Positions 1 to 64,000 of a stretch of DNA of 64,000 bases are shown here, piece by piece; the stretch's first letter is position 1; each line of letters opens with the position of its first letter. The notes below the pieces were generated by a model. The model saw only the letters and a program-made list of their open reading frames with translations. It searched no databases and was not told where the DNA came from. The position numbers and the translations under genes were made by a program. Source of the stretch: Loxodes magnus (taxonomy: Eukaryota; Ciliophora; Karyorelictea; Loxodida; Loxodidae). The stretch lies in the NCBI GenBank assembly GCA_946699065.1, contig CAMPDV010000135.1:248001-312000 (forward strand), written 5' to 3'.

Positions 1-3000
1 CTATCTCAAATACTTACTTTTCCAGATGGTTGCTTGGGACCATCATATACTGGAGTTTAATTAAAATTGTTCAAGGAGTATAAGAAACAAAATATTTACT
101 AAGAAAAGCTATCTAATTACTTTGAAATTGATTAAATATACTAAGATATTAGTAAAGCTAAGCTAAGTTTTGTATTTTGGTTTAAGATTCAAGTAATAGA
201 CACTCAAAACTAATAGACTATTTTGAAGTTTATAGGACCAACTGATCAGCATATGGAGATTAACCAAAACTAAAATATAATATAGTTTTCATTGAGTGAC
301 GACTAATTAGTAGACTAATATCTATTTGAAGTAAATACACTATAATGGATATTTATGTCTTTAGATTTTACTTTTAGCTAAAACTCTTAAACCTTAAATT
401 TTAATATAAAGGAGTGAAATTAAAATAGACCTTAAGGAGTATAACTTGATATATCTGATTTTGACTTTGATATCTTTGATATCTTTGATTATATAGAAAT
501 AAGCGGAAATAATTAAAATACCTTTATTGACTATTTTGATTTCAGGTTAACTTATGGAGCTATTTCGTAAGAAGATCCCATACTTTTAGAATTCTTTATG
601 GAAAATTAGTGCTAATGCCCCAATTCTTGCTTAGGACCAGTTGAATGCAGTATTGAAGATTTAACTTGATATTAAATAACTAATATAGGATTTGCTAAAT
701 CTTTGGGATATGAATAGAGAGCAAAAATACTGAATTACTAGAAATAATTCCTAGATATAGAATATTCTATCACAGTTTGATTTAAATAAAGCTAATATAT
801 AGATGCTTAAATATTGAAAGTATAAGTAGATACTTGATAAATATCTTTCCAAATTAATAGCTAATAGCAGGTAGCATTATTAGACAGTAACTAATAGTTA
901 ATTCAAAGTTCTGATTATAAGATTAAGATTAATACTTGAACTTTATTAATTTTTAGATTTTCTGTATATAGATAAATTATTTCAACTGTCTTCTTAGAAA
1001 ATTTGAATTTAAATTATAGTGAACTAATTGCATGATAATAGGAAGTAAAGGCTTTTAAAAACAATGATACTATTATAGTGGGATATAACGATTAAGCACT
1101 TTAATAAAATAACTATGCAATAGTTTATGATGCTAAGTATTTTTCTACTTTCTTAACATATTCACAAATATTCCAACTTTAATAAGCAAACATACTTGAT
1201 TGTAACCAAAACGCTAATCAAGAAGGAAGTTATTGACTTATTGGCCTAAAGAATTGCCCAACACCATAAATAATGAACTGTTAAAACAGGTTGTAAGCAA
1301 ATTCTTAGTGTCTTAGTACTTGTGAGCCAGGGTTTACTTTGATTGAAAAGGATTGCATAAAATGTAGTTCTCATTAAGATAGATGCTAATATATCAACTC
1401 AGTTTTCATTCCAATTACTTGCTAATAAGGCTATTACTTAGATCAAACTTCTAAAGAGTGTGTGACAACATGTTTAATAGGATATTTCATCAAAAATGGA
1501 GAGTGCTAGAAATGTCCTTCTAATTGTTAAGAATGTCTTTAAGAAGATGAATGCGTTTCATGTAGTTCTGGCTATCTTTCTCCATATTTAAATGAATGTG
1601 TTGAATCATGTCCTTCTGGATGATAAGTTCAAGATTCTAAATGTCAATAATGCCCATAATTTTGTGAAGAGTGTTAAAATGGATAATGCACTTCATGTAA
1701 AGACCCAAATCTATTTCCTCCAGATTGTAATTGAAACTATGGTTTAAAATATTCATATTGGGCTTCCTCGTTATAAGATTATAATTGCTCTACTAATTTT
1801 AGTGTATAGTAGATAGAGAATAAAAGCAATGCCACTTAATCCTAAGTTAATAATTCCCAATGCTCAAATTTGTGTAATGAATGCTTAGGAAATTCCATCC
1901 TTTAATGTAAAAATTGCTTAGACACACTTTATTCCTACTAAAATCAGCCAACTTTTTGTGTTTGCTCATCTCCAAATGTATTTGATTTTACAACTAGTAG
2001 CTGTAAAGAAATATAGGATAAATAAGTATATTATAACTATTAATTTGAGAATCCTATTTACAAATGATAGTGAAGTTACCTACAAATAGAAAATACTTAG
2101 AAAAACTCTAAATACACAATATTTGATACCATCAAATCCATAGTAATCCCTTCTATTTAAAATTGCTACTTTCACTTTACAGTTTTTGTATAGTTTAAGT
2201 AGCAAAATTCCTACAGATTCAATTTCTATTCTAACTCAGATTGTTTTAATGCTTATCTAACTGATAGACTATATTTAATCACTAACAGCAACTAAATTAG
2301 AGTTAATTACTCAATGGAAGTATAGAAGTGATATTTAGTGGGAGTAACTATTAATGCCAAGCAATAAATTATGGGAATATGTGTGAAATGGTCAGAGTTA
2401 TAAGGCGAATGCTGGTATTAGTATTTCCTTACTTTGCAACAATAAGCAATTAATCAAATTTCATTTTAATCAAGTAACGAAATGAGTGTTATAAACCCTC
2501 AGTTTTCTACTAAGGACATGGTTCTCAATATATATGATATGGAGTATATTTGGTATCATAATCCATGCTAACTAGGATGTGGTTTTAAATGCAGTTCAAC
2601 TGATATAGAGTCTACTTAATGTAATTGTGGACAAAACTATTCTTATTGTAGTGACAATCAGTTTATATGCAAAGATCCCTAAGCATATTCTTTTAATTAG
2701 GAATAGTAGTATCCTTGTAGATGTAATGAAGGATATGTCTTAGATTACCAAAATATTTGTAGCAAATGCTAAAATAATGTGGGAGCATGCAAGTAATGGG
2801 ATTAGCAGTGTTCGGAAATACCTTAAGAGGCAAATGTTGCAATAAGAAATCTACTTTGGCTAAAATATGATCTAAATAACGTAGATATCTTATAAAGCAA
2901 CCAAGTCACACTTACAGTTTATTTGAGAACTCTCATTTCTATTTAAACTAATATCTTATAAGCCTTTAGTATGTAAGGAAGCGATGTATTAGACGAAATT

Positions 3001-6000
3001 ATAAAGATAAGCATTCAAGGCAGCAATTTGACTCTTAAAGTAAAGAATTATGATCATTATTAAACAAATAACATTTCAACATCAATTAAGCCTTCAACTA
3101 ATAACATGCTTATAACTCAATGGTATTTCATTTCTATTAGCATAAAACTTCCACGCTTAAGATTTTGCTATGCAATTAAAAGTGGATGTGGCAAGTGTCA
3201 GGATTTGCATTTGAGAGAACTATAAGATTTATAGGTATAATATTGGTTTTTAAAGACAGCTATCTTAAAAGAAAGCTTATAAGGTAAAAGTTTGGAATTA
3301 AAGGAATTACTAGATTAGTAGTATTTTTATGAAGCCAGATATATAAAGTAGTTGGTATACTTAACTCCATAAGATGCAGATTTTAAAAATAAATATTCAG
3401 ACTGTTACTTAAAGCAAACTACTTATTGTGATAATAATGATCCAAGATTAAATACTACTCTAAGGCAGCTTCTTTCTGCTTGCTAATTTCCAGCATGTAG
3501 ATTGTGCACAGCTCAATCTTGTATTGAATGCGGATTTAATGCTTATTCAATTTACTCTGATGGATAGAATGTATAATGCTAATGTAATTAAGAATACATG
3601 CTACTAGACAACTAATGCGTGAAAAGTGATACATCTTGCTAAAAGGAAAACTGTGACTTAGATTTGAGTGACAAAGAATATTGAATAGGTAAAGGATGAA
3701 ATAAACTATCAGATATGGATTTAGATAAAGGTTTGAATTCTAAGATAATACTTGATGAAATTAAAATTAACAAATCATTTTCCTTTATAGCTTTCATAAA
3801 TGTGTAAGATTTATAGCAATCAGATGATATTTTCCATATATATGACTAGCAACCAATATTACTCAATCTTTCCTATTAGTACTAAGACATGTAGCAAACT
3901 ATTTATCTCACACATTTAACTTAGTAAATAACTGTCAAAACTCTAATCAAACCAAATTTATATTACATTCTATTTTTTTCCTTCAATCTATCAAACACCT
4001 GGAAAGTATGCCTTCTCCCTGATGATTAAAATTGCTTGTAGTGCTATGAAGGAGTACTTTCAATAAATAGTCTCGTAGGAACATATAAAATATAAGTTAA
4101 CTCTGGAAAAATAAGAACAGGTAAGGCTTACTATAATACTAAGGAAATAGACTTCTAGTAAGGCAATGGTTAAGTTTTTAGATAATATAACGTAGAGTGC
4201 TTGATGAATGAGTAAATAAGTTAATGTAAGAAGGATTTCTATAATATAAGTTTAGTTTACAATTTGAATTTAAGTTATTCGCTTGAATAATTATATTACA
4301 CCAACTACTACTTCCTATGCAATTATTTATAAGAAGCCTTCTACTTTTAAATCTTCTTTATCAGCACAAATGATTACATGACATTTGATCTCTTTTAAAT
4401 CCAAGGAATAGTAAAAGTATCTTTATCTAGTTTCCAAATTCTAGTAGCTGTCTATAATCAAACTTACACAACTCCACTTATAGTTCCTTAAGATGTGCTT
4501 GGAATCAGTATTGATTTGATAGACCTAAGGTAGCTTAGAATATGCTATATCAATCTTTAGAAGAACGAAAGATGCTGAACAATACAAACAAACATTGCAA
4601 TAAATATCTCAAATTTCAACAGATCATAGAAACTAACTACCTATTAACTACAGCAAAGCTACATTCCACTTTAGCTAGATTTCTGATTAAACTAAACAGA
4701 TTTACACTAATTAACTAAATACGAAGAAACAAAACTCTATTGTGATATTCATATTTCCATATAAGCATATACATACAACTGTGCCCAAGTAGACATTAGT
4801 CCTATCATTTTAGGCAACTTCAACCAATTTTAATTTGAAACTATCGAAATAACAAATCAAGAATTAAGCTAATTAGGAGTGTCTTTCTGGTTTTTAAACA
4901 GATACTAATAATCGCTAATAAAGGAAGTTTTAAGAATCTAAAATTAAGTTTAGCAGATATAAGTAAACTAAATTCTTGATGACCAATCAATGCTCTAGAT
5001 TAAGCTTTAAACTGCTGATTAAAGCCAAATCATTTTATAAGATAACTAAATTTAAACTAAATACACATGGGAATTCCTCTATTTGTGCTTTTAAGTTCCA
5101 TAGCAGTAGATGTATGTTATAAGGAAGTAATGAAATACCAATAAGATATTTTAAATTCTTACTTAAATTGATGCAATTCAGAACTTCTCACTCAATTCAC
5201 AACTCTATATAGGAAATGTTATGCTTCACAATATGCAGCTTTACACTATAGGCTGCTTCTCACCTTAAAACATTGCTCTATAAACTTTAAGGAGCAGATT
5301 TGCCTCAAATTGTACTTTAGGCCCATACAATTAAGATTGCGAGCTATATTAAAATAATACTTTAATGGCTAGATATGAGTTGACTCACTAGCACGATTCT
5401 ATATTTCTCTTTAATAAAACAATCTAGTGAAATACACTAGAATTTAATATCAGAGTCAATGTTGAAAAAGTAGACTATCAAGATATCACATACACTGTCT
5501 GGCTTAAATATTTAGATACTCCTTTTGCTGGAGATAGAGTTATTTTTCATATGTCTAGTAATCTTTTAAATTCCAGCTTTCCTGGTCACAAACTACCTAA
5601 AGTTTATATGAGCAGTTAAAAAAACTATATAATGGAGCTTACTAATAATAAAGGAGAAGACTTAATTATTGAACTTGTTAGTGACGTTCAAACTTAATAG
5701 CCACATTTCTTAGTAATGCAAATCTGTAGAAAGAGCAATTTAGCTGGTTTATGCATTTCTTCATATAATAATTGAAACTTGAAATGTAACTTTGTAAGCT
5801 TATAAGAGAACGAAATTCCTGTAATAGATTAGTTGAGAGGGTACAAAGTAGTGTTTAGTAATTAAAACAACCCTTATTATGGATTTTTAACTCATTTATA
5901 GTTATTCTAGCACTGCTTGATAAATTAGCAACTTTAAACCATTTATAATTAAAAACAATGTGCCCAATAGTGCAAAGGAAAGTGCTTTGGAAATGGTAAT

Positions 6001-8399
6001 AATGACTGCTTAGAGTATTAGCTTATGATTGACTCCACTGATTAAATTATAGAAAATTCGGTAGTGTGAAAGCATTAAATGTTTCAGTATTTTTTCTCAC
6101 TTAACTAAGAATTCTCTGTAAGCTTCTGGATAAAAATAGAATAGCTAACCCAAAAGGCTTAAATCCTTAAAATAATAGACCGAGATATTGAAATAGTTCT
6201 ATTGCAGCTATCAAGTACTAGCATTAACTTTACATGTATCGAGTAATAAGGAAATTAAGCGTTTAACTTAGTATACAATAGTTGAATTTTCATTAACGTT
6301 AATATTTGAAGTTAATAAGGAGCTTAAAAATGCTCTCTTGAATATTTGAATCTGCTAACTAACTAAATTTAGGAAGACTAAGTTTTGTAGCTTTCTCATT
6401 CTTACTAAGTTTATAAGCTTGAACTTTATTTTCTATCTGATTAATTAAAAGGAAGCATAAAGAACGCCAAGATATATGACACAGGAGTAAGATTAAGTGA
6501 ATATAATAAATATAACTTTAATACTAGCTATTTGATTTAAAGTACTCAGCATTGCTCTACCTTTGATAAATCTTAATGCACACTCTGTGAGAATGGCTTT
6601 GTTTTAATAAATGATTATTGTTACGCCTGCTATTTTATGCTAGACCAATGTAAGGTAGTTTCAATAAATTAATAAAGTACAGGCTATTGTCTTTAAGGGT
6701 AATATGAGCAAGATAAAGACTGTGTCGATTCTGATTTATGTAGATTTGGAACTTACCCTGATAGAGATGCTAGAAAATGTGCAAATTGTGATATTTCATG
6801 TGAAGGATGCATTAGTTTAAAAGAATGTCTGACTTGCAAAGCTAAGTATTTTATGCTATCAAACAATACAAATCAAAATAATCTTGTTACCAAGACTTGC
6901 GTACTCAACTGTGGTTAGGGTCTTTTTGGAGATTAACTAACTTGAACTTGCAAACCATGTGAATATATTCTTTGCTAAAACTGCTAGTATGAAGCTAATA
7001 GATGCTATGACTGTAAAAGAGGGTTCTATAATCCTACTGTATAAGAATCATTTTACTGCTAATGTCCTGCAGATCAATGCTAGAGTGGATTCGATTGTAT
7101 ATCGAAAAATTGTGAATCTAATTGCTCTTTATTCTAAGAGAAGCTAGAAGGAAATCCTATATTATTGAATGATGATAGCTATAGTACCTTTTACGAAAAT
7201 GTTAATATTACATCTATGATAAAAGTCTTAGGAGATAGAACTATCAGTAAAGGCTTTTCTTTTATGACCTGAATTAAGTTAGAAAATGTTACAAGAGCTG
7301 AACAAAATATATTTGGATTAGTTTAAGAAAAATAATAATTTAGCATTAAAATTAAGACTGATACTTGGTTCTTAGTAGTAGAAATTTAAAACTAGGCTAT
7401 ACTAATCTAAAGGCAGCTTTCAGTTAGTAATATAACTGGAAAATGAACTTTGATAGGAATCTCTTTTTGCCCTTATGTTAGTGATAGATTTAACAATTTT
7501 TAAATATTTGCTTTTGTTGAAGACAAGCTATGCCCTTATGAAATTAAAGTTCCTCTTTAAGTTATTTTTCAAGTTAATCTAAATACTAAGATACATCTAG
7601 GAGGAATATTTACAAATACTTTCTAAGGATATTTACTCATGAGTTAACTGTTCCCAGATGGAAGATGTTCTTTAAAAATTAAGAACTTACAGTATAGAAA
7701 ATTAAATACTCCATGTAATTAGAATTGTAAAGGCTTCTGCCTTTTATCTTAGCCTAACATGCAATCTTGTAAATAATTATCTTGTGCCTTACCCAATAAT
7801 TATGATGCTAGTAAGTAGTATTTAAATTTCACTGATCTATCATATGCTGAAAGTTTTGATGTCACAAAATAGAAAAGCTTCAATTTAAAAAGTTAGTTGT
7901 ACTAGGGTGGATGAACTATAAGCATTTGATTTTATTCCACCTCACCTGGATAAATTTCTCTTTTTAGCATAAAATCTTTGGAGAGTGGAAATAATAACTT
8001 TACATATGCATAACTAACCTACAATTTTGTGACTTATTAGCTAGTCTTTAGATATAATTAAGACTAATAAGTTACTTTTAACTACTAAGTAATAGATGTA
8101 GGAATATGAAATTTAGTAATGGTCACTTGGACTAAAAATGAATTCAAAAATATTAAAGACGAAGCAGTTAATCTAAGAATATGCTTCAGCAGATACAGCT
8201 CTTGCCCCATTTGCTAGGATTAAAAGTTGGCTTTTACATAAATGAAGTAAAATTCGTTACTATTAATAGGTTCTTAGTAAAACTATTCGTTTAGTGGTTA
8301 AATTCTTTCAGGAAGGATATATTCTGAAGCTCTTTTATCTACTGATTTAAGCCTTATATAGCCTACTAGTGTTATGAAGTATTATATGGAATATTCTCC
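1..8399 (+). repeat. Tandem duplicate, left copy (matches 55605-64000)
   Basis: Bases 1-8399 align with 55605-64000. The offset is 55604 at the start and 55601 after one in-frame 3-bp deletion in copy 2 near base 244. No other indel was seen. Substitutions are concentrated in the first 1.9 kb and are sparse afterwards. Both copies keep the reading frame. The duplication continues past the right window edge and does not include the 4 kb upstream of 55605 as far as this window shows, because copy 1 starts at the left edge. Confidence 0.95.
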
Positions 8400-11300
8400 C
8401 TGCTAAACGTATTGTGAAACTGGTGTGTGTCTATAATATCAGCCAGATACAGGATTTTGCGTTTACTGAGTAGTTCATAGTTTCTTCTTATCTTAAGCTA
8501 CTTATACCAGTAGCACCTACAAAGCAACTGATCCTTTATTCCTTAAAGATAACTTTAACTCTTAAGCATTTTCTGTCTTTTTCTAGGCAGATTTTCAATA
8601 AAATCTGAATGATTTAGTAGATGTAGAATTTGCCAAATTTGTGAATCAAGCTGGAATAATTTCAAGAATAGGCTTTCAGAACTAAAACATTTATGCAGAA
8701 GTTTAGCTGCAAGATAAAGTGGAAAGAATTTCCCTTAAATAATAGAATCTCTATTAGGGATATTATGGATTAGGATATGGCGTATCTTACCAAAATTAAG
8801 CGTAGAATCTAATTTTATGTGCAGTTAAGTTCAATTACTCTGACTATGAATGCGAGTAGGTGGCTTTGACTAGCAAAACATATAGTTTTAAAGAGCTTAG
8901 TTCTAACATATTTTAAATTACTGCCTAAGACTTGATAGGTATAACTGACTTATACTATCTCTCACATACTAGCTTGGATAAGATGCAGCTTATATAAAAT
9001 ATATACAATTCATCTTCATGCTATCAGGCATGCAGAGATAAATGCTTTGGACCTGAAGCATCCTCTTGTTCCAAATAAATAGTGAAGAAATAAGAGTTTT
9101 CAGGATAATTTTATTATGAGTAGGAATTTGCTGAGTTCTAGTTCACTAGAATTAATCACTTTGCTATAGTTTTGTGGTAAGTTGATGAGATTATAACAAA
9201 GCAGGAATCAGTCTCACTCTTAATAAAAGACAACGATGAGGAAAATATAGTACTGACAGTTAGGAAATAGAATGACTATTTTGTTAATTCTTTGTATATT
9301 AAAGATTAACTTATTTAAGACTTTGGAAAAATACTATTATCAGTCTGGAATTTTGTAGCTGTCTCCATTTGTGATTAGGCTATAATATTAGCAAGTTCAA
9401 ACTGACCTGATAACACTTTGGAAATACATGAGATTTCTTTTCCTAATTCAACTGGAGGTATTAACAGCCAGAGCTCTTTCCTATATTTAGGCGGAAATAG
9501 TGAGAGAAGCAGTGCTTAAAAGAAATAGGGAAAGATGAACGAAGTCAACTTCTTTTACTCAGGATGCTTAAATAAATAATAAATTAAGAAAGTCTGACTA
9601 AATACTAAGCAATGTGGATAATTGTGCAATAATTGCTTTGGTCCATTTGATTAGGATTGTACAATTGATTATGCAGAGTAGTATTAAATTACTGGTAAGC
9701 ATGTTGCTCTCTCCTTATATTCCGAATCATAAATTCAATACTTAGACTAAAAATTCAATCGTTAAACCCTAGACTGGAATGACTATTCACTTACTTTCTG
9801 ACTTAGGCCATTTAAATTAAACAGTAAAGTGAAGAATGTTTTAAAACTAATGAATGGCTAATAGACTGTATCCTTATATAATTAAGATGGAACCTATATC
9901 TAAAGAGTTGAACATAAATCTCAACAGTTTCAAACCTAAATACAGAATGAACTTAGAGTCATTGAAGAGAAAGAATAGTTACTAGTTGTTTAGGTATGTA
10001 GCTCTGCTTCCTACATAAAAATGATTCAGACTGATTATTTAAAGAGTTATTATAAAGTAGATGCTAGCCAATTAGATTCAAATGTTTAGTTTTAGTCTAA
10101 AAATTCTTAGATCTGATTATCAGCAGGTTAGCAATTCTAAGGATATGCTGCTGATTTAAGAATTTGGAAGGGATGCTTAAGATCTGCTTAAATCGAACAG
10201 TTAGTGGAAATTACAAAGTAAGAATGCTCTTCTAGATGTTAAAAGACCTGCTTTGGAGTTACTAATAGAGAGTGCAGTGAATATGTGAATCTATTAGACT
10301 TAAGATACAGCTCTACTGATATTATGTTTGCTTCATAGTTTAATGATTTCATTTTTATAGGCTAAAACTTTGAATAAATAAGAAGGGAAATATACCCTCT
10401 CTGTGATTGGTCCATCACTTTCTGAATTAAGTTATAGTATGCCCTTGCTAATGATAAAATATTCAAGATAATTTCAGGATTTCAAAAGTTAGAAATATTT
10501 TCTCTTAGCATAGTAAAGATATGTAAAACCTGCTTAAGCTAGTTTGAAATAAGTATTAAGTAAAGTTTTTATCTGAATAAGACAATCTTTTATTCTGAAA
10601 AATATGAAAACATATAAGGAGTTTGATTTTTCTTTGGATTGACAAATAAATTTGAATAAGAATTTTTCCTTTTCTTAAAATAGTCTACAAGTAATTCTCA
10701 AGAGGTAAATATTTTGCGTTCAAGTTCTTATTTTTAATAAGGAAAATCTCTGTCAAGTGATTGCATTAACGCTTAGTAAGAAAATTACCTGCAATTATAT
10801 ATATTTGGGAGCGATGAGAATGAAGAGTCTAGTAGTGGTTTTACATATGATATTCGTTTATATTTGTAGATCTTATCAATAGACCAGTATTTGCAAATCT
10901 TTAGCACCGTTTAATGTACGGATAACTGCAAGACATGTAAAGATATGATTTGCTAAGAATGTTTATCGGGATTCGTGTTTTTCATGGGTTAATGCATACA
11001 GTGTTGCTTCTCTACAAATGAATGTTTCGATCTGTCTTGTGATGACCTAATGAGTTGCAAAGCTGGATTATTTAAATAATATAACTCAGTTTTAAAAAAG
11101 TTTGACTGTGTAAGCAAATGCAATAGTGGATTTGTATAGAATGAGTAATTAGGAGAATGTGTATGCTCATATTGTAAAAATTCCTAAGATTAACCTTAAA
11201 TTCTCTATGTTGTATCAGAATAAAATTATAATACAAATGCTCAGCAACTAAGAGATTAAGATAATTTCTTCTCTTCATTGTTTTAAGCCTTAAATTCAGA

Positions 11301-14300
11301 TTTGGTTTCATAATATACTATAGTATATCTATCAAAGGAGATTCATAATTTTTAGCCTGAGGGAAATTTAACTTCTCCTTTACTAGATAAAAACAAGAAA
11401 ATATCTAAACCTTATGATATTCTCAATATAACAACCCATAATTGTTAGGGAAATTGGAACTAAATAATGTGTCCTTAGAATTCACAATAACAGTATCCCA
11501 AAATAGAAGTTTTAAACACAAGCGTTACGTTTGATATAAAGGGGCTAAGATTAGTCAATATTTCGTATGTAACTTTTAGTGGTTACTAGCTAAACTAAGA
11601 CCAAAGCGGCTTCTATAAAGATTGCTTTCCCTTGCTATTCTAAATATCTAATATTGAACTTGAGGATAACTAAATGAACTGTAAGGTATTTGAAAGAAAC
11701 TAGTTTATAACAGTAACTGAAAAAGCATCTTTATTCCTATACAATGTAGTAATCTAAGATTTTAGAATTTAGTATTAGAACTATATTTATGTAAAAGATG
11801 CTGCTGTTATAGCAGAACTTACTAGATTCACTAACTTGGAAGCAAGTTAAACTATAGTTAAATATGATTCCTGTGATTGTGACACTGACAGTATTTGTAG
11901 TTGTTGAAACAATTTCATACTTTAGCAAAGTACTGTTGAACGTATAAATTATAAAGTAAAGCAGTAGAAGTTCTAAATCATGCATGGCTTCATATAAGCA
12001 GACTATATGGAACAAATTATTATAGAATCTTCTTTATTTTAAGATAATCAAGTCCTTTAAGATAGCTTGATCTTGCTAAGTCAGAGCAATAGCATTCTAA
12101 TAAAGGGAAGTTCCTTTTTGAGAAATGAAGGAGATATGATATAGATAGATATTAAGAAGGATATGCAGAGTTCTATTTTAGTTTTAGATAATCAAGTTTA
12201 AGATAATATTGGCAGCATTTCCTTCTTACTAAACAATCCTAATACAAACTTGATAGTTAAAGGACTTAACTTTACCAACAATACAGGAAACATCAAATTT
12301 GAAAGCTAATTAGAAAAAGCTCCTTCTGCTTCTGTCATAAACGTAAGCTTTACTAAAAACACAGCTAGTTAACTACTCTTATCTTCTAACTTATATGCTA
12401 TGTGACTAGAATCCCTATACTTTTAGGATAACAAAGGAACTAGTTTAGACATAAGAAGTACTAATCTTACAATCCTGAAAAGCTTCTTTAATAATACAGG
12501 AAATATAGCTCTGAAAGCAATTTAGAAGGTAGAAGTAATAGATTCTTAGTTTTATAAGTGTAAAGGGAATTAAATCTAAACTAGTATGATGAACATCTAT
12601 AATTCTAATTTTAGTGACAACCAATAAGAAAAAGGTGGAGCCATTTAATTCATGTAAGATCTCCAACTTAACATTTTCAATTCCTCTTTTTCCCTTAATA
12701 AAGCAACACAAGGAGGAGTCTTTTATGGGACTTTTATTAATCTCAACATATCAGACTCCTACTTTGATAAAAACTCAGCAGACTATGGAGGAGTATTTTA
12801 GATTTAGTCTTCCTTAATCTCTTAATAAACTGCTTTGATTTATATTGAAAACACCATTTTTAAATCTAATCAAGCGTAAATTCAAGGAGGTGGAATTTAC
12901 ATAGTAGAAGATTCATAGAAAAGGATTCTGTAAATTAGCAATTCCTTCTTTAATAGCAACTATGCTTCAAGAGGCTCAGCAATTTTCATGGATTCCATTT
13001 AACTTGAAAACTCTTTTATAGAAAAAACCCATTTTGAAAATAACTCAGGAAATAGGGGTGTTCTTTCAATAAAGATAAACGGGGTACTAAAGTTATATGA
13101 GAACTACTTTAAAAGCAATATCTTGAATGGAGTTTCCTGCATCGAACTAATATAATCAAAACTAGAAATATGGGAGTCTCATTTTTATAGCAACTAAGAG
13201 CAAATTTCTATTTTTGCTTAAAACTCTTCTTTAAAAATAAAGTACTCTGTATTTAAAAATAATAGCGGGTCTTGTCTAAGTCTATACTAAAGCGATTTAG
13301 ACTGTGGTGACTCTCTTTTTGAGGAAAACAATGGTCTTTAAGGAAGTGTTATATATGCTAATACCTATTCTAACTTAAGATTTTATGATTCCATTGCATC
13401 TAAAAATAGTGCAGTTGATGGTGCTGTTTTTGCAATAATACAGAACTCATTTATAAATATAAGCGGATCAAGTGTAACTTATAACAAAGCGTCTTAAATT
13501 GGAATCATTTATTTAGAAGCATAAAGCTCAGCCTTTATAAGCAAATCTGCTTTTTAGTTCAATGTTGCTAGTATCGCCTCATTTCTATATATGCTAGGAT
13601 GCTAAAACGAGACTATTGTAGTAAACTCCATTATTTCTGATAACTAAGCCTCCTAATCTACTGTGTAGGCATTTTTATCTAACTTTAGACTATAGAACAC
13701 TTAAATGGGCAATAATGAGATAATTAAGGAAAGCAAGAAAGAAGGAACGCCTGGAATTTTTATGGATTTTGCCTCAGCAAATATATAAAACAGCTAGTTT
13801 TATAATCACACTGCATATAAAGGAGATTTTTTCTATTCCATAAATAGCAAACTTTACATATCAAACTCATAAATATAAGCAAAAGGAGTTTCAATTTACT
13901 TAATAAACTCATAGTTTTAAGCTAATCATACTATTTTTAAAGAAATGCAAGCTGAAGCTATAATAGGATCAAAAAGCTAAGTATAGATGAAGAATTGCAT
14001 GTTCTATGAAAGCATTAGTAAAGTTCCTATTTTATATTTTGAAAATAGCGAAATTGATAGTAGCGATAATATCTTCGAAAACTGTACTGATATCTTTTAT
14101 TTAGCTCAGTGTAACGCTACTGTTAATCATAGCGTTTTTATTAATTCTAACAGATCTATTTATAGCTTAGATCACAAGCAACTAGTTATTTAGCATTCTC
14201 TCTTTAGCAACAACACTGCTAAAGTAGGAGGATGTTTATACCTAACAAATAGTAGAAAGGAGCTAATAAACACTTACATTCTAAATACCATTTTTGATTC

Positions 14301-17300
14301 TTGTAAAGCAGATGAATTTGGAGCTATTTTTGCCTTTAATGTAAACTTGTTTCTTAATATTTCCTAATTTAAGTTTTGTGAAGCAACTAACATAGACAGT
14401 ACCAAGGGAAGAGCAGGCGCTATTAAACTTTAGTGCGATTAAGAAAATTGCACTCATTTTATCTCTGATACCTACTTCCGTTATAATAAAGCAAAAGAAG
14501 GAGGGGCAATTCATTTCTAGGGAACTACTCCTTAGTTTGGATATTAAATAGGAAGTTAATAATTTTGCAGCTATTTCATAGAAAATTAGGCAAAATATGG
14601 CCCTATTCTAGCTACTTTTGCTACTTAGATTACTAGATATACCAAAAATATACCAGATCTATGCTAGAATATTAGAGAGCTAAATGAAATGGAAAATTAA
14701 GAAGAAGACTAGATTATCTAAACTATTCCTGGAGACAAACCTGAACATTTTCAGTTTGCCGTTTTAGATCCTTTTGGGTAAATAGTTAGGACAAATAACG
14801 AATCAAGTATTAATATAGAAAGTAGTTGCACCTAAAAATGCTTATATGGAGATACTTACTATAAGGCAATTAATGGAATACTTGAAATTAAAAATTTAAG
14901 AATAACAGGATAATCTTCAAGTATAGTAAAGCTAACCATTTAATCATCTTAATCAAGCTTCTAGATAAAAACAGCTCAAATATAATTATCTAAATGTGTG
15001 GAAGGATAATAGATAGAGGGATTTTACGAGCAGTAGGAATGTAAATTTTGTCCAAGCAGTACTTACAGTTTTAGTAACTAAGAAAAATGTAAAGAATGCC
15101 CTATTGGAGCTAGATGCTATGGGAAATCAATAATGACTCCTAAACATGGCTATTGGCGCTCTGGATACTATTCAGATAAATTTTATGAATGCTTGAGACC
15201 AGATTCATGTTTAGGTGAAAAACTAACCTAATCTTAACAATAAAATATTGAAGATACTGTTCAAAGAGGATAAATAAACTGAAAAGGTGAATGTTAATTT
15301 GGCTATTTAGGCGTTCTTTGCGAAATATGCATAGAAAACTATTAGAAAGTGGGAAGGGAGTGTGAAAGATGTCCAGAAAGCTTGAGTAATAAATTTAAGC
15401 TTGTCCTTATCACTTTCTTAGTATTTGTAGTTTGCTTATATATGATTTATCATTCTTTAAAAATGACTAACAGACCTTCATCACTCATTTTAGCTTTCCT
15501 TAAAATACTTATAAACTATTTCTAGATTATTTAGTTAGTCTTCAGTTTTTCGATAAAATGACCATCACTCATATTATCTCTTATAAGCACATAATATAAA
15601 ATTGGAAAAGCAACAACTAGTTTTGTAAGTATGTAATGCCTAGCAAAAAATAGCTATTTAAATTTGCATTACTTCTGAATTGAATTAGTCATAATGACTT
15701 TCACTCCTTTAATAATTTTAGTTTTATCAGCCCTGACTTGAATGATATATTCCATTTTTAGAAGAAGAATGATTTATATGAAAAACCACTTCATTTCTAC
15801 TGTTACTGTATTCATATTTTTCTTTTTCTCTAGTATGACTAAGACGATTTTCGAAGTCTTTAACTGTATTAAAATAGAAGAAACTTATTATTTAACAAGA
15901 TATTTTGAGATTCACTGTTGAAAAGGAGATCATTTATAATATGCCCTACGTTTAGCTTTACCTGGCTTAATAATTTGGTGTTTTGGTATTCCATTTATAT
16001 TTTTTATTCTTCTCCGAAAATCCAAGGATAAAAATAAGTTTGGATATATATTAGTAGGATGCAGGATTAAGTATTATTACTGGGAAATAGTTATACTCTA
16101 CTAAAAGCAAGTTTTGGCATGAATTGTTGTGTTTTTAAATGTATTTTAAGTATAAGCATAAGCTTTATGCTCCATAGCTTTGTTTATTTTGGCAGGGTAA
16201 TACTAATATTCTTTACAACCTTTCCAAACAAAATCTCTAAATATTCTATAGTTAAGATCCATTATAGCAGCTGGTATAATTACATACTGTGGTTTATTAA
16301 TTATGTCGACTATTAACGAAATATTATCATTAATCCTCTTTATAGTATTAATGATATCCACTGTCTTCTTTATTTTCCTATGGGGTAAAGACTTTATTTA
16401 AGAAATGGGATTTTAACTCTAGCTTTAATCATTCTGACTTTACAGATTTCTATGTCCTTGTTTGTATGCAACTCAACATTTTAGAATTCTGGATAATCTG
16501 ATCATATAAGATTTAAATAAAGACACTAAAAAATGGCTTAGGAAAAAGTTAAAAAGAGTAGATATTGTAGCTGAATATAATTTAGATTAGGAACTTCATA
16601 TTTGTAGGCTAGCAAGAATGGAAAGAAAAGATTTCATGAGAGATGTAGCTACTAACAGTTAAAGACTTTAAGTTAAAGATGGAAAATATTAATTCATATG
16701 AAATAATGAGTAGCTAAAGTTCATTTTTGATGAACTTAATTAAATTTAGAAACTAAGCCAAACCTTAGATATCAATACGCAATGTTTTACTTTAAAAAAT
16801 TCTCCAATTAAGGAAAATTAACTAACCTCAGAGTAAAAAAAATTGAAATTATAAAGGGTAATATGAAATGAGTATGTTCCTAAAATAAACGCTCAGCCTT
16901 AATAATAATAGGAAGAAAGGAATGTTGAAAATACTTATGTTACTACTTAAGATGAAATGCTCAACTAGACTTAGGTTTCATTTTATGATTCTTCTAGTAA
17001 ACTTAATAAAAGTCCCACTATACCTTAATAAATTAAAGAAGAGGAATCTGTTTTAGAATCGCAATAAATAGAAAAATTAGAAATGGAGGAAGAGAAAAAA
17101 TCTCCAAAACGTATAATTAAAAAGTTATTTAAATTTGAGAAAAAAGGCAAAAAAAAGAAATAAAAAGAAGAGAAAAAAAAGATTTAAGACTATAATATTC
17201 AATAGTAAAATTAGTTGTCTATTTCTCCAAATTTTACAAAAATACTTATGGATGAAAATGAAAATACAAGAGTTTTAAATTTCTATTAATTAGAAATCTA

Positions 17301-18228
17301 AGGACAGAAACCAGTTAATAGATTTGGATCATAAGTATGCAATTTAAACCAAGAAATATACTTATTTGGAGGTTAAGCACATGTTAGATAAAATTTCGTA
17401 TGATCAATCAACTTATTGGACTCTGAATGAACTTAGATAATTGAAGGACCTCCAATGAAATATGGAAGTTCTATGTTTATTTTCAAAAATATGCTGGTAA
17501 TATACGGAGGAGTTAGTAAAAGAAGAACTAGTTATAGTGCAAAACATTTTTATCCTTATTTATGCAAAATGGATCTCAAAAGTTTATAATGGAATAGCAA
17601 AGCTCTTAATATTGAAGCAAGAGCATTTTAATCATGCTGCTTATTAGGAAATTGGTTAATAGTATCAGGAGGTAGAGGATAATCAGGAAAATTTTTAACT
17701 GATATATGGGCAATTAATTTAAACAACGATGAAGAAACTTAATTATAAACTTCTCTTAAACCTCTTATTTAGCATTCATTTACTCCTGTTTTTGAAGAGT
17801 CCATTATGAATAATTTCTATCTTGATCTATACAACATTAACTGCTAACAAAATGAAGGACTGTATGTGTTCGGTGGAATGGCGCAAAATGGTAACTTTGA
17901 AAGTTGTTTATAGAAAATAAATCCTTAAAATTGAAAGACATAAGTTATTTCAAATGAGCAAATTCCTCCTAGAAGTAGTCACTTAGCGTTCTTATATTAA
18001 AAGTAATTGTGAATATATGGTGGACAAAGTAAGCAAGATAGTGAAATATAACCTTTAAATGATTGCTATGCTTGGCATATAGAAAGATAGCAATGGAATC
18101 GGATTTTTATTCCAGGTATTACACCAAGACGATCCCCTTTTGGAACAGTGGTTTAGCAAAATTTCATTATATTTTCTCAGGAAAATGATAATGAAGAGTT
18201 ACTTGTAATAGATTTAGACTCTTAATGA
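1..18228 (+). CDS. Giant receptor-like surface protein, copy 1 (5' partial): lamin-G-like, Cys-rich, beta-helix, multi-TM, Kelch
   Basis: One frame (codon start at base 1) is open for 6,075 codons when TAA/TAG are Gln and TGA is Trp; the first TGA after the last Kelch repeat (18226-18228) is taken as the stop. Domains in order: concanavalin/lamin-G-like segments separated by short Cys clusters (from 1, repeated to about 10.9 kb); furin/growth-factor-receptor Cys repeats at about 1.24-2.0, 6.55-7.15 and 10.9-11.2 kb; parallel beta-helix repeats with GGAI-type turns at 11.5-15.0 kb; a GCC2/GCC3-like Cys motif followed by GYWR at 15.0-15.2 kb; about eight hydrophobic spans at 15.39-16.38 kb; a Lys/Glu-rich linker; Kelch repeats (LFGG, IYGG, VFGG) at 17.28-18.2 kb. 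Known ciliate surface proteins combine these modules. An extracellular sensing or adhesion role with a cytoplasmic Kelch tail is inference. The ligand is unknown. The start lies outside the window. Confidence 0.88.
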
Positions 18229-18327
18229 AATTCCTTTACTTAAATAATTTAAATTGTCTGATTGAGATTTTTATTAATAGAAATATCTCAAAAGAGCAAT
18301 ATAATATACATTAAAAGTATCTCTAAT

Positions 18328-19722
18328 ATGCATTAAAAGTAAAAAATTGCAGTTATCATTCTATTTATTCCAAATTTCTACAGTTTCCTATTTATTCTAC
18401 TATTTAAGTATATTACTAAACTAGGCTTTATTCTAGTATATAAAATAACTTTTATACTATTGCTTAGTGTTATGTTTTTTAGTGTTAGATATCCTCTATG
18501 AATATTGGTGGAAGTAGATTGAATATAATGGTGTATATTCTCAACCTAATGATTTTAAATTAGCTATATTAATTTTTATTATATTTATAAATAAGGTATA
18601 AAGGGCAGTGCTATTATAATCTTGTTGAGTATATCTTAAATTATCCTAAAGTTAGCTTTAAATTGGCATAATTATATTTATTCAAGTTGCATTTTTATAT
18701 TAATATCTTTTCTTAATAACTCAAGCTAACTCATTGGTCATTTAGATTCATCATAGTAGATAAAAGAGACAAAACTAATAGCTACTATACTTTATCATCC
18801 TTACAATTTTTCTAAAATAAATAGATAGTCTCTATACTTAAGGATTGTAAGATATTGAGAGTAAATTTAAAATACTTAATACATAATTACTAAGAAAGAT
18901 AATATGCTTTTCTTATAATTTCCTCAAAAGAAAAAATATTCTAACTAGACTCTTTTTAGATAAATAAATTCGAAAAGTAGTAAATCAGGAGATTTTAAAT
19001 AAAAATTTAAGCTAAAATTACCTCTAAAATTTATGACTAGGCTATTGGATTAGCTTTACATCTATTTTTAGACTTAAATAAAAATTTAGATTAAAGAGTT
19101 AATTTAGATAATTAGTATCATTAGAGGAATTTATTACCCATTCATAAGAATTTAAGAAATATAATCTCTGTCTAGGTGTCTAAATGTGTGCTAATAAGAA
19201 TTTTATCCTTAATTTATAGCAGCTTTGAAGTATAATCTAACGAAGAGAAATTATTTAAGTTAGGAATTTTATCAAGCTATATTTGATGGTATTAGAGAAA
19301 AAACTAAAAACAGAATCAGGTAAAATACTTTGTCTAGCTCTAGATAGTTTTGAAGGAAACTATTACATGTAAAGTAGAAAAATGTGGAAGTTAATAAAAA
19401 TTTTAGGAAACCAAGGGCTAAAAATAGTTTTAGAAGTGTAAATCTTATAAATATGAAATCCATTATAATTGATTGCCACAAAAAAAGGCCATAGTTATAC
19501 ATTAAAAACCAATAAATCTAGCACTTCAGCTATCAACTAAAGAAATAAGAATAATTTTAATTATTAATGTAAGATAAGTCAAAAAAGAAGATTTTAGATT
19601 CAAACTAATTACAATCTAAATAATAAATTAAACAATATAACAGAATCATTGACTACTAAAGTTTAAAACTGCTCATTTAATAAAATTCTTAATATTCTTA
19701 AACAATTATTTCATATTCATGA
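18328..19722 (+). CDS. Multi-pass membrane protein of unknown function (464 aa)
   Basis: The frame starts at ATG 18328, 100 bp after the giant gene, and ends at TGA 19720-19722. The N-terminal 135 residues hold four or five hydrophobic spans (for example IILFIPNFYSFLFILLF and ITFILLLSVMFF), with Trp residues encoded by TGA. The rest is basic and Gln/Lys-rich with soluble character and ends shortly before the next gene. It is in the same strand and frame as its neighbours on both sides. I do not recognise a family. The layout (N-terminal membrane block, long polar tail) resembles the large ciliate membrane proteins at 20.9 and 45.7 kb only in general style. The start is the first ATG before the hydrophobic block. 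Under the standard code this gene would be invisible. Confidence 0.62.
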
Positions 19723-19863
19723 CTTTAATAAATTCTTAAAGTTTCATTCAAATAAAGTAGTTTAAATTAGATTAAATTTATCTGTTAAAAATAGAATTAA
19801 AGCAAATTAATTTAAAGAAGATTCGTAAGGATATTAATTTAAATAAAATAAAGCATTAACAAC

Positions 19864-20481
19864 ATGGATAAAATATCAGAATCTCTGTCTGAAGTAGATA
19901 TTTCACAACATAAAATTGAAAAAGCTTCACAATTAATTTTAGCTGAACTTTAAAAAACCAAAGTAACTCCTTTCGAAATCCTAGAAGAGTGACTTATATA
20001 ATTAAATGGTACTGACTAAAAGAAACTGGGACTAGTTTATGTGATAAACCATACTGTTTAAAATCTAAAGCCAAAGTAAGGTAGTGAAGCATATGTTTAA
20101 GCAGTTGTTCAATATTTACCAAAAGGATTTGAAAAATTGTAAGATATGAGCGAATCAAGTTTAACTTTGCTTAAAAAGACTTTAGATGTTTGGAAGTAGA
20201 GAGCAATATTTTCCGATTAATTGCTAAATGAACTAAAAGGAATAATTTAAAAGGAACCAGAAGTGAACGTAGATAAAAACTTGCAACAAATTTTTGTGAG
20301 TTTACTAAAAGCGGAAAATTTACTTTAGCAGAAGAACGATTAGAAGTCAAGGGCAGCATTCATAAAGTAAATAATTAAAACAATAAAAATTCTAGATAAC
20401 AGACACTTGTAATCCTGCATAAAAATGTAGAGGTGTAATGAATGCTTGCAGAGCATTTATGATTTAAAATAGAAACCTTGA
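19864..20481 (+). CDS. RPR/CID-domain protein (RNA polymerase II CTD-interacting, RPRD1/Rtt103-like), 205 aa
   Basis: ATG 19864 opens a frame whose residues 10-118 fit the CTD-interacting domain: an opening helix with ASQLILAELQ, then KKLGLVYVINHTVQNLK (the core helix that in Rtt103/RPRD proteins reads LLGLYLMNHVVQ), then LKKTLDVWKQRAIFSDQLL (family: ILKERNIFSKQVV). CID proteins bind the phosphorylated C-terminal domain of RNA polymerase II and act in 3'-end processing and termination, so a nuclear role is expected. A helical, Gln/Lys-rich tail of about 85 residues follows, as in RPRD proteins. In-frame TAA/TAG (Gln) and one TGA (Trp, 19990) lie within the domain. TGA 20479-20481 is taken as the stop; the next, at 20683-20685, is the alternative. 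The gene is 141 bp from the upstream gene, same strand. Confidence 0.82.
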
Positions 20482-20925
20482 ATTCTCTATAATTAATACT
20501 TTTATTTGATAAATCTAAACTCTTTTAAAAATAGATTGGACTTCTCAAATCTCTCTATAACTTCTTTAAATTATGCGTAAATGCACTTTGCTCTTAACTC
20601 CTAAAATTGTTTCTTATCTTATTATAGAAGCAAATGACTCTTAAAATTATATAAGAACTTGCGCTATTTAATTAATAAAGTTTGATCAAATTGAATATAA
20701 ATTGATTTATCTTAAACCTAATGTTAAACACTCCTTATTTCAATCCTCTTATCCATTATAAGCTAAGCTCCTTTCTTATAGCTTAAATTGTTTTCTAAAA
20801 ATATAAAAATAATAATCTAAAGTTTATATATAAAGACACTATATCATTATTATTTTAGTATCATATTCATATAGTCCAACTATCACTTTTATTAACAATC
20901 TTAATTTTAGAGTTATTTTTATACT

Positions 20926-23900
20926 ATGAAGCACTCAAGTATTATATAATAGATTTATTTGAATTATAATTAAATAGCTTTTTATTAAATTAGCTTCCTT
21001 TAGTTAATTAATAGATAATCAATATTTTTATTAGTTAACTCTTATCTTATTAGAGAATTAAAAATAATAAAGCTTGCTTAATTTTAATTTAATATAGAAG
21101 CTATAATTAAAGCATTTAAGCTTAGATTTATAATTAGCTATGAATTACTTAATTAAAACTAATGCTAATAGTTATGTTTCTATTAACTGATTTATCATTT
21201 TTTTATTCTCTAAGATACATCAGTATGCTATTTTATATCCATTAAGCTACTATTTCACATAAATTCAATCGTTTCTTTTTTAATTTTGCCTTATCTTGGA
21301 GATTGCTTAGTAATATGATGTTAAGAAATTAAAATATCAGCAGAGTTTTATTGATTAAATAAAAAATAGAAATTGGAAGTTTTAGTTTTGTAGATTTAAT
21401 CTTCAATATATGAATGGGAGGAAAATTTTTTTATGCATAGGATGTCTTTCTTTTTCTTTTATTCCTGAAAACTCTATAAAAAAGCGCGACTTATCAGTAA
21501 CATTATTATGCTTGAAAAAGAATCAGCTTAGTATCTAATTTAAATGTTTAGCTTAAAAAGATAATGAGGAAATGATATAAAGTCAAATAAAAACCTCTAG
21601 AATACCTCTGCTTGAAGTTTTTTAGTTGAATATGACAAATAAAATTACAGAGCTACATCATAAGAAACCCAATCAAACAAAATAAGCCTCACAAAATATT
21701 TATATACTCTTGTTAAGAGTAAACTCCATCATAACATTCTGAAAAATTCTCAGAATAAGCAAACTCAGTAATAGAAATAAATAAATCCTTTTATTCTTTT
21801 TATGCCTATGCACAAATAAAATTTCCAACATTCTTTGATAGCAATAAAAGTTAAATATAGCAGATTGAAAATTTAGTTATAAAATAATCTTTTATTCTAT
21901 ATTTGAGAACTAATATTCTCAATCTAAAAGGCTTCCAAGCATAAGTAACAATCCCTATAATTTTTAATTAATTAATTATTTTCTTTACATTTTAGTTAGG
22001 ATTTAATACTAAAAGCAAATGCTAATATCTTTATATCTTTCTTTATTATCGTTTCTTAAAACTAGATTTGAGAATGCATTAGAAAAGTTTCTTGATTTAG
22101 AAAATTATTTTTTCTTTAACTTAAGTTTTCTATCTAAGCATTAATTAATTAAGTTATAAAAGATCGTATTTATGAAAAATTAAGTCTTCTAAGTCACTTA
22201 CATTCACTATTCAGAAAATCCACCAATCCAAAGACAGTTAAAATTGAAAATTTTTATAAACAATAGATAGAACGAAGTTAACTATATAAAATATAAAGGA
22301 ATTGATTATTACTTAATAAATTAGCTAGGTTAATAATTAAACTAAAGCAGCTAAATATCATATTAGTATCGCTGCTTACCAATAATAAGCTTAATAATAG
22401 CCTTATAATATTTTTTAATTTTTCGTTATAAATTTGCTTTATTCGTCTTAATTTATGTTTTGCATTTAAATTTTTATTTAAAGTATTATATCACTAAAAT
22501 AATAAGTCAAGTAATAAAATAAAAGCATTCTATTAATTCAAATTAAATGCTCTTATACCATATTATAAAGCTAGAACTAAATTGAATTATTATATGTACT
22601 GAACCATCACTAATAAAAAAGGAATCTAACTATTATAAAATTAAAAAACACTAAGCTTTATAGTTTTTAGATAAAGCTTTATATTTCTATTCTTCAGCTA
22701 TTGTTTATCTTTGATCTGCATAGTAAGCTATAAAACATTTTAAAGAAGCATTATGATAAATAAAACTGGATGTTACTACTAGAAAATTAAATTTTAGTAA
22801 ATCATTATCTTAACTAAAATAATTAGATTTAAACCAAAATTTTTAAGGTTGAGATAAAGTTACTTTGCAAATTGATGCAATTTAGCACTAAAGTTAACTT
22901 TAAAATTTTTTTGCTAATATCAAATTCTTTCAGATTAATAGTAACATCAAGCTTAAATATCGATTTTAGAATTTGAGAATTAGCAATCAACACTTGAAAA
23001 AGCCTTTATTTTTATAATTAACTAAATAAAAATCCAGAATATTACAAGAAAGTTAATTTACTAAAATGATTATATAGTTTAGTAACTTATAATTAAATCT
23101 TAAAAGTTAAAATCCTTTGCTTTTGGTAGTTCGATATAACTAAAATTAAAAAAATTATATATATCATCTTATTTATAATCTGATGTCATTCAAATAATAA
23201 ATATCTTTATCTTATTAAGGAAGAAAAATCACATAGTTATAGTTTCATTCTTAGTTTTTGCTTTTTCATTTGCTATTTTAGCTCTACTAATAATCCCCAG
23301 ATACTCATATGGAATTTATCATTAAAGTGGAAGATAGAGATGTAAATTACTAAGTAGTGAAAATTGTAAATTGTATATTATAATACATAACTTTCAGTCT
23401 CTTATAGATTAATAATTTATTTCCTTAAATTTGAACTTGCTTAAATGGATCATGCAAAGCTGCTGCTAATAATATCAATTAATATGTCTATATTATATTT
23501 TCATATAGGTAATAAAACTTGCTTAGTTGCATTTCATTCATCAGTTTTAATTTACTTGCCGCTCATATTTATCTTCTTCCTTTACTACTGCTTCAGATTT
23601 GTCCAGATTATTCTATCATTGTAGTAGTTCATAAGTTCATTCGAGAATTTAAATTCTTCTTCTAAGTAACTTCTAGTGAAAGCTTTTAATTCTAAAATAA
23701 ATTTCTTTTAACTGCTTTTAAGTAAAAAATTAGGAACTAAAATATCTTTGATTGTATGATAACATCTTTGTAAATCATTATTTTTTAAATCTTAAAATTC
23801 CTAAATAAGATCTTGCACAATTTTACACGATTAAATATATACAAAACTGTTTAAATCACTACAGAGGTAAATCTCAGAGTAATTAATTTTGAAGTTTCAT

Positions 23901-24909
23901 ATTATAAGTTATATTAGAAATAATAGCAAAAGGTTCTAAATTTGTAAATGGAAACTATATCTCTAATTATAAGCTTATTTAATCTAATATATGCATAAAA
24001 CGGAAATTATCTTGCTTTATTATCAATATCTTCAAAGTGAAAATGTGCATTTTACATTTATCTCATCCTGTTTACTGTATCTAAAAAGAATTTTTCTTAT
24101 ATTTTATCTTAAACTTCATTCAAGACTTTTCAAGGTCTTGAATATTCTATTCATCTATTAATAAATATTAGATTATCTTCTCCTATTTTTATAATGTCTC
24201 AGATTAGCAATCTTTATTTTGCTAAATAGAAAAGCAATATTATAGTCAGGACTTATTTATTCTTCTTATCGTGATCTAATAATATTTATCTGAAATTAAA
24301 GTAGGCTTATGATAGTTTAATATTTTGTTTCTATTTAGGAAGCGAGCATTGATAGAGTATTCATATTCTCTAAAAGTTTTAATAATATTGGAAAATTCCA
24401 ATTTTAAGGTAATATTAAATATATAAATATAAATGTACTTAGATAATTATAGTAACACCTATGAAGACAATAGGCAGCTTTCCAGAAAATCAAGGAGAAA
24501 TCTTGGAAAAAACAAGTCCAAATATCAATAAGGAGAAAGAAAAATTAAATTTGATGCAGAGAAAATGGGGAAGTATATAGAAAAAAATCGAATCTCGAAC
24601 CTGAAAAACTTGGAGTAGGAGCAAGAACTAAATAATGTGTGAGAAAATAGACAATATGAACAAGATTCAAGGGAATTACGGCTAGACTCAAGTAAGAAAA
24701 TTATAACTTTAAAACTTCTTTTAAGCGGTGACTTGATGTCACTGCCAAACAATTTTAATTTAATTTAGTTTAATTTGATAATTATAGTAAATAAATAAAT
24801 GATATTATAGAGCTCGTAGCACCTCAATGGTACGCTGCTCTTTAATAAAATTTTTTAAAGTTAAAAATTCCTTGTTGAATTCTTCCACAGTGCTAGCATT
24901 CCATTGTGA
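20926..24909 (+). CDS. Large membrane protein of unknown function (about 1,320 codons)
   Basis: A frame from ATG 20926 can be read without interruption to TGA 24907-24909 if about a dozen in-frame TGA codons are Trp. The sense is fairly protein-like: hydrophobic spans near 22.0, 22.4, 22.7 and 23.25 kb (for example IVIVSFLVFAFSFAILALL), and a charged coiled-coil-like tail at 24.43-24.75 kb with runs such as KNLEQEQELNN. Gly, Ala and Asp are scarce, so this is less certain than the domain-bearing genes. The last 35 codons, from about 24.81 kb, run into a GC-rich hairpin and a transposon-related remnant, so the natural 3' end may have been replaced. A second gene beginning inside, such as at ATG 24433, is possible. 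No family is recognised. Confidence 0.42.
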
Positions 24910-25110
24910 ATTAGTCTTCTATAGAGCCGCAATTGGAATGCTACCCTAAGAGTCCTTAGTATCTGGCTTCTTTCGTCATTAAATGCTACTTGATGCCTCT
25001 TCGATCTTGTCTTCTCTTCTCTTGCCTGATTCTTCGCCTATGGGGTACTTCCTGGTAACAAAATTAAAGTCAGTTTCAGTTGGAGAATTGTTCCTCCCTA
25101 TTTATTTATA
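24806..25110 (-). pseudogene. Remnant of a transposon ORF1-like protein, C-terminal part
   Basis: The minus strand reads a charged, helical segment (KRREDKIEEASSS, then WNASTVEEFNKEFLTLKNF and KEQRTIEVLRALQ) with base composition richer in GC than either flank. The ending resembles the stretch KEMRPFVGLRTLQ in the ORF at 35417 and IPEIRALQ near 28.93 kb, so these belong to one family. No ATG or upstream domain was found in frame, and upstream sequence quickly becomes featureless. I take it as a truncated insertion lying against the 3' end of the large plus-strand gene. An alternative is that the reading is the antisense of a structured terminal repeat. Confidence 0.4.
24810..24840 (+). other. 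GC-rich hairpin A, related to those at 34777 and 35639
   Basis: This is a GC island in AT-rich DNA. Pairing: GAG (24810) with CTC (24838), part of CTCG with CGCT, and ACC (24821) with GGT (24829) around the loop TCAAT. The same arrangement, with different bases in the stem, occurs at 34777-34810 (same orientation) and 35639-35669 (reverse complement). Each hairpin is followed by an A-rich stretch when read in this orientation. It lies at the edge of a transposon-related remnant and may be a terminal recognition structure. Confidence 0.5.
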
Positions 25111-25794
25111 TGTAATAATGCTATTAACATTAAAGCTAATTCTATTTTATTGTACCTAATAAGAATTATGGATCTTTTTACTAAATTTAAAAAAGAATGC
25201 TTAATAAGTTAATGTGGTTATTTTGAAAATAAGAAGTAAAAAAGCAAATTAGGAGTTAAAAAGATAGCTACCAAGTAAGGAAGATACAAATTAGGGTAAT
25301 TGAGAATCATTTTACAGCTAGAAAATTTAGAAACTTAAGTATGCATCATATTAAATGTTAAAATGATTTAAAGTGATAGAAATTATAAAACCCAGCGATA
25401 TCCGGTGAACAATTTTCTGCTAGGCAAAAAATATTATTAAACTCTATAATAAGAAATTAAATGAAACTTCAATCTTGAACTTGTAACTCATTTATTTCTA
25501 TCTAAGAAGATGTTGCATTAATCAAAGCTTTTAAAAGTTAATTTAAATCATCTTGGACTTAGAAAATGACAAATTGATTTCATATGTTGAGATTTTAGTT
25601 CATCTTTTAGTCAGATTTTAACTTAAAAATTTTTAATTTTTAAGGCATTTAAATTATTTTTTTAAACTAAAAGAGTCTTTTGACATCTATAACTGCAAGA
25701 ATTGTTTCCTTCAATTATAGAAATTAGTAAATGTTTTCAATTTTTTTAATTATAATCTTGATCTCATCAATTTTTAATTTCTCTTGTTATAGTT
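25111..25794. other. No feature recognised
   Basis: This is AT-rich sequence between the ORF1-like remnant and the 3' end of the minus-strand LINE. It probably includes the LINE 3' flank. I see no conserved motif or coherent reading frame. Confidence 0.4.
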
Positions 25795-26234
25795 TCAACT
25801 TTTATTTCTTCCTTTTTTGCTTTTTCCATTTCTAATAATTCTAGTCTTCTTGACACAAATTTCTTGTGAAATACTTTTATTTAAAAATCTAAATATTCCA
25901 AATAAGACTTTTGAAAAGGAGTTTAATCCTTAATCATATAATATAAGGTGTCTTAAGTCATAATTCCGAATATTTTACGATAGTCAATCCCTTATATTAG
26001 AATAGTATATACTTTTAAAAATGCGTTCGAATGTATCATACTCTCCACACATATAATAGGAATTATCAATGGAATAATGACGATCTTAAAGATCTTTTCG
26101 AAAATTATAGGATTGAGTTCTAAGTTTATACATACTGATAATTTCTTCTCTAAATTATTTGTTCAACTTGGTGTAAGTAATTATTGAAAATTTATTAAGA
26201 TTACTAAGCTATTCAGTATATATTTTAGTTTCTT

Positions 26235-27245
26235 TCATTCTCTTAAACATTTGAGTAGTTACATTATAGAAATAATGTTGTATCTTGTCTCTTATATATT
26301 ATATATTATAGATTAATATTAAGTTAGGCGATCTTTGAGGAATTTTACCTCTTCCCGCCAATCACCGGATTGCTCCGGGATTAAATAAAAAAGTTTAAAA
26401 GTTTCTTCTCTCATGTCCACTTGATCTTGCTATAGCTAGTTCCATCTTGCGTTCCGCGAAAATTTCTTCTTATAAATGGTTCCAATTTCCGTCATTCATA
26501 GTCTTTCTTTTATTCTCCTCTGCTTCAATTGTCTAGCCTTTATTTTCTGTGCTTATTGCTTTCTCTATTTTTCCCAGTATTGGTTCTTGAAAATCAGGAA
26601 TTCAATGCATTTTCTTCACAAGTGTTGCTCTGAATTGCAATAATTGCATCTTTTTACAATCTTGATTGGTTTGATCTTCTTCAAGTTCTTGTCAATTTCT
26701 TCAATCAGCATTGGGTTGCCTTTCTGCTCATTTATTTCATCTTCTAGTCTCTCAAGCCTGTTGTCAAATTCATTCTGTTTTTAATGCTAATTCTGGGATT
26801 AGCTAGTTTAATCCTACGATATGTTCCAGAAAGCATTCAGTTCTCGTTCTTAAGACATAAGTCTTGACTCTATTCCTTCAGCTAGGTCAAGCTTTTCTAT
26901 TAATTTGTCATTGTCTTATCTTGAGTTTCCTAACCTCTTCCTGGAGGATTAGCACTACTCTGACGAGCTATTCCATGCTTATCTAGCCAGAAGGATTGAA
27001 TTCCGTTACCTCCTGGTGGAGAGCTGATTTCATCTGCTTACTCGGTTTCTCAGCTGAGATTGGAATTTCTATAAAGGCTGTCTTCAATGGTTGCTCCCGC
27101 TTTTCTTGTTAAATTCCAGGTTGTTAGTTCAATATAGATTAGGGTTAGATAAAGAAGATTACTAAGTCTTGGTTTCCTGCTTCCTCCCTTCCTTTTTGGC
27201 TTAGGAAGAGGTGGTATAGAAGCCTGATTTGAAACCTTCCATCAT
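26235..27245 (-). CDS. Zinc-knuckle (CCHC) ORF of a small nested retroposon, intact frame (336 codons)
   Basis: Minus-strand ATG at 27245 (a second ATG follows at once) lies 8 bases inside the element edge. The frame is continuous to TGA 26237-26235, although the last 20 or so codons are outside the element because it has no TGA of its own. Residues 1-60 are basic; 60-190 are Gln/Arg/Glu-rich and helical (KLIEKLDLAEGIESRL, NEFDNRLERLEDEIN). Residues 200-213 (26607-26648) are CNYCNSEQHLWRKC, a perfect C-X2-C-X4-H-X4-C knuckle whose Trp is a TGA codon. A basic region (KIKARQLKQRRIKERL) follows. Such knuckles bind nucleic acid in retroelement Gag/ORF1 proteins. No polymerase is present, so the element is non-autonomous. 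Relatives lie at 28157, 42060 and 45514. Confidence 0.6.
26286..26300. repeat. Target-site duplication, left copy (15 bp)
   Basis: The sequence is TGTCTCTTATATATT, identical to 27254-27268. The two copies bracket the nested element. Confidence 0.75.
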
Positions 27246-27253
27246 TTTATTTT
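26301..27253 (-). mobile_element. Nested non-autonomous retroposon (953 bp) inside LINE ORF2
   Basis: A GC-richer block is bounded on both sides by the identical 15-mer TGTCTCTTATATATT. Removing the block plus one repeat rejoins the minus-strand LINE frame (PKYIRD then KIQHYFYN), which aligns on both sides with the plus-strand LINE. It carries the zinc-knuckle ORF and, about 64 bp before its 3' end, a GC hairpin. No reverse transcriptase is encoded, so it presumably used enzymes supplied in trans. Confidence 0.72.
26365..26378. other. GC hairpin near the 3' end of the nested element
   Basis: CCGGA-TTGC-TCCGG forms a five-pair stem with a four-base loop. It sits in a GC-rich patch about 64 bp from the element's 3' edge (minus strand). 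Placement resembles other GC hairpins at element ends in this window, but its sequence is different from the 24810/34777/35639 family. Confidence 0.4.
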
Positions 27254-27268
27254 TGTCTCTTATATATT
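27254..27268. repeat. Target-site duplication, right copy (15 bp)
   Basis: The sequence is TGTCTCTTATATATT, identical to 26286-26300. On the minus strand it encodes part of the LINE ORF2 residues KYIRD at the insertion point. Confidence 0.75.
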
Positions 27269-28133
27269 TAGGAAAGATTTTTAAAATTTGTACTAATCTA
27301 GGAATTCTACAAGACAAAAATATAGAGGTCTGATAATATTTGTTAAATTTGATCATAACTTATTTATTTTATCTCCAAGCTTACTCCTTAAAACTGAAAT
27401 TCTTTTTTCTTTTCTTACTTTACTTCTTCAGTAATGAAATCCTTTTTTCTAGTTGGTAAAGAAAAGAGAGCCTATTGCCGATCTTTGAAAATAAAGGCTT
27501 TCTTAGTTCATTTTATAATAGAATTTAAAATCTTTATTGCCATAATGTGCTTAAAGGTAGTATGTTTAAATCTATATAACATGATTCGTTAAAAGTTGAA
27601 ATTGCTGCCTAAAATGCTTTTCTTGAAATCATTCTCATACTTGACTCATTTCTATTCAAAATTCCAATTATTCCTTTTGATTACACTATGGTACTAGTTC
27701 TCCTACATATTCTGCTTTAGGTAGTGTAAAAAATCTCCATAAAGTTTTAAAATGTCAAGGAGTCACATTATTATATCTCATTAGTTAAAAAACATCTTGC
27801 TTTATTGTAGCTAAATACTTAAACACGACTTTTCTACTATGGAGAATCAAATTATTCTTCATATGTAGAATTACACCTAAATATGTGACTTTTTCTTTTT
27901 AAGCAATTGGTAAATTTTCTAATCATAAAGTTAAATTTTATTACTTCTGATGTTTCTTTAAAATGCAAAAACTTTATTTGTTTTATTTATTAGATTCTAC
28001 ATCTACTTTGCAGATTTGGAAAGAAGAATCAGATCATCTGTCTATCCACTGCATGCGAAGCTAATACTCGAACCCTGGCATTTAAATCCCAGATAGGTAC
28101 TTTTACTTTCCAAATATTTAACTACGATGTCAA

Positions 28134-28148
28134 AATACAACAATGCTA
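28134..28148. repeat. Target-site duplication, left copy (15 bp)
   Basis: AATACAACAATGCTA, 13 of 15 bases identical to 28963-28977. On the minus strand both copies encode the same reverse transcriptase residues (roughly LA-FF/LL-Y), as expected for a duplicated target. Confidence 0.6.
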
Positions 28149-28962
28149 TATATAAAATGGAAGAAGGTCTCAAGAAGGGGTTTTTTCAGCTCCATAGAAA
28201 AAGGGAAAAAAACCAGAGACTTCTAATTCTTCTTCTACCATATCTTCTTTAATAACATAATAATTTTCTATTGTTCTTTAACCCCCAAATTTTGAAAATT
28301 AAAGATAATCTTAAATTGAATAAGAAATTAAATCAGTAGAAACTAACTAAAACAAGCTGGACTTTTCACTCCCATAGCCACGAGCATGCAACTACATGAA
28401 AAGTGGTAAATAAAAAATAATGTAGAAATAGAAAAATGATGAATAGCTAATTGAATAAATTATGAAATCTATACGTAAGAAGTTTAAATATTAAAGAAAG
28501 AAAACCAAAAATTATTATAAAGAGTTAAAACAATGAAGAAAGGTTAATAAAACAGGAAATCGAAGTTAAATTTTTGGGAAAAAAAAAGAATTATATTATA
28601 AACCTTAGCTGAAAATAAAATGAAACTAGAGTATATAAAACCAATAGAGATAACTCCTCCCAGAAAGATTGTCAAGCTGCGCTACCTGTTCAAATCAAGA
28701 TTCCATACATGCAAGAGATGTAAGATATATTTGGATAAGCAGAGAAGAAACAGTGAAGAGATTTGGAGAGAACTGCCAAGAACTTGTGGAAACAAGGATA
28801 AAAGAATATTTAGAAGAGGCTTTTTCAAAGGAGTACCAGAACTCCAAAAATACTGGGAGTTCCGAACATTTTTTTTAAACCTCAAGGAACAACTTCTGAA
28901 GGTATATATTGAAGGGGTTTAAAATCCCGGAGATACGAGCACTTTAATTTAGTATTATTATT
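28149..28962 (+). mobile_element. Second nested zinc-knuckle retroposon (814 bp), opposite orientation
   Basis: This block splits the LINE reverse transcriptase between FFY and LLYFDIV. It is flanked by AATACAACAATGCTA (28134-28148) and AATAAAAAAATGCTA (28963-28977), a 15-bp target duplication with two mismatches. Its 5' end (TATATAAA then ATGGAAGAAGGTCTCAAG) matches the 5' end of the 953-bp element (AAAATAAA then ATGATGGAAGGTTTCAAA), so the two are one family inserted in opposite directions. The duplications are less well preserved, so this insertion is probably older. Confidence 0.62.
28157..28922 (+). pseudogene. Zinc-knuckle ORF of the 814-bp retroposon, frameshifted
   Basis: It starts MEEGLKKGFFQ, comparable with MMEGFKSGFY in the 953-bp element. 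It continues as a basic, helical segment (EERLIKQEIEVKF) and then shifts frame. The knuckle at about 28678-28722 is CATCSNQD in one frame and HTCKRC in another; removing two bases between them would give C-X2-C-X4-H-X4-C, so the motif is broken by a two-base insertion. A basic stretch (KQRRNSEEIWREL) follows, as in the related ORF. All three plus frames are open here under the ciliate code, so openness alone says nothing. The motif and its relatives decide the call. Confidence 0.5.
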
Positions 28963-28977
28963 AATAAAAAAATGCTA
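28963..28977. repeat. Target-site duplication, right copy (15 bp)
   Basis: AATAAAAAAATGCTA, the partner of 28134-28148 with two C-to-A differences. Confidence 0.6.
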
Positions 28978-31079
28978 AAATTGGTTCATGCGATCTACCT
29001 TACATTTCTCCATTGCTTTATTATAATGTTCTGATATTCTTTACATTTACAATAAATGAAGAATTTAGGTTTTAATAAAACGATTCTAAGATTATTATTA
29101 TTCCAAGTATTAGTTTAGCTCTCTTAAGTTGATCAAACAAAAGTCTTTTTTATTGAGTCAAACATTTTTTCATCATTATTAATGTTTCTATCAATTTAAT
29201 CTTACCTTTAGCACGTTTCCGATAATTATCAACTATTGTTATATTATTCAAATCTATTAAATAGTTGATCTATTTTACATGAATCCTATTTATGAAGGAT
29301 GAATCGAATTTTTCTAATAAATTAGATTGAATAGTCTATTTGTTTAAGCTTTATCATATAATTTTAGAATAGTATTAATAAGAAAAATAGGTCGTAAATT
29401 TTACCAGTAATCTTTATTTGCATTTTAAATATTGGAATTATCACTGATGTGTTTAATTCCTAAGAGATTCTTCCAAATCTTACCGTATTATTCAGAAAAG
29501 AATGAAGAATTAACAGCAAATATTTCAGAAGTTCACCTTTGATTCCGTGTAATCCAGCTACTTTTCATTCGGAATTTCTTTTATAATTTCTTATATTTCT
29601 TGTATGGTAAAAGATTAAATCCTTATAAATATGAGAGTGGATAGTCTTTAATTTCTTGAATACTATCGTATATTTTATCTATTTTTTAATTACTAAGATT
29701 TATCTATTATTGAGTTAGATTAGAATGGTTGTTAAAAACACAATTACCCATGAATCAATGAATTTATTTTTTATTTCTTAATTAAAGTTCATTTAATTTT
29801 TTTAGGATTAAGAATTTCTTTCCATGTAAGAATATTTCCTTAGCATCTTCATTAAGAAGTAAAAATTTTTTTTACTTTATGTTTTTTAAACTTTCACAGA
29901 TTATATTTGAAGTCTTCCTAAATTTTTTCGCTGCCTCATGAAGAAAAGTTACATATTAATTTATTCTTCCAAATTTAATGTGAGCTTCCTTTATACAGAG
30001 CTAGCACTTTTAGCCTCTATATATTTCTTAGTAAGATCTCGAGGAAGCTAGTTATAATAAGAGTCTTGAATAAACGATCCTAATGCTTAATCAGTATTTT
30101 CTTAGAAGTTATTTTTGACCATTCGTATTAATCTTCAAGATTATCTAAATCTATCTAAAAAGATTCTAGATAAGTTTGTAGGAATGATTCTTAATATTTT
30201 GCCTAACTATTGCATCTTATAACATATTTATTTTATATTTTCTCTGAGTCATCTTTTCCCAATAGACTATAGAATTATAGGTATAATCGACGGTGATTGG
30301 AATATGATCAGAAATTAAATTATTATTATGAGCAGTTATGTTTGTAAATTAATTAATATTCAAATGGTTGTTTATAATGATTCAATCATTACAATAATTT
30401 TTCCTGTTCCTTTGCGTATACATGTATTAATGTTACTATCATTCACTATCTCAAAATCATTTTATAATAAAAATTCTTATAACCTATTTGTATTATCATA
30501 AGTATTTTCATGATTTTCTCCGAAACCTTATAGAAGAGCTTTGAAATCTCCCATCAATATATGTGGATTCTATCAAATTTATTTAGAAATAGGAAGAAGT
30601 TTATAAGCATAATCTTTGATATCTTCATTTTTCCCACTATCAGGTATGTAACAAGACGTGATTAAAATATTATCCAGTTTAATTACAACTAATCAATTTA
30701 ATTATTTTTCATCTTCTATTTGCACTTCTTCACTATTCAATTCTTCTCCTACTACTAAACAAAACACAATCTCCTTTTCCTGAGTATTTAAAATATGCTC
30801 TATATCCATTTATTATTATTGGAGGAAATTCTTCTTTTTTTCAGGCTTCATTTATTAATAAAACGTCTGTATTGTTATCTCTGATAAATTCTTCTATATT
30901 CATGAATTTACTAGATATTTCATTAATATTTATGAATTCTATCCTTATTTTTTTAATTTATTAGTCTTTTCTAATTTTAAAGATCCTGCAGATAGACCAC
31001 TTTTATAAATGCAGGTATTCTTTTATCTTTATTGATTAATCTAAATATGTATTAATCTTTTTCCATGTTCAGGATGTTA

Positions 31080-32930
31080 ATAAAAATATTGAATCAAAAT
31101 ATATATTATTTAGGTCGTATATCTTTTAAGGAGTTTTCGGTCTATATCAAATTTACTTTTCATACTATATATCCTTTCTTATTCTAAGTCTTAATTACCT
31201 GTAAAATATCTATTTTATATATCGCAAATTTCATACAAGGGTTGTCTTAAAGATTCTGATTTAATCAAATTTTAAAGTAAGTTAAAATATTTTTATTGCA
31301 TGTTTATGCTTAAGCATCTACATATTATGTCTTTTAAGATTACTGTAATTAATTACTAATTTCTTTTAAATTTTATGTTTAATTATAAAATACTAAATCC
31401 TTTAAATTTATTAATATTTATACAAAATCTATTTTTTAGGAAGCTATATTTATTTCATAATTGTATTGTCTTTACTTATCTAATTCAATACTCAAAGTAA
31501 AATTTTCCATTTTAGCTTGTTATTCCTTGTCTATTAATTACATATTCTAGTTTTTAAATTTAATAATAGGCATTGAGCTATTAGAGTTCAATTTCTATCA
31601 TTTTTATTAGGAAATTAGTAGAAGTAAATATTAAGTTTATTCTAATATAATCTATTATTAATCCAGCTAAGTTTTATTTATTAAGTTACCTGTTTCAGAT
31701 TAATTAAAACTTTTATTATTTTCAAATTATCTCTTTAAGAGATATCTGTACCTATCATTTAAATTTAAATTAAATTTTATCTAATATTAGATTCAACTTT
31801 GATCTCTCCATTAGATTAAGATTCACTCATGTATTAACTTAATTTTTATAAGTGCATCATTGTGTCTTAATTTCTCTATCTAAAGTAGAAATTTATTCGT
31901 TTAAAGTATTTAGTTTTAGAAATTACAGAAAAATTGGTTTAAGTAGATATTTCAGCAAGTTATTTTTTATCTGTTATAATATTTATTCATTTTTAGTGTA
32001 GTTTTTTCTAATATTAATATATATCGTATTTTAGTTACTAGTTTCTATTTTATATTCTTTGAATTTCCAATAAATTTCATTTATGCAAGTTTTATATTAC
32101 TTCTTAGTTACTTATTATGGTTTATATTTCTTGCTCATATTTTGCTTTTGCACTGATTAAATTTAAGTTTAAAAACTTGCTCTTATCTATTAATCTTTAT
32201 ATAATATTTTATAGTTTTTTCATTTTTTTAATTAACAAATTTTAATTAGGTTTATTTTTTATTACTTGTTCTTATGTTATACTTATAAAGTAAGCAATTT
32301 AGTTTTAAAGTTGTGTGTTTTTATTCTAGAGATAAGTTAAATAGTGATCGTGTGAAATATCAGAATTAATAATATTTCTTTACTTTTAATTAATTTAATT
32401 ACGTCCATTTTAATCTAATTACTGATTGGAATTATTCAAAAATGAAGCTAAAGTTAATGTACTTTATCATTATCATATAAAGATATTTTTATTTTAGTTC
32501 AGATTTGAGTGCATATCTTTAATATTCTCAATACCTTAGATAATATCTTATTTTTTAAGTATCTTTATGATACTCATTAAGTATCTTTGGCGGTACTATT
32601 TTAGGCGGTAATGCTATTTTTCTTCTTATATATTGATTTTTCTTTCAGCAAATTCTACAATTAATGTCCCCGTTGAAGAGAGTTTCGAAGCATTTTTATG
32701 CAACACATAGGAATTTGTTTTCTGGCTTTTAACTACAGTTTTTTAATAATTTCCTTAATAAATTCATTATTAAGTTGATTTCTGCAAGTTGTAGAGACTC
32801 AAAATCTCTTATTTGGAAGTTTTTATACACTTGCCTGTGCTTAATCATTGAATTTGCAGCTTCTTTTTAATTAAAGAAGAGTCAATATATGGAACTGTGG
32901 ATTTTATATCTCATCGATATTTTTTACTAT
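31080..32930 (-). pseudogene. Probable LINE ORF1 remnant (RRM-like segment)
   Basis: Minus-strand reading at 32.90-32.70 kb gives SSIYWLFFNQKEAANSMI followed by a helical, charged stretch. Further on it reads TLIVEFAERKINIQEEKQ and LKQYRQRYLMSIIKILKK near 32.65-32.55 kb, in a different frame. The first stretch looks like the last strand and helix of an RNA-recognition fold (hydrophobic strand, then EAA-N helix), which is usual for LINE ORF1 proteins, and it lies directly upstream of the endonuclease on the same strand. The rest, 32.4-31.1 kb, gives no recognisable motif. Boundaries are approximate and the assignment rests on position plus weak pattern. Confidence 0.35.
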
Positions 32931-33196
32931 AGTACTTTTAATTAAATTATAATATTATTCATAATATTATAAATTAAGGCAACCAGATAGGATTAAATAA
33001 AGGGCAACTCTATAAAAAGCTAGTTCTGAGATTCATCTAGCTCTTACCATTCTTTCATATCACTAAGATAAATTAAATTCTTTTAAGTCTTTTTTGATTT
33101 ATCTTGTTTCTATAATTTTAAGAAAATATTTGAGGTATCACTAATTCCTTTCTCAGAATCAGACTCTTTAATATTTTGATTATTAATATTTAAAAT

Positions 33197-34850
33197 GATA
33201 GAAAATATTATTCAAGATTTAATAATCATATAATATTAAAAAGGAAGGATAAAGAAGATTACCTTTAACTTACTAAAGTTATATATCCAAATATTCCCTA
33301 AAATCTAAATTTAGATAATTTATTAATGCATCAAGATTTTTTACAATATGTAAAAGATGTATCATAAAATATTTCAAGTTCAAGCTTTAATAGAAATAAG
33401 GAAAAGGCAAGATTAAGTTTGAAAAGGAGAGAAGTCGAAAAAAATTTTATATTTAGCTTTCTTGTAATATTTATAGCTTGGAGTATAAGTATTATAATAA
33501 TGTAAAATTCTAAATTTTGAAACTCTTTTATTTTATTCTATTCATCTTATTTAGAGTTTTATATATATATTCATTTTAGAAAGGCAAAAAAACTTCTCAC
33601 ATTATATGCAACCAACCAGTTTCTTGATCGAATTAACTATTTTAGTTTACATACTTACCAAAATGTTTTTAGATATCACATCTTATATTATTTACTTGAT
33701 TCATGTATCACTAGTTTAAATAACCCCATAAAATTTCTAAATATCGCGGGATTAAAATCTTGACGACTCTTCTTTACCAAAAAATAAAGTAGCTGCCATC
33801 TAATTAAATGAGCATAGGCAGATACTCAACTACTTTCTAAAAATTGATCCTGATTCATTTCAACTCAAATCAAATCCGTAAAGCATATTATAAACTTGCT
33901 AAGAGCTTAATTAAATAGTTGTAGTTAATCTCCAGTCAACAAGTTACTTCGAAATTCCTTAAGAAATGGAAATTAACTAGCAAGAATTCTAAAGACTCAA
34001 AAATATATTTATATATAAAAAAACTAGATTAGTACCTCATTCTCAACATTCGTATCAAAAATATCCTCTACATAGTAAGATACTTTTGATAATTCATTCT
34101 CTAACCAGTTAAAAACAGTAAATAAAACTATGGATATTTAATATACTCTTTAAGTTGAAAAATAAAATGAAAAGCTTATAAATGAAGTAAAAGAACTCAA
34201 GATTAAAGTATAAAATTAACAGATAATAACAATTCTTTAGAAAACTAAACACTATTCTTACATAAAACAATCAAAACACTTAAGTCATGTAAAGTTCTTA
34301 TGAAGCAATTTTTGAATAGTATAAGACTTAAATAAATTAAATTACTAAGAAAATCAAGGAAATCAAAAATGATAATTAGAAGCTAATGTTAGATTTATAA
34401 GAGTAATAATAATTAAAAATACGGTCTAAACAGTTAAATTTTGCAACTAATTAAATATAATTTTTAGATAAAGAAGTTTAAGCAAATTCCTAATTTCGCC
34501 TTATTAATTAAATTATCTAGACTGTTATAAGCATTTTTTCAAGAAATGAATAATCAATATAAACAAATTATGATAGTTCAAAAGAAGAGTTAATTTAAAC
34601 AGATGAAATAAAGAAATATTTTGAATAAACTCTTAGTAATGAATATTTACTTAAACAGAATTAGTTAAAAGTCATAAATAAACACAAACTAATTTATAAT
34701 CTAGTGATATACAAACCCGTAAAGAAATAAACTTCATGCAAGTTTTAATTGAATTATATAAATAAATTTGATTATAAAGCGCGTAGCACTCTCGTTGGTG
34801 CGCAGCTCTTAAAAAAAATGTTTCATACTGACAAGAATGTTTCTTACTGA
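33197..34850 (+). CDS. Membrane and coiled-coil protein of unknown function, one frameshift
   Basis: From ATG 33197 a frame is coherent to TGA 34301-34303: a charged N-terminus, one clear hydrophobic span at about 33.45 kb (FIFSFLVIFIAWSISIIIM), a soluble middle with Trp encoded by TGA, and a coiled-coil start (VEKQNEKLINEVKELKIKV) near 34.15 kb. The coiled coil then continues in another frame (YEAIFEQYKTQINQITKKI, VQANSQFRLINQIIQ, EELIQTDEIKKYFEQ) to TGA 34848-34850. A single shift near 34.28-34.30 kb joins the two parts; it may be mutation, sequencing error or an unrecognised short intron. The 3' end abuts GC hairpin B, like the gene at 20926. No family is recognised. It may be a host gene or a transposon ORF1. 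Confidence 0.5.
34777..34810 (+). other. GC-rich hairpin B
   Basis: Pairs GCG (34781) with CGC (34801) and CACT (34787) with GGTG (34797) around a six-base loop, followed by CTCTT and an A-run. It has the same layout as 24810-24840. Compared with that copy, both strands of the stem have changed at several positions, which keeps the pairing. The copy at 35639 faces it in reverse. Confidence 0.55.
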
Positions 34851-34945
34851 TAAAATTATCAGATACTGATAAATCTTGTTCAATACTGGTATAATTATTC
34901 AGTACTGATAAAAATGTTCAATACTGATATAATTTTAGAATACTC
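34821..34945 (+). repeat. Degenerate minisatellite, about 20-bp unit, six to seven copies
   Basis: Units built around TACTGATA with a TTCA or TTAT lead recur every 18-21 bases (for example TTCAATACTGATAAAAATG). The units diverge at several positions. The array lies directly inside hairpin B at the edge of a GC-rich island. Confidence 0.7.
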
Positions 34946-34964
34946 GAAATCTTTAATACTTGCT

Positions 34965-35224
34965 GGAGGTCCAAGGACATGGCAGGATTGTGTCTCATTG
35001 CATCACCAAAGCAGAGGACGACATGCGTCAGATATGGGTACTTAAATTCCCCACCTCTGATGAAGCTCGCAATATTATTTCTTTTTCGTTCCAGTATTAA
35101 AAATAAACGAAGCCAAGTCAAGCCAGTGTCGAAGGTCTAAGGATCTTATGTCTCGAGGCCAAACCAAAACAGAGGAAGACATAAGTCGATTATGGGTACT
35201 TAACTTCCCCAAACTCTGATGAAG
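34965..35224 (+). repeat. Imperfect tandem duplication of a roughly 100-bp GC-rich unit
   Basis: Unit 1 (34965-35065) and unit 2 (35129-35224) share GGTC-AAGGA, CAGAGGA-GACAT, ATGGGTACTTAA-TTCCCC and CTCTGATGAAG. In one plus frame they read TKAEDDMRQIWVLKFP and TKTEEDISRLWVLNFP, so the duplicated unit may have encoded a short domain. A minus-strand reading is also coherent, so the coding strand is not settled. Confidence 0.6.
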
Positions 35225-35416
35225 ATGACCGTGATGTTCACCTTCGAACAACTATGGCGGTTTTAAAAATTTATTTAAAAAATAATAAATAATAAGAATA
35301 ACCATTAAAGCATATCTAGCAAGAACTTTAAAAAGCTTATTAAAAATAAGCACTGAAGTTTAATTATTAAATTATTAATAATAATTTAATTTAAATAGGG
35401 TGGTTCTTACCTTTTA

Positions 35417-36630
35417 ATGTCGCAAGAAGAATTCCCCAGAAATGAACTGACTGTGAAGCAACCTTTTCTAAATGTTGGACCTGATTAATCTCTTCATCAT
35501 AGGTTAGAAATCTACCTGCAATCGTCTGTTGGCGTCCTGGGCTTTGGATATTTTGAACCGCAACCTTGCTCACAAATAGAAGAGAGAATGCTATGGGAAT
35601 ATTGGAGATTAATGAGACTTATAAATTGACTTTTTAAAGAGATGCGCCCTTTTGTAGGGTTACGCACTCTATAATAACATTTTTTAAAATATTTAAATCA
35701 ATAATCTACTGATTAGTGTTTAATGCTATAAAATTAAATTTTATATTTGAGTAAAGAATTAGAAAATAATACAATTATTTATACTAATCAGTTACAAATT
35801 CAACAAATAAGTCAATTTGAAATGCAAACTTAAACGGAAGCAAATTCACATTAAATTAGTCAAACTTAAACAGACAATATAAGTTAAAGTTTAATGTTCA
35901 AATGCTTCACCTAGTACAATAAAAATAGAATAACAAAATCAATTTTGCTAGACAAGTTTGCTTGATGAACATTATATAAAAAACTCCAGTAATTCTTTCA
36001 TTAGCTAAATATGAACTTCATTCGTAGTAATTAAAAATTTGAGTAAAACTTAAGAAAATAATAAGAGGTTATTGAATAATTAATGAAAGAATCATTTTAT
36101 CTAAAAACCAAGACTTGATAAAAAGATTAAATGAGCTAAACAAACATTAATTATATTGAAAACTAGAATCACACTGTTATTAAATAATCAAATACTTTTA
36201 AAAGAAAATATGAAGAAGATGGAATTTAAATTCCTCCAGCTAAATGCAGTATTAAATTAAAAAATGAAAGAGAAAGTGGAAAGATAATACGATAATAAAA
36301 ATTTTAATCTCCTTAACTCTAAAACTTTATCAGACAAGATTTGTAAAGGAGGAACTAATATTAAATGAGCAATTTCAAGGAAGGTATATAACAATTAATG
36401 AAGAATTAACTCAAGGCACTGTAGATAGTACCTAATATGTTATTAAAATAGACAATAAACTACTAGAATCTATTCGATTTAAGTAATTTACATTTTCATC
36501 TAATATTTCTACCAGCACCCTGAGTATAAAAAAGAACTGGTATATATTTAAAGAGATTCATAAGGGACTAAATATATTTGCATATGTTAAGGAGGACTTC
36601 TTGGTGGAGCGCAAAAATCTAAGAAAATAA
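35417..36630 (+). pseudogene. LINE ORF1-like protein, coiled-coil, one frameshift
   Basis: ATG 35417 opens MSQEEFPRNELTVKQPF in a GC-rich patch. The frame continues into KEMRPFVGLRTLQ (within hairpin D), then a Gln-rich coiled-coil region (FEQNLRKQQEVIEQLMKES at about 36.05 kb). Around 36.25-36.30 kb the sense moves to another frame (LKLYQTRFVKEELI, RYITINEELTQGTV, LVERKNLRK) and ends just before ORF2. LINE ORF1 proteins are RNA-binding chaperones that coat the template. No zinc knuckle or clear RRM is seen in this one, so function is inferred from position. The first 230 bases could instead belong to the neighbouring GC-rich island. Confidence 0.5.
35639..35669 (-). other. GC-rich hairpin D
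   Basis: GAG-A-TGCG-CCCT-TTTGT-AGGG-TTA-CGCA-CTC gives 3 + 4 + 4 perfect pairs with a TTA bulge on one side and a five-base loop. This is the best-paired member of the family and lies in reverse orientation to those at 24810 and 34777. It overlaps the ORF starting at 35417. Confidence 0.6.
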
Positions 36631-36632
36631 AA

Positions 36633-39600
36633 ATAGGGCATACAAATATAAGCTCAATAGCTAGTAAGCAGGTGGCATTATAATAGTTCATCCTTGATAA
36701 TTAATTTGATATTTCTTCAATAAATGAAACAGGAACGTAATAAACATATTGCCCAATTGTTATAGAATAATATTATACCTATTACTATAACGCAAATACT
36801 CGTGCAGGTGGAGTATATCTATTAGTAAAAAAATAGCTTGATTCTTGTTAAAATGAATTAGATTACTCAAATCTTCCTGGACATTTAATAAGCGTGAGAG
36901 TCGGATATTTAATAATTGCATCATGTTATTTGCCTACAAATGAAAAGTCAAATATTTATAATGATATTGCATATGAATACCTTAATAATATCATAAATAA
37001 TAGCGACCAGAACCCTGCTCTCCTTTGTGGCAACTTTAATGGCTTACTTCCTAACTACGGTAATAATTAATCACAAATAAATAATAATACTTAAAGATTA
37101 CTAGACTTTATAGAAGCAAATGGATTAATAATTTTAAATGATTATGAGTCCAATACATTTATTCATAAAGCGAATAATTAATGCTATTGTAATGACTTCT
37201 TCTTGGCAACCTAACATTTAAATTCTGGTGACTTCGTTTATTGTAAAGTTATCCAAGATTCGGCTTTGTATATTAATCATTTTCAGCTAAGTATAACATT
37301 AAATTATAATTTAAAAAGAAGTGAATAAGATTAACAATAACAATTACTCTTTAAAATTTCTAAACTATAGGATCTGAACACGAGAAGCTATTATTAAAAT
37401 CTATTTTTGGGATAATTTTATCAATTCTAGTAACTTGATTAAAACGATGTTGAAAATTAGTACTAATTCATCTGCGATCTTATTAGTTATAATGCTAAGA
37501 TTGCGTTTGGATCTTAAAATCAAAGAAAAAACTATTATCAATTGCCAAGTTACTTAGCTACGTTATTTGTTCAAGCAAAAAAGGACAATATTGCATATTA
37601 GAACTCATTAGCTTTGTATGGACGTCATAATTAAGAATTTACCAAACTTTACTAGCTTAAAATTTAATATTATAAGCGTTATCTTCGCAAATTTTGTAAA
37701 TTAAAAAAATAAAAAGCTAAGGAAAAGCATAAGATCTTAACAAAAATGCTTAAATAATGCATAAACAAGCTAAAAACCCAATAAACCCAAAAAATTCGTA
37801 ATTAGATGAATTTTAACTTTAACTAACAGCAGTAATTTATTGAATTGGGAAACTATCGTTTTTGATAAACATTCGAAAATAAGTAAGAATGATTTTGACT
37901 TTTCAAATAGAAAAATAGATGGAATATTTAGAAATAAATCTTTTATCTTAAATTAGGAATTAAGTCATTTATAAAATATGCTTCTTTTTGCGTGATTTGA
38001 CATTAAAAAAATTATATCTTAGCTTGCAAATAATAAAGCTACAGGTAATGATGGTCTAAAAGCTGAACTTATTAAATATAGAGGTTAAGATTTGCATCAA
38101 ATTATTACAAGTTTCATTAATAACATGCTTAGAACATTTAAAATATCTAATGCGATTAAAAAAATAAATATTCTTCCGATTTTCAAAAAGGGAAGCAAAA
38201 GTAATTGATGTAATTGACGACCTATCGCTTTATTGTACTGTCTACTTAAAATTTATGATAAAACACTAACATAACGATTTTATAATTATATTTATGAACG
38301 AACATTTTACACCCAGCCTAATTTGGATTTATTCTTAAACTCTCCACTACTTAGCAAATTTGAACTATTAGTAAATTATAGACTCGTGATAGATGATCTC
38401 ATAAAAAGTAATTAATTGCTACTTTAATAGATGTAGAAAAAATGCTTGATAGCATATCTAGGAAATTACTTTTTGATCATCTTAGAAGATTTAGGTTACC
38501 TTTGGACCAAATATTGGCACTAGAATCTTTTTATGATAATGTTGATGCTAAGTTTATAATTGATGGATATCTTACAAGAACAATTAAATATAAAAATGAA
38601 GTATTATAAGGAAGTAATCATGCATCTTTACTTGCAATTTTATACTATGATATTGTTATAAGATATTTAGAAGATAATCAGAAGAAATTAGGATTTCAAA
38701 TATTATCTAAAACTTTCGTAGTACGAGCCTTCGCTGACGACTTAATCCAATTGTCCTCTTCCTAGAAAAATGTCTAAAAATTATTGCAAGCTACATCTAC
38801 AGTTTTTGATTGAGTAAAACTTACAATTAATGTAGCCAAATGTGAAATAATAGAATTCTTGAAAAAAAATAAATGAAAAGAAAGCTAACCTCCTATTACT
38901 CTAAAGTTCAATGGAATTTCAATTGCTTAAAAAGCTGAAGTTACCTATTTAGGATATTAGTTAGGAATAAAATAAAATTACAAATTACATTATACAGCAG
39001 TAGCTACCAAATACAGAGTAGCTATTTAAAAAGCTACTTCAATACTTTCTAAATATGGATTAATATCTCCTCTCAGCTTCAAAACTCTTTGTAGAACTTT
39101 TATTTTGACTAAAGTTGAATATGGAAGTGACATTACTCCGTGAGCTACTATTTCTGGAATTAAAGGAATAAAAAGCAGAATAAAAAAATCGTAAAGACTT
39201 ATTTCAAGATAGATGTTTAGATCTTAAGAATTCACATTCAATGAGTTATGCTCTATCGACCTAAAGGACTTCCTTTTACACATATAGCAACTAAAAAGTT
39301 AATGCATTATTATTAAAAATTAATATAATACAGCAAAGAAAATCCTAACTCAGACATTTATTTTCTATTAGAAAAATGCACTAAATTTAATTTACCATAC
39401 TAGAAACATATAAAGAAATGTATCGATTTGTATAATTTTGATATGTCACATATTTAGAATAATATGGATTTTTATAAACTTATGGAATAAAAAATAAAAC
39501 ATAAATTCTTAATGAAATGCCTCTCTAGTAATATACTTATACCAACAGCAAAAAGAATTATAGACTAAATAGAAAATAATTTAAATGTATATCCTGAAAT

Positions 39601-40044
39601 TACTTATACCAAATATAACAAACACTATATTAGAGAGACTATTTCCATCTATAAACTGAGGACTTTTTCTTATAATTTCCAATAAGAACTTAGTAATCGC
39701 CACATCAACGTTAGATATAACATTATTTACTAATGTGGCTAAGGCTTTAATGAAACTGATCCTATTTTTGATTGCTAACACTGTGCAGATATTATTGAGG
39801 AACTCGAAAGTCATAAAGCTTTTAAAGAAAAAGACAAGAAGAAATTAATTCTTATGACTAAAACTATATAAACTAACATTTTTCAAAGAATCAAATTACT
39901 AAAATAGACAAATTAATCAAAAATTTTCATTCTAAATTACTAAAAAAGCGTATTGAAATGTTTAAACTACAAGATAAGCTTTTAGAAGAGTTTCTAGAAG
40001 AAAAAAATAAAAAATTTATCAAGACAATAAACAAAAATATATGA
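36633..40044 (+). pseudogene. LINE ORF2: AP endonuclease, reverse transcriptase, C-terminal Cys/His domain
   Basis: Endonuclease 36.63-37.3 kb: NISSIASKQVALQQF, SSINET, AGGVYLLV, ASCYLPTNEKS and CGNFNG at 37029-37040, where the usual catalytic Asp of GDFN is Asn. Reverse transcriptase 38.0-39.2 kb: NKATGNDGLKAELIKY, ILPIFKKGS, NWRPIALLYCLLKIYDK, TLIDVEKMLDSI, VLQGSNHASLLAILYYD, FADD at 38730-38741 (Tyr of YADD replaced by Phe, common in LINEs) and AEVTYLGYQLG. C-terminal part 39.3-40.04 kb: KLRTFSYNFQQEL, DCQHCADIIEELESH (Cys-X2-Cys...His). Frame changes near 37.87, 38.40, 39.30 and 39.90 kb, and TGA (Trp) codons occur inside conserved blocks (NWRP). It was the polymerase for target-primed reverse transcription; now inactive. 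Confidence 0.8.
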
Positions 40045-42055
40045 TAGAGAAAGAACATGAAGAAACTTGATTGACATTACAAACTTTTATCTTTCAACGT
40101 ATTTGTAAAATTTATAGTCTAAACTATATATATTCTAACTATGTCTCAATATTCTTAAATATTGAAACTATTATATTTTAATTAATTAATTAGAAATTTG
40201 ATTATTTAAGTTATTAATATTGTTTTTGTATTGTAATTATAAGAAAATAGTGACTAAAAAATTTTTTTAATTAAATATAAGAGAGAGATAAACCAATCAT
40301 AAAATACTGGATAATATAGAGTAAATTTTAAGTTTAATTAGAACCTATTATCAGCTTTTTATGCCTTGTCAAAGCTGCTATCATCTCAATTAATCTAAAC
40401 TCCATTTTAAAGATTAACTCTAAATTTTTTAGGACAGATAGCCCTCGTAGTGCTTTCATTTAACGGTCTTTTAATGGACATAATCATGATATTCTACGTG
40501 AATAGCTATATCAAACAAAGGTCTATGTGTAAATATAGCAAATTCCATAATCATGGAATCATGGACTTCAAGCCCTTACAAGAAAGGTTAATCTTTCAGA
40601 TGCGTTACCTTCAAGATTATTGATTAACTAGATATCTCTCTAAGGTTAATTAATAATCAGCTACATCAAAATCGTGCTTCCATCATTGATTTAATTATTT
40701 CCAAACTTCAATTATGTTTCTAAAAATATAATGGCTTGAAATTTTTGTTCTCAAATAAATTTTGAGATTTTTCTAAAGCTGATTTAATTACTTAGTGAAA
40801 GTGATTTCCCTTTTTAATTTTAGTTGATAGTAAGAAGCAAACCTTTAAGCATTATATCATTTTTATAAGCAAAAGCTTTATCAAACTAAATCAGTAATAG
40901 ATTTCTAGTTGCAATCCTATAAAAAATCTATTTTTAATTAATCACAATTTTCTTTTCACTGGATTAAGAATCCATTTAGACTAATAATTTTAGCAATTTA
41001 ATATCTATTTTTATAAAATATTATCTTTTTATAATCTATTAAGAGATCTACACCCTTTAGAACAATCATAGAGATAACTTTCTTTTCTTTTAATAAATGA
41101 TGAACTTTGTATTTATTAAATAGACTTTTTCATTCTAGTAGTTATAATACGAGGAAAAATTTTGAAAGTGCAAATAAATACATTATATTAATATTTATTC
41201 TTCCTCATAAAATTATAACAAAAACTACCCACATATTGAATATTTTAATATCGATTGATTTCTGGTATTTTTGTTTAATTTTATCGAATAAATTATAATA
41301 GTTTGCCGAAATTTTATTTAACTCCAATAAATCAAAATGAAATTAAGTATGTTGCTTGTATTACCTCTACCAAAACGTGTAGACACAAGTAAGAATTATC
41401 GCTAGTCACTTCTATTTATATATTTAATAAAGTTAAAATTATGTTTTTCAATATATTTTCCATAAGAATCAATTTAATTCTTTTATAAATATCCTTAAGT
41501 CTAAAATGTAAACTCTTGCTTTAAAATGAAAATACCTTACTAAAATAATCAAGAAATATAAGAAAGAATAAATCTCAATCTATTATTTTCGTTCTTAATC
41601 ATATAACTTTTAAAATTATTCACTTTTTAAGCATTATCCTTTTTAAATCAAATCCTATCTATGAGGAATCTAGAATATGCTTGATTTATCTTCGAATGTA
41701 CAACAATTTTGATTTAATTATAAAACTTTGCTATCGTTTTTCTGGTAAAATAGTGGAAAGAATATATCTTATGATTTACTATCTTAAAACTATCAAATTG
41801 CTTTCTTCTGATATTCAGAACAAGATCTTCAAATAAAAGTTTTTTACTTGAATTTCTTAGAAAACGAGCCTTTTTTTTGGAAAAAGAAAATGGAATAGAT
41901 AAAAATTTAGAAAGAGTAATAAGAAAGTTTGAGTAACTGTGATTTAAAAGGAAGATGTAATAAATAAATTGAGAAAATATATATGTCATTAATATACTTC
42001 TTATTGCTGAAATAAAAAACGTCACCGAAGAAACAATAAACTTCTTCAACAAATC
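40045..42055 (-). other. Possible minus-strand coding stretch, unidentified
   Basis: From a minus-strand ATG at 42052 a frame reads a hydrophobic N-terminus (VSSVTFFISAIRSILM, YIFSQFIYYIFLL) and stays protein-like for several hundred codons (QIFYRIATRNLLLIQFDKAF near 40.9 kb; NNLEGNASERLTFLVRAW near 40.6 kb). Another minus frame is almost as plausible, and no motif fixes the choice, so I do not call a gene. Part of it (about 40.44-40.64 kb) is a diverged repeat of 43.27-43.47 kb. It could be a decayed element or a host gene of the same style as those at 20.9 and 45.7 kb. Confidence 0.25.
40440..40640. repeat. Diverged copy of the 43.3-kb dispersed repeat
   Basis: Colinear with about 43300-43470: TTAATGGACATAATC / TTTATGGAATAACGA, then GGACTTCAAGCCCTTAC / AGACTTCAAGCCCCTAC, then a shared TAATCT and TACCTTCA / TTCCTTCA. 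Most changes replace G or C by A or T. Confidence 0.5.
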
Positions 42056-42059
42056 CTAA

Positions 42060-42760
42060 TAAATAGTCAGATCTTTCTAACGACATTTATTTACTCAATT
42101 GGAAAATTAGAAGCTAAAAAAGAAGTTTAAAACCGTAAATAAATAACCTAATTTCTAATGCTAGCAATTAGCAATCGTTAAACGAATAAAATCCTTAGAA
42201 ACAATAAAAATAGCAGACATTTCTTAATAGATGGAAAGATAAATTAATCAAATCAAATGGAATTTATAACAAAAGTTTGACCAGAGGATCATTTAACTTG
42301 AACAAATCTAACTTAATTAATGATCGGATTCTAAATCAAGAGGAGAGCAGAATCCGTCTTTATCCTATTAGAAAATAGAAAAAAATTGTTGATACTGTAA
42401 AAAATATGGATATAAGGTAAATCAATGCTATAGATTCAAAGGAAATTAATATTATGAATCAAAAAAAGAATCAAAAAACTATTTAAGATCTATTACACAC
42501 AAAACAGAAGACTCTATTTAAAAAACTTTAACCTTACTTAAAAGCTCCAAAATTTACATATGCACTGAGACAATTTGAGAGATGACAAGTAGAGTTTGAT
42601 TTCCAAGCAATTACAAGAGGACAAAATAGGCAATTTTTTAAAATTTACGATCCGGAAAAATTAGATGAATATGACATCAAAGATCCCTAATAAGAAAAAA
42701 CTTTCACAAACTCTAATTCTGTGATTAACCAAAAAAAGATGAAGTCACTTTAATAAATTA
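42060..42760 (+). pseudogene. Zinc-knuckle ORF remnant with Tyr in place of the knuckle His
   Basis: At 42387-42428 the plus strand reads CWYCKKYGYKVNQC, that is C-X2-C-X4-Y-X4-C: the zinc-binding His is Tyr (TAT for CAT). Trp is again a TGA codon. Upstream the sense is basic and charged; downstream it continues in another frame (LFKKLQPYLKAPKFTYALRQ, FFKIYDPEKLDEYDIKDP) to about 42.70 kb. The order knuckle, basic stretch, hydrophobic or aromatic tail matches the ORFs at 27245 and 45514. Frame change and loss of a zinc ligand make it a pseudogene. Its edges were not resolved. Confidence 0.5.
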
Positions 42761-43260
42761 TGTTATGTTATAAATATCTTATTTAAATTAGAAGTTTCTT
42801 ATAAAATAAACTTTATTAAGGTTTTTAATTTTACAATATAAATTTAGTGTTTTTTGAAAAGAAATAATGCTATTGATGGCTTTTAAAATAGCATTAATTA
42901 AGATAATTTAATATAATTATTTTCTGAAATAGAAGTTAAAACAATTATGAGAGAGTGACAATATAATTTTTAAGCTTCCTTTATAAAAATAAAGAATAAG
43001 GAAATATATTTATATATAATAGTTCGAATTTTGATAAATAAGTAGTTATATATGTAGCTTTTTATTAGTTTCGATAGTAATTAAAATAAATAAAGCTTGA
43101 TAAGTTAAGAGTAAAAAGGTTATTTTCATAATTAATTTAGTTCTTGTAAATAGAAAATTACGTTTTGAAGCATGATAGACTATCAAACTTATCAGTAATA
43201 ACTCAATTATGTCATCTAGAAATCGATAAAAACAATGTATTAATTAATTTCAAATAAAAA
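42761..43260. other. No feature recognised
   Basis: AT-rich sequence between two transposon remnants, with no coherent reading frame or structured repeat visible. Confidence 0.45.
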
Positions 43261-43570
43261 AGTTTTTGGACCGGAAACTCCTTTCCGATTGCACGACCCG
43301 ACGCTCTCTTTTTATGGAATAACGAGGATATTCTGTTGTGCTCCAGGCACAGCTGCTAGGGAGCTCCATCGCTATGAACAGCCAGACTTCAAGCCCCTAC
43401 CAAGAGCGGATAATCTCAAAGGCAGCGTTTCCTTCAGAAAATGACTCTGACCAGGGACTTTCTCAGCGACAGGAAAGGAACTTGTTCCTAGCCATAAAAC
43501 CAGAAAGTGTTGTCATGAAGGTCATTCTCAGCATCTTTTCAATTATTATAAAAATAATGTATCGTTAATG
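43261..43570. repeat. GC-rich dispersed repeat, well-preserved copy
   Basis: About 300 bp far richer in GC than its flanks. It begins with a hairpin (CGGAAA-CTCC-TTTCCG, 43272-43287). A diverged, AT-rich relative lies at 40440-40640; the shared core is GACTTCAAGCCC-TAC-AAGA. A 76-codon plus frame (ATG 43338) lacks reassigned stop codons, but the minus strand is equally open, so no protein is claimed. It may be the end of a transposon that inserted recently enough to keep its base composition. Confidence 0.45.
43272..43287. other. GC hairpin at the edge of a dispersed repeat
   Basis: CGGAAA-CTCC-TTTCCG, six perfect pairs and a four-base loop, at the left edge of the GC-rich block. Confidence 0.45.
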
Positions 43571-44010
43571 TATTTTAGATTTAGTTCTGTTAACATTATT
43601 AACTATATAAGTAAAAGTATTTGAGATAGCTTTAATTTATTTAAAAAATAATGGAAGCAAGATTTTTAATTAACTATACTTATAATCTTGAAGAGGTCTC
43701 TAACTAACTCAAAATATAAAAGGATTAAATTTGGAGAATTAAACGGCTTCTAAGTGCTTGAAGTATTTGATTATGTAAAATACTTTCAATATTCATGGTG
43801 GTTACTGCATAAACTGGTCTGTAGAATATCCCCATTATGTCAATGGGAAGGCTATTTAGAGAAAGTAGTACAGAAAGAGATTAGTTATCCTTAAATTTTA
43901 AAATCTAATCATAAAAATAAAAACCTTATTTTGTAAACTAATTCAGTTATTGATTGTAATAATTAATAAATTAAATTAAATTAGATTTTATAGATTAATA
44001 AAAAAGAAAA
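43571..44010. other. No feature recognised
   Basis: AT-rich sequence without a convincing frame or repeat. Confidence 0.45.
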
Positions 44011-44708
44011 ATGGAATAACCAGTCCTTCTCTAAAAGAATTAACTTAGAAAATTTCAAAGAAAAGCATCAAAAGAAATTGAGAAAAAGCAATAACAAAAA
44101 GAGAAATCGAGTTCTTCATCAGAAGGCAAAGCTACGATTGGAACCTCAAAAATAGAGAAATCTTAAAATGAAATTGATCAAAAATTATAAAATAATTAGA
44201 CCAAATGCAAAAAATGATCTAAAAATATGAAGAAACAATCTACAATTAAGGGGAAAAATTCAGAGAATTAATGAACAATATTAACGACTAAAATAATGAG
44301 TTATTAATACTACGTCGTCAGCTAATCTAAAATAACTTAGTAACAGAGCAATAGATTTATGAATAATCACAATCGATAGTTATTGCATAACAAAATATGA
44401 CTATAGAAATAGACTTAACTCAATTAATTGATTAAAAAAATAATAAGAAGAAAAAACGGATATAAATTTACAAAATCGAATTGAGAAATTGGAAAAAAAA
44501 GTTATTTAGAAGCAAAGTCAGAAAAAACCGATCAAAAACTATTACTAATGCAATTCTGCCTACCATATCTTACTACAATATTGAGCCTGAAAGCAACTAA
44601 AGATAAGAGAAGAACGAAGAACATGAAGAAGTCTAAATAAACTCCGAATAACGGAAATGGAACTTATAAGTAGAAAATTTTACAAGAAATGAAATTAGTT
44701 ATTAGTGA
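44011..44708 (+). pseudogene. Coiled-coil ORF1-like protein, one frameshift
   Basis: ATG 44011 opens MEQPVLLQKNQLRKFQRKAS and a Lys/Glu/Ser-rich stretch. Near 44.19 kb, in an A-rich run, the sense moves to another frame and becomes a strong coiled coil (LDQMQKMIQKYEETI, EKFRELMNNINDQNNELLIL, LVTEQQIYEQSQS). It continues with a basic and then acidic region (KNEEHEEV) to a TGA at 44706-44708. Coiled-coil ORF1 proteins are usual partners of LINE reverse transcriptases, but none follows here, so this is likely an orphan fragment. It faces the minus-strand zinc-knuckle ORF across a GC hairpin at 44769. Confidence 0.48.
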
Positions 44709-44768
44709 TAGCCTCTACATATAAAAAAGATCGTGGTATTCATCTATGTTAAAAAATGGCAGCTGGTA

Positions 44769-44786
44769 CCTGGCTGAAAGCCCAGG
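44769..44786. other. GC hairpin between convergent ORF remnants
   Basis: CCTGGCT-GAA-AGCC(C)AGG gives a seven-pair stem with one bulged C and a three-base loop, between the plus-strand ORF ending at 44708 and the minus-strand zinc-knuckle ORF. It is flanked by AT-rich DNA. Confidence 0.45.
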
Positions 44787-44829
44787 AGAAGCTAAACTCT
44801 AAACATTTAAATATATTATTATTATTATT

Positions 44830-45514
44830 TTTAGATTAATTAAAAAACAAGAATATCCCCTATAAATAAATAATAGATTATAGTGGGTCTGCCATTTTTA
44901 GGCTAACCACTTTTAAATTTAAAGTTAGGTATAAGTATCAACTTCAAATCTGTTTGGATTTTTTCTATCATAAGTCTTGGTGACTTTTAGATTGCTATTT
45001 CTAATCTTTTCCGATAGGTCGAATCCCAGTCACTTTTTATTGAATTCGTTAGCTGCCTATTAGATATAAGGAACTTCACTCTTTATTGTAGTTTTTTTTC
45101 TATATAGTTTACCTTCTTAGTTGCAATAGATCCTGAAAATATTTTCCCATTAATTTTTTATTATTTTTTTAATTAAAATTGGAAGCAGCTTCTTACTTTG
45201 TGCTCTGGTCACTTGCAGTACCAGCATCTCATTATTTTCCGATATGGAATGAAAGTTGTTATGGGTCGTTGCTCAACATCCATCGTATCATTCGCTTATT
45301 TTTTTTAAAAGAATATGTTTTCAGTTAACTCTGCGAATTGTTTGAATTTTTCTTCTAATTTTTCTATTTTGATATTTCCTGACTGTTTATTTTCAATTTG
45401 TTTCTCTTGTGAGTTAGTTATCAGATATTCTATTTTTCTTTCTAGTTCTTACACTGTTCTTAGGAGTTTTCTAATTGCATAGCTTGAAGTTCTTAAGTGC
45501 TTTTTGTTAATCAT
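44830..45514 (-). CDS. Zinc-knuckle (CCHC) ORF, transposon-related
   Basis: Minus-strand ATG at 45514 opens MINKKHLRTSSYAIRKLL, followed by a coiled-coil-like part (VQELERKIEYLITNSQEKQI, KIEKLEEKFKQFAEL). At 45185-45226 it reads CWYCKWPEHKVRSC, an intact C-X2-C-X4-H-X4-C knuckle with the second Trp encoded by TGA. A basic region follows (KKVNYIEKKLQQRV). No in-frame TGA occurs for several hundred bases beyond the last convincing sequence, so the 3' end given is only the edge of the protein-like part. The order of parts matches the ORF at 27245. Nucleic-acid binding for a retroelement is the likely role. Confidence 0.52.
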
Positions 45515-45717
45515 ATTATGACTAAGATTAATCCTTTTGGGAAGAGACTTATTGCAAGAAATTTTCAATTTTTCCCATATAATAGAACTTATTTATAGTG
45601 AACAAAGTAATAAGTAAGTGAGTAAATGGCAGAAACTTAGCAAATGAATTATTACATAATCTGAGAGTGTATGAATATATTTGAATCTTACTTTATACAA
45701 GATACCTTAAATTTAAG

Positions 45718-48700
45718 ATGCTTATTAAGTTAAGAATATAAATATGTTTCCTTTATTTCTTAAATCATAAAATTATCTTTATTATACTTAGATTTGACAA
45801 TATATTATAAAAGCTAAAATCAGAGTAATAGTAATTTAACTGCAAAATAATAACTTTTAGCAGCTTAATCAATAATCAGTAATGGCTAATTACTAAAAAC
45901 ATGTAGCAAATTATAAGAAAATTAAGAATTCTACATAATGATCTCAATGACTTTACTATGTCATAACAAAGTAGATAGTCACATTAGTCTGCATATAAAG
46001 GATTTACTATGTAACTAAATAAAGATTACTGTATATAAGTTTATTATATTAGCTTTACATTAGAACTTAAGATTAAGCTAAATTATTATTAAGTTAATCT
46101 ATAATATCATTTATAAAGCTCTTTACTATTGCATTTTATCTTCATCTTAGAGCATAGCAAGATAGAATTTTATACCTCATTTAGAAATATAAGATAAATT
46201 AAAAGGCCTTCAAATAAGTTAGCACATTGAATTAAAGTTTCTTTCTAAATCAAAACTTTAGGTAGTTAAACCTAGAACTAATGTATTTAATTATAAATAA
46301 AATAGCTAAAGCCTTACTATAGCAGATATAAATATAGAATTATGAAGTATGCTAAATAACTAAGTTGAATATTACTAAATGAAGGAAGAGTGATTGAGTA
46401 TTAAACCTAAAGAAATATTTAAGTAAGCTGCTTAAGCTTCTTACTTAAGAGATTAATGATTGGAGATAAAAAATAAGTCACTAATGAAATTAGAAATGTG
46501 GTAAAATATAGGAATTTTAATATTATATCCAATTAAGTTCTTATATAACTCAAGCTAACTTAGATTATTAGATTGTAGTTTGCATAAAATATAATAGAAT
46601 CATAAGAATTAGAAATTATCTATATAAATGCGTTTTGTAGAAAAAAACTTCTGCAGGATATTTAAAACTTTAAAAGGGAATAATTTATAAGAATCAAGCT
46701 ACATTAAGTTAGCATACTATGTATTTATATATAAGTTAAAAAACTAAGAATCTATTAGATATTTGGGCAGAGGACAAGAAAGAAACGAATATAAACTTAG
46801 AATAAACTAAATTAAAGAAAATTAGCATATCTTTTATAATTTGCAATCTAACGAACACAACCTATCTTAAAATTTAAAAACAACTTTGATACATTTTAAA
46901 GGAAATTAAAAGAATATTTAAAAGTTAGCCTTTATCTAATAACTAAATTACTAATAAAAGATAAAGCATTTACTTATAATGTAACTCATATTATTCTTCT
47001 CTTATAAATAATAATAATTATAAAAAAGTGTAAAATTGCAAGTGTAAGTGAAAGAATAAAGCATTTATGCAAGAAATTATGCAATAAAGCTCAAGATGGT
47101 TATATTAAGAATAAATATAATAAAATAGTATTTATCCATCTAACAAGTAAGAGAGTTATCAATGTCTTATTAGGAAAATATATCATTTTTAAACAATTCT
47201 TTTATATAAAATATCTAATTCTTGAGTCTAATCCCTAATGTTTTACTAATTTTTAGTGAAAATAGATTTATATAAATAGATAAAAGATTTAGAAGATAGA
47301 AATTATTAGTTTATAAGCATTTTATGAAATTAAATAAAATTAAGAAATATTTATAAATTCTCAAGGATATTATAACCACTATATGGTCTTGTCCTTTTAA
47401 ATTGTCTAAATATTACTAAATAAGGCTTTTTCTAAGTGCATGATTCGATGATTTGCAAATATTTGATTTTAATAAACTTTATAATCCAATTAAAAAAATA
47501 CATTTATTTCTTAAATATATGTGCAGTTTAAAAGGAAAAGTGAAAGAAAATAATATGAAGCTAAATTGCAAATTAGAACTTAAGAAAATGATACAGACTC
47601 GGAAAATAAAAAATAAATAGTAAACTCAGCATTTTTTGTATTACTTGTGTAAGATAAGTTGTTAAAATCTACTAGAAAACCTTAGGATTACTCAATTATC
47701 CGGCATGATATGCAAATAGCTAATGACTGCGAAAAAATTAAGGAATATATTCAATAGCATAAGATAAAGCTACCTAAAAAATATAATAAACGGTCTTAAA
47801 AGCCCACAAAGATTTATGTATATAACAGTTTAAAATACTAGTAGGATCATTAATTAAGTTTTCTTATTTTTCATACATTTATTCTCGAATTTTGCAATTA
47901 AGTATTTCTCTAAAGTGATATGTGCTAAATGTACCTAGTAGGAAAAAATCTGAAATTATGTAGAAATGAAGATGTCTCTATTTAATTATTTATAAGTCTC
48001 ATCTAGAATGGGTTTATACCATCAAGATAATACTGCTTGTCTTGTGATTATACAAGATCTGAGTTCTAACTTGATAGTTTTAGATGTTTTTTCCAATTTC
48101 AAAAGAAGAAGAAAAAACTAATACCAAAAACTTAATTGATAAGAATTTACAGGGAAATTAAGATTAGAGCTATGAAATAGTTTCTCTAGGGAAAGTAAAG
48201 TATAAAAAATTGATCTTTAAGCTATTTTCCTAATTACTTATTTATAATATTAAGATGATAGTCCACTGATGCTAAAGGATTAAATTACAAAACTAAATGA
48301 AGACATTAATGTTTTAAACCATTAATTTATTCTGATAGAACCGTACTTTTAAATTTATGCTCTTCCACAATAATAACAGACTTATTTTCAGGTGCTTTAC
48401 TTCTTATGATGTAGTAAATTAACCTTACTGTTGATGAATATATTGAAAAAATTTAAATTAGGTTTGTATATAAAATCTTTTTATTCTAAGTTTGCATGAA
48501 ACCTCCATCTATCTAATATTGATTATAACTGTATTTAATAGATTACTATATCTTCAGTTAATTTGATATAAGTTAAAATTAATATAAGCATTTGTTTATA
48601 GTAGTGCAAATTACCTTGCATATTAATCTTATAGTTGCATTTATTAAATAAACTTAATAAGAGCTATTAATATCCTTATTACATCCTTAGGCTATTTAAA

Positions 48701-51438
48701 CAAGCAAATTTGAAGCTATAGCTAAAATCTTATTCTTTTTAATAGCAATATTAAGAAACTTAATAACTAAGGGATATCAATATCTTTATATTTTATCTTA
48801 GCTTTTAACTACAATAGCCTTGTTTTCTTACTAAATGATTGCGCTATTATATAGCCAAATATTTAGAACAGATGGTCTCTATTATGTTTAAGTTAAATTA
48901 GTTAAATATAATAATCCTTATTATATATCTAGCATATTTACTAGATGCTAAATTAATTTCTTAAATACTAAAGATTATGCTGTAATGTGTTATAATAATA
49001 GATCTATTATGTTTGTAGAAAGACTTAATGATAAGCTTAGCAAGTAAAAGAATAGCTGTATAATATCTCATTATGGAGAGATTAGTATAAAGCTAGATAA
49101 AATTAATCTTATTCATTCATATTGCTTGCTTCAATCATACATACTTAAAAGCTATTCTGCTTAGTTAATGCTTAAAGCCTTCATTAAGTATTATAATTAA
49201 TAATTAACTTCTAGTGATTAATTAATAAGCTAATAGGTATTAATTAGCTTATCCATTATAGCCTCATATAATAATAAGGTTATTACTATTTTAAATTAGT
49301 TAAGTATAATGAGATAAGGCATTTCTGATATATTTATTTTTAAATAACTTAAACTTATCTAGAACTATACTAATGTATTGCTTACCATGAGAATAATTAA
49401 AGCTAATTTACAAAGATGATGCAATAGTAAAGAGATTCCATAAAATTTGATATATTGATGGAAGAATAAAATTAGAATAAAATACTACATGAAGTAGGTT
49501 GATAATAGTAGAGCTAACAAAAAGGGAAGAGATTCTTGGAAAATATAAAGGAATTGGATTTTAATATCCATTTAATAGATTATAAATGAAAACCTCATAT
49601 AGATAAAAGTAAAAGCCAATAGTCCAGTAGAAGATAGCAATTTCACTTCCATCACCAATCTTTTAGTAATTGCATTTCTCTATATACTTGCATATTTTCT
49701 AGCTAGTTAGCAAAAAACGATATCAAGCTATTTGAAATAGCTTTGAAGTTTTGGTAAAATATTGCTAAAAGTTAAGAAGGAGATATTCTAGTGCTAAAGT
49801 AGAAACTTATAGAGCAATTTAGAAATAAAAATAGTAGAAAACTTAAAAACCTGTTAAGAATTCGAAACTAACTAAGAATTTGACAATCTCAATGAATAAG
49901 TCCCTATAATTGGAAAAGATGGTAAGTCAAAAATTTTGGAGTTTAAAATGGATTCAAATGAGTAAGCTATTAGCATATAATAAGTCTAAATATCTGATAA
50001 TTCTGTGATGATCTATCTTACTAACTTGAATATTGATTAAAGAATAAAGATGATAAAAATTTAGTTTGAAAGTGAAGGTAAACTACCTAAATGACTAGTC
50101 TTTTAAAATGTTTAATTAAAGGTACAGAGTAGAATAGCATAATGGAGCTATATGAAGCACAAAATCCAGATAAAGGGATTAGCATTATATTTTGGAAGTT
50201 ACCTGAAGGTTTCTTATAATTTGCATTTATAAACATTTAGTATAGCCTTATCTATTATCTTTTTAATTAGAGGTTTGAATAGATCAACCTGTAAGATAAT
50301 ATGGTTTCACTTTCATTAAGGAGAGAAAGTTTCTTAATCTGAAAATAGTATTTTTGCAGTTAAAATTGTTAGTCAAACAATTAAATACTAATAGAATCTA
50401 ATGAAAATTAAATTTTATCCTTTTATAAAATTTATTGCTAGAAACGAAAAATTCCTTAAACAAATTAAAGCATTACAAACTTTATTAGCATTCCTTGAAA
50501 AACCTAAGTATTCTAAGGCAGATAGAAAGCAAAATTCTAATTGATTATTAAATTTTCATCCATAGGGTGCCAAGTCCTTTTATTAAAATTGCGAATTTTT
50601 TAATTGCAAAAGAACTTACAAGCAGCAAGTCAACATACGAAAAGATTTATGTTTTGATTAGCGGAAGTGTAGAAATGAGCAAAGCTCTAATACAAGTTAT
50701 TAATTTCATAAGCAGATTAAAGGTTAAAAAGATTTAATTAAATTTCTTTTATTACTAAATGATATACTTTTCAATGAAGTATTAAAAGCAATCTGCTTTT
50801 CTAAATAAACAAAGCTTTAATTATCCATTATTATTCTCTTGCTTTAAACTAGCTAAATACCTTTAATTATTTTTCCGGAAGCCCTAAAAACTTTTGTTAA
50901 AGTTTAAATAGAAAGGTCATTTTATTGATTAGCGCTAAATAGAATAAGAAGCCGAGCAATAATTATAAAAGCTAGTTAGCAATGTTTGATAGATTAGAGG
51001 TATGATTTAAATTAATAGACATTTAGTATACAAATAACTGACTACAGCAGTATATTAACGTAATTGGTATAACTCTATATAACTTAATTTGCTAAATATA
51101 AGTATATAATTGAGTTTAAATAGCTGTCAAATTAAGTTAAGAGTATTAGTTAGAAAATTTCAATCATTATAATTATTAAATCTACTTAATCAAATACTCA
51201 AAGAGAAAGCTAAGGGTTATTAAAATTAATAAAGCTAATTAAAGGAATAGCATAATAGTAATATTCTATTTATTAGCTTAATAACAATTTAGATATACAT
51301 TAAGTTGAAAAGTCTCAGGAAAGAAATCCAAACTATCAGAAGAAATAAATAATAACTAAATTAGGTATAATTTATAAATTAAGCTAGGCAAATAAATTAC
51401 TTAATCCTATCTCATATTAAAACATTTTTGAATTGTGA
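45718..51438 (+). CDS. Very large protein of unknown function (about 1,906 aa)
   Basis: One plus frame is protein-like from ATG 45718 to TGA 51436-51438 with roughly 14 in-frame TGA codons, fewer than this base composition would give by chance. It contains hydrophobic spans (HIILLLQIIIIII near 47.0 kb; AKILFFLIAIL near 48.75 kb; LLVIAFLYILAYFLAS near 49.69 kb; LSIIILLLQ near 50.83 kb) separated by long Lys/Gln/Asn-rich and helical segments. Examples are QVTNEIRNVVKYRNF, IYREIKIRAMKQF and SDRTVLLNLCSSTIITDLF. Gly and Ala are scarce. I recognise no family; a multi-pass ciliate membrane protein is the likely class. The stop is 155 bp before the start of giant-gene copy 2, matching the 100-140 bp spacing of other genes here. 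The start is the least certain part. Confidence 0.45.
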
Positions 51439-51525
51439 GCTTATAAAGCGTAAGCTTCTGCTGTAGTTGCCGAAGGTTTAATTAATAAATAATTTAAATT
51501 AAGAAAGTCTTTCTAGCTATTTAAG

Positions 51526-51560
51526 CATTTAATTAAGAGATATACTCTCTTAATTAAATG
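51526..51560. repeat. Perfect 15-bp inverted repeat upstream of giant-gene copy 2
   Basis: Arms CATTTAATTAAGAGA (51526-51540) and TCTCTTAATTAAATG (51546-51560) with the five-base spacer TATAC. It lies 33 bp before the chosen start codon, inside the short gap between the upstream ORF and the giant gene. It could be a regulator-binding palindrome or form an RNA hairpin in a short 5' leader. Confidence 0.7.
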
Positions 51561-51593
51561 GATTCTTAATTTGTTAGTTATATTTTAAATAAA

Positions 51594-54500
51594 ATGTGAC
51601 TTTAACTTTTGCTATTAGCTTCTCTTATCTCTTTGTCACTACAAGATGCGAAAGATTTAATAGCTGGAGATTAGATAATTTAATATTCTGATTCTTTTAG
51701 AAACTAGGAGATTACTTTAAATTCAAGTTTTAATCCATAATCAGTTGATGAATGTTGGCTTGTCACTCTATATTTTAAGCTTGAATTATCACCAATAGAC
51801 TTGGCAAACTGTTACTGTAATAGGTAATGCAAGAACTAGATTTTATTTGAAATTAATGGAACCTATCGAAGATATTAAATTTCATTTAATTAAAGTTAAT
51901 ATAGTATGAAAGTAAAATTTGCTGTAAAACTCTGATCACTTGATGTGAAAGTGGTAGAATCAGATTAAATAGAAGGGATTTGACCTAAAAATTGATATTT
52001 TGCTTAAATATCTTTTAATAATAAAGGACATATAATTCTCAAATTCTAGCATTTAGATAGTTTTGGCTAAGCTGTATAAACTGAAGATTTATAAATTGAA
52101 AGTTGATATTTTTTATAACTTTAAGAAAATAATAAGTTTATATTTGCTCCAACAAGATGCATTTTTCATTATTGTGATAACTTTACAAACTTCAATGGAT
52201 ATATATTCAAACCTAAATTCTATAATAATAATGATTGTGCTTTTAAAGAATTCTAAGAATGGAATTATTAATGAACTAATAATTATATAACTTTCGTTGA
52301 TGGTCTATTTTACTCTGACAGCACAATTTATTAGCCTTTTAAGTATTTATAAGATTACAACTATGACTCAAGTCTTTATTCTTGAAAAGCTTATAGTTTA
52401 AGTGGATTTATTAAGCAAACAGAATGTGAAGGAGATTATAGAGCAATTATGGAGATCATAGATTAAAATGATTTAACTTATTTTGGATGGTTTACAAGGT
52501 ATCCTTCAACATCATAATTGGAATTTTTATATTATTCCGCACCAGTAAATTGTGGTTAAACAACAAATTACATATTTATCAGATCTCTTGACTAAGCATG
52601 CAACTCATGGCTATTTTTTTCTCTCTCATTCTATTTTAATAGTTCAGGTTATAATTTCTAGATATGTAATGGAAAAATGAAGGATTAGGCTAGTATGGAA
52701 TGTGATTCTAAATAATATACATAAAATAAAGAAGTTGCTTGGCTTTAAATATAAAAGAATCATAAAATTAAAATTGGAAGAATTAATAAAGCAAACAGTC
52801 TTTATTACACAGGATATATGTATAATATCAAATTTTATACTAACAACTAATTATTTACAGAAGCTTAAATGAAATAGCAAAATAGTGTTACTTTTAACCC
52901 TTGATTACAAAACCCTTTTAAATAAATCATTAACCTTTTTCAAACTAACACAAAATATTTCATAGGAACTGAAGATGCTACACAAAGAAATTTGACTGAT
53001 ATTTATTTCTCAAATTATTTAAGTCTGACAACTTGGATCAGAATTGAACATTATGATAAAGATAATTTTTGCTTAGATGATACTTATCATAATATAGAAG
53101 TTCTATGCTTGGTAGATTAAAATCAAAACAACTGCAGCCCAAACTAATTTATATTTAAAATAGTTAATCATTTAAAAAATCCTCCCTTTATACTAATAAA
53201 TTAGCTAGGCATAGATAAATACAAAAAAGACTTAACTTTTGAAATTTCCAATAAATGGATATTTATTTATTTAGGTTTAGATTTTTAAAGTAACTAAATC
53301 ATTTTGAAAATACAAGACTATAGAAAATAATCCATATACTAAGATTCATAATCATTTCAATTAGCTGCGTGAAATTTCTAGTCTTCAAAAATTTTATTTG
53401 GAGTTAAAAATTTAGAGTAGTGCGATTAATAATTAATAGGAGCAGTTCATCGTTACTAACTATTAACTGAAAGCCTTCTAGATGATGATTAATTTAATAT
53501 ATAATTTGAAGAAGGTCTTTAAACTACTGAAGGTATATATGGACCATAATTTTTAGGCTATCTTCAGTATTATCAGCTCACCGATGAAGACTATGCTTTG
53601 ACAATAAAGTAGAACTATCAAATAAACTCTATAGTATTTTGGGATAAAGCAATTACATTTGATGAGTATACTTTAATATTCTGAATGAAGTCATTTATAA
53701 ATACTACTTCCACTATATTCAAATTTATTTAGAACTCTATTACAATTCTTAGCTTAAACTAAGATTTACAATCTAACAGCTATACACTCACTTATGGATC
53801 AGCCTAGATATAATTCACTGCTCCACAAAACTAAACAGTATTTTACGCTATAAAAGCATGTAAAGCTTTTAAAACAGTAAGCTTATGATATGATAATCTA
53901 TTTGATGATCTAAAAGTTTAGAATCTATTTAGCAAGAACTTAACTGAAATAGTAACTTTAGATCTATCTAAGCTTCAAATAATCTTTAGTACTGAAAATT
54001 AAATCCAAGCAAACATAACTAATTTTAAACTTTATTTTGGCTGTTTAGATTATTTCTAGATGAATCAGATGCTTATGGATAAATCATGCTCCAAAAGCTG
54101 CCCTGGTACTAATCCAATTAATTGCACTGGCCCATCGGATTACGAATGCTAAAATTATGTTTAAGAATTTCCTTAAGAAAGACATAAAAATAACAGTTTA
54201 TCATGCATAAATGACTATATCAGATTTAATCTAAATGGAGTTAAATAATGCATTAAATGCTAAGAAGGAGCTTCATGCATTTGCATAAATATGACAAAAA
54301 GTATAAGCTAATATAGAAATAATCTTTATAAGGAAAAGTTTTTAGATTAAAGTTCAATTTACTAAAGCTATAATCCTACAGGCTAAGTATTTTAACCTTA
54401 CTTAAATATGAAGGATTCTTAGGTTGAAAATGCTTAAGGTATTTCACATATATTTTGAATAAAACCTGAATAAGGAGTTTTGATATTTTAGCATAATTAT

Positions 54501-57500
54501 GCAGACAATTAAGATATTTAATGAACCAAAATAAACTATAAGTTTACCAATCAAAGTAATTTCCTTTTAATGGAAGCTAAAATAGTATGATTAAGCAATT
54601 AATAAATTGTAAATAAACTTTAATTTTTAATTTCTCACTAGATAAACTTTTTTTACATATAGACCTCGATTTTTAGTTTAGAAGGATCTTCATAAATTAA
54701 GATCTGCGTTATTCAATATAACTTGAACAAAGCCTGCCTATTGTAAAGCTTTGGACACGATGTATTCTTTTAAATATCCAAATAAGATTCCATTATAATA
54801 AGTAGGGATAATTCACTTATTTCAATCTATTAGCCTACTTTTTATTTAGTTATGGGAGATAATAGTAAAGTATTTATTGAAAACTAGCTGATTTATGATT
54901 ATGTGACTCAATTTGCCTAGCAAAACTTCTAAGATACTATTTAATAAATACCTTATATAGACAGCAGCTAAAATATATGAAGCAGTGAAATGTTTTATAG
55001 TTAAGATGGTAATCCTTAATATATAAAGCTACCTTCCTAGAAATACTTGTAAATAAAGTATAATTAATTACTTAATAAAAACATTATTATGCTAAAACCT
55101 TCATTTTCAGTTTCCTTATGAGTAGGAATTTCCTAGAGCTTTATTAAAAAAGGAGTATAGGTTACGATAATTAGCTTTAATGACTCTAGTTGTGGAAAAA
55201 TATTTACTATAAGAGCATCGCACTATTAGCAATTACTTTAGGTAAAGAGTTCATGCTAGAAAGAATATTTTCTTTATAGCTACTTCTAAATAAATCGCCC
55301 AGGATATTACAAATTTGCAGCATCAAACTACCATTTTTTTGAATAAAACATATCATCCTTTGAAATGAATTTGTGTGTTTCTAATTGAGATTATACGAGA
55401 AAGTAATGTGTTAGGAAATAAGTTTATGGTGCTGTTCCTTGTAACTTAAAGCCAAGTTAAGATTCAAATATATTAATACTAGGAGATTTAGATTCTAGCT
55501 ATAGCATAATTAGATCTTTCGATTCATTAACTCTTTGGCCTTATTAAGGTAGAAGAGGTTAGGAATTATTGGATAATCCTTATTAGACTGCATGCTAATT
55601 CTTCCTATCTCAAATACTTACTTTTCCAGATGGTTGCTTGGGACCATCATATACTGGAGTTTAATTAAAATTATTCAAGCAGTATAAGAAACAAAATATT
55701 TACTAAGAAAAGCTATCTAATTACTTTGAAATTGATTAAATATACTAAGATATTAGTGAAGCTAAGCTAAGTTTTGTATTTTGGTTTAAGATTCAAGTAA
55801 TAGACACTCAAAACTAATAGACTATTTTAAAGTTTATAGGAACTGATCAGCATATGGAGATTAACCAAAACTAAAATATAATATAGTTTTCATTGAGTGA
55901 CGACTAATTAGTAGACTAATATCTATTTGAAGTAAATACACTATAATGGATATTTATGTCTTTAGATTTTACTTTTAGCTGATACCCTTAAACCTTAAAT
56001 TTTAATATAAAGGAGTGAAATTAAAATAGACCTTAAGCAGTATAACTTGATATATCTGATTTTTACTTTGATATCTTTGATATCTTTGATTATATAGAAA
56101 TAAGCGGAAATAATTAAAATACCTTTATTGACTATTTTGATTTCAGGTTAACTTATGGAGCTATTTCGTAAGAAGATCCCATACTTTTAGAATTCTTAAT
56201 GGAAAATTAGTGCTAATGCCCCAATTCTTGCTTAGGACCAGTTGAATGCAGTATTGAAGATTTAACTTGATATTAAATAACTAATATAGGATTTGCTAAA
56301 TCTTTGGGATATGAATAGAGAGCAAAAATACTGAATTACTAGAAATAATTCCTAGATATAGAATATTCTATCACAGTTTGATTTAAATAAAGCTAATATA
56401 TAGATGCTTAAATATTGAAAGTATAAGTAGATACTTGATAAATATCTTTCCAAATTAATAGCTAATAGCAGGTAGCATTATTAGACAGTAACTAATTGTT
56501 AATTCAAAGTTCTGATTATAAGATTAAGATTAATACTTGAACTTTATTAATTTTTAGATTTTCTGTATATAGATAAATTATTTCAACTGTCTTCTTAGAA
56601 AATTTGAATTTAAATTATAGTGAACTAATTGCATGATAATAGGAAGTAAAGGCTTTTAAAAGCAATGATACTATTATAGTGGGATATAACAATTAAGCAC
56701 TTTAATAAAATAACTATGCAATAGTTTATGATGCTAAGTATTTTTCTACTTTCTTAACATATTCACAAATATTCCAACTTTAATAAGCAAACATACTTGA
56801 TTGTAGCCAAAACGCTAATCAAGAAGGTAGTTATTGACTTATTGACCTTAAGAATTGCCCAACACCATAAATTAACGAATGCTTAAATAAATAATAAATT
56901 GATTCTTTATGCTTTAATAGCTGTGAGCACGGGTTTACTTTGATTGAACAGGATTGTATAAAATGTAGTTCTCATTAAGATAAATGCTAATATATCAACT
57001 CAGTTTTCATTCCAATTACTTGCTAATAAGGCTATTACTTAGATCAAACTTCTAAAGAGTGTGTGACAACATGTTTAATAGGATATTTCATCAAAAATGG
57101 AGAGTGCTAGAAATGTCCTTCTAATTGTTAAGAATGTCTTTAAGAAGATGAATGCGTTTCATGTAGTTCTGGCTATCTTTCTCCATATTTAAATGAATGT
57201 GTTGAATCATGTCCTTCTGGATGATAAGTTCAAGATACTAAATGTCAATAATGCCCATAATTTTGTGAAGAGTGTTAAAATGGATAATGCACTTCATGTA
57301 AAGACCCAAATCTATTTCCTCCAGATTGTAATTGAAACTATGATTTAAAATATTCATATTGAGCTACTTCGTTATAAGATTATAATTGCTCTACTAATTT
57401 TAGTGTATAGTAGATAGAGAGTAAAAGCAATGTCACTTAATCCTAAGTTAATAATTCCCAATGCTCAAATTTGTGTAATGAATGCTTAGGAAATTCCATC

Positions 57501-60500
57501 CTTTAATGTAAAAATTGCTTAGACACACTTTATTCCTACTAAAATCAGCCAACTTTTTGTGTTTGCTCATCTCCAAATGTATTTGATTTTACAACTAGTA
57601 GCTGTAAAGAAATATAGGATAAATAAGTATATTATAACTATTAATTTGAGAATCCTATTTACAAATGATAGTGAAGTTACCTACAAATAGAAAATACTTA
57701 GAAAAACTCTAAATACACAATATTTGATACCATCAAATCCATAGTAATCCCTTCTATTTAAAATTGCTACTTTCACTTTACAGTTTTTGTATAGTTTAAG
57801 TAGCAAAATTCCTACAGATTCAATTTCTATTCTAACTCAGATTGTTTTAATGCTTATCTAACTGATAGACTATATTTAATCACTAACAGCAACTAAATTA
57901 GAGTTAATTACTCAATGGAAGTATAGAAGTGATATTTAGTGGGAGTAACTATTAATGCCAAGCAATAAATTATGGGAATATGTGTGAAATGGTCAGAGTT
58001 GTAAGGCGAATGCTGGTATTAGTATTTCCTTACTTTGCAACAATAAGCAATTAATCAAATTTCATTTTAATCAAGTAACGAAATGAGTGTTATAAACCCT
58101 CAGTTTTCTACTAAGGACATGGTTCTCAATATATATGATATGGAGTATATTTGGTATCATAATCCATGCTAACTAGGATGTGGTTTTAAATGCAGTTCAA
58201 CTGATATAGAGTCTACTTAATGTAATTGTGGACAAAACTATTCTTATTGTAGTGACAATCAGTTTATATGCAAAGATCCCTAAGCATATTCTTTTAATTA
58301 GGAATAGTAGTATCCTTGTAGATGTAATGAAGGATATGTCTTAGATTACCAAAATATTTGTAGCAAATGCTAAAATAACGTGGGAGCATGCAAGTAATGG
58401 GATTAGCAGTGTTCGGAAATACCTTAAGAGGCAAATGTTGCAATAAGAAATCTACTTTGGCTAAAATATGATCTAAATAACGTAGATATCTTATAAAGCA
58501 ACCAAGTCACACTTACAGTTTATTTGAGAACTCTCATTTCTATTTAAACTAATATCTTATAAGCCTTTAGTATGTAAGGAAGCGATGTATTAGACGAAAT
58601 TATAAAGATAAGCATTCAAGGCAGCAATTTCACTCTTAAAGTAAAGAATTATGATCATTATTAAACAAATAACATTTCAACATCAATTAAGCCTTCAACT
58701 AATAACATGCTTATAACTCAATGGTATTTCATTTCTATTAGCATAAAACTTCCACGCTTAAGATTTTGCTATGCAATTAAAAGTGGATGTGGCAAGTGTC
58801 AGGATTTGCATTTGAGAGAACTATAAGATTTATAGGTATAATATTGGTTTTTAAAGACAGCTATCTTAAAAGAAAGCTTATAAGGTAAAAGTTTGGAATT
58901 AAAGGAATTACTAGATTAGTAGTATTTTTATGAAGCCAGATATATAAAGTAGTTGGTATACTTAACTCCATAAGATGCAGATTTTAAAAATAAATATTCA
59001 GACTGTTACTTAAAGCAAACTACTTATTGTGATAATAATGATCCAAGATTAAATACTACTCTAAGGCAGCTTCTTTCTGCTTGCTAATTTCCAGCATGTA
59101 GATTGTGCACAGCTCAATCTTGTATTGAATGCGGATTTAATGCTTATTCAATTTACTCTGATGGATAGAATGTATAATGCTAATGTAATTAAGAATACAT
59201 GCTACTAGACAACTAATGCGTGAAAAGTGATACATCTTGCTAAAAGGAAAACTGTGACTTAGATTTGAGTGACAAAGAATATTGAATAGGTAAAGGATGA
59301 AATAAACTATCAGATATGGATTTAGATAAAGGTTTGAATTCTAAGATAATACTTGATGAAATTAAAATTAACAAATCATTTTCCTTTATAGCTTTCATAA
59401 ATGTGTAAGATTTATAGCAATCAGATGATATTTTCCATATATATGACTAGCAACCAATACTACTCAATCTTTCCTATTAGTACTAAGACATGTAGCAAAC
59501 TATTTATCTCACACATTTAACTTAGTAAATAACTGTCAAAACTCTAATCAAACCAAATTTATATTACATTCTATTTTTTTCCTTCAGTCTATCAAACACC
59601 TGGAAAGTATGCCTTCTCCCTGATGATTAAAATTGCTTGTAGTGCTATGAAGGAGTACTTTCAATAAATAGTCTCGTAGGAACATATAAAATATAAGTTA
59701 ACTCTGGAAAAATAAGAACAGGTAAGGCTTACTATAATACTAAGGAAATAGACTTCTAGTAAGGCAATGGTTAAGTTTTTAGATAATATAACGTAGAGTG
59801 CTTGATGAATGAGTAAATAAGTTAATGTAAGAAGGATTTCTATAATATAAGTTTAGTTTACAATTTGAATTTAAGTTATTCGCTTGAATAATTATATTAC
59901 ACCAACTACTACTTCCTATGCAATTATTTATAAGAAGCCTTCTACTTTTAAATCTTCTTTATCAGCACAAATGATTACATGACATTTGATCTCTTTTAAA
60001 TCCAAGGAATAGTAAAAGTATCTTTATCTAGTTTCCAAATTCTAGTAGCTGTCTATAATCAAACTTACACAACTCCACTTATAGTTCCTTAAGATGTGCT
60101 TGGAATCAGTATTGATTTGATAGACCTAAGGTAGCTTAGAATATGCTATATCAATCTTTAGAAGAACGAAAGATGCTGAACAATACAAACAAACATTGCA
60201 ATAAATATCTCAAATTTCAACAGATCATAGAAACTAACTACCTATTAACTACAGCAAAGCTACATTCCACTTTAGCTAGATTTCTGATTAAACTAAACAG
60301 ATTTACACTAATTAACTAAATACGAAGAAACAAAACTCTATTGTGATATTCATATTTCCATATAAGCATATACATACAACTGTGCCCAAGTAGACATTAG
60401 TCCTATCATTTTAGGCAACTTCAACCAATTTTAATTTGAAACTATCGAAATAACAAATCAAGAATTAAGCTAATTAGGAGTGTCTTTCTGGTTTTTAAAC

Positions 60501-63500
60501 AGATACTAATAATCGCTAATAAAGGAAGTTTTAAGAATCTAAAATTAAGTTTAGCAGATATAAGTAAACTAAATTCTTGATGACCAATCAATGCTCTAGA
60601 TTAAGCTTTAAACTGCTGATTAAAGCCAAATCATTTTATAAGATAACTAAATTTAAACTAAATACACATGGGAATTCCTCTATTTGTGCTTTTAAGTTCC
60701 ATAGCAGTAGATGTATGTTATAAGGAAGTAATGAAATACCAATAAGATATTTTAAATTCTTACTTAAATTGATGCAATTCAGAACTTCTCACTCAATTCA
60801 CAACTCTATATAGGAAATGTTATGCTTCACAATATGCAGCTTTACACTATAGGCTGCTTCTCACCTTAAAACATTGCTCTATAAACTTTAAGGAGCAGAT
60901 TTGCCTCAAATTGTACTTTAGGCCCATACAATTAAGATTGCGAGCTATATTAAAATAATACTTTAATGGCTAGATATGAGTTGACTCACTAGCACGATTC
61001 TATATTTCTCTTTAATAAAACAATCTAGTGAAATACACTAGAATTTAATATCAGAGTCAATGTTGAAAAAGTAGACTATCAAGATATCACATACACTGTC
61101 TGGCTTAAATATTTAGATACTCCTTTTGCTGGAGATAGAGTTATTTTTCATATGTCTAGTAATCTTTTAAATTCCAGCTTTCCTGGTCACAAACTACCTA
61201 AAGTTTATATGAGCAGTTAAAAAAACTATATAATGGAGCTTACTAATAATAAAGGAGAAGACTTAATTATTGAACTTGTTAGTGACGTTCAAACTTAATA
61301 GCCACATTTCTTAGTAATGCAAATCTGTAGAAAGAGCAATTTAGCTGGTTTATGCATTTCTTCATATAATAATTGAAACTTGAAATGTAACTTTGTAAGC
61401 TTATAAGAGAACGAAATTCCTGTAATAGATTAGTTGAGAGGGTACAAAGTAGTGTTTAGTAATTAAAACAACCCTTATTATGGATTTTTAACTCATTTAT
61501 AGTTATTCTAGCACTGCTTGATAAATTAGCAACTTTAAACCATTTATAATTAAAAACAATGTGCCCAATAGTGCAAAGGAAAGTGCTTTGGAAATGGTAA
61601 TAATGACTGCTTAGAGTATTAGCTTATGATTGACTCCACTGATTAAATTATAGAAAATTCGGTAGTGTGAAAGCATTAAATGTTTCAGTATTTTTTCTCA
61701 CTTAACTAAGAATTCTCTGTAAGCTTCTGGATAAAAATAGAATAGCTAACCCAAAAGGCTTAAATCCTTAAAATAATAGACCGAGATATTGAAATAGTTC
61801 TATTGCAGCTATCAAGTACTAGCATTAACTTTACATGTATCGAGTAATAAGGAAATTAAGCGTTTAACTTAGTATACAATAGTTGAATTTTCATTAACGT
61901 TAATATTTGAAGTTAATAAGGAGCTTAAAAATGCTCTCTTGAATATTTGAATCTGCTAACTAACTAAATTTAGGAAGACTAAGTTTTGTAGCTTTCTCAT
62001 TCTTACTAAGTTTATAAGCTTGAACTTTATTTTCTATCTGATTAATTAAAAGGAAGCATAAAGAACGCCAAGATATATGACACAGGAGTAAGATTAAGTG
62101 AATATAATAAATATAACTTTAATACTAGCTATTTGATTTAAAGTACTCAGCATTGCTCTACCTTTGATAAATCTTAATGCACACTCTGTGAGAATGGCTT
62201 TGTTTTAATAAATGATTATTGTTACGCCTGCTATTTTATGCTAGACCAATGTAAGGTAGTTTCAATAAATTAATAAAGTACAGGCTATTGTCTTTAAGGG
62301 TAATATGAGCAAGATAAAGACTGTGTCGATTCTGATTTATGTAGATTTGGAACTTACCCTGATAGAGATGCTAGAAAATGTGCAAATTGTGATATTTCAT
62401 GTGAAGGATGCATTAGTTTAAAAGAATGTCTGACTTGCAAAGCTAAGTATTTTATGCTATCAAACAATACAAATCAAAATAATCTTGTTACCAAGACTTG
62501 CGTACTCAACTGTGGTTAGGGTCTTTTTGGAGATTAACTAACTTGAACTTGCAAACCATGTGAATATATTCTTTGCTAAAACTGCTAGTATGAAGCTAAT
62601 AGATGCTATGACTGTAAAAGAGGGTTCTATAATCCTACTGTATAAGAATCATTTTACTGCTAATGTCCTGCAGATCAATGCTAGAGTGGATTCGATTGTA
62701 TATCAAAAAATTGTGAATCTAATTGCTCTTTATTCTAAGAGAAGCTAGAAGGAAATCCTATATTATTGAATGATGATAGCTATAGTACCTTTTACGAAAA
62801 TGTTAATATTACATCTATGATAAAAGTCTTAGGAGATAGAACTATCAGTAAAGGCTTTTCTTTTATGACCTGAATTAAGTTAGAAAATGTTACAAGAGCT
62901 GAACAAAATATATTTGGATTAGTTTAAGAAAAATAATAATTTAGCATTAAAATTAAGACTGATACTTGGTTCTTAGTAGTAGAAATTTAAAACTAGGCTA
63001 TACTAATCTAAAGGCAGCTTTCAGTTAGTAATATAACTGGAAAATGAACTTTGATAGGAGTCTCTTTTTGCCCTTATGTTAATGATAGATTTAACAATTT
63101 TTAAATATTTGCTTTTGTTAAAGACAAGCTATGCCCTTATGAAATTAAAGTTCCTCTTTAAGTTATTTTTCAAGTTAATCTAAATACTAAGATACATCTA
63201 GGAGGAATATTTACAAATACTTTCTAAGGATATTTACTCATGAGTTAACTGTTCCCAGATGGAAGATGTTCTTTAAAAATTGAGAACTTACAGTATAGAA
63301 AATTAAATACTCCATGTAATTAGAATTGTAAAGGCTTCTGCCTTTTATCTTAGCCTAACATGCAATCTTGTAAATAATTATCTTGTGACTTACCCAATAA
63401 TTATGATGCTAGTAAGTAGTATTTAAATTTCACTGATCTATCATATGCTGAAAGTTTTGATGTCACAAAATAGAAAAGCTTCAATTTAAAAAATTAGTTG

Positions 63501-64000
63501 TACTAGGGTGGATGAACTATAAGCATTTGATTTTATTCCACCTCACCTGGATAAATTTCTCTTTTTAGCATAAAATCTTTGGAGAGTGGAAATAATAACT
63601 TTACATATGCATAACTAACCTACAATTTTGCGACTTATTAGCTAGTCTTTAGATATAATTAAGACTAATAAGTTACTTTTAACTACTAAGTAATAGATGT
63701 AGGAATATGAAATTTAGTAATGGTCACTTGGACTAAAAATGAATTCAAAAATATTAAAGACGAAGCAGTTAATCTAAGAATATGCTTCAGCAGATACAGC
63801 TCTTGCTCCATTTGCTAGGATTAAAAGTTGGCTTTTACATAAATGAAGTAAAATTCGTTACTATTAATAGGTTCTTAGTAAAACTATTCGTTTAGTGGTT
63901 AAATTCTTTCAGGAAGGATATATTCTGAAGCTCTTTTATCTACTGATTTAAGCCTTATATAGCCTACTAGTGTTATGAAGTATTATATGGAATATTCTCC
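51594..64000 (+). CDS. Giant receptor-like surface protein, copy 2 (3' partial), with signal peptide
   Basis: The frame starts at ATG 51594 and is open to the window edge (4,135 codons). Residues 1-19, MWLQLLLLASLISLSLQDA, form a signal peptide in which Trp and Gln are TGA and TAA codons. An upstream in-frame ATG (51558) would put 12 extra residues before it. Then come lamin-G-like segments with Cys clusters (DECWLVTLYFKLELSP; CSKSCPGTNPINC at about 54.1 kb), reaching the part shared with copy 1 at 55605. From there domains follow copy 1 (furin-like repeats at about 56.85-57.6 and 62.15-62.75 kb). If the rest matches copy 1, the gene is about 22.2 kb and the protein about 7,411 residues. The signal peptide supports surface delivery with the Cys-rich part outside. 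Confidence 0.88.
55605..64000 (+). repeat. Tandem duplicate, right copy (matches 1-8399)
   Basis: Colinear with 1-8399, one 3-bp deletion relative to copy 1 and no frame disruption. Substitutions are most frequent before about 57.5 kb. A 60-bp stretch at about 56862-56935 is strongly diverged within otherwise near-identical sequence. Confidence 0.95.

Follow-up and report, generated by a model that had tools for sequence, protein, structure and literature searches.

Why does a 64-kb stretch of the Loxodes magnus genome begin and end in nearly the same sequence? An earlier sequence-only reading of this DNA proposed either a recent duplication of a giant gene or two haplotypes joined end to end during assembly. 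The window (the whole stretch of 64,000 bases analysed here, with a GC content of 26%) corresponds to positions 248001-312000 of contig C135, which is 707 kb long. It was compared with the rest of the contig and with the whole assembly (705.73 Mb in 7,843 contigs).

Three copies of the giant gene on one contig

BLAST alignment of window positions 1..8399 (plus strand, copy 2) with positions 55605..64000 (plus strand, copy 3) showed 99.2% identity from end to end, with 62 mismatches and three gap openings. MAFFT alignment of the same segments gave 66 mismatches and one 3-base gap. The view that the two ends are the same segment was thus correct. The match ends at window positions 1 and 64000 because the window itself ends there; when the window was extended and the rest of both genes was aligned, as had been proposed, the match went on beyond both positions.

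The genome-wide DNA search with window positions 1-8399 returned seven matches in all. Three of them were full-length and were all located on C135, at positions 201067, 248001 and 303605; the remainder were three partial matches (67%) on C149 and one short match on C888. The supposed pair of tandem genes is near-identical as described; however, the number two does not hold, since C135:201067-209462, upstream, is a third match to the segment. Extended comparison of C135:140001-400000 placed the gene-sized copies 1, 2 and 3 at about 197.7-220.1, 244.6-267.1 and 300.2-322.2 kb, each between different flanks. Pairwise identity is 97.4% for copies 1 and 2 (22.5 kb), 96.7% for copies 2 and 3 (22.0 kb), and 95.5% between copies 1 and 3 over 24.9 kb, part of which is flank. 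The repeat unit is about 34 kb, the genes are 22 kb, and the spacers between the coding sequences are 18-33 kb.

Gene limits and genetic code

Copies 1 (C135:197059-219291) and 3 (C135:299594-321829) each run from ATG to stop in one frame under code 27, and encode 7,410 and 7,411 residues, respectively. On the extended contig, both match the size given by the earlier reading, about 22 kb for the gene and 7,400 residues for the protein. Copy 3 occupies window positions 51594..64000 (plus strand) from its ATG onwards. Copy 2 starts at C135:237932, so that its 5' part lies left of the window; positions 1..18228 (plus strand) cover the remainder, which begins near residue 1336 in the numbering of copy 1 and ends with the TGA stop codon at 18226-18228. 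The distance from this stop to the ATG of copy 3 is 33.4 kb, as had been estimated (33 kb). An intron with a length that is a multiple of three is possible within the giant gene. The N-termini of copies 1 and 3 have a hydrophobic, signal-like stretch.

For the giant frame to stay open, TAA, TAG and TGA must all code for amino acids; copy 1 contains 414 TAA, 177 TAG and 69 TGA codons in frame. The karyorelict ciliate code (table 27) is reported to use TAA and TAG for Gln, and TGA for both Trp and stop (PMC11441545). In each of the three copies, the final in-frame TGA is located 72 codons ahead of the proposed stop, and the GC content drops from 28% before the stop to 19-21% after it. The TGA-free last 72 codons and the GC drop fit the published description of L. 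magnus stops, which includes TGA depletion ahead of the stop (PMC11441545). The shared coding sequence (21.6 kb) contains five gap entries at three sites, every one of them 3 bases long; whereas the gaps downstream of the stop are of many lengths.

LINE insertions, spacers and flanks

Both frames are intact within the window, as the sequence-only reading stated, but copy 2 as a whole is not. A 6,049-bp LINE (C135:238573-244621), 3.4 kb left of the window, cuts this gene after about 213 codons. The element carries RVT_1 and endonuclease domains and is bracketed by a perfect 15-bp target duplication; copies 1 and 3 do not have the LINE, and copy 3 has the duplicated stretch once. The last 4.6 kb of the element is 100% identical (rounded) to at least 30 other places, among the best 31 of 6,343 candidates scored. 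The insertion into copy 2 is therefore recent, since the target duplication is perfect and the match to other places is about 100%. Full-length LINEs have been reported as monoallelic insertions in L. magnus (PMC11441545), and the copy 2 LINE may also be present on one haplotype only. The likeness of about 100% to 30 other places is in itself a sign of very recent LINE activity.

The 33-kb spacer (18229..51593, no strand assigned) resembles the other units at its ends, mostly at 67-77%, and contains LINE sequence and interspersed repeats. The spacer LINE (35740..40189, plus strand; RVT_1 and Exo_endo_phos_2) is 90-93% alike to many copies elsewhere. A 0.7-kb interspersed repeat at 44862-45573 is 88-91% alike to dozens of places, and five copies of it, spaced 21-24 kb, were found on C1284. 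A short tandem repeat with a 19- or 38-base period is located at 34815-34944.

The flanks of the three units can be aligned in pieces on both sides of the genes. Upstream, 192.7-197.7 kb of C135 aligns with 233.7-238.6 and 295.4-300.2 kb; downstream, 219.9-226.8 kb aligns with 266.7-270.3 and 322.5-326.1 kb. Identity in the BLAST pieces is mostly 67-77%, and some parts are closer, up to 85%; upstream of copies 1 and 3 it varies between 58 and 90% per 400-column step. The upstream flank of copy 1 also has a UCH match and an F-box-like match; neither was found at E 0.01 on the plus strand in the matching flanks of units 2 and 3.

Two stretches of the spacer were also searched against the genome; each search scored about 40 out of over 8,000 candidates. 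Among these, window positions 18300-23467 matched C135 alone; positions 40300-51500 matched the copy 1 flank on C135, the interspersed repeat of 0.7 kb described above, and some small fragments. Outside interspersed repeats, no near-identical second contig was found for 18300-26000 or 40300-51500 among the best candidates scored.

Mosaic of identity inside the genes

Stretches of up to 1,902 bp are the same in all three copies. Between alignment columns 1,500 and 18,500, 30 of the 34 500-column steps showed at least 98% identity in all three pairs; the other four went down to 93-97%. The odd copy changes from tract to tract. In 500-column steps, copy 1 departs from the others by 22% at the 5' end; directly after it the odd one is copy 3, at about 20%. 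Copy 3 also differs from copies 1 and 2 at window positions 1272..1832 (plus strand), at 35 sites that are mostly in 1272-1328. Copy 2 is 12-21% off in four 500-base steps at 15088-17088, over the membrane domain. Runs of sites peculiar to copy 2 mark the corresponding tract at 15055..16982 (plus strand); it has a dS of about 0.4 and a dN/dS of about 0.25, and spans the Cys-rich linker and the membrane domain.

The 21,567 aligned coding columns contain 846 variable sites, which are peculiar to copy 1 (167), copy 2 (378) or copy 3 (293), or differ in all three copies (8). The longest single-copy runs are 76, 156 and 42 sites for copies 1, 2 and 3, respectively. The permutation maxima were 9, 15 and 14, and the observed runs were reached in none of the 2,000 permutations; this test shows the clustering of the sites and not its cause. 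The dS of the diverged tracts is mostly 0.4-0.6, with dN/dS of 0.25-0.47; one short diverged segment has a dS of 0.24-0.34 and a dN/dS of 0.35-0.50. Outside these tracts the dS is 0-0.07, apart from one 5' segment of copies 1 and 2 (dS 0.09, dN/dS 0.92). Comparison of copies 2 and 3 over window positions 1-8399 gave 42 codons changed in sense and 14 silent ones, which is near neutral. Because of this ratio and of the dN/dS of 0.92 between copies 1 and 2, relaxed or diversifying change is possible in parts of the genes.

The relative on C149 shares 342 and 345 of 524 residues with copies 1 and 3 over the copy 2 tract, and 326 of 524 with copy 2; it is thus slightly closer to copies 1 and 3 than to copy 2 in the membrane-domain tract. 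The abrupt alternation of near-identical and diverged sequence, with the odd copy changing by tract, is the pattern of a tandem array under gene conversion, and gene conversion is the cause that we infer for the mosaic.

Origin of the array

The locus is quite probably a real tandem array of three copies, which was duplicated long ago and later homogenised patchwise by gene conversion. A unit of about 34 kb with the giant membrane-protein gene would have undergone tandem duplication twice. The spacers would then have decayed and gained LINEs; whereas the coding sequence would have been kept by purifying selection and repeated gene conversion between the copies, from which some patches escaped. 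Copy 2 would have been broken by its LINE very recently. The tandem duplication looks old because the flanks are mostly 67-77% alike and the dS in the diverged tracts is mostly 0.4-0.6. The proposal of a recent duplication is therefore right about the duplication of the giant gene and not about its age; the near-identity looks like the result of later gene conversion.

An end-to-end join of two haplotypes is very unlikely. The copies differ by only 0.8% over window positions 1-8399, which is near the heterozygosity of 0.6% reported for L. magnus, and the Falcon assembly was described as not phased, with overlaps accepted down to 96% identity and Racon polishing (PMC11441545). However, the divergence of the flanks and the dS in the diverged tracts are far above a heterozygosity of 0.6%, and over 22-25 kb the divergence is 2.6% (copies 1 and 2), 3.3% (copies 2 and 3) and 4.5% (copies 1 and 3, some flank included). 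A join of two haplotypes also does not agree with the presence of three copies, with a LINE in copy 2 that is absent from copies 1 and 3, or with two spacer stretches (18300-26000 and 40300-51500) that have no near-identical second contig among the best candidates scored, interspersed repeats aside. An account in which the gene body alone was recently duplicated into old, unrelated sites, without conversion, is highly improbable. It would explain why the identity of about 97% stops near the gene ends; whereas the flanks on both sides still align in all three copies, and the odd copy changes between adjoining tracts, a pattern that cannot come from one fixed order of duplications.

The assembly itself might also have made the mosaic and the identical stretches, if the assembler or polisher switched between three real copies in mid-gene. 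Each copy spans 22 kb and is near-identical to the others in its interior; with 96% overlaps followed by Racon polishing, mid-gene stretches more than one read length from the unique flanks could have been switched or collapsed in a way that resembles conversion. The main diverged tracts, however, are near the gene ends: that of copy 2 lies 1.2-3.2 kb before the stop, and the 5' tracts are no more than about 1.4 kb away from the edge of the LINE. HiFi reads are usually 10-20 kb long. Reads of this length should therefore tie the tracts and the adjoining near-identical sequence to the unique flanks, and switching of this kind is considered unlikely. Within the preferred reading of an old array under gene conversion, a form of domain swapping is a doubtful further idea. 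Conversion would maintain a giant ectodomain common to the copies, whereas the N-terminal caps, and the channel-like membrane domain in two versions, would differ from copy to copy; the LINE-broken copy 2 would be a silent donor of its own distinct membrane domain.

Domain architecture of the giant protein

LamG-like modules are repeated along the protein. Among the pieces scanned, PF13385 matched with 55.8 and 41.5 bits (cut-off 27.6), and one further piece scored 21.1, below the cut-off. A custom LamG profile found 12 modules at residues 476-4957 of copy 1, all with scores that none of 20 shuffled proteins reached. In less strict rounds the number rose to 15-18, but these drifted into the kelch part, and 12 is the safer count. 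Cys-rich stretches are located at about residues 1800-2250, 3450-3750, 4950-5100 and 6300-6450. The stretch of about 1,200 residues ahead of the membrane domain looks by eye like a right-handed beta-helix; a Pfam scan at E 0.001 found nothing there.

The Cys-rich linker and about eight transmembrane helices are encoded at window positions 14995..16590 (plus strand), as suggested by hydropathy, family alignments and the genome family. The hydropathy profile has eight partly overlapping peaks in the membrane domain, a stray peak at residue 4446 and an N-terminal peak. The kelch beta-propeller, predicted to be cytoplasmic, follows at 17257..18225 (plus strand; PF24681, E 6.7e-24). PF24681 scored 84.9 bits (cut-off 50) and Kelch_6 41.9 (25.3); other kelch models were also above their cut-offs, and Kelch_2 was under its own. 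Hydropathy showed no GPI-type hydrophobic tail at the C-terminal; several helices are followed by about 600 residues with the kelch domain.

Judged from these sequence features, the protein most likely sits in the membrane. It would have a very long adhesive ectodomain (LamG-like and Cys-rich), about eight helices from a family that is possibly TRP-like, and an intracellular kelch propeller. The ectodomain is likely joined to a membrane domain of channel or receptor type and to an inner kelch scaffold; the protein probably binds or senses cells, prey or surfaces, and relays this inwards through the membrane domain to the cytoplasm. The topology, localisation and sensing role given here are all predictions.

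The membrane-domain family in the Loxodes genome

The suggestion of a variable family holds as far as the family is concerned, since the membrane domain belongs to a large one. An in-frame genome search with the membrane and kelch parts gave at least 42 matches, scored from 3,438 first-look candidates. Four of the 42 run through the kelch domain (the three copies on C135, and C149); the other 38 cover the membrane part only. Companions on the same contig were found for 19 of the 42, including C45 (4), C26 (3) and C72 (3), with strands sometimes mixed. The kelch-only search gave at least 58 matches (95 scored), most of which are probably other kelch proteins, and the LamG-region search, also in frame, gave at least 28 (37 scored).

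Some of these matches resemble the whole giant gene. The relative on C149 is 51-53% identical from residue 769 on, in the portion compared, and its single frame change may be a short intron. On the minus strand of C18, the LamG, membrane and kelch parts follow in order. On C10, LamG-region matches at 1199439, 1228727 and 1258011 have a period of 29.3 kb, and each is followed by a kelch match (1209595, 1238884 and 1268197); the third pair has a scored membrane match in between. C10:1199439-1269144 thus probably carries three further giant genes in tandem, with about 27% identity to the window gene over the LamG part. At least eight places (three on C135, one on C149, three on C10 and one on C18) look like giant forms with LamG and kelch parts, and two of these sets look like arrays of three.

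The TRP model PF06011 was also compared with the family. One of the eight aligned members, L036, was over the cut-off (30.2 vs 28.5 bits) across its TM region, and its TM domain is 36% identical to that of the window. The genome search with PF06011 gave seven matches, two of them over the cut-off and none on C135; two matches below the cut-off fall within family membrane-domain matches, on C22 and C45. The membrane domain is possibly channel-like (TRP); this weak link is a lead and not a result. The receptor role named in the sequence-only reading is likewise putative.

Directly after copy 3, C135:330214-384442 (L020-L025) contains a second triplicated array, in pieces of 8-11 kb with about 89-93% identity. 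Its first unit has an RIH_assoc match (RyR and IP3R homology), and a calcium-release-channel-like gene may have been tandemly tripled here. An inverted repeat at C135:365602-367840 has 843-base arms that are 99.3% alike and 553 bases apart.

Comparison with known systems

The giant genes appear to belong to known kinds, and their near-identity is best explained by gene conversion. What looked like an assembly artefact becomes an example on which gene conversion over genes of 22 kb can be tested; the ciliate is reported to be without extensive genome editing. The locus also points to a large Loxodes family of Cys-rich proteins with several TM helices. If homogenisation truly spares the membrane domain, this would bear on the diversification of such surface families.

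The Tetrahymena mating-type complex proteins MTA, MTB, MRC1 and MRC2 might be the nearest experimentally studied analogues. They are described as proteins of 92-212 kDa, with Cys-rich parts, many TM helices, and a pectin-lyase fold in MRC2 (PMC10901506). By description, the Loxodes protein is similarly a large ciliate membrane protein that combines Cys-rich parts of the growth-factor-receptor-like type with several TM helices; by contrast, it has about 7,410 residues, LamG-like modules and a kelch domain. Likeness to the fungal-type TRP channels of PF06011 was seen in the one family member; whereas the membrane domain of the window itself gave no match at E 0.1.

The surface antigens of Paramecium are GPI-anchored; whereas the Loxodes protein has about eight TM helices and a C-terminal kelch domain. 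GPI-mediated signalling is mentioned for these antigens, and their isogenes are, like the genes here, ciliate surface-protein genes duplicated on the same chromosome (PMC9788069). The tandem arrays of Trypanosoma brucei with gene conversion are also comparable, in that tandem duplicates may evolve together (PMC1855330); whereas the Loxodes units measure about 34 kb, each gene takes up 22 kb, and the coding sequences are separated by spacers of 18-33 kb.
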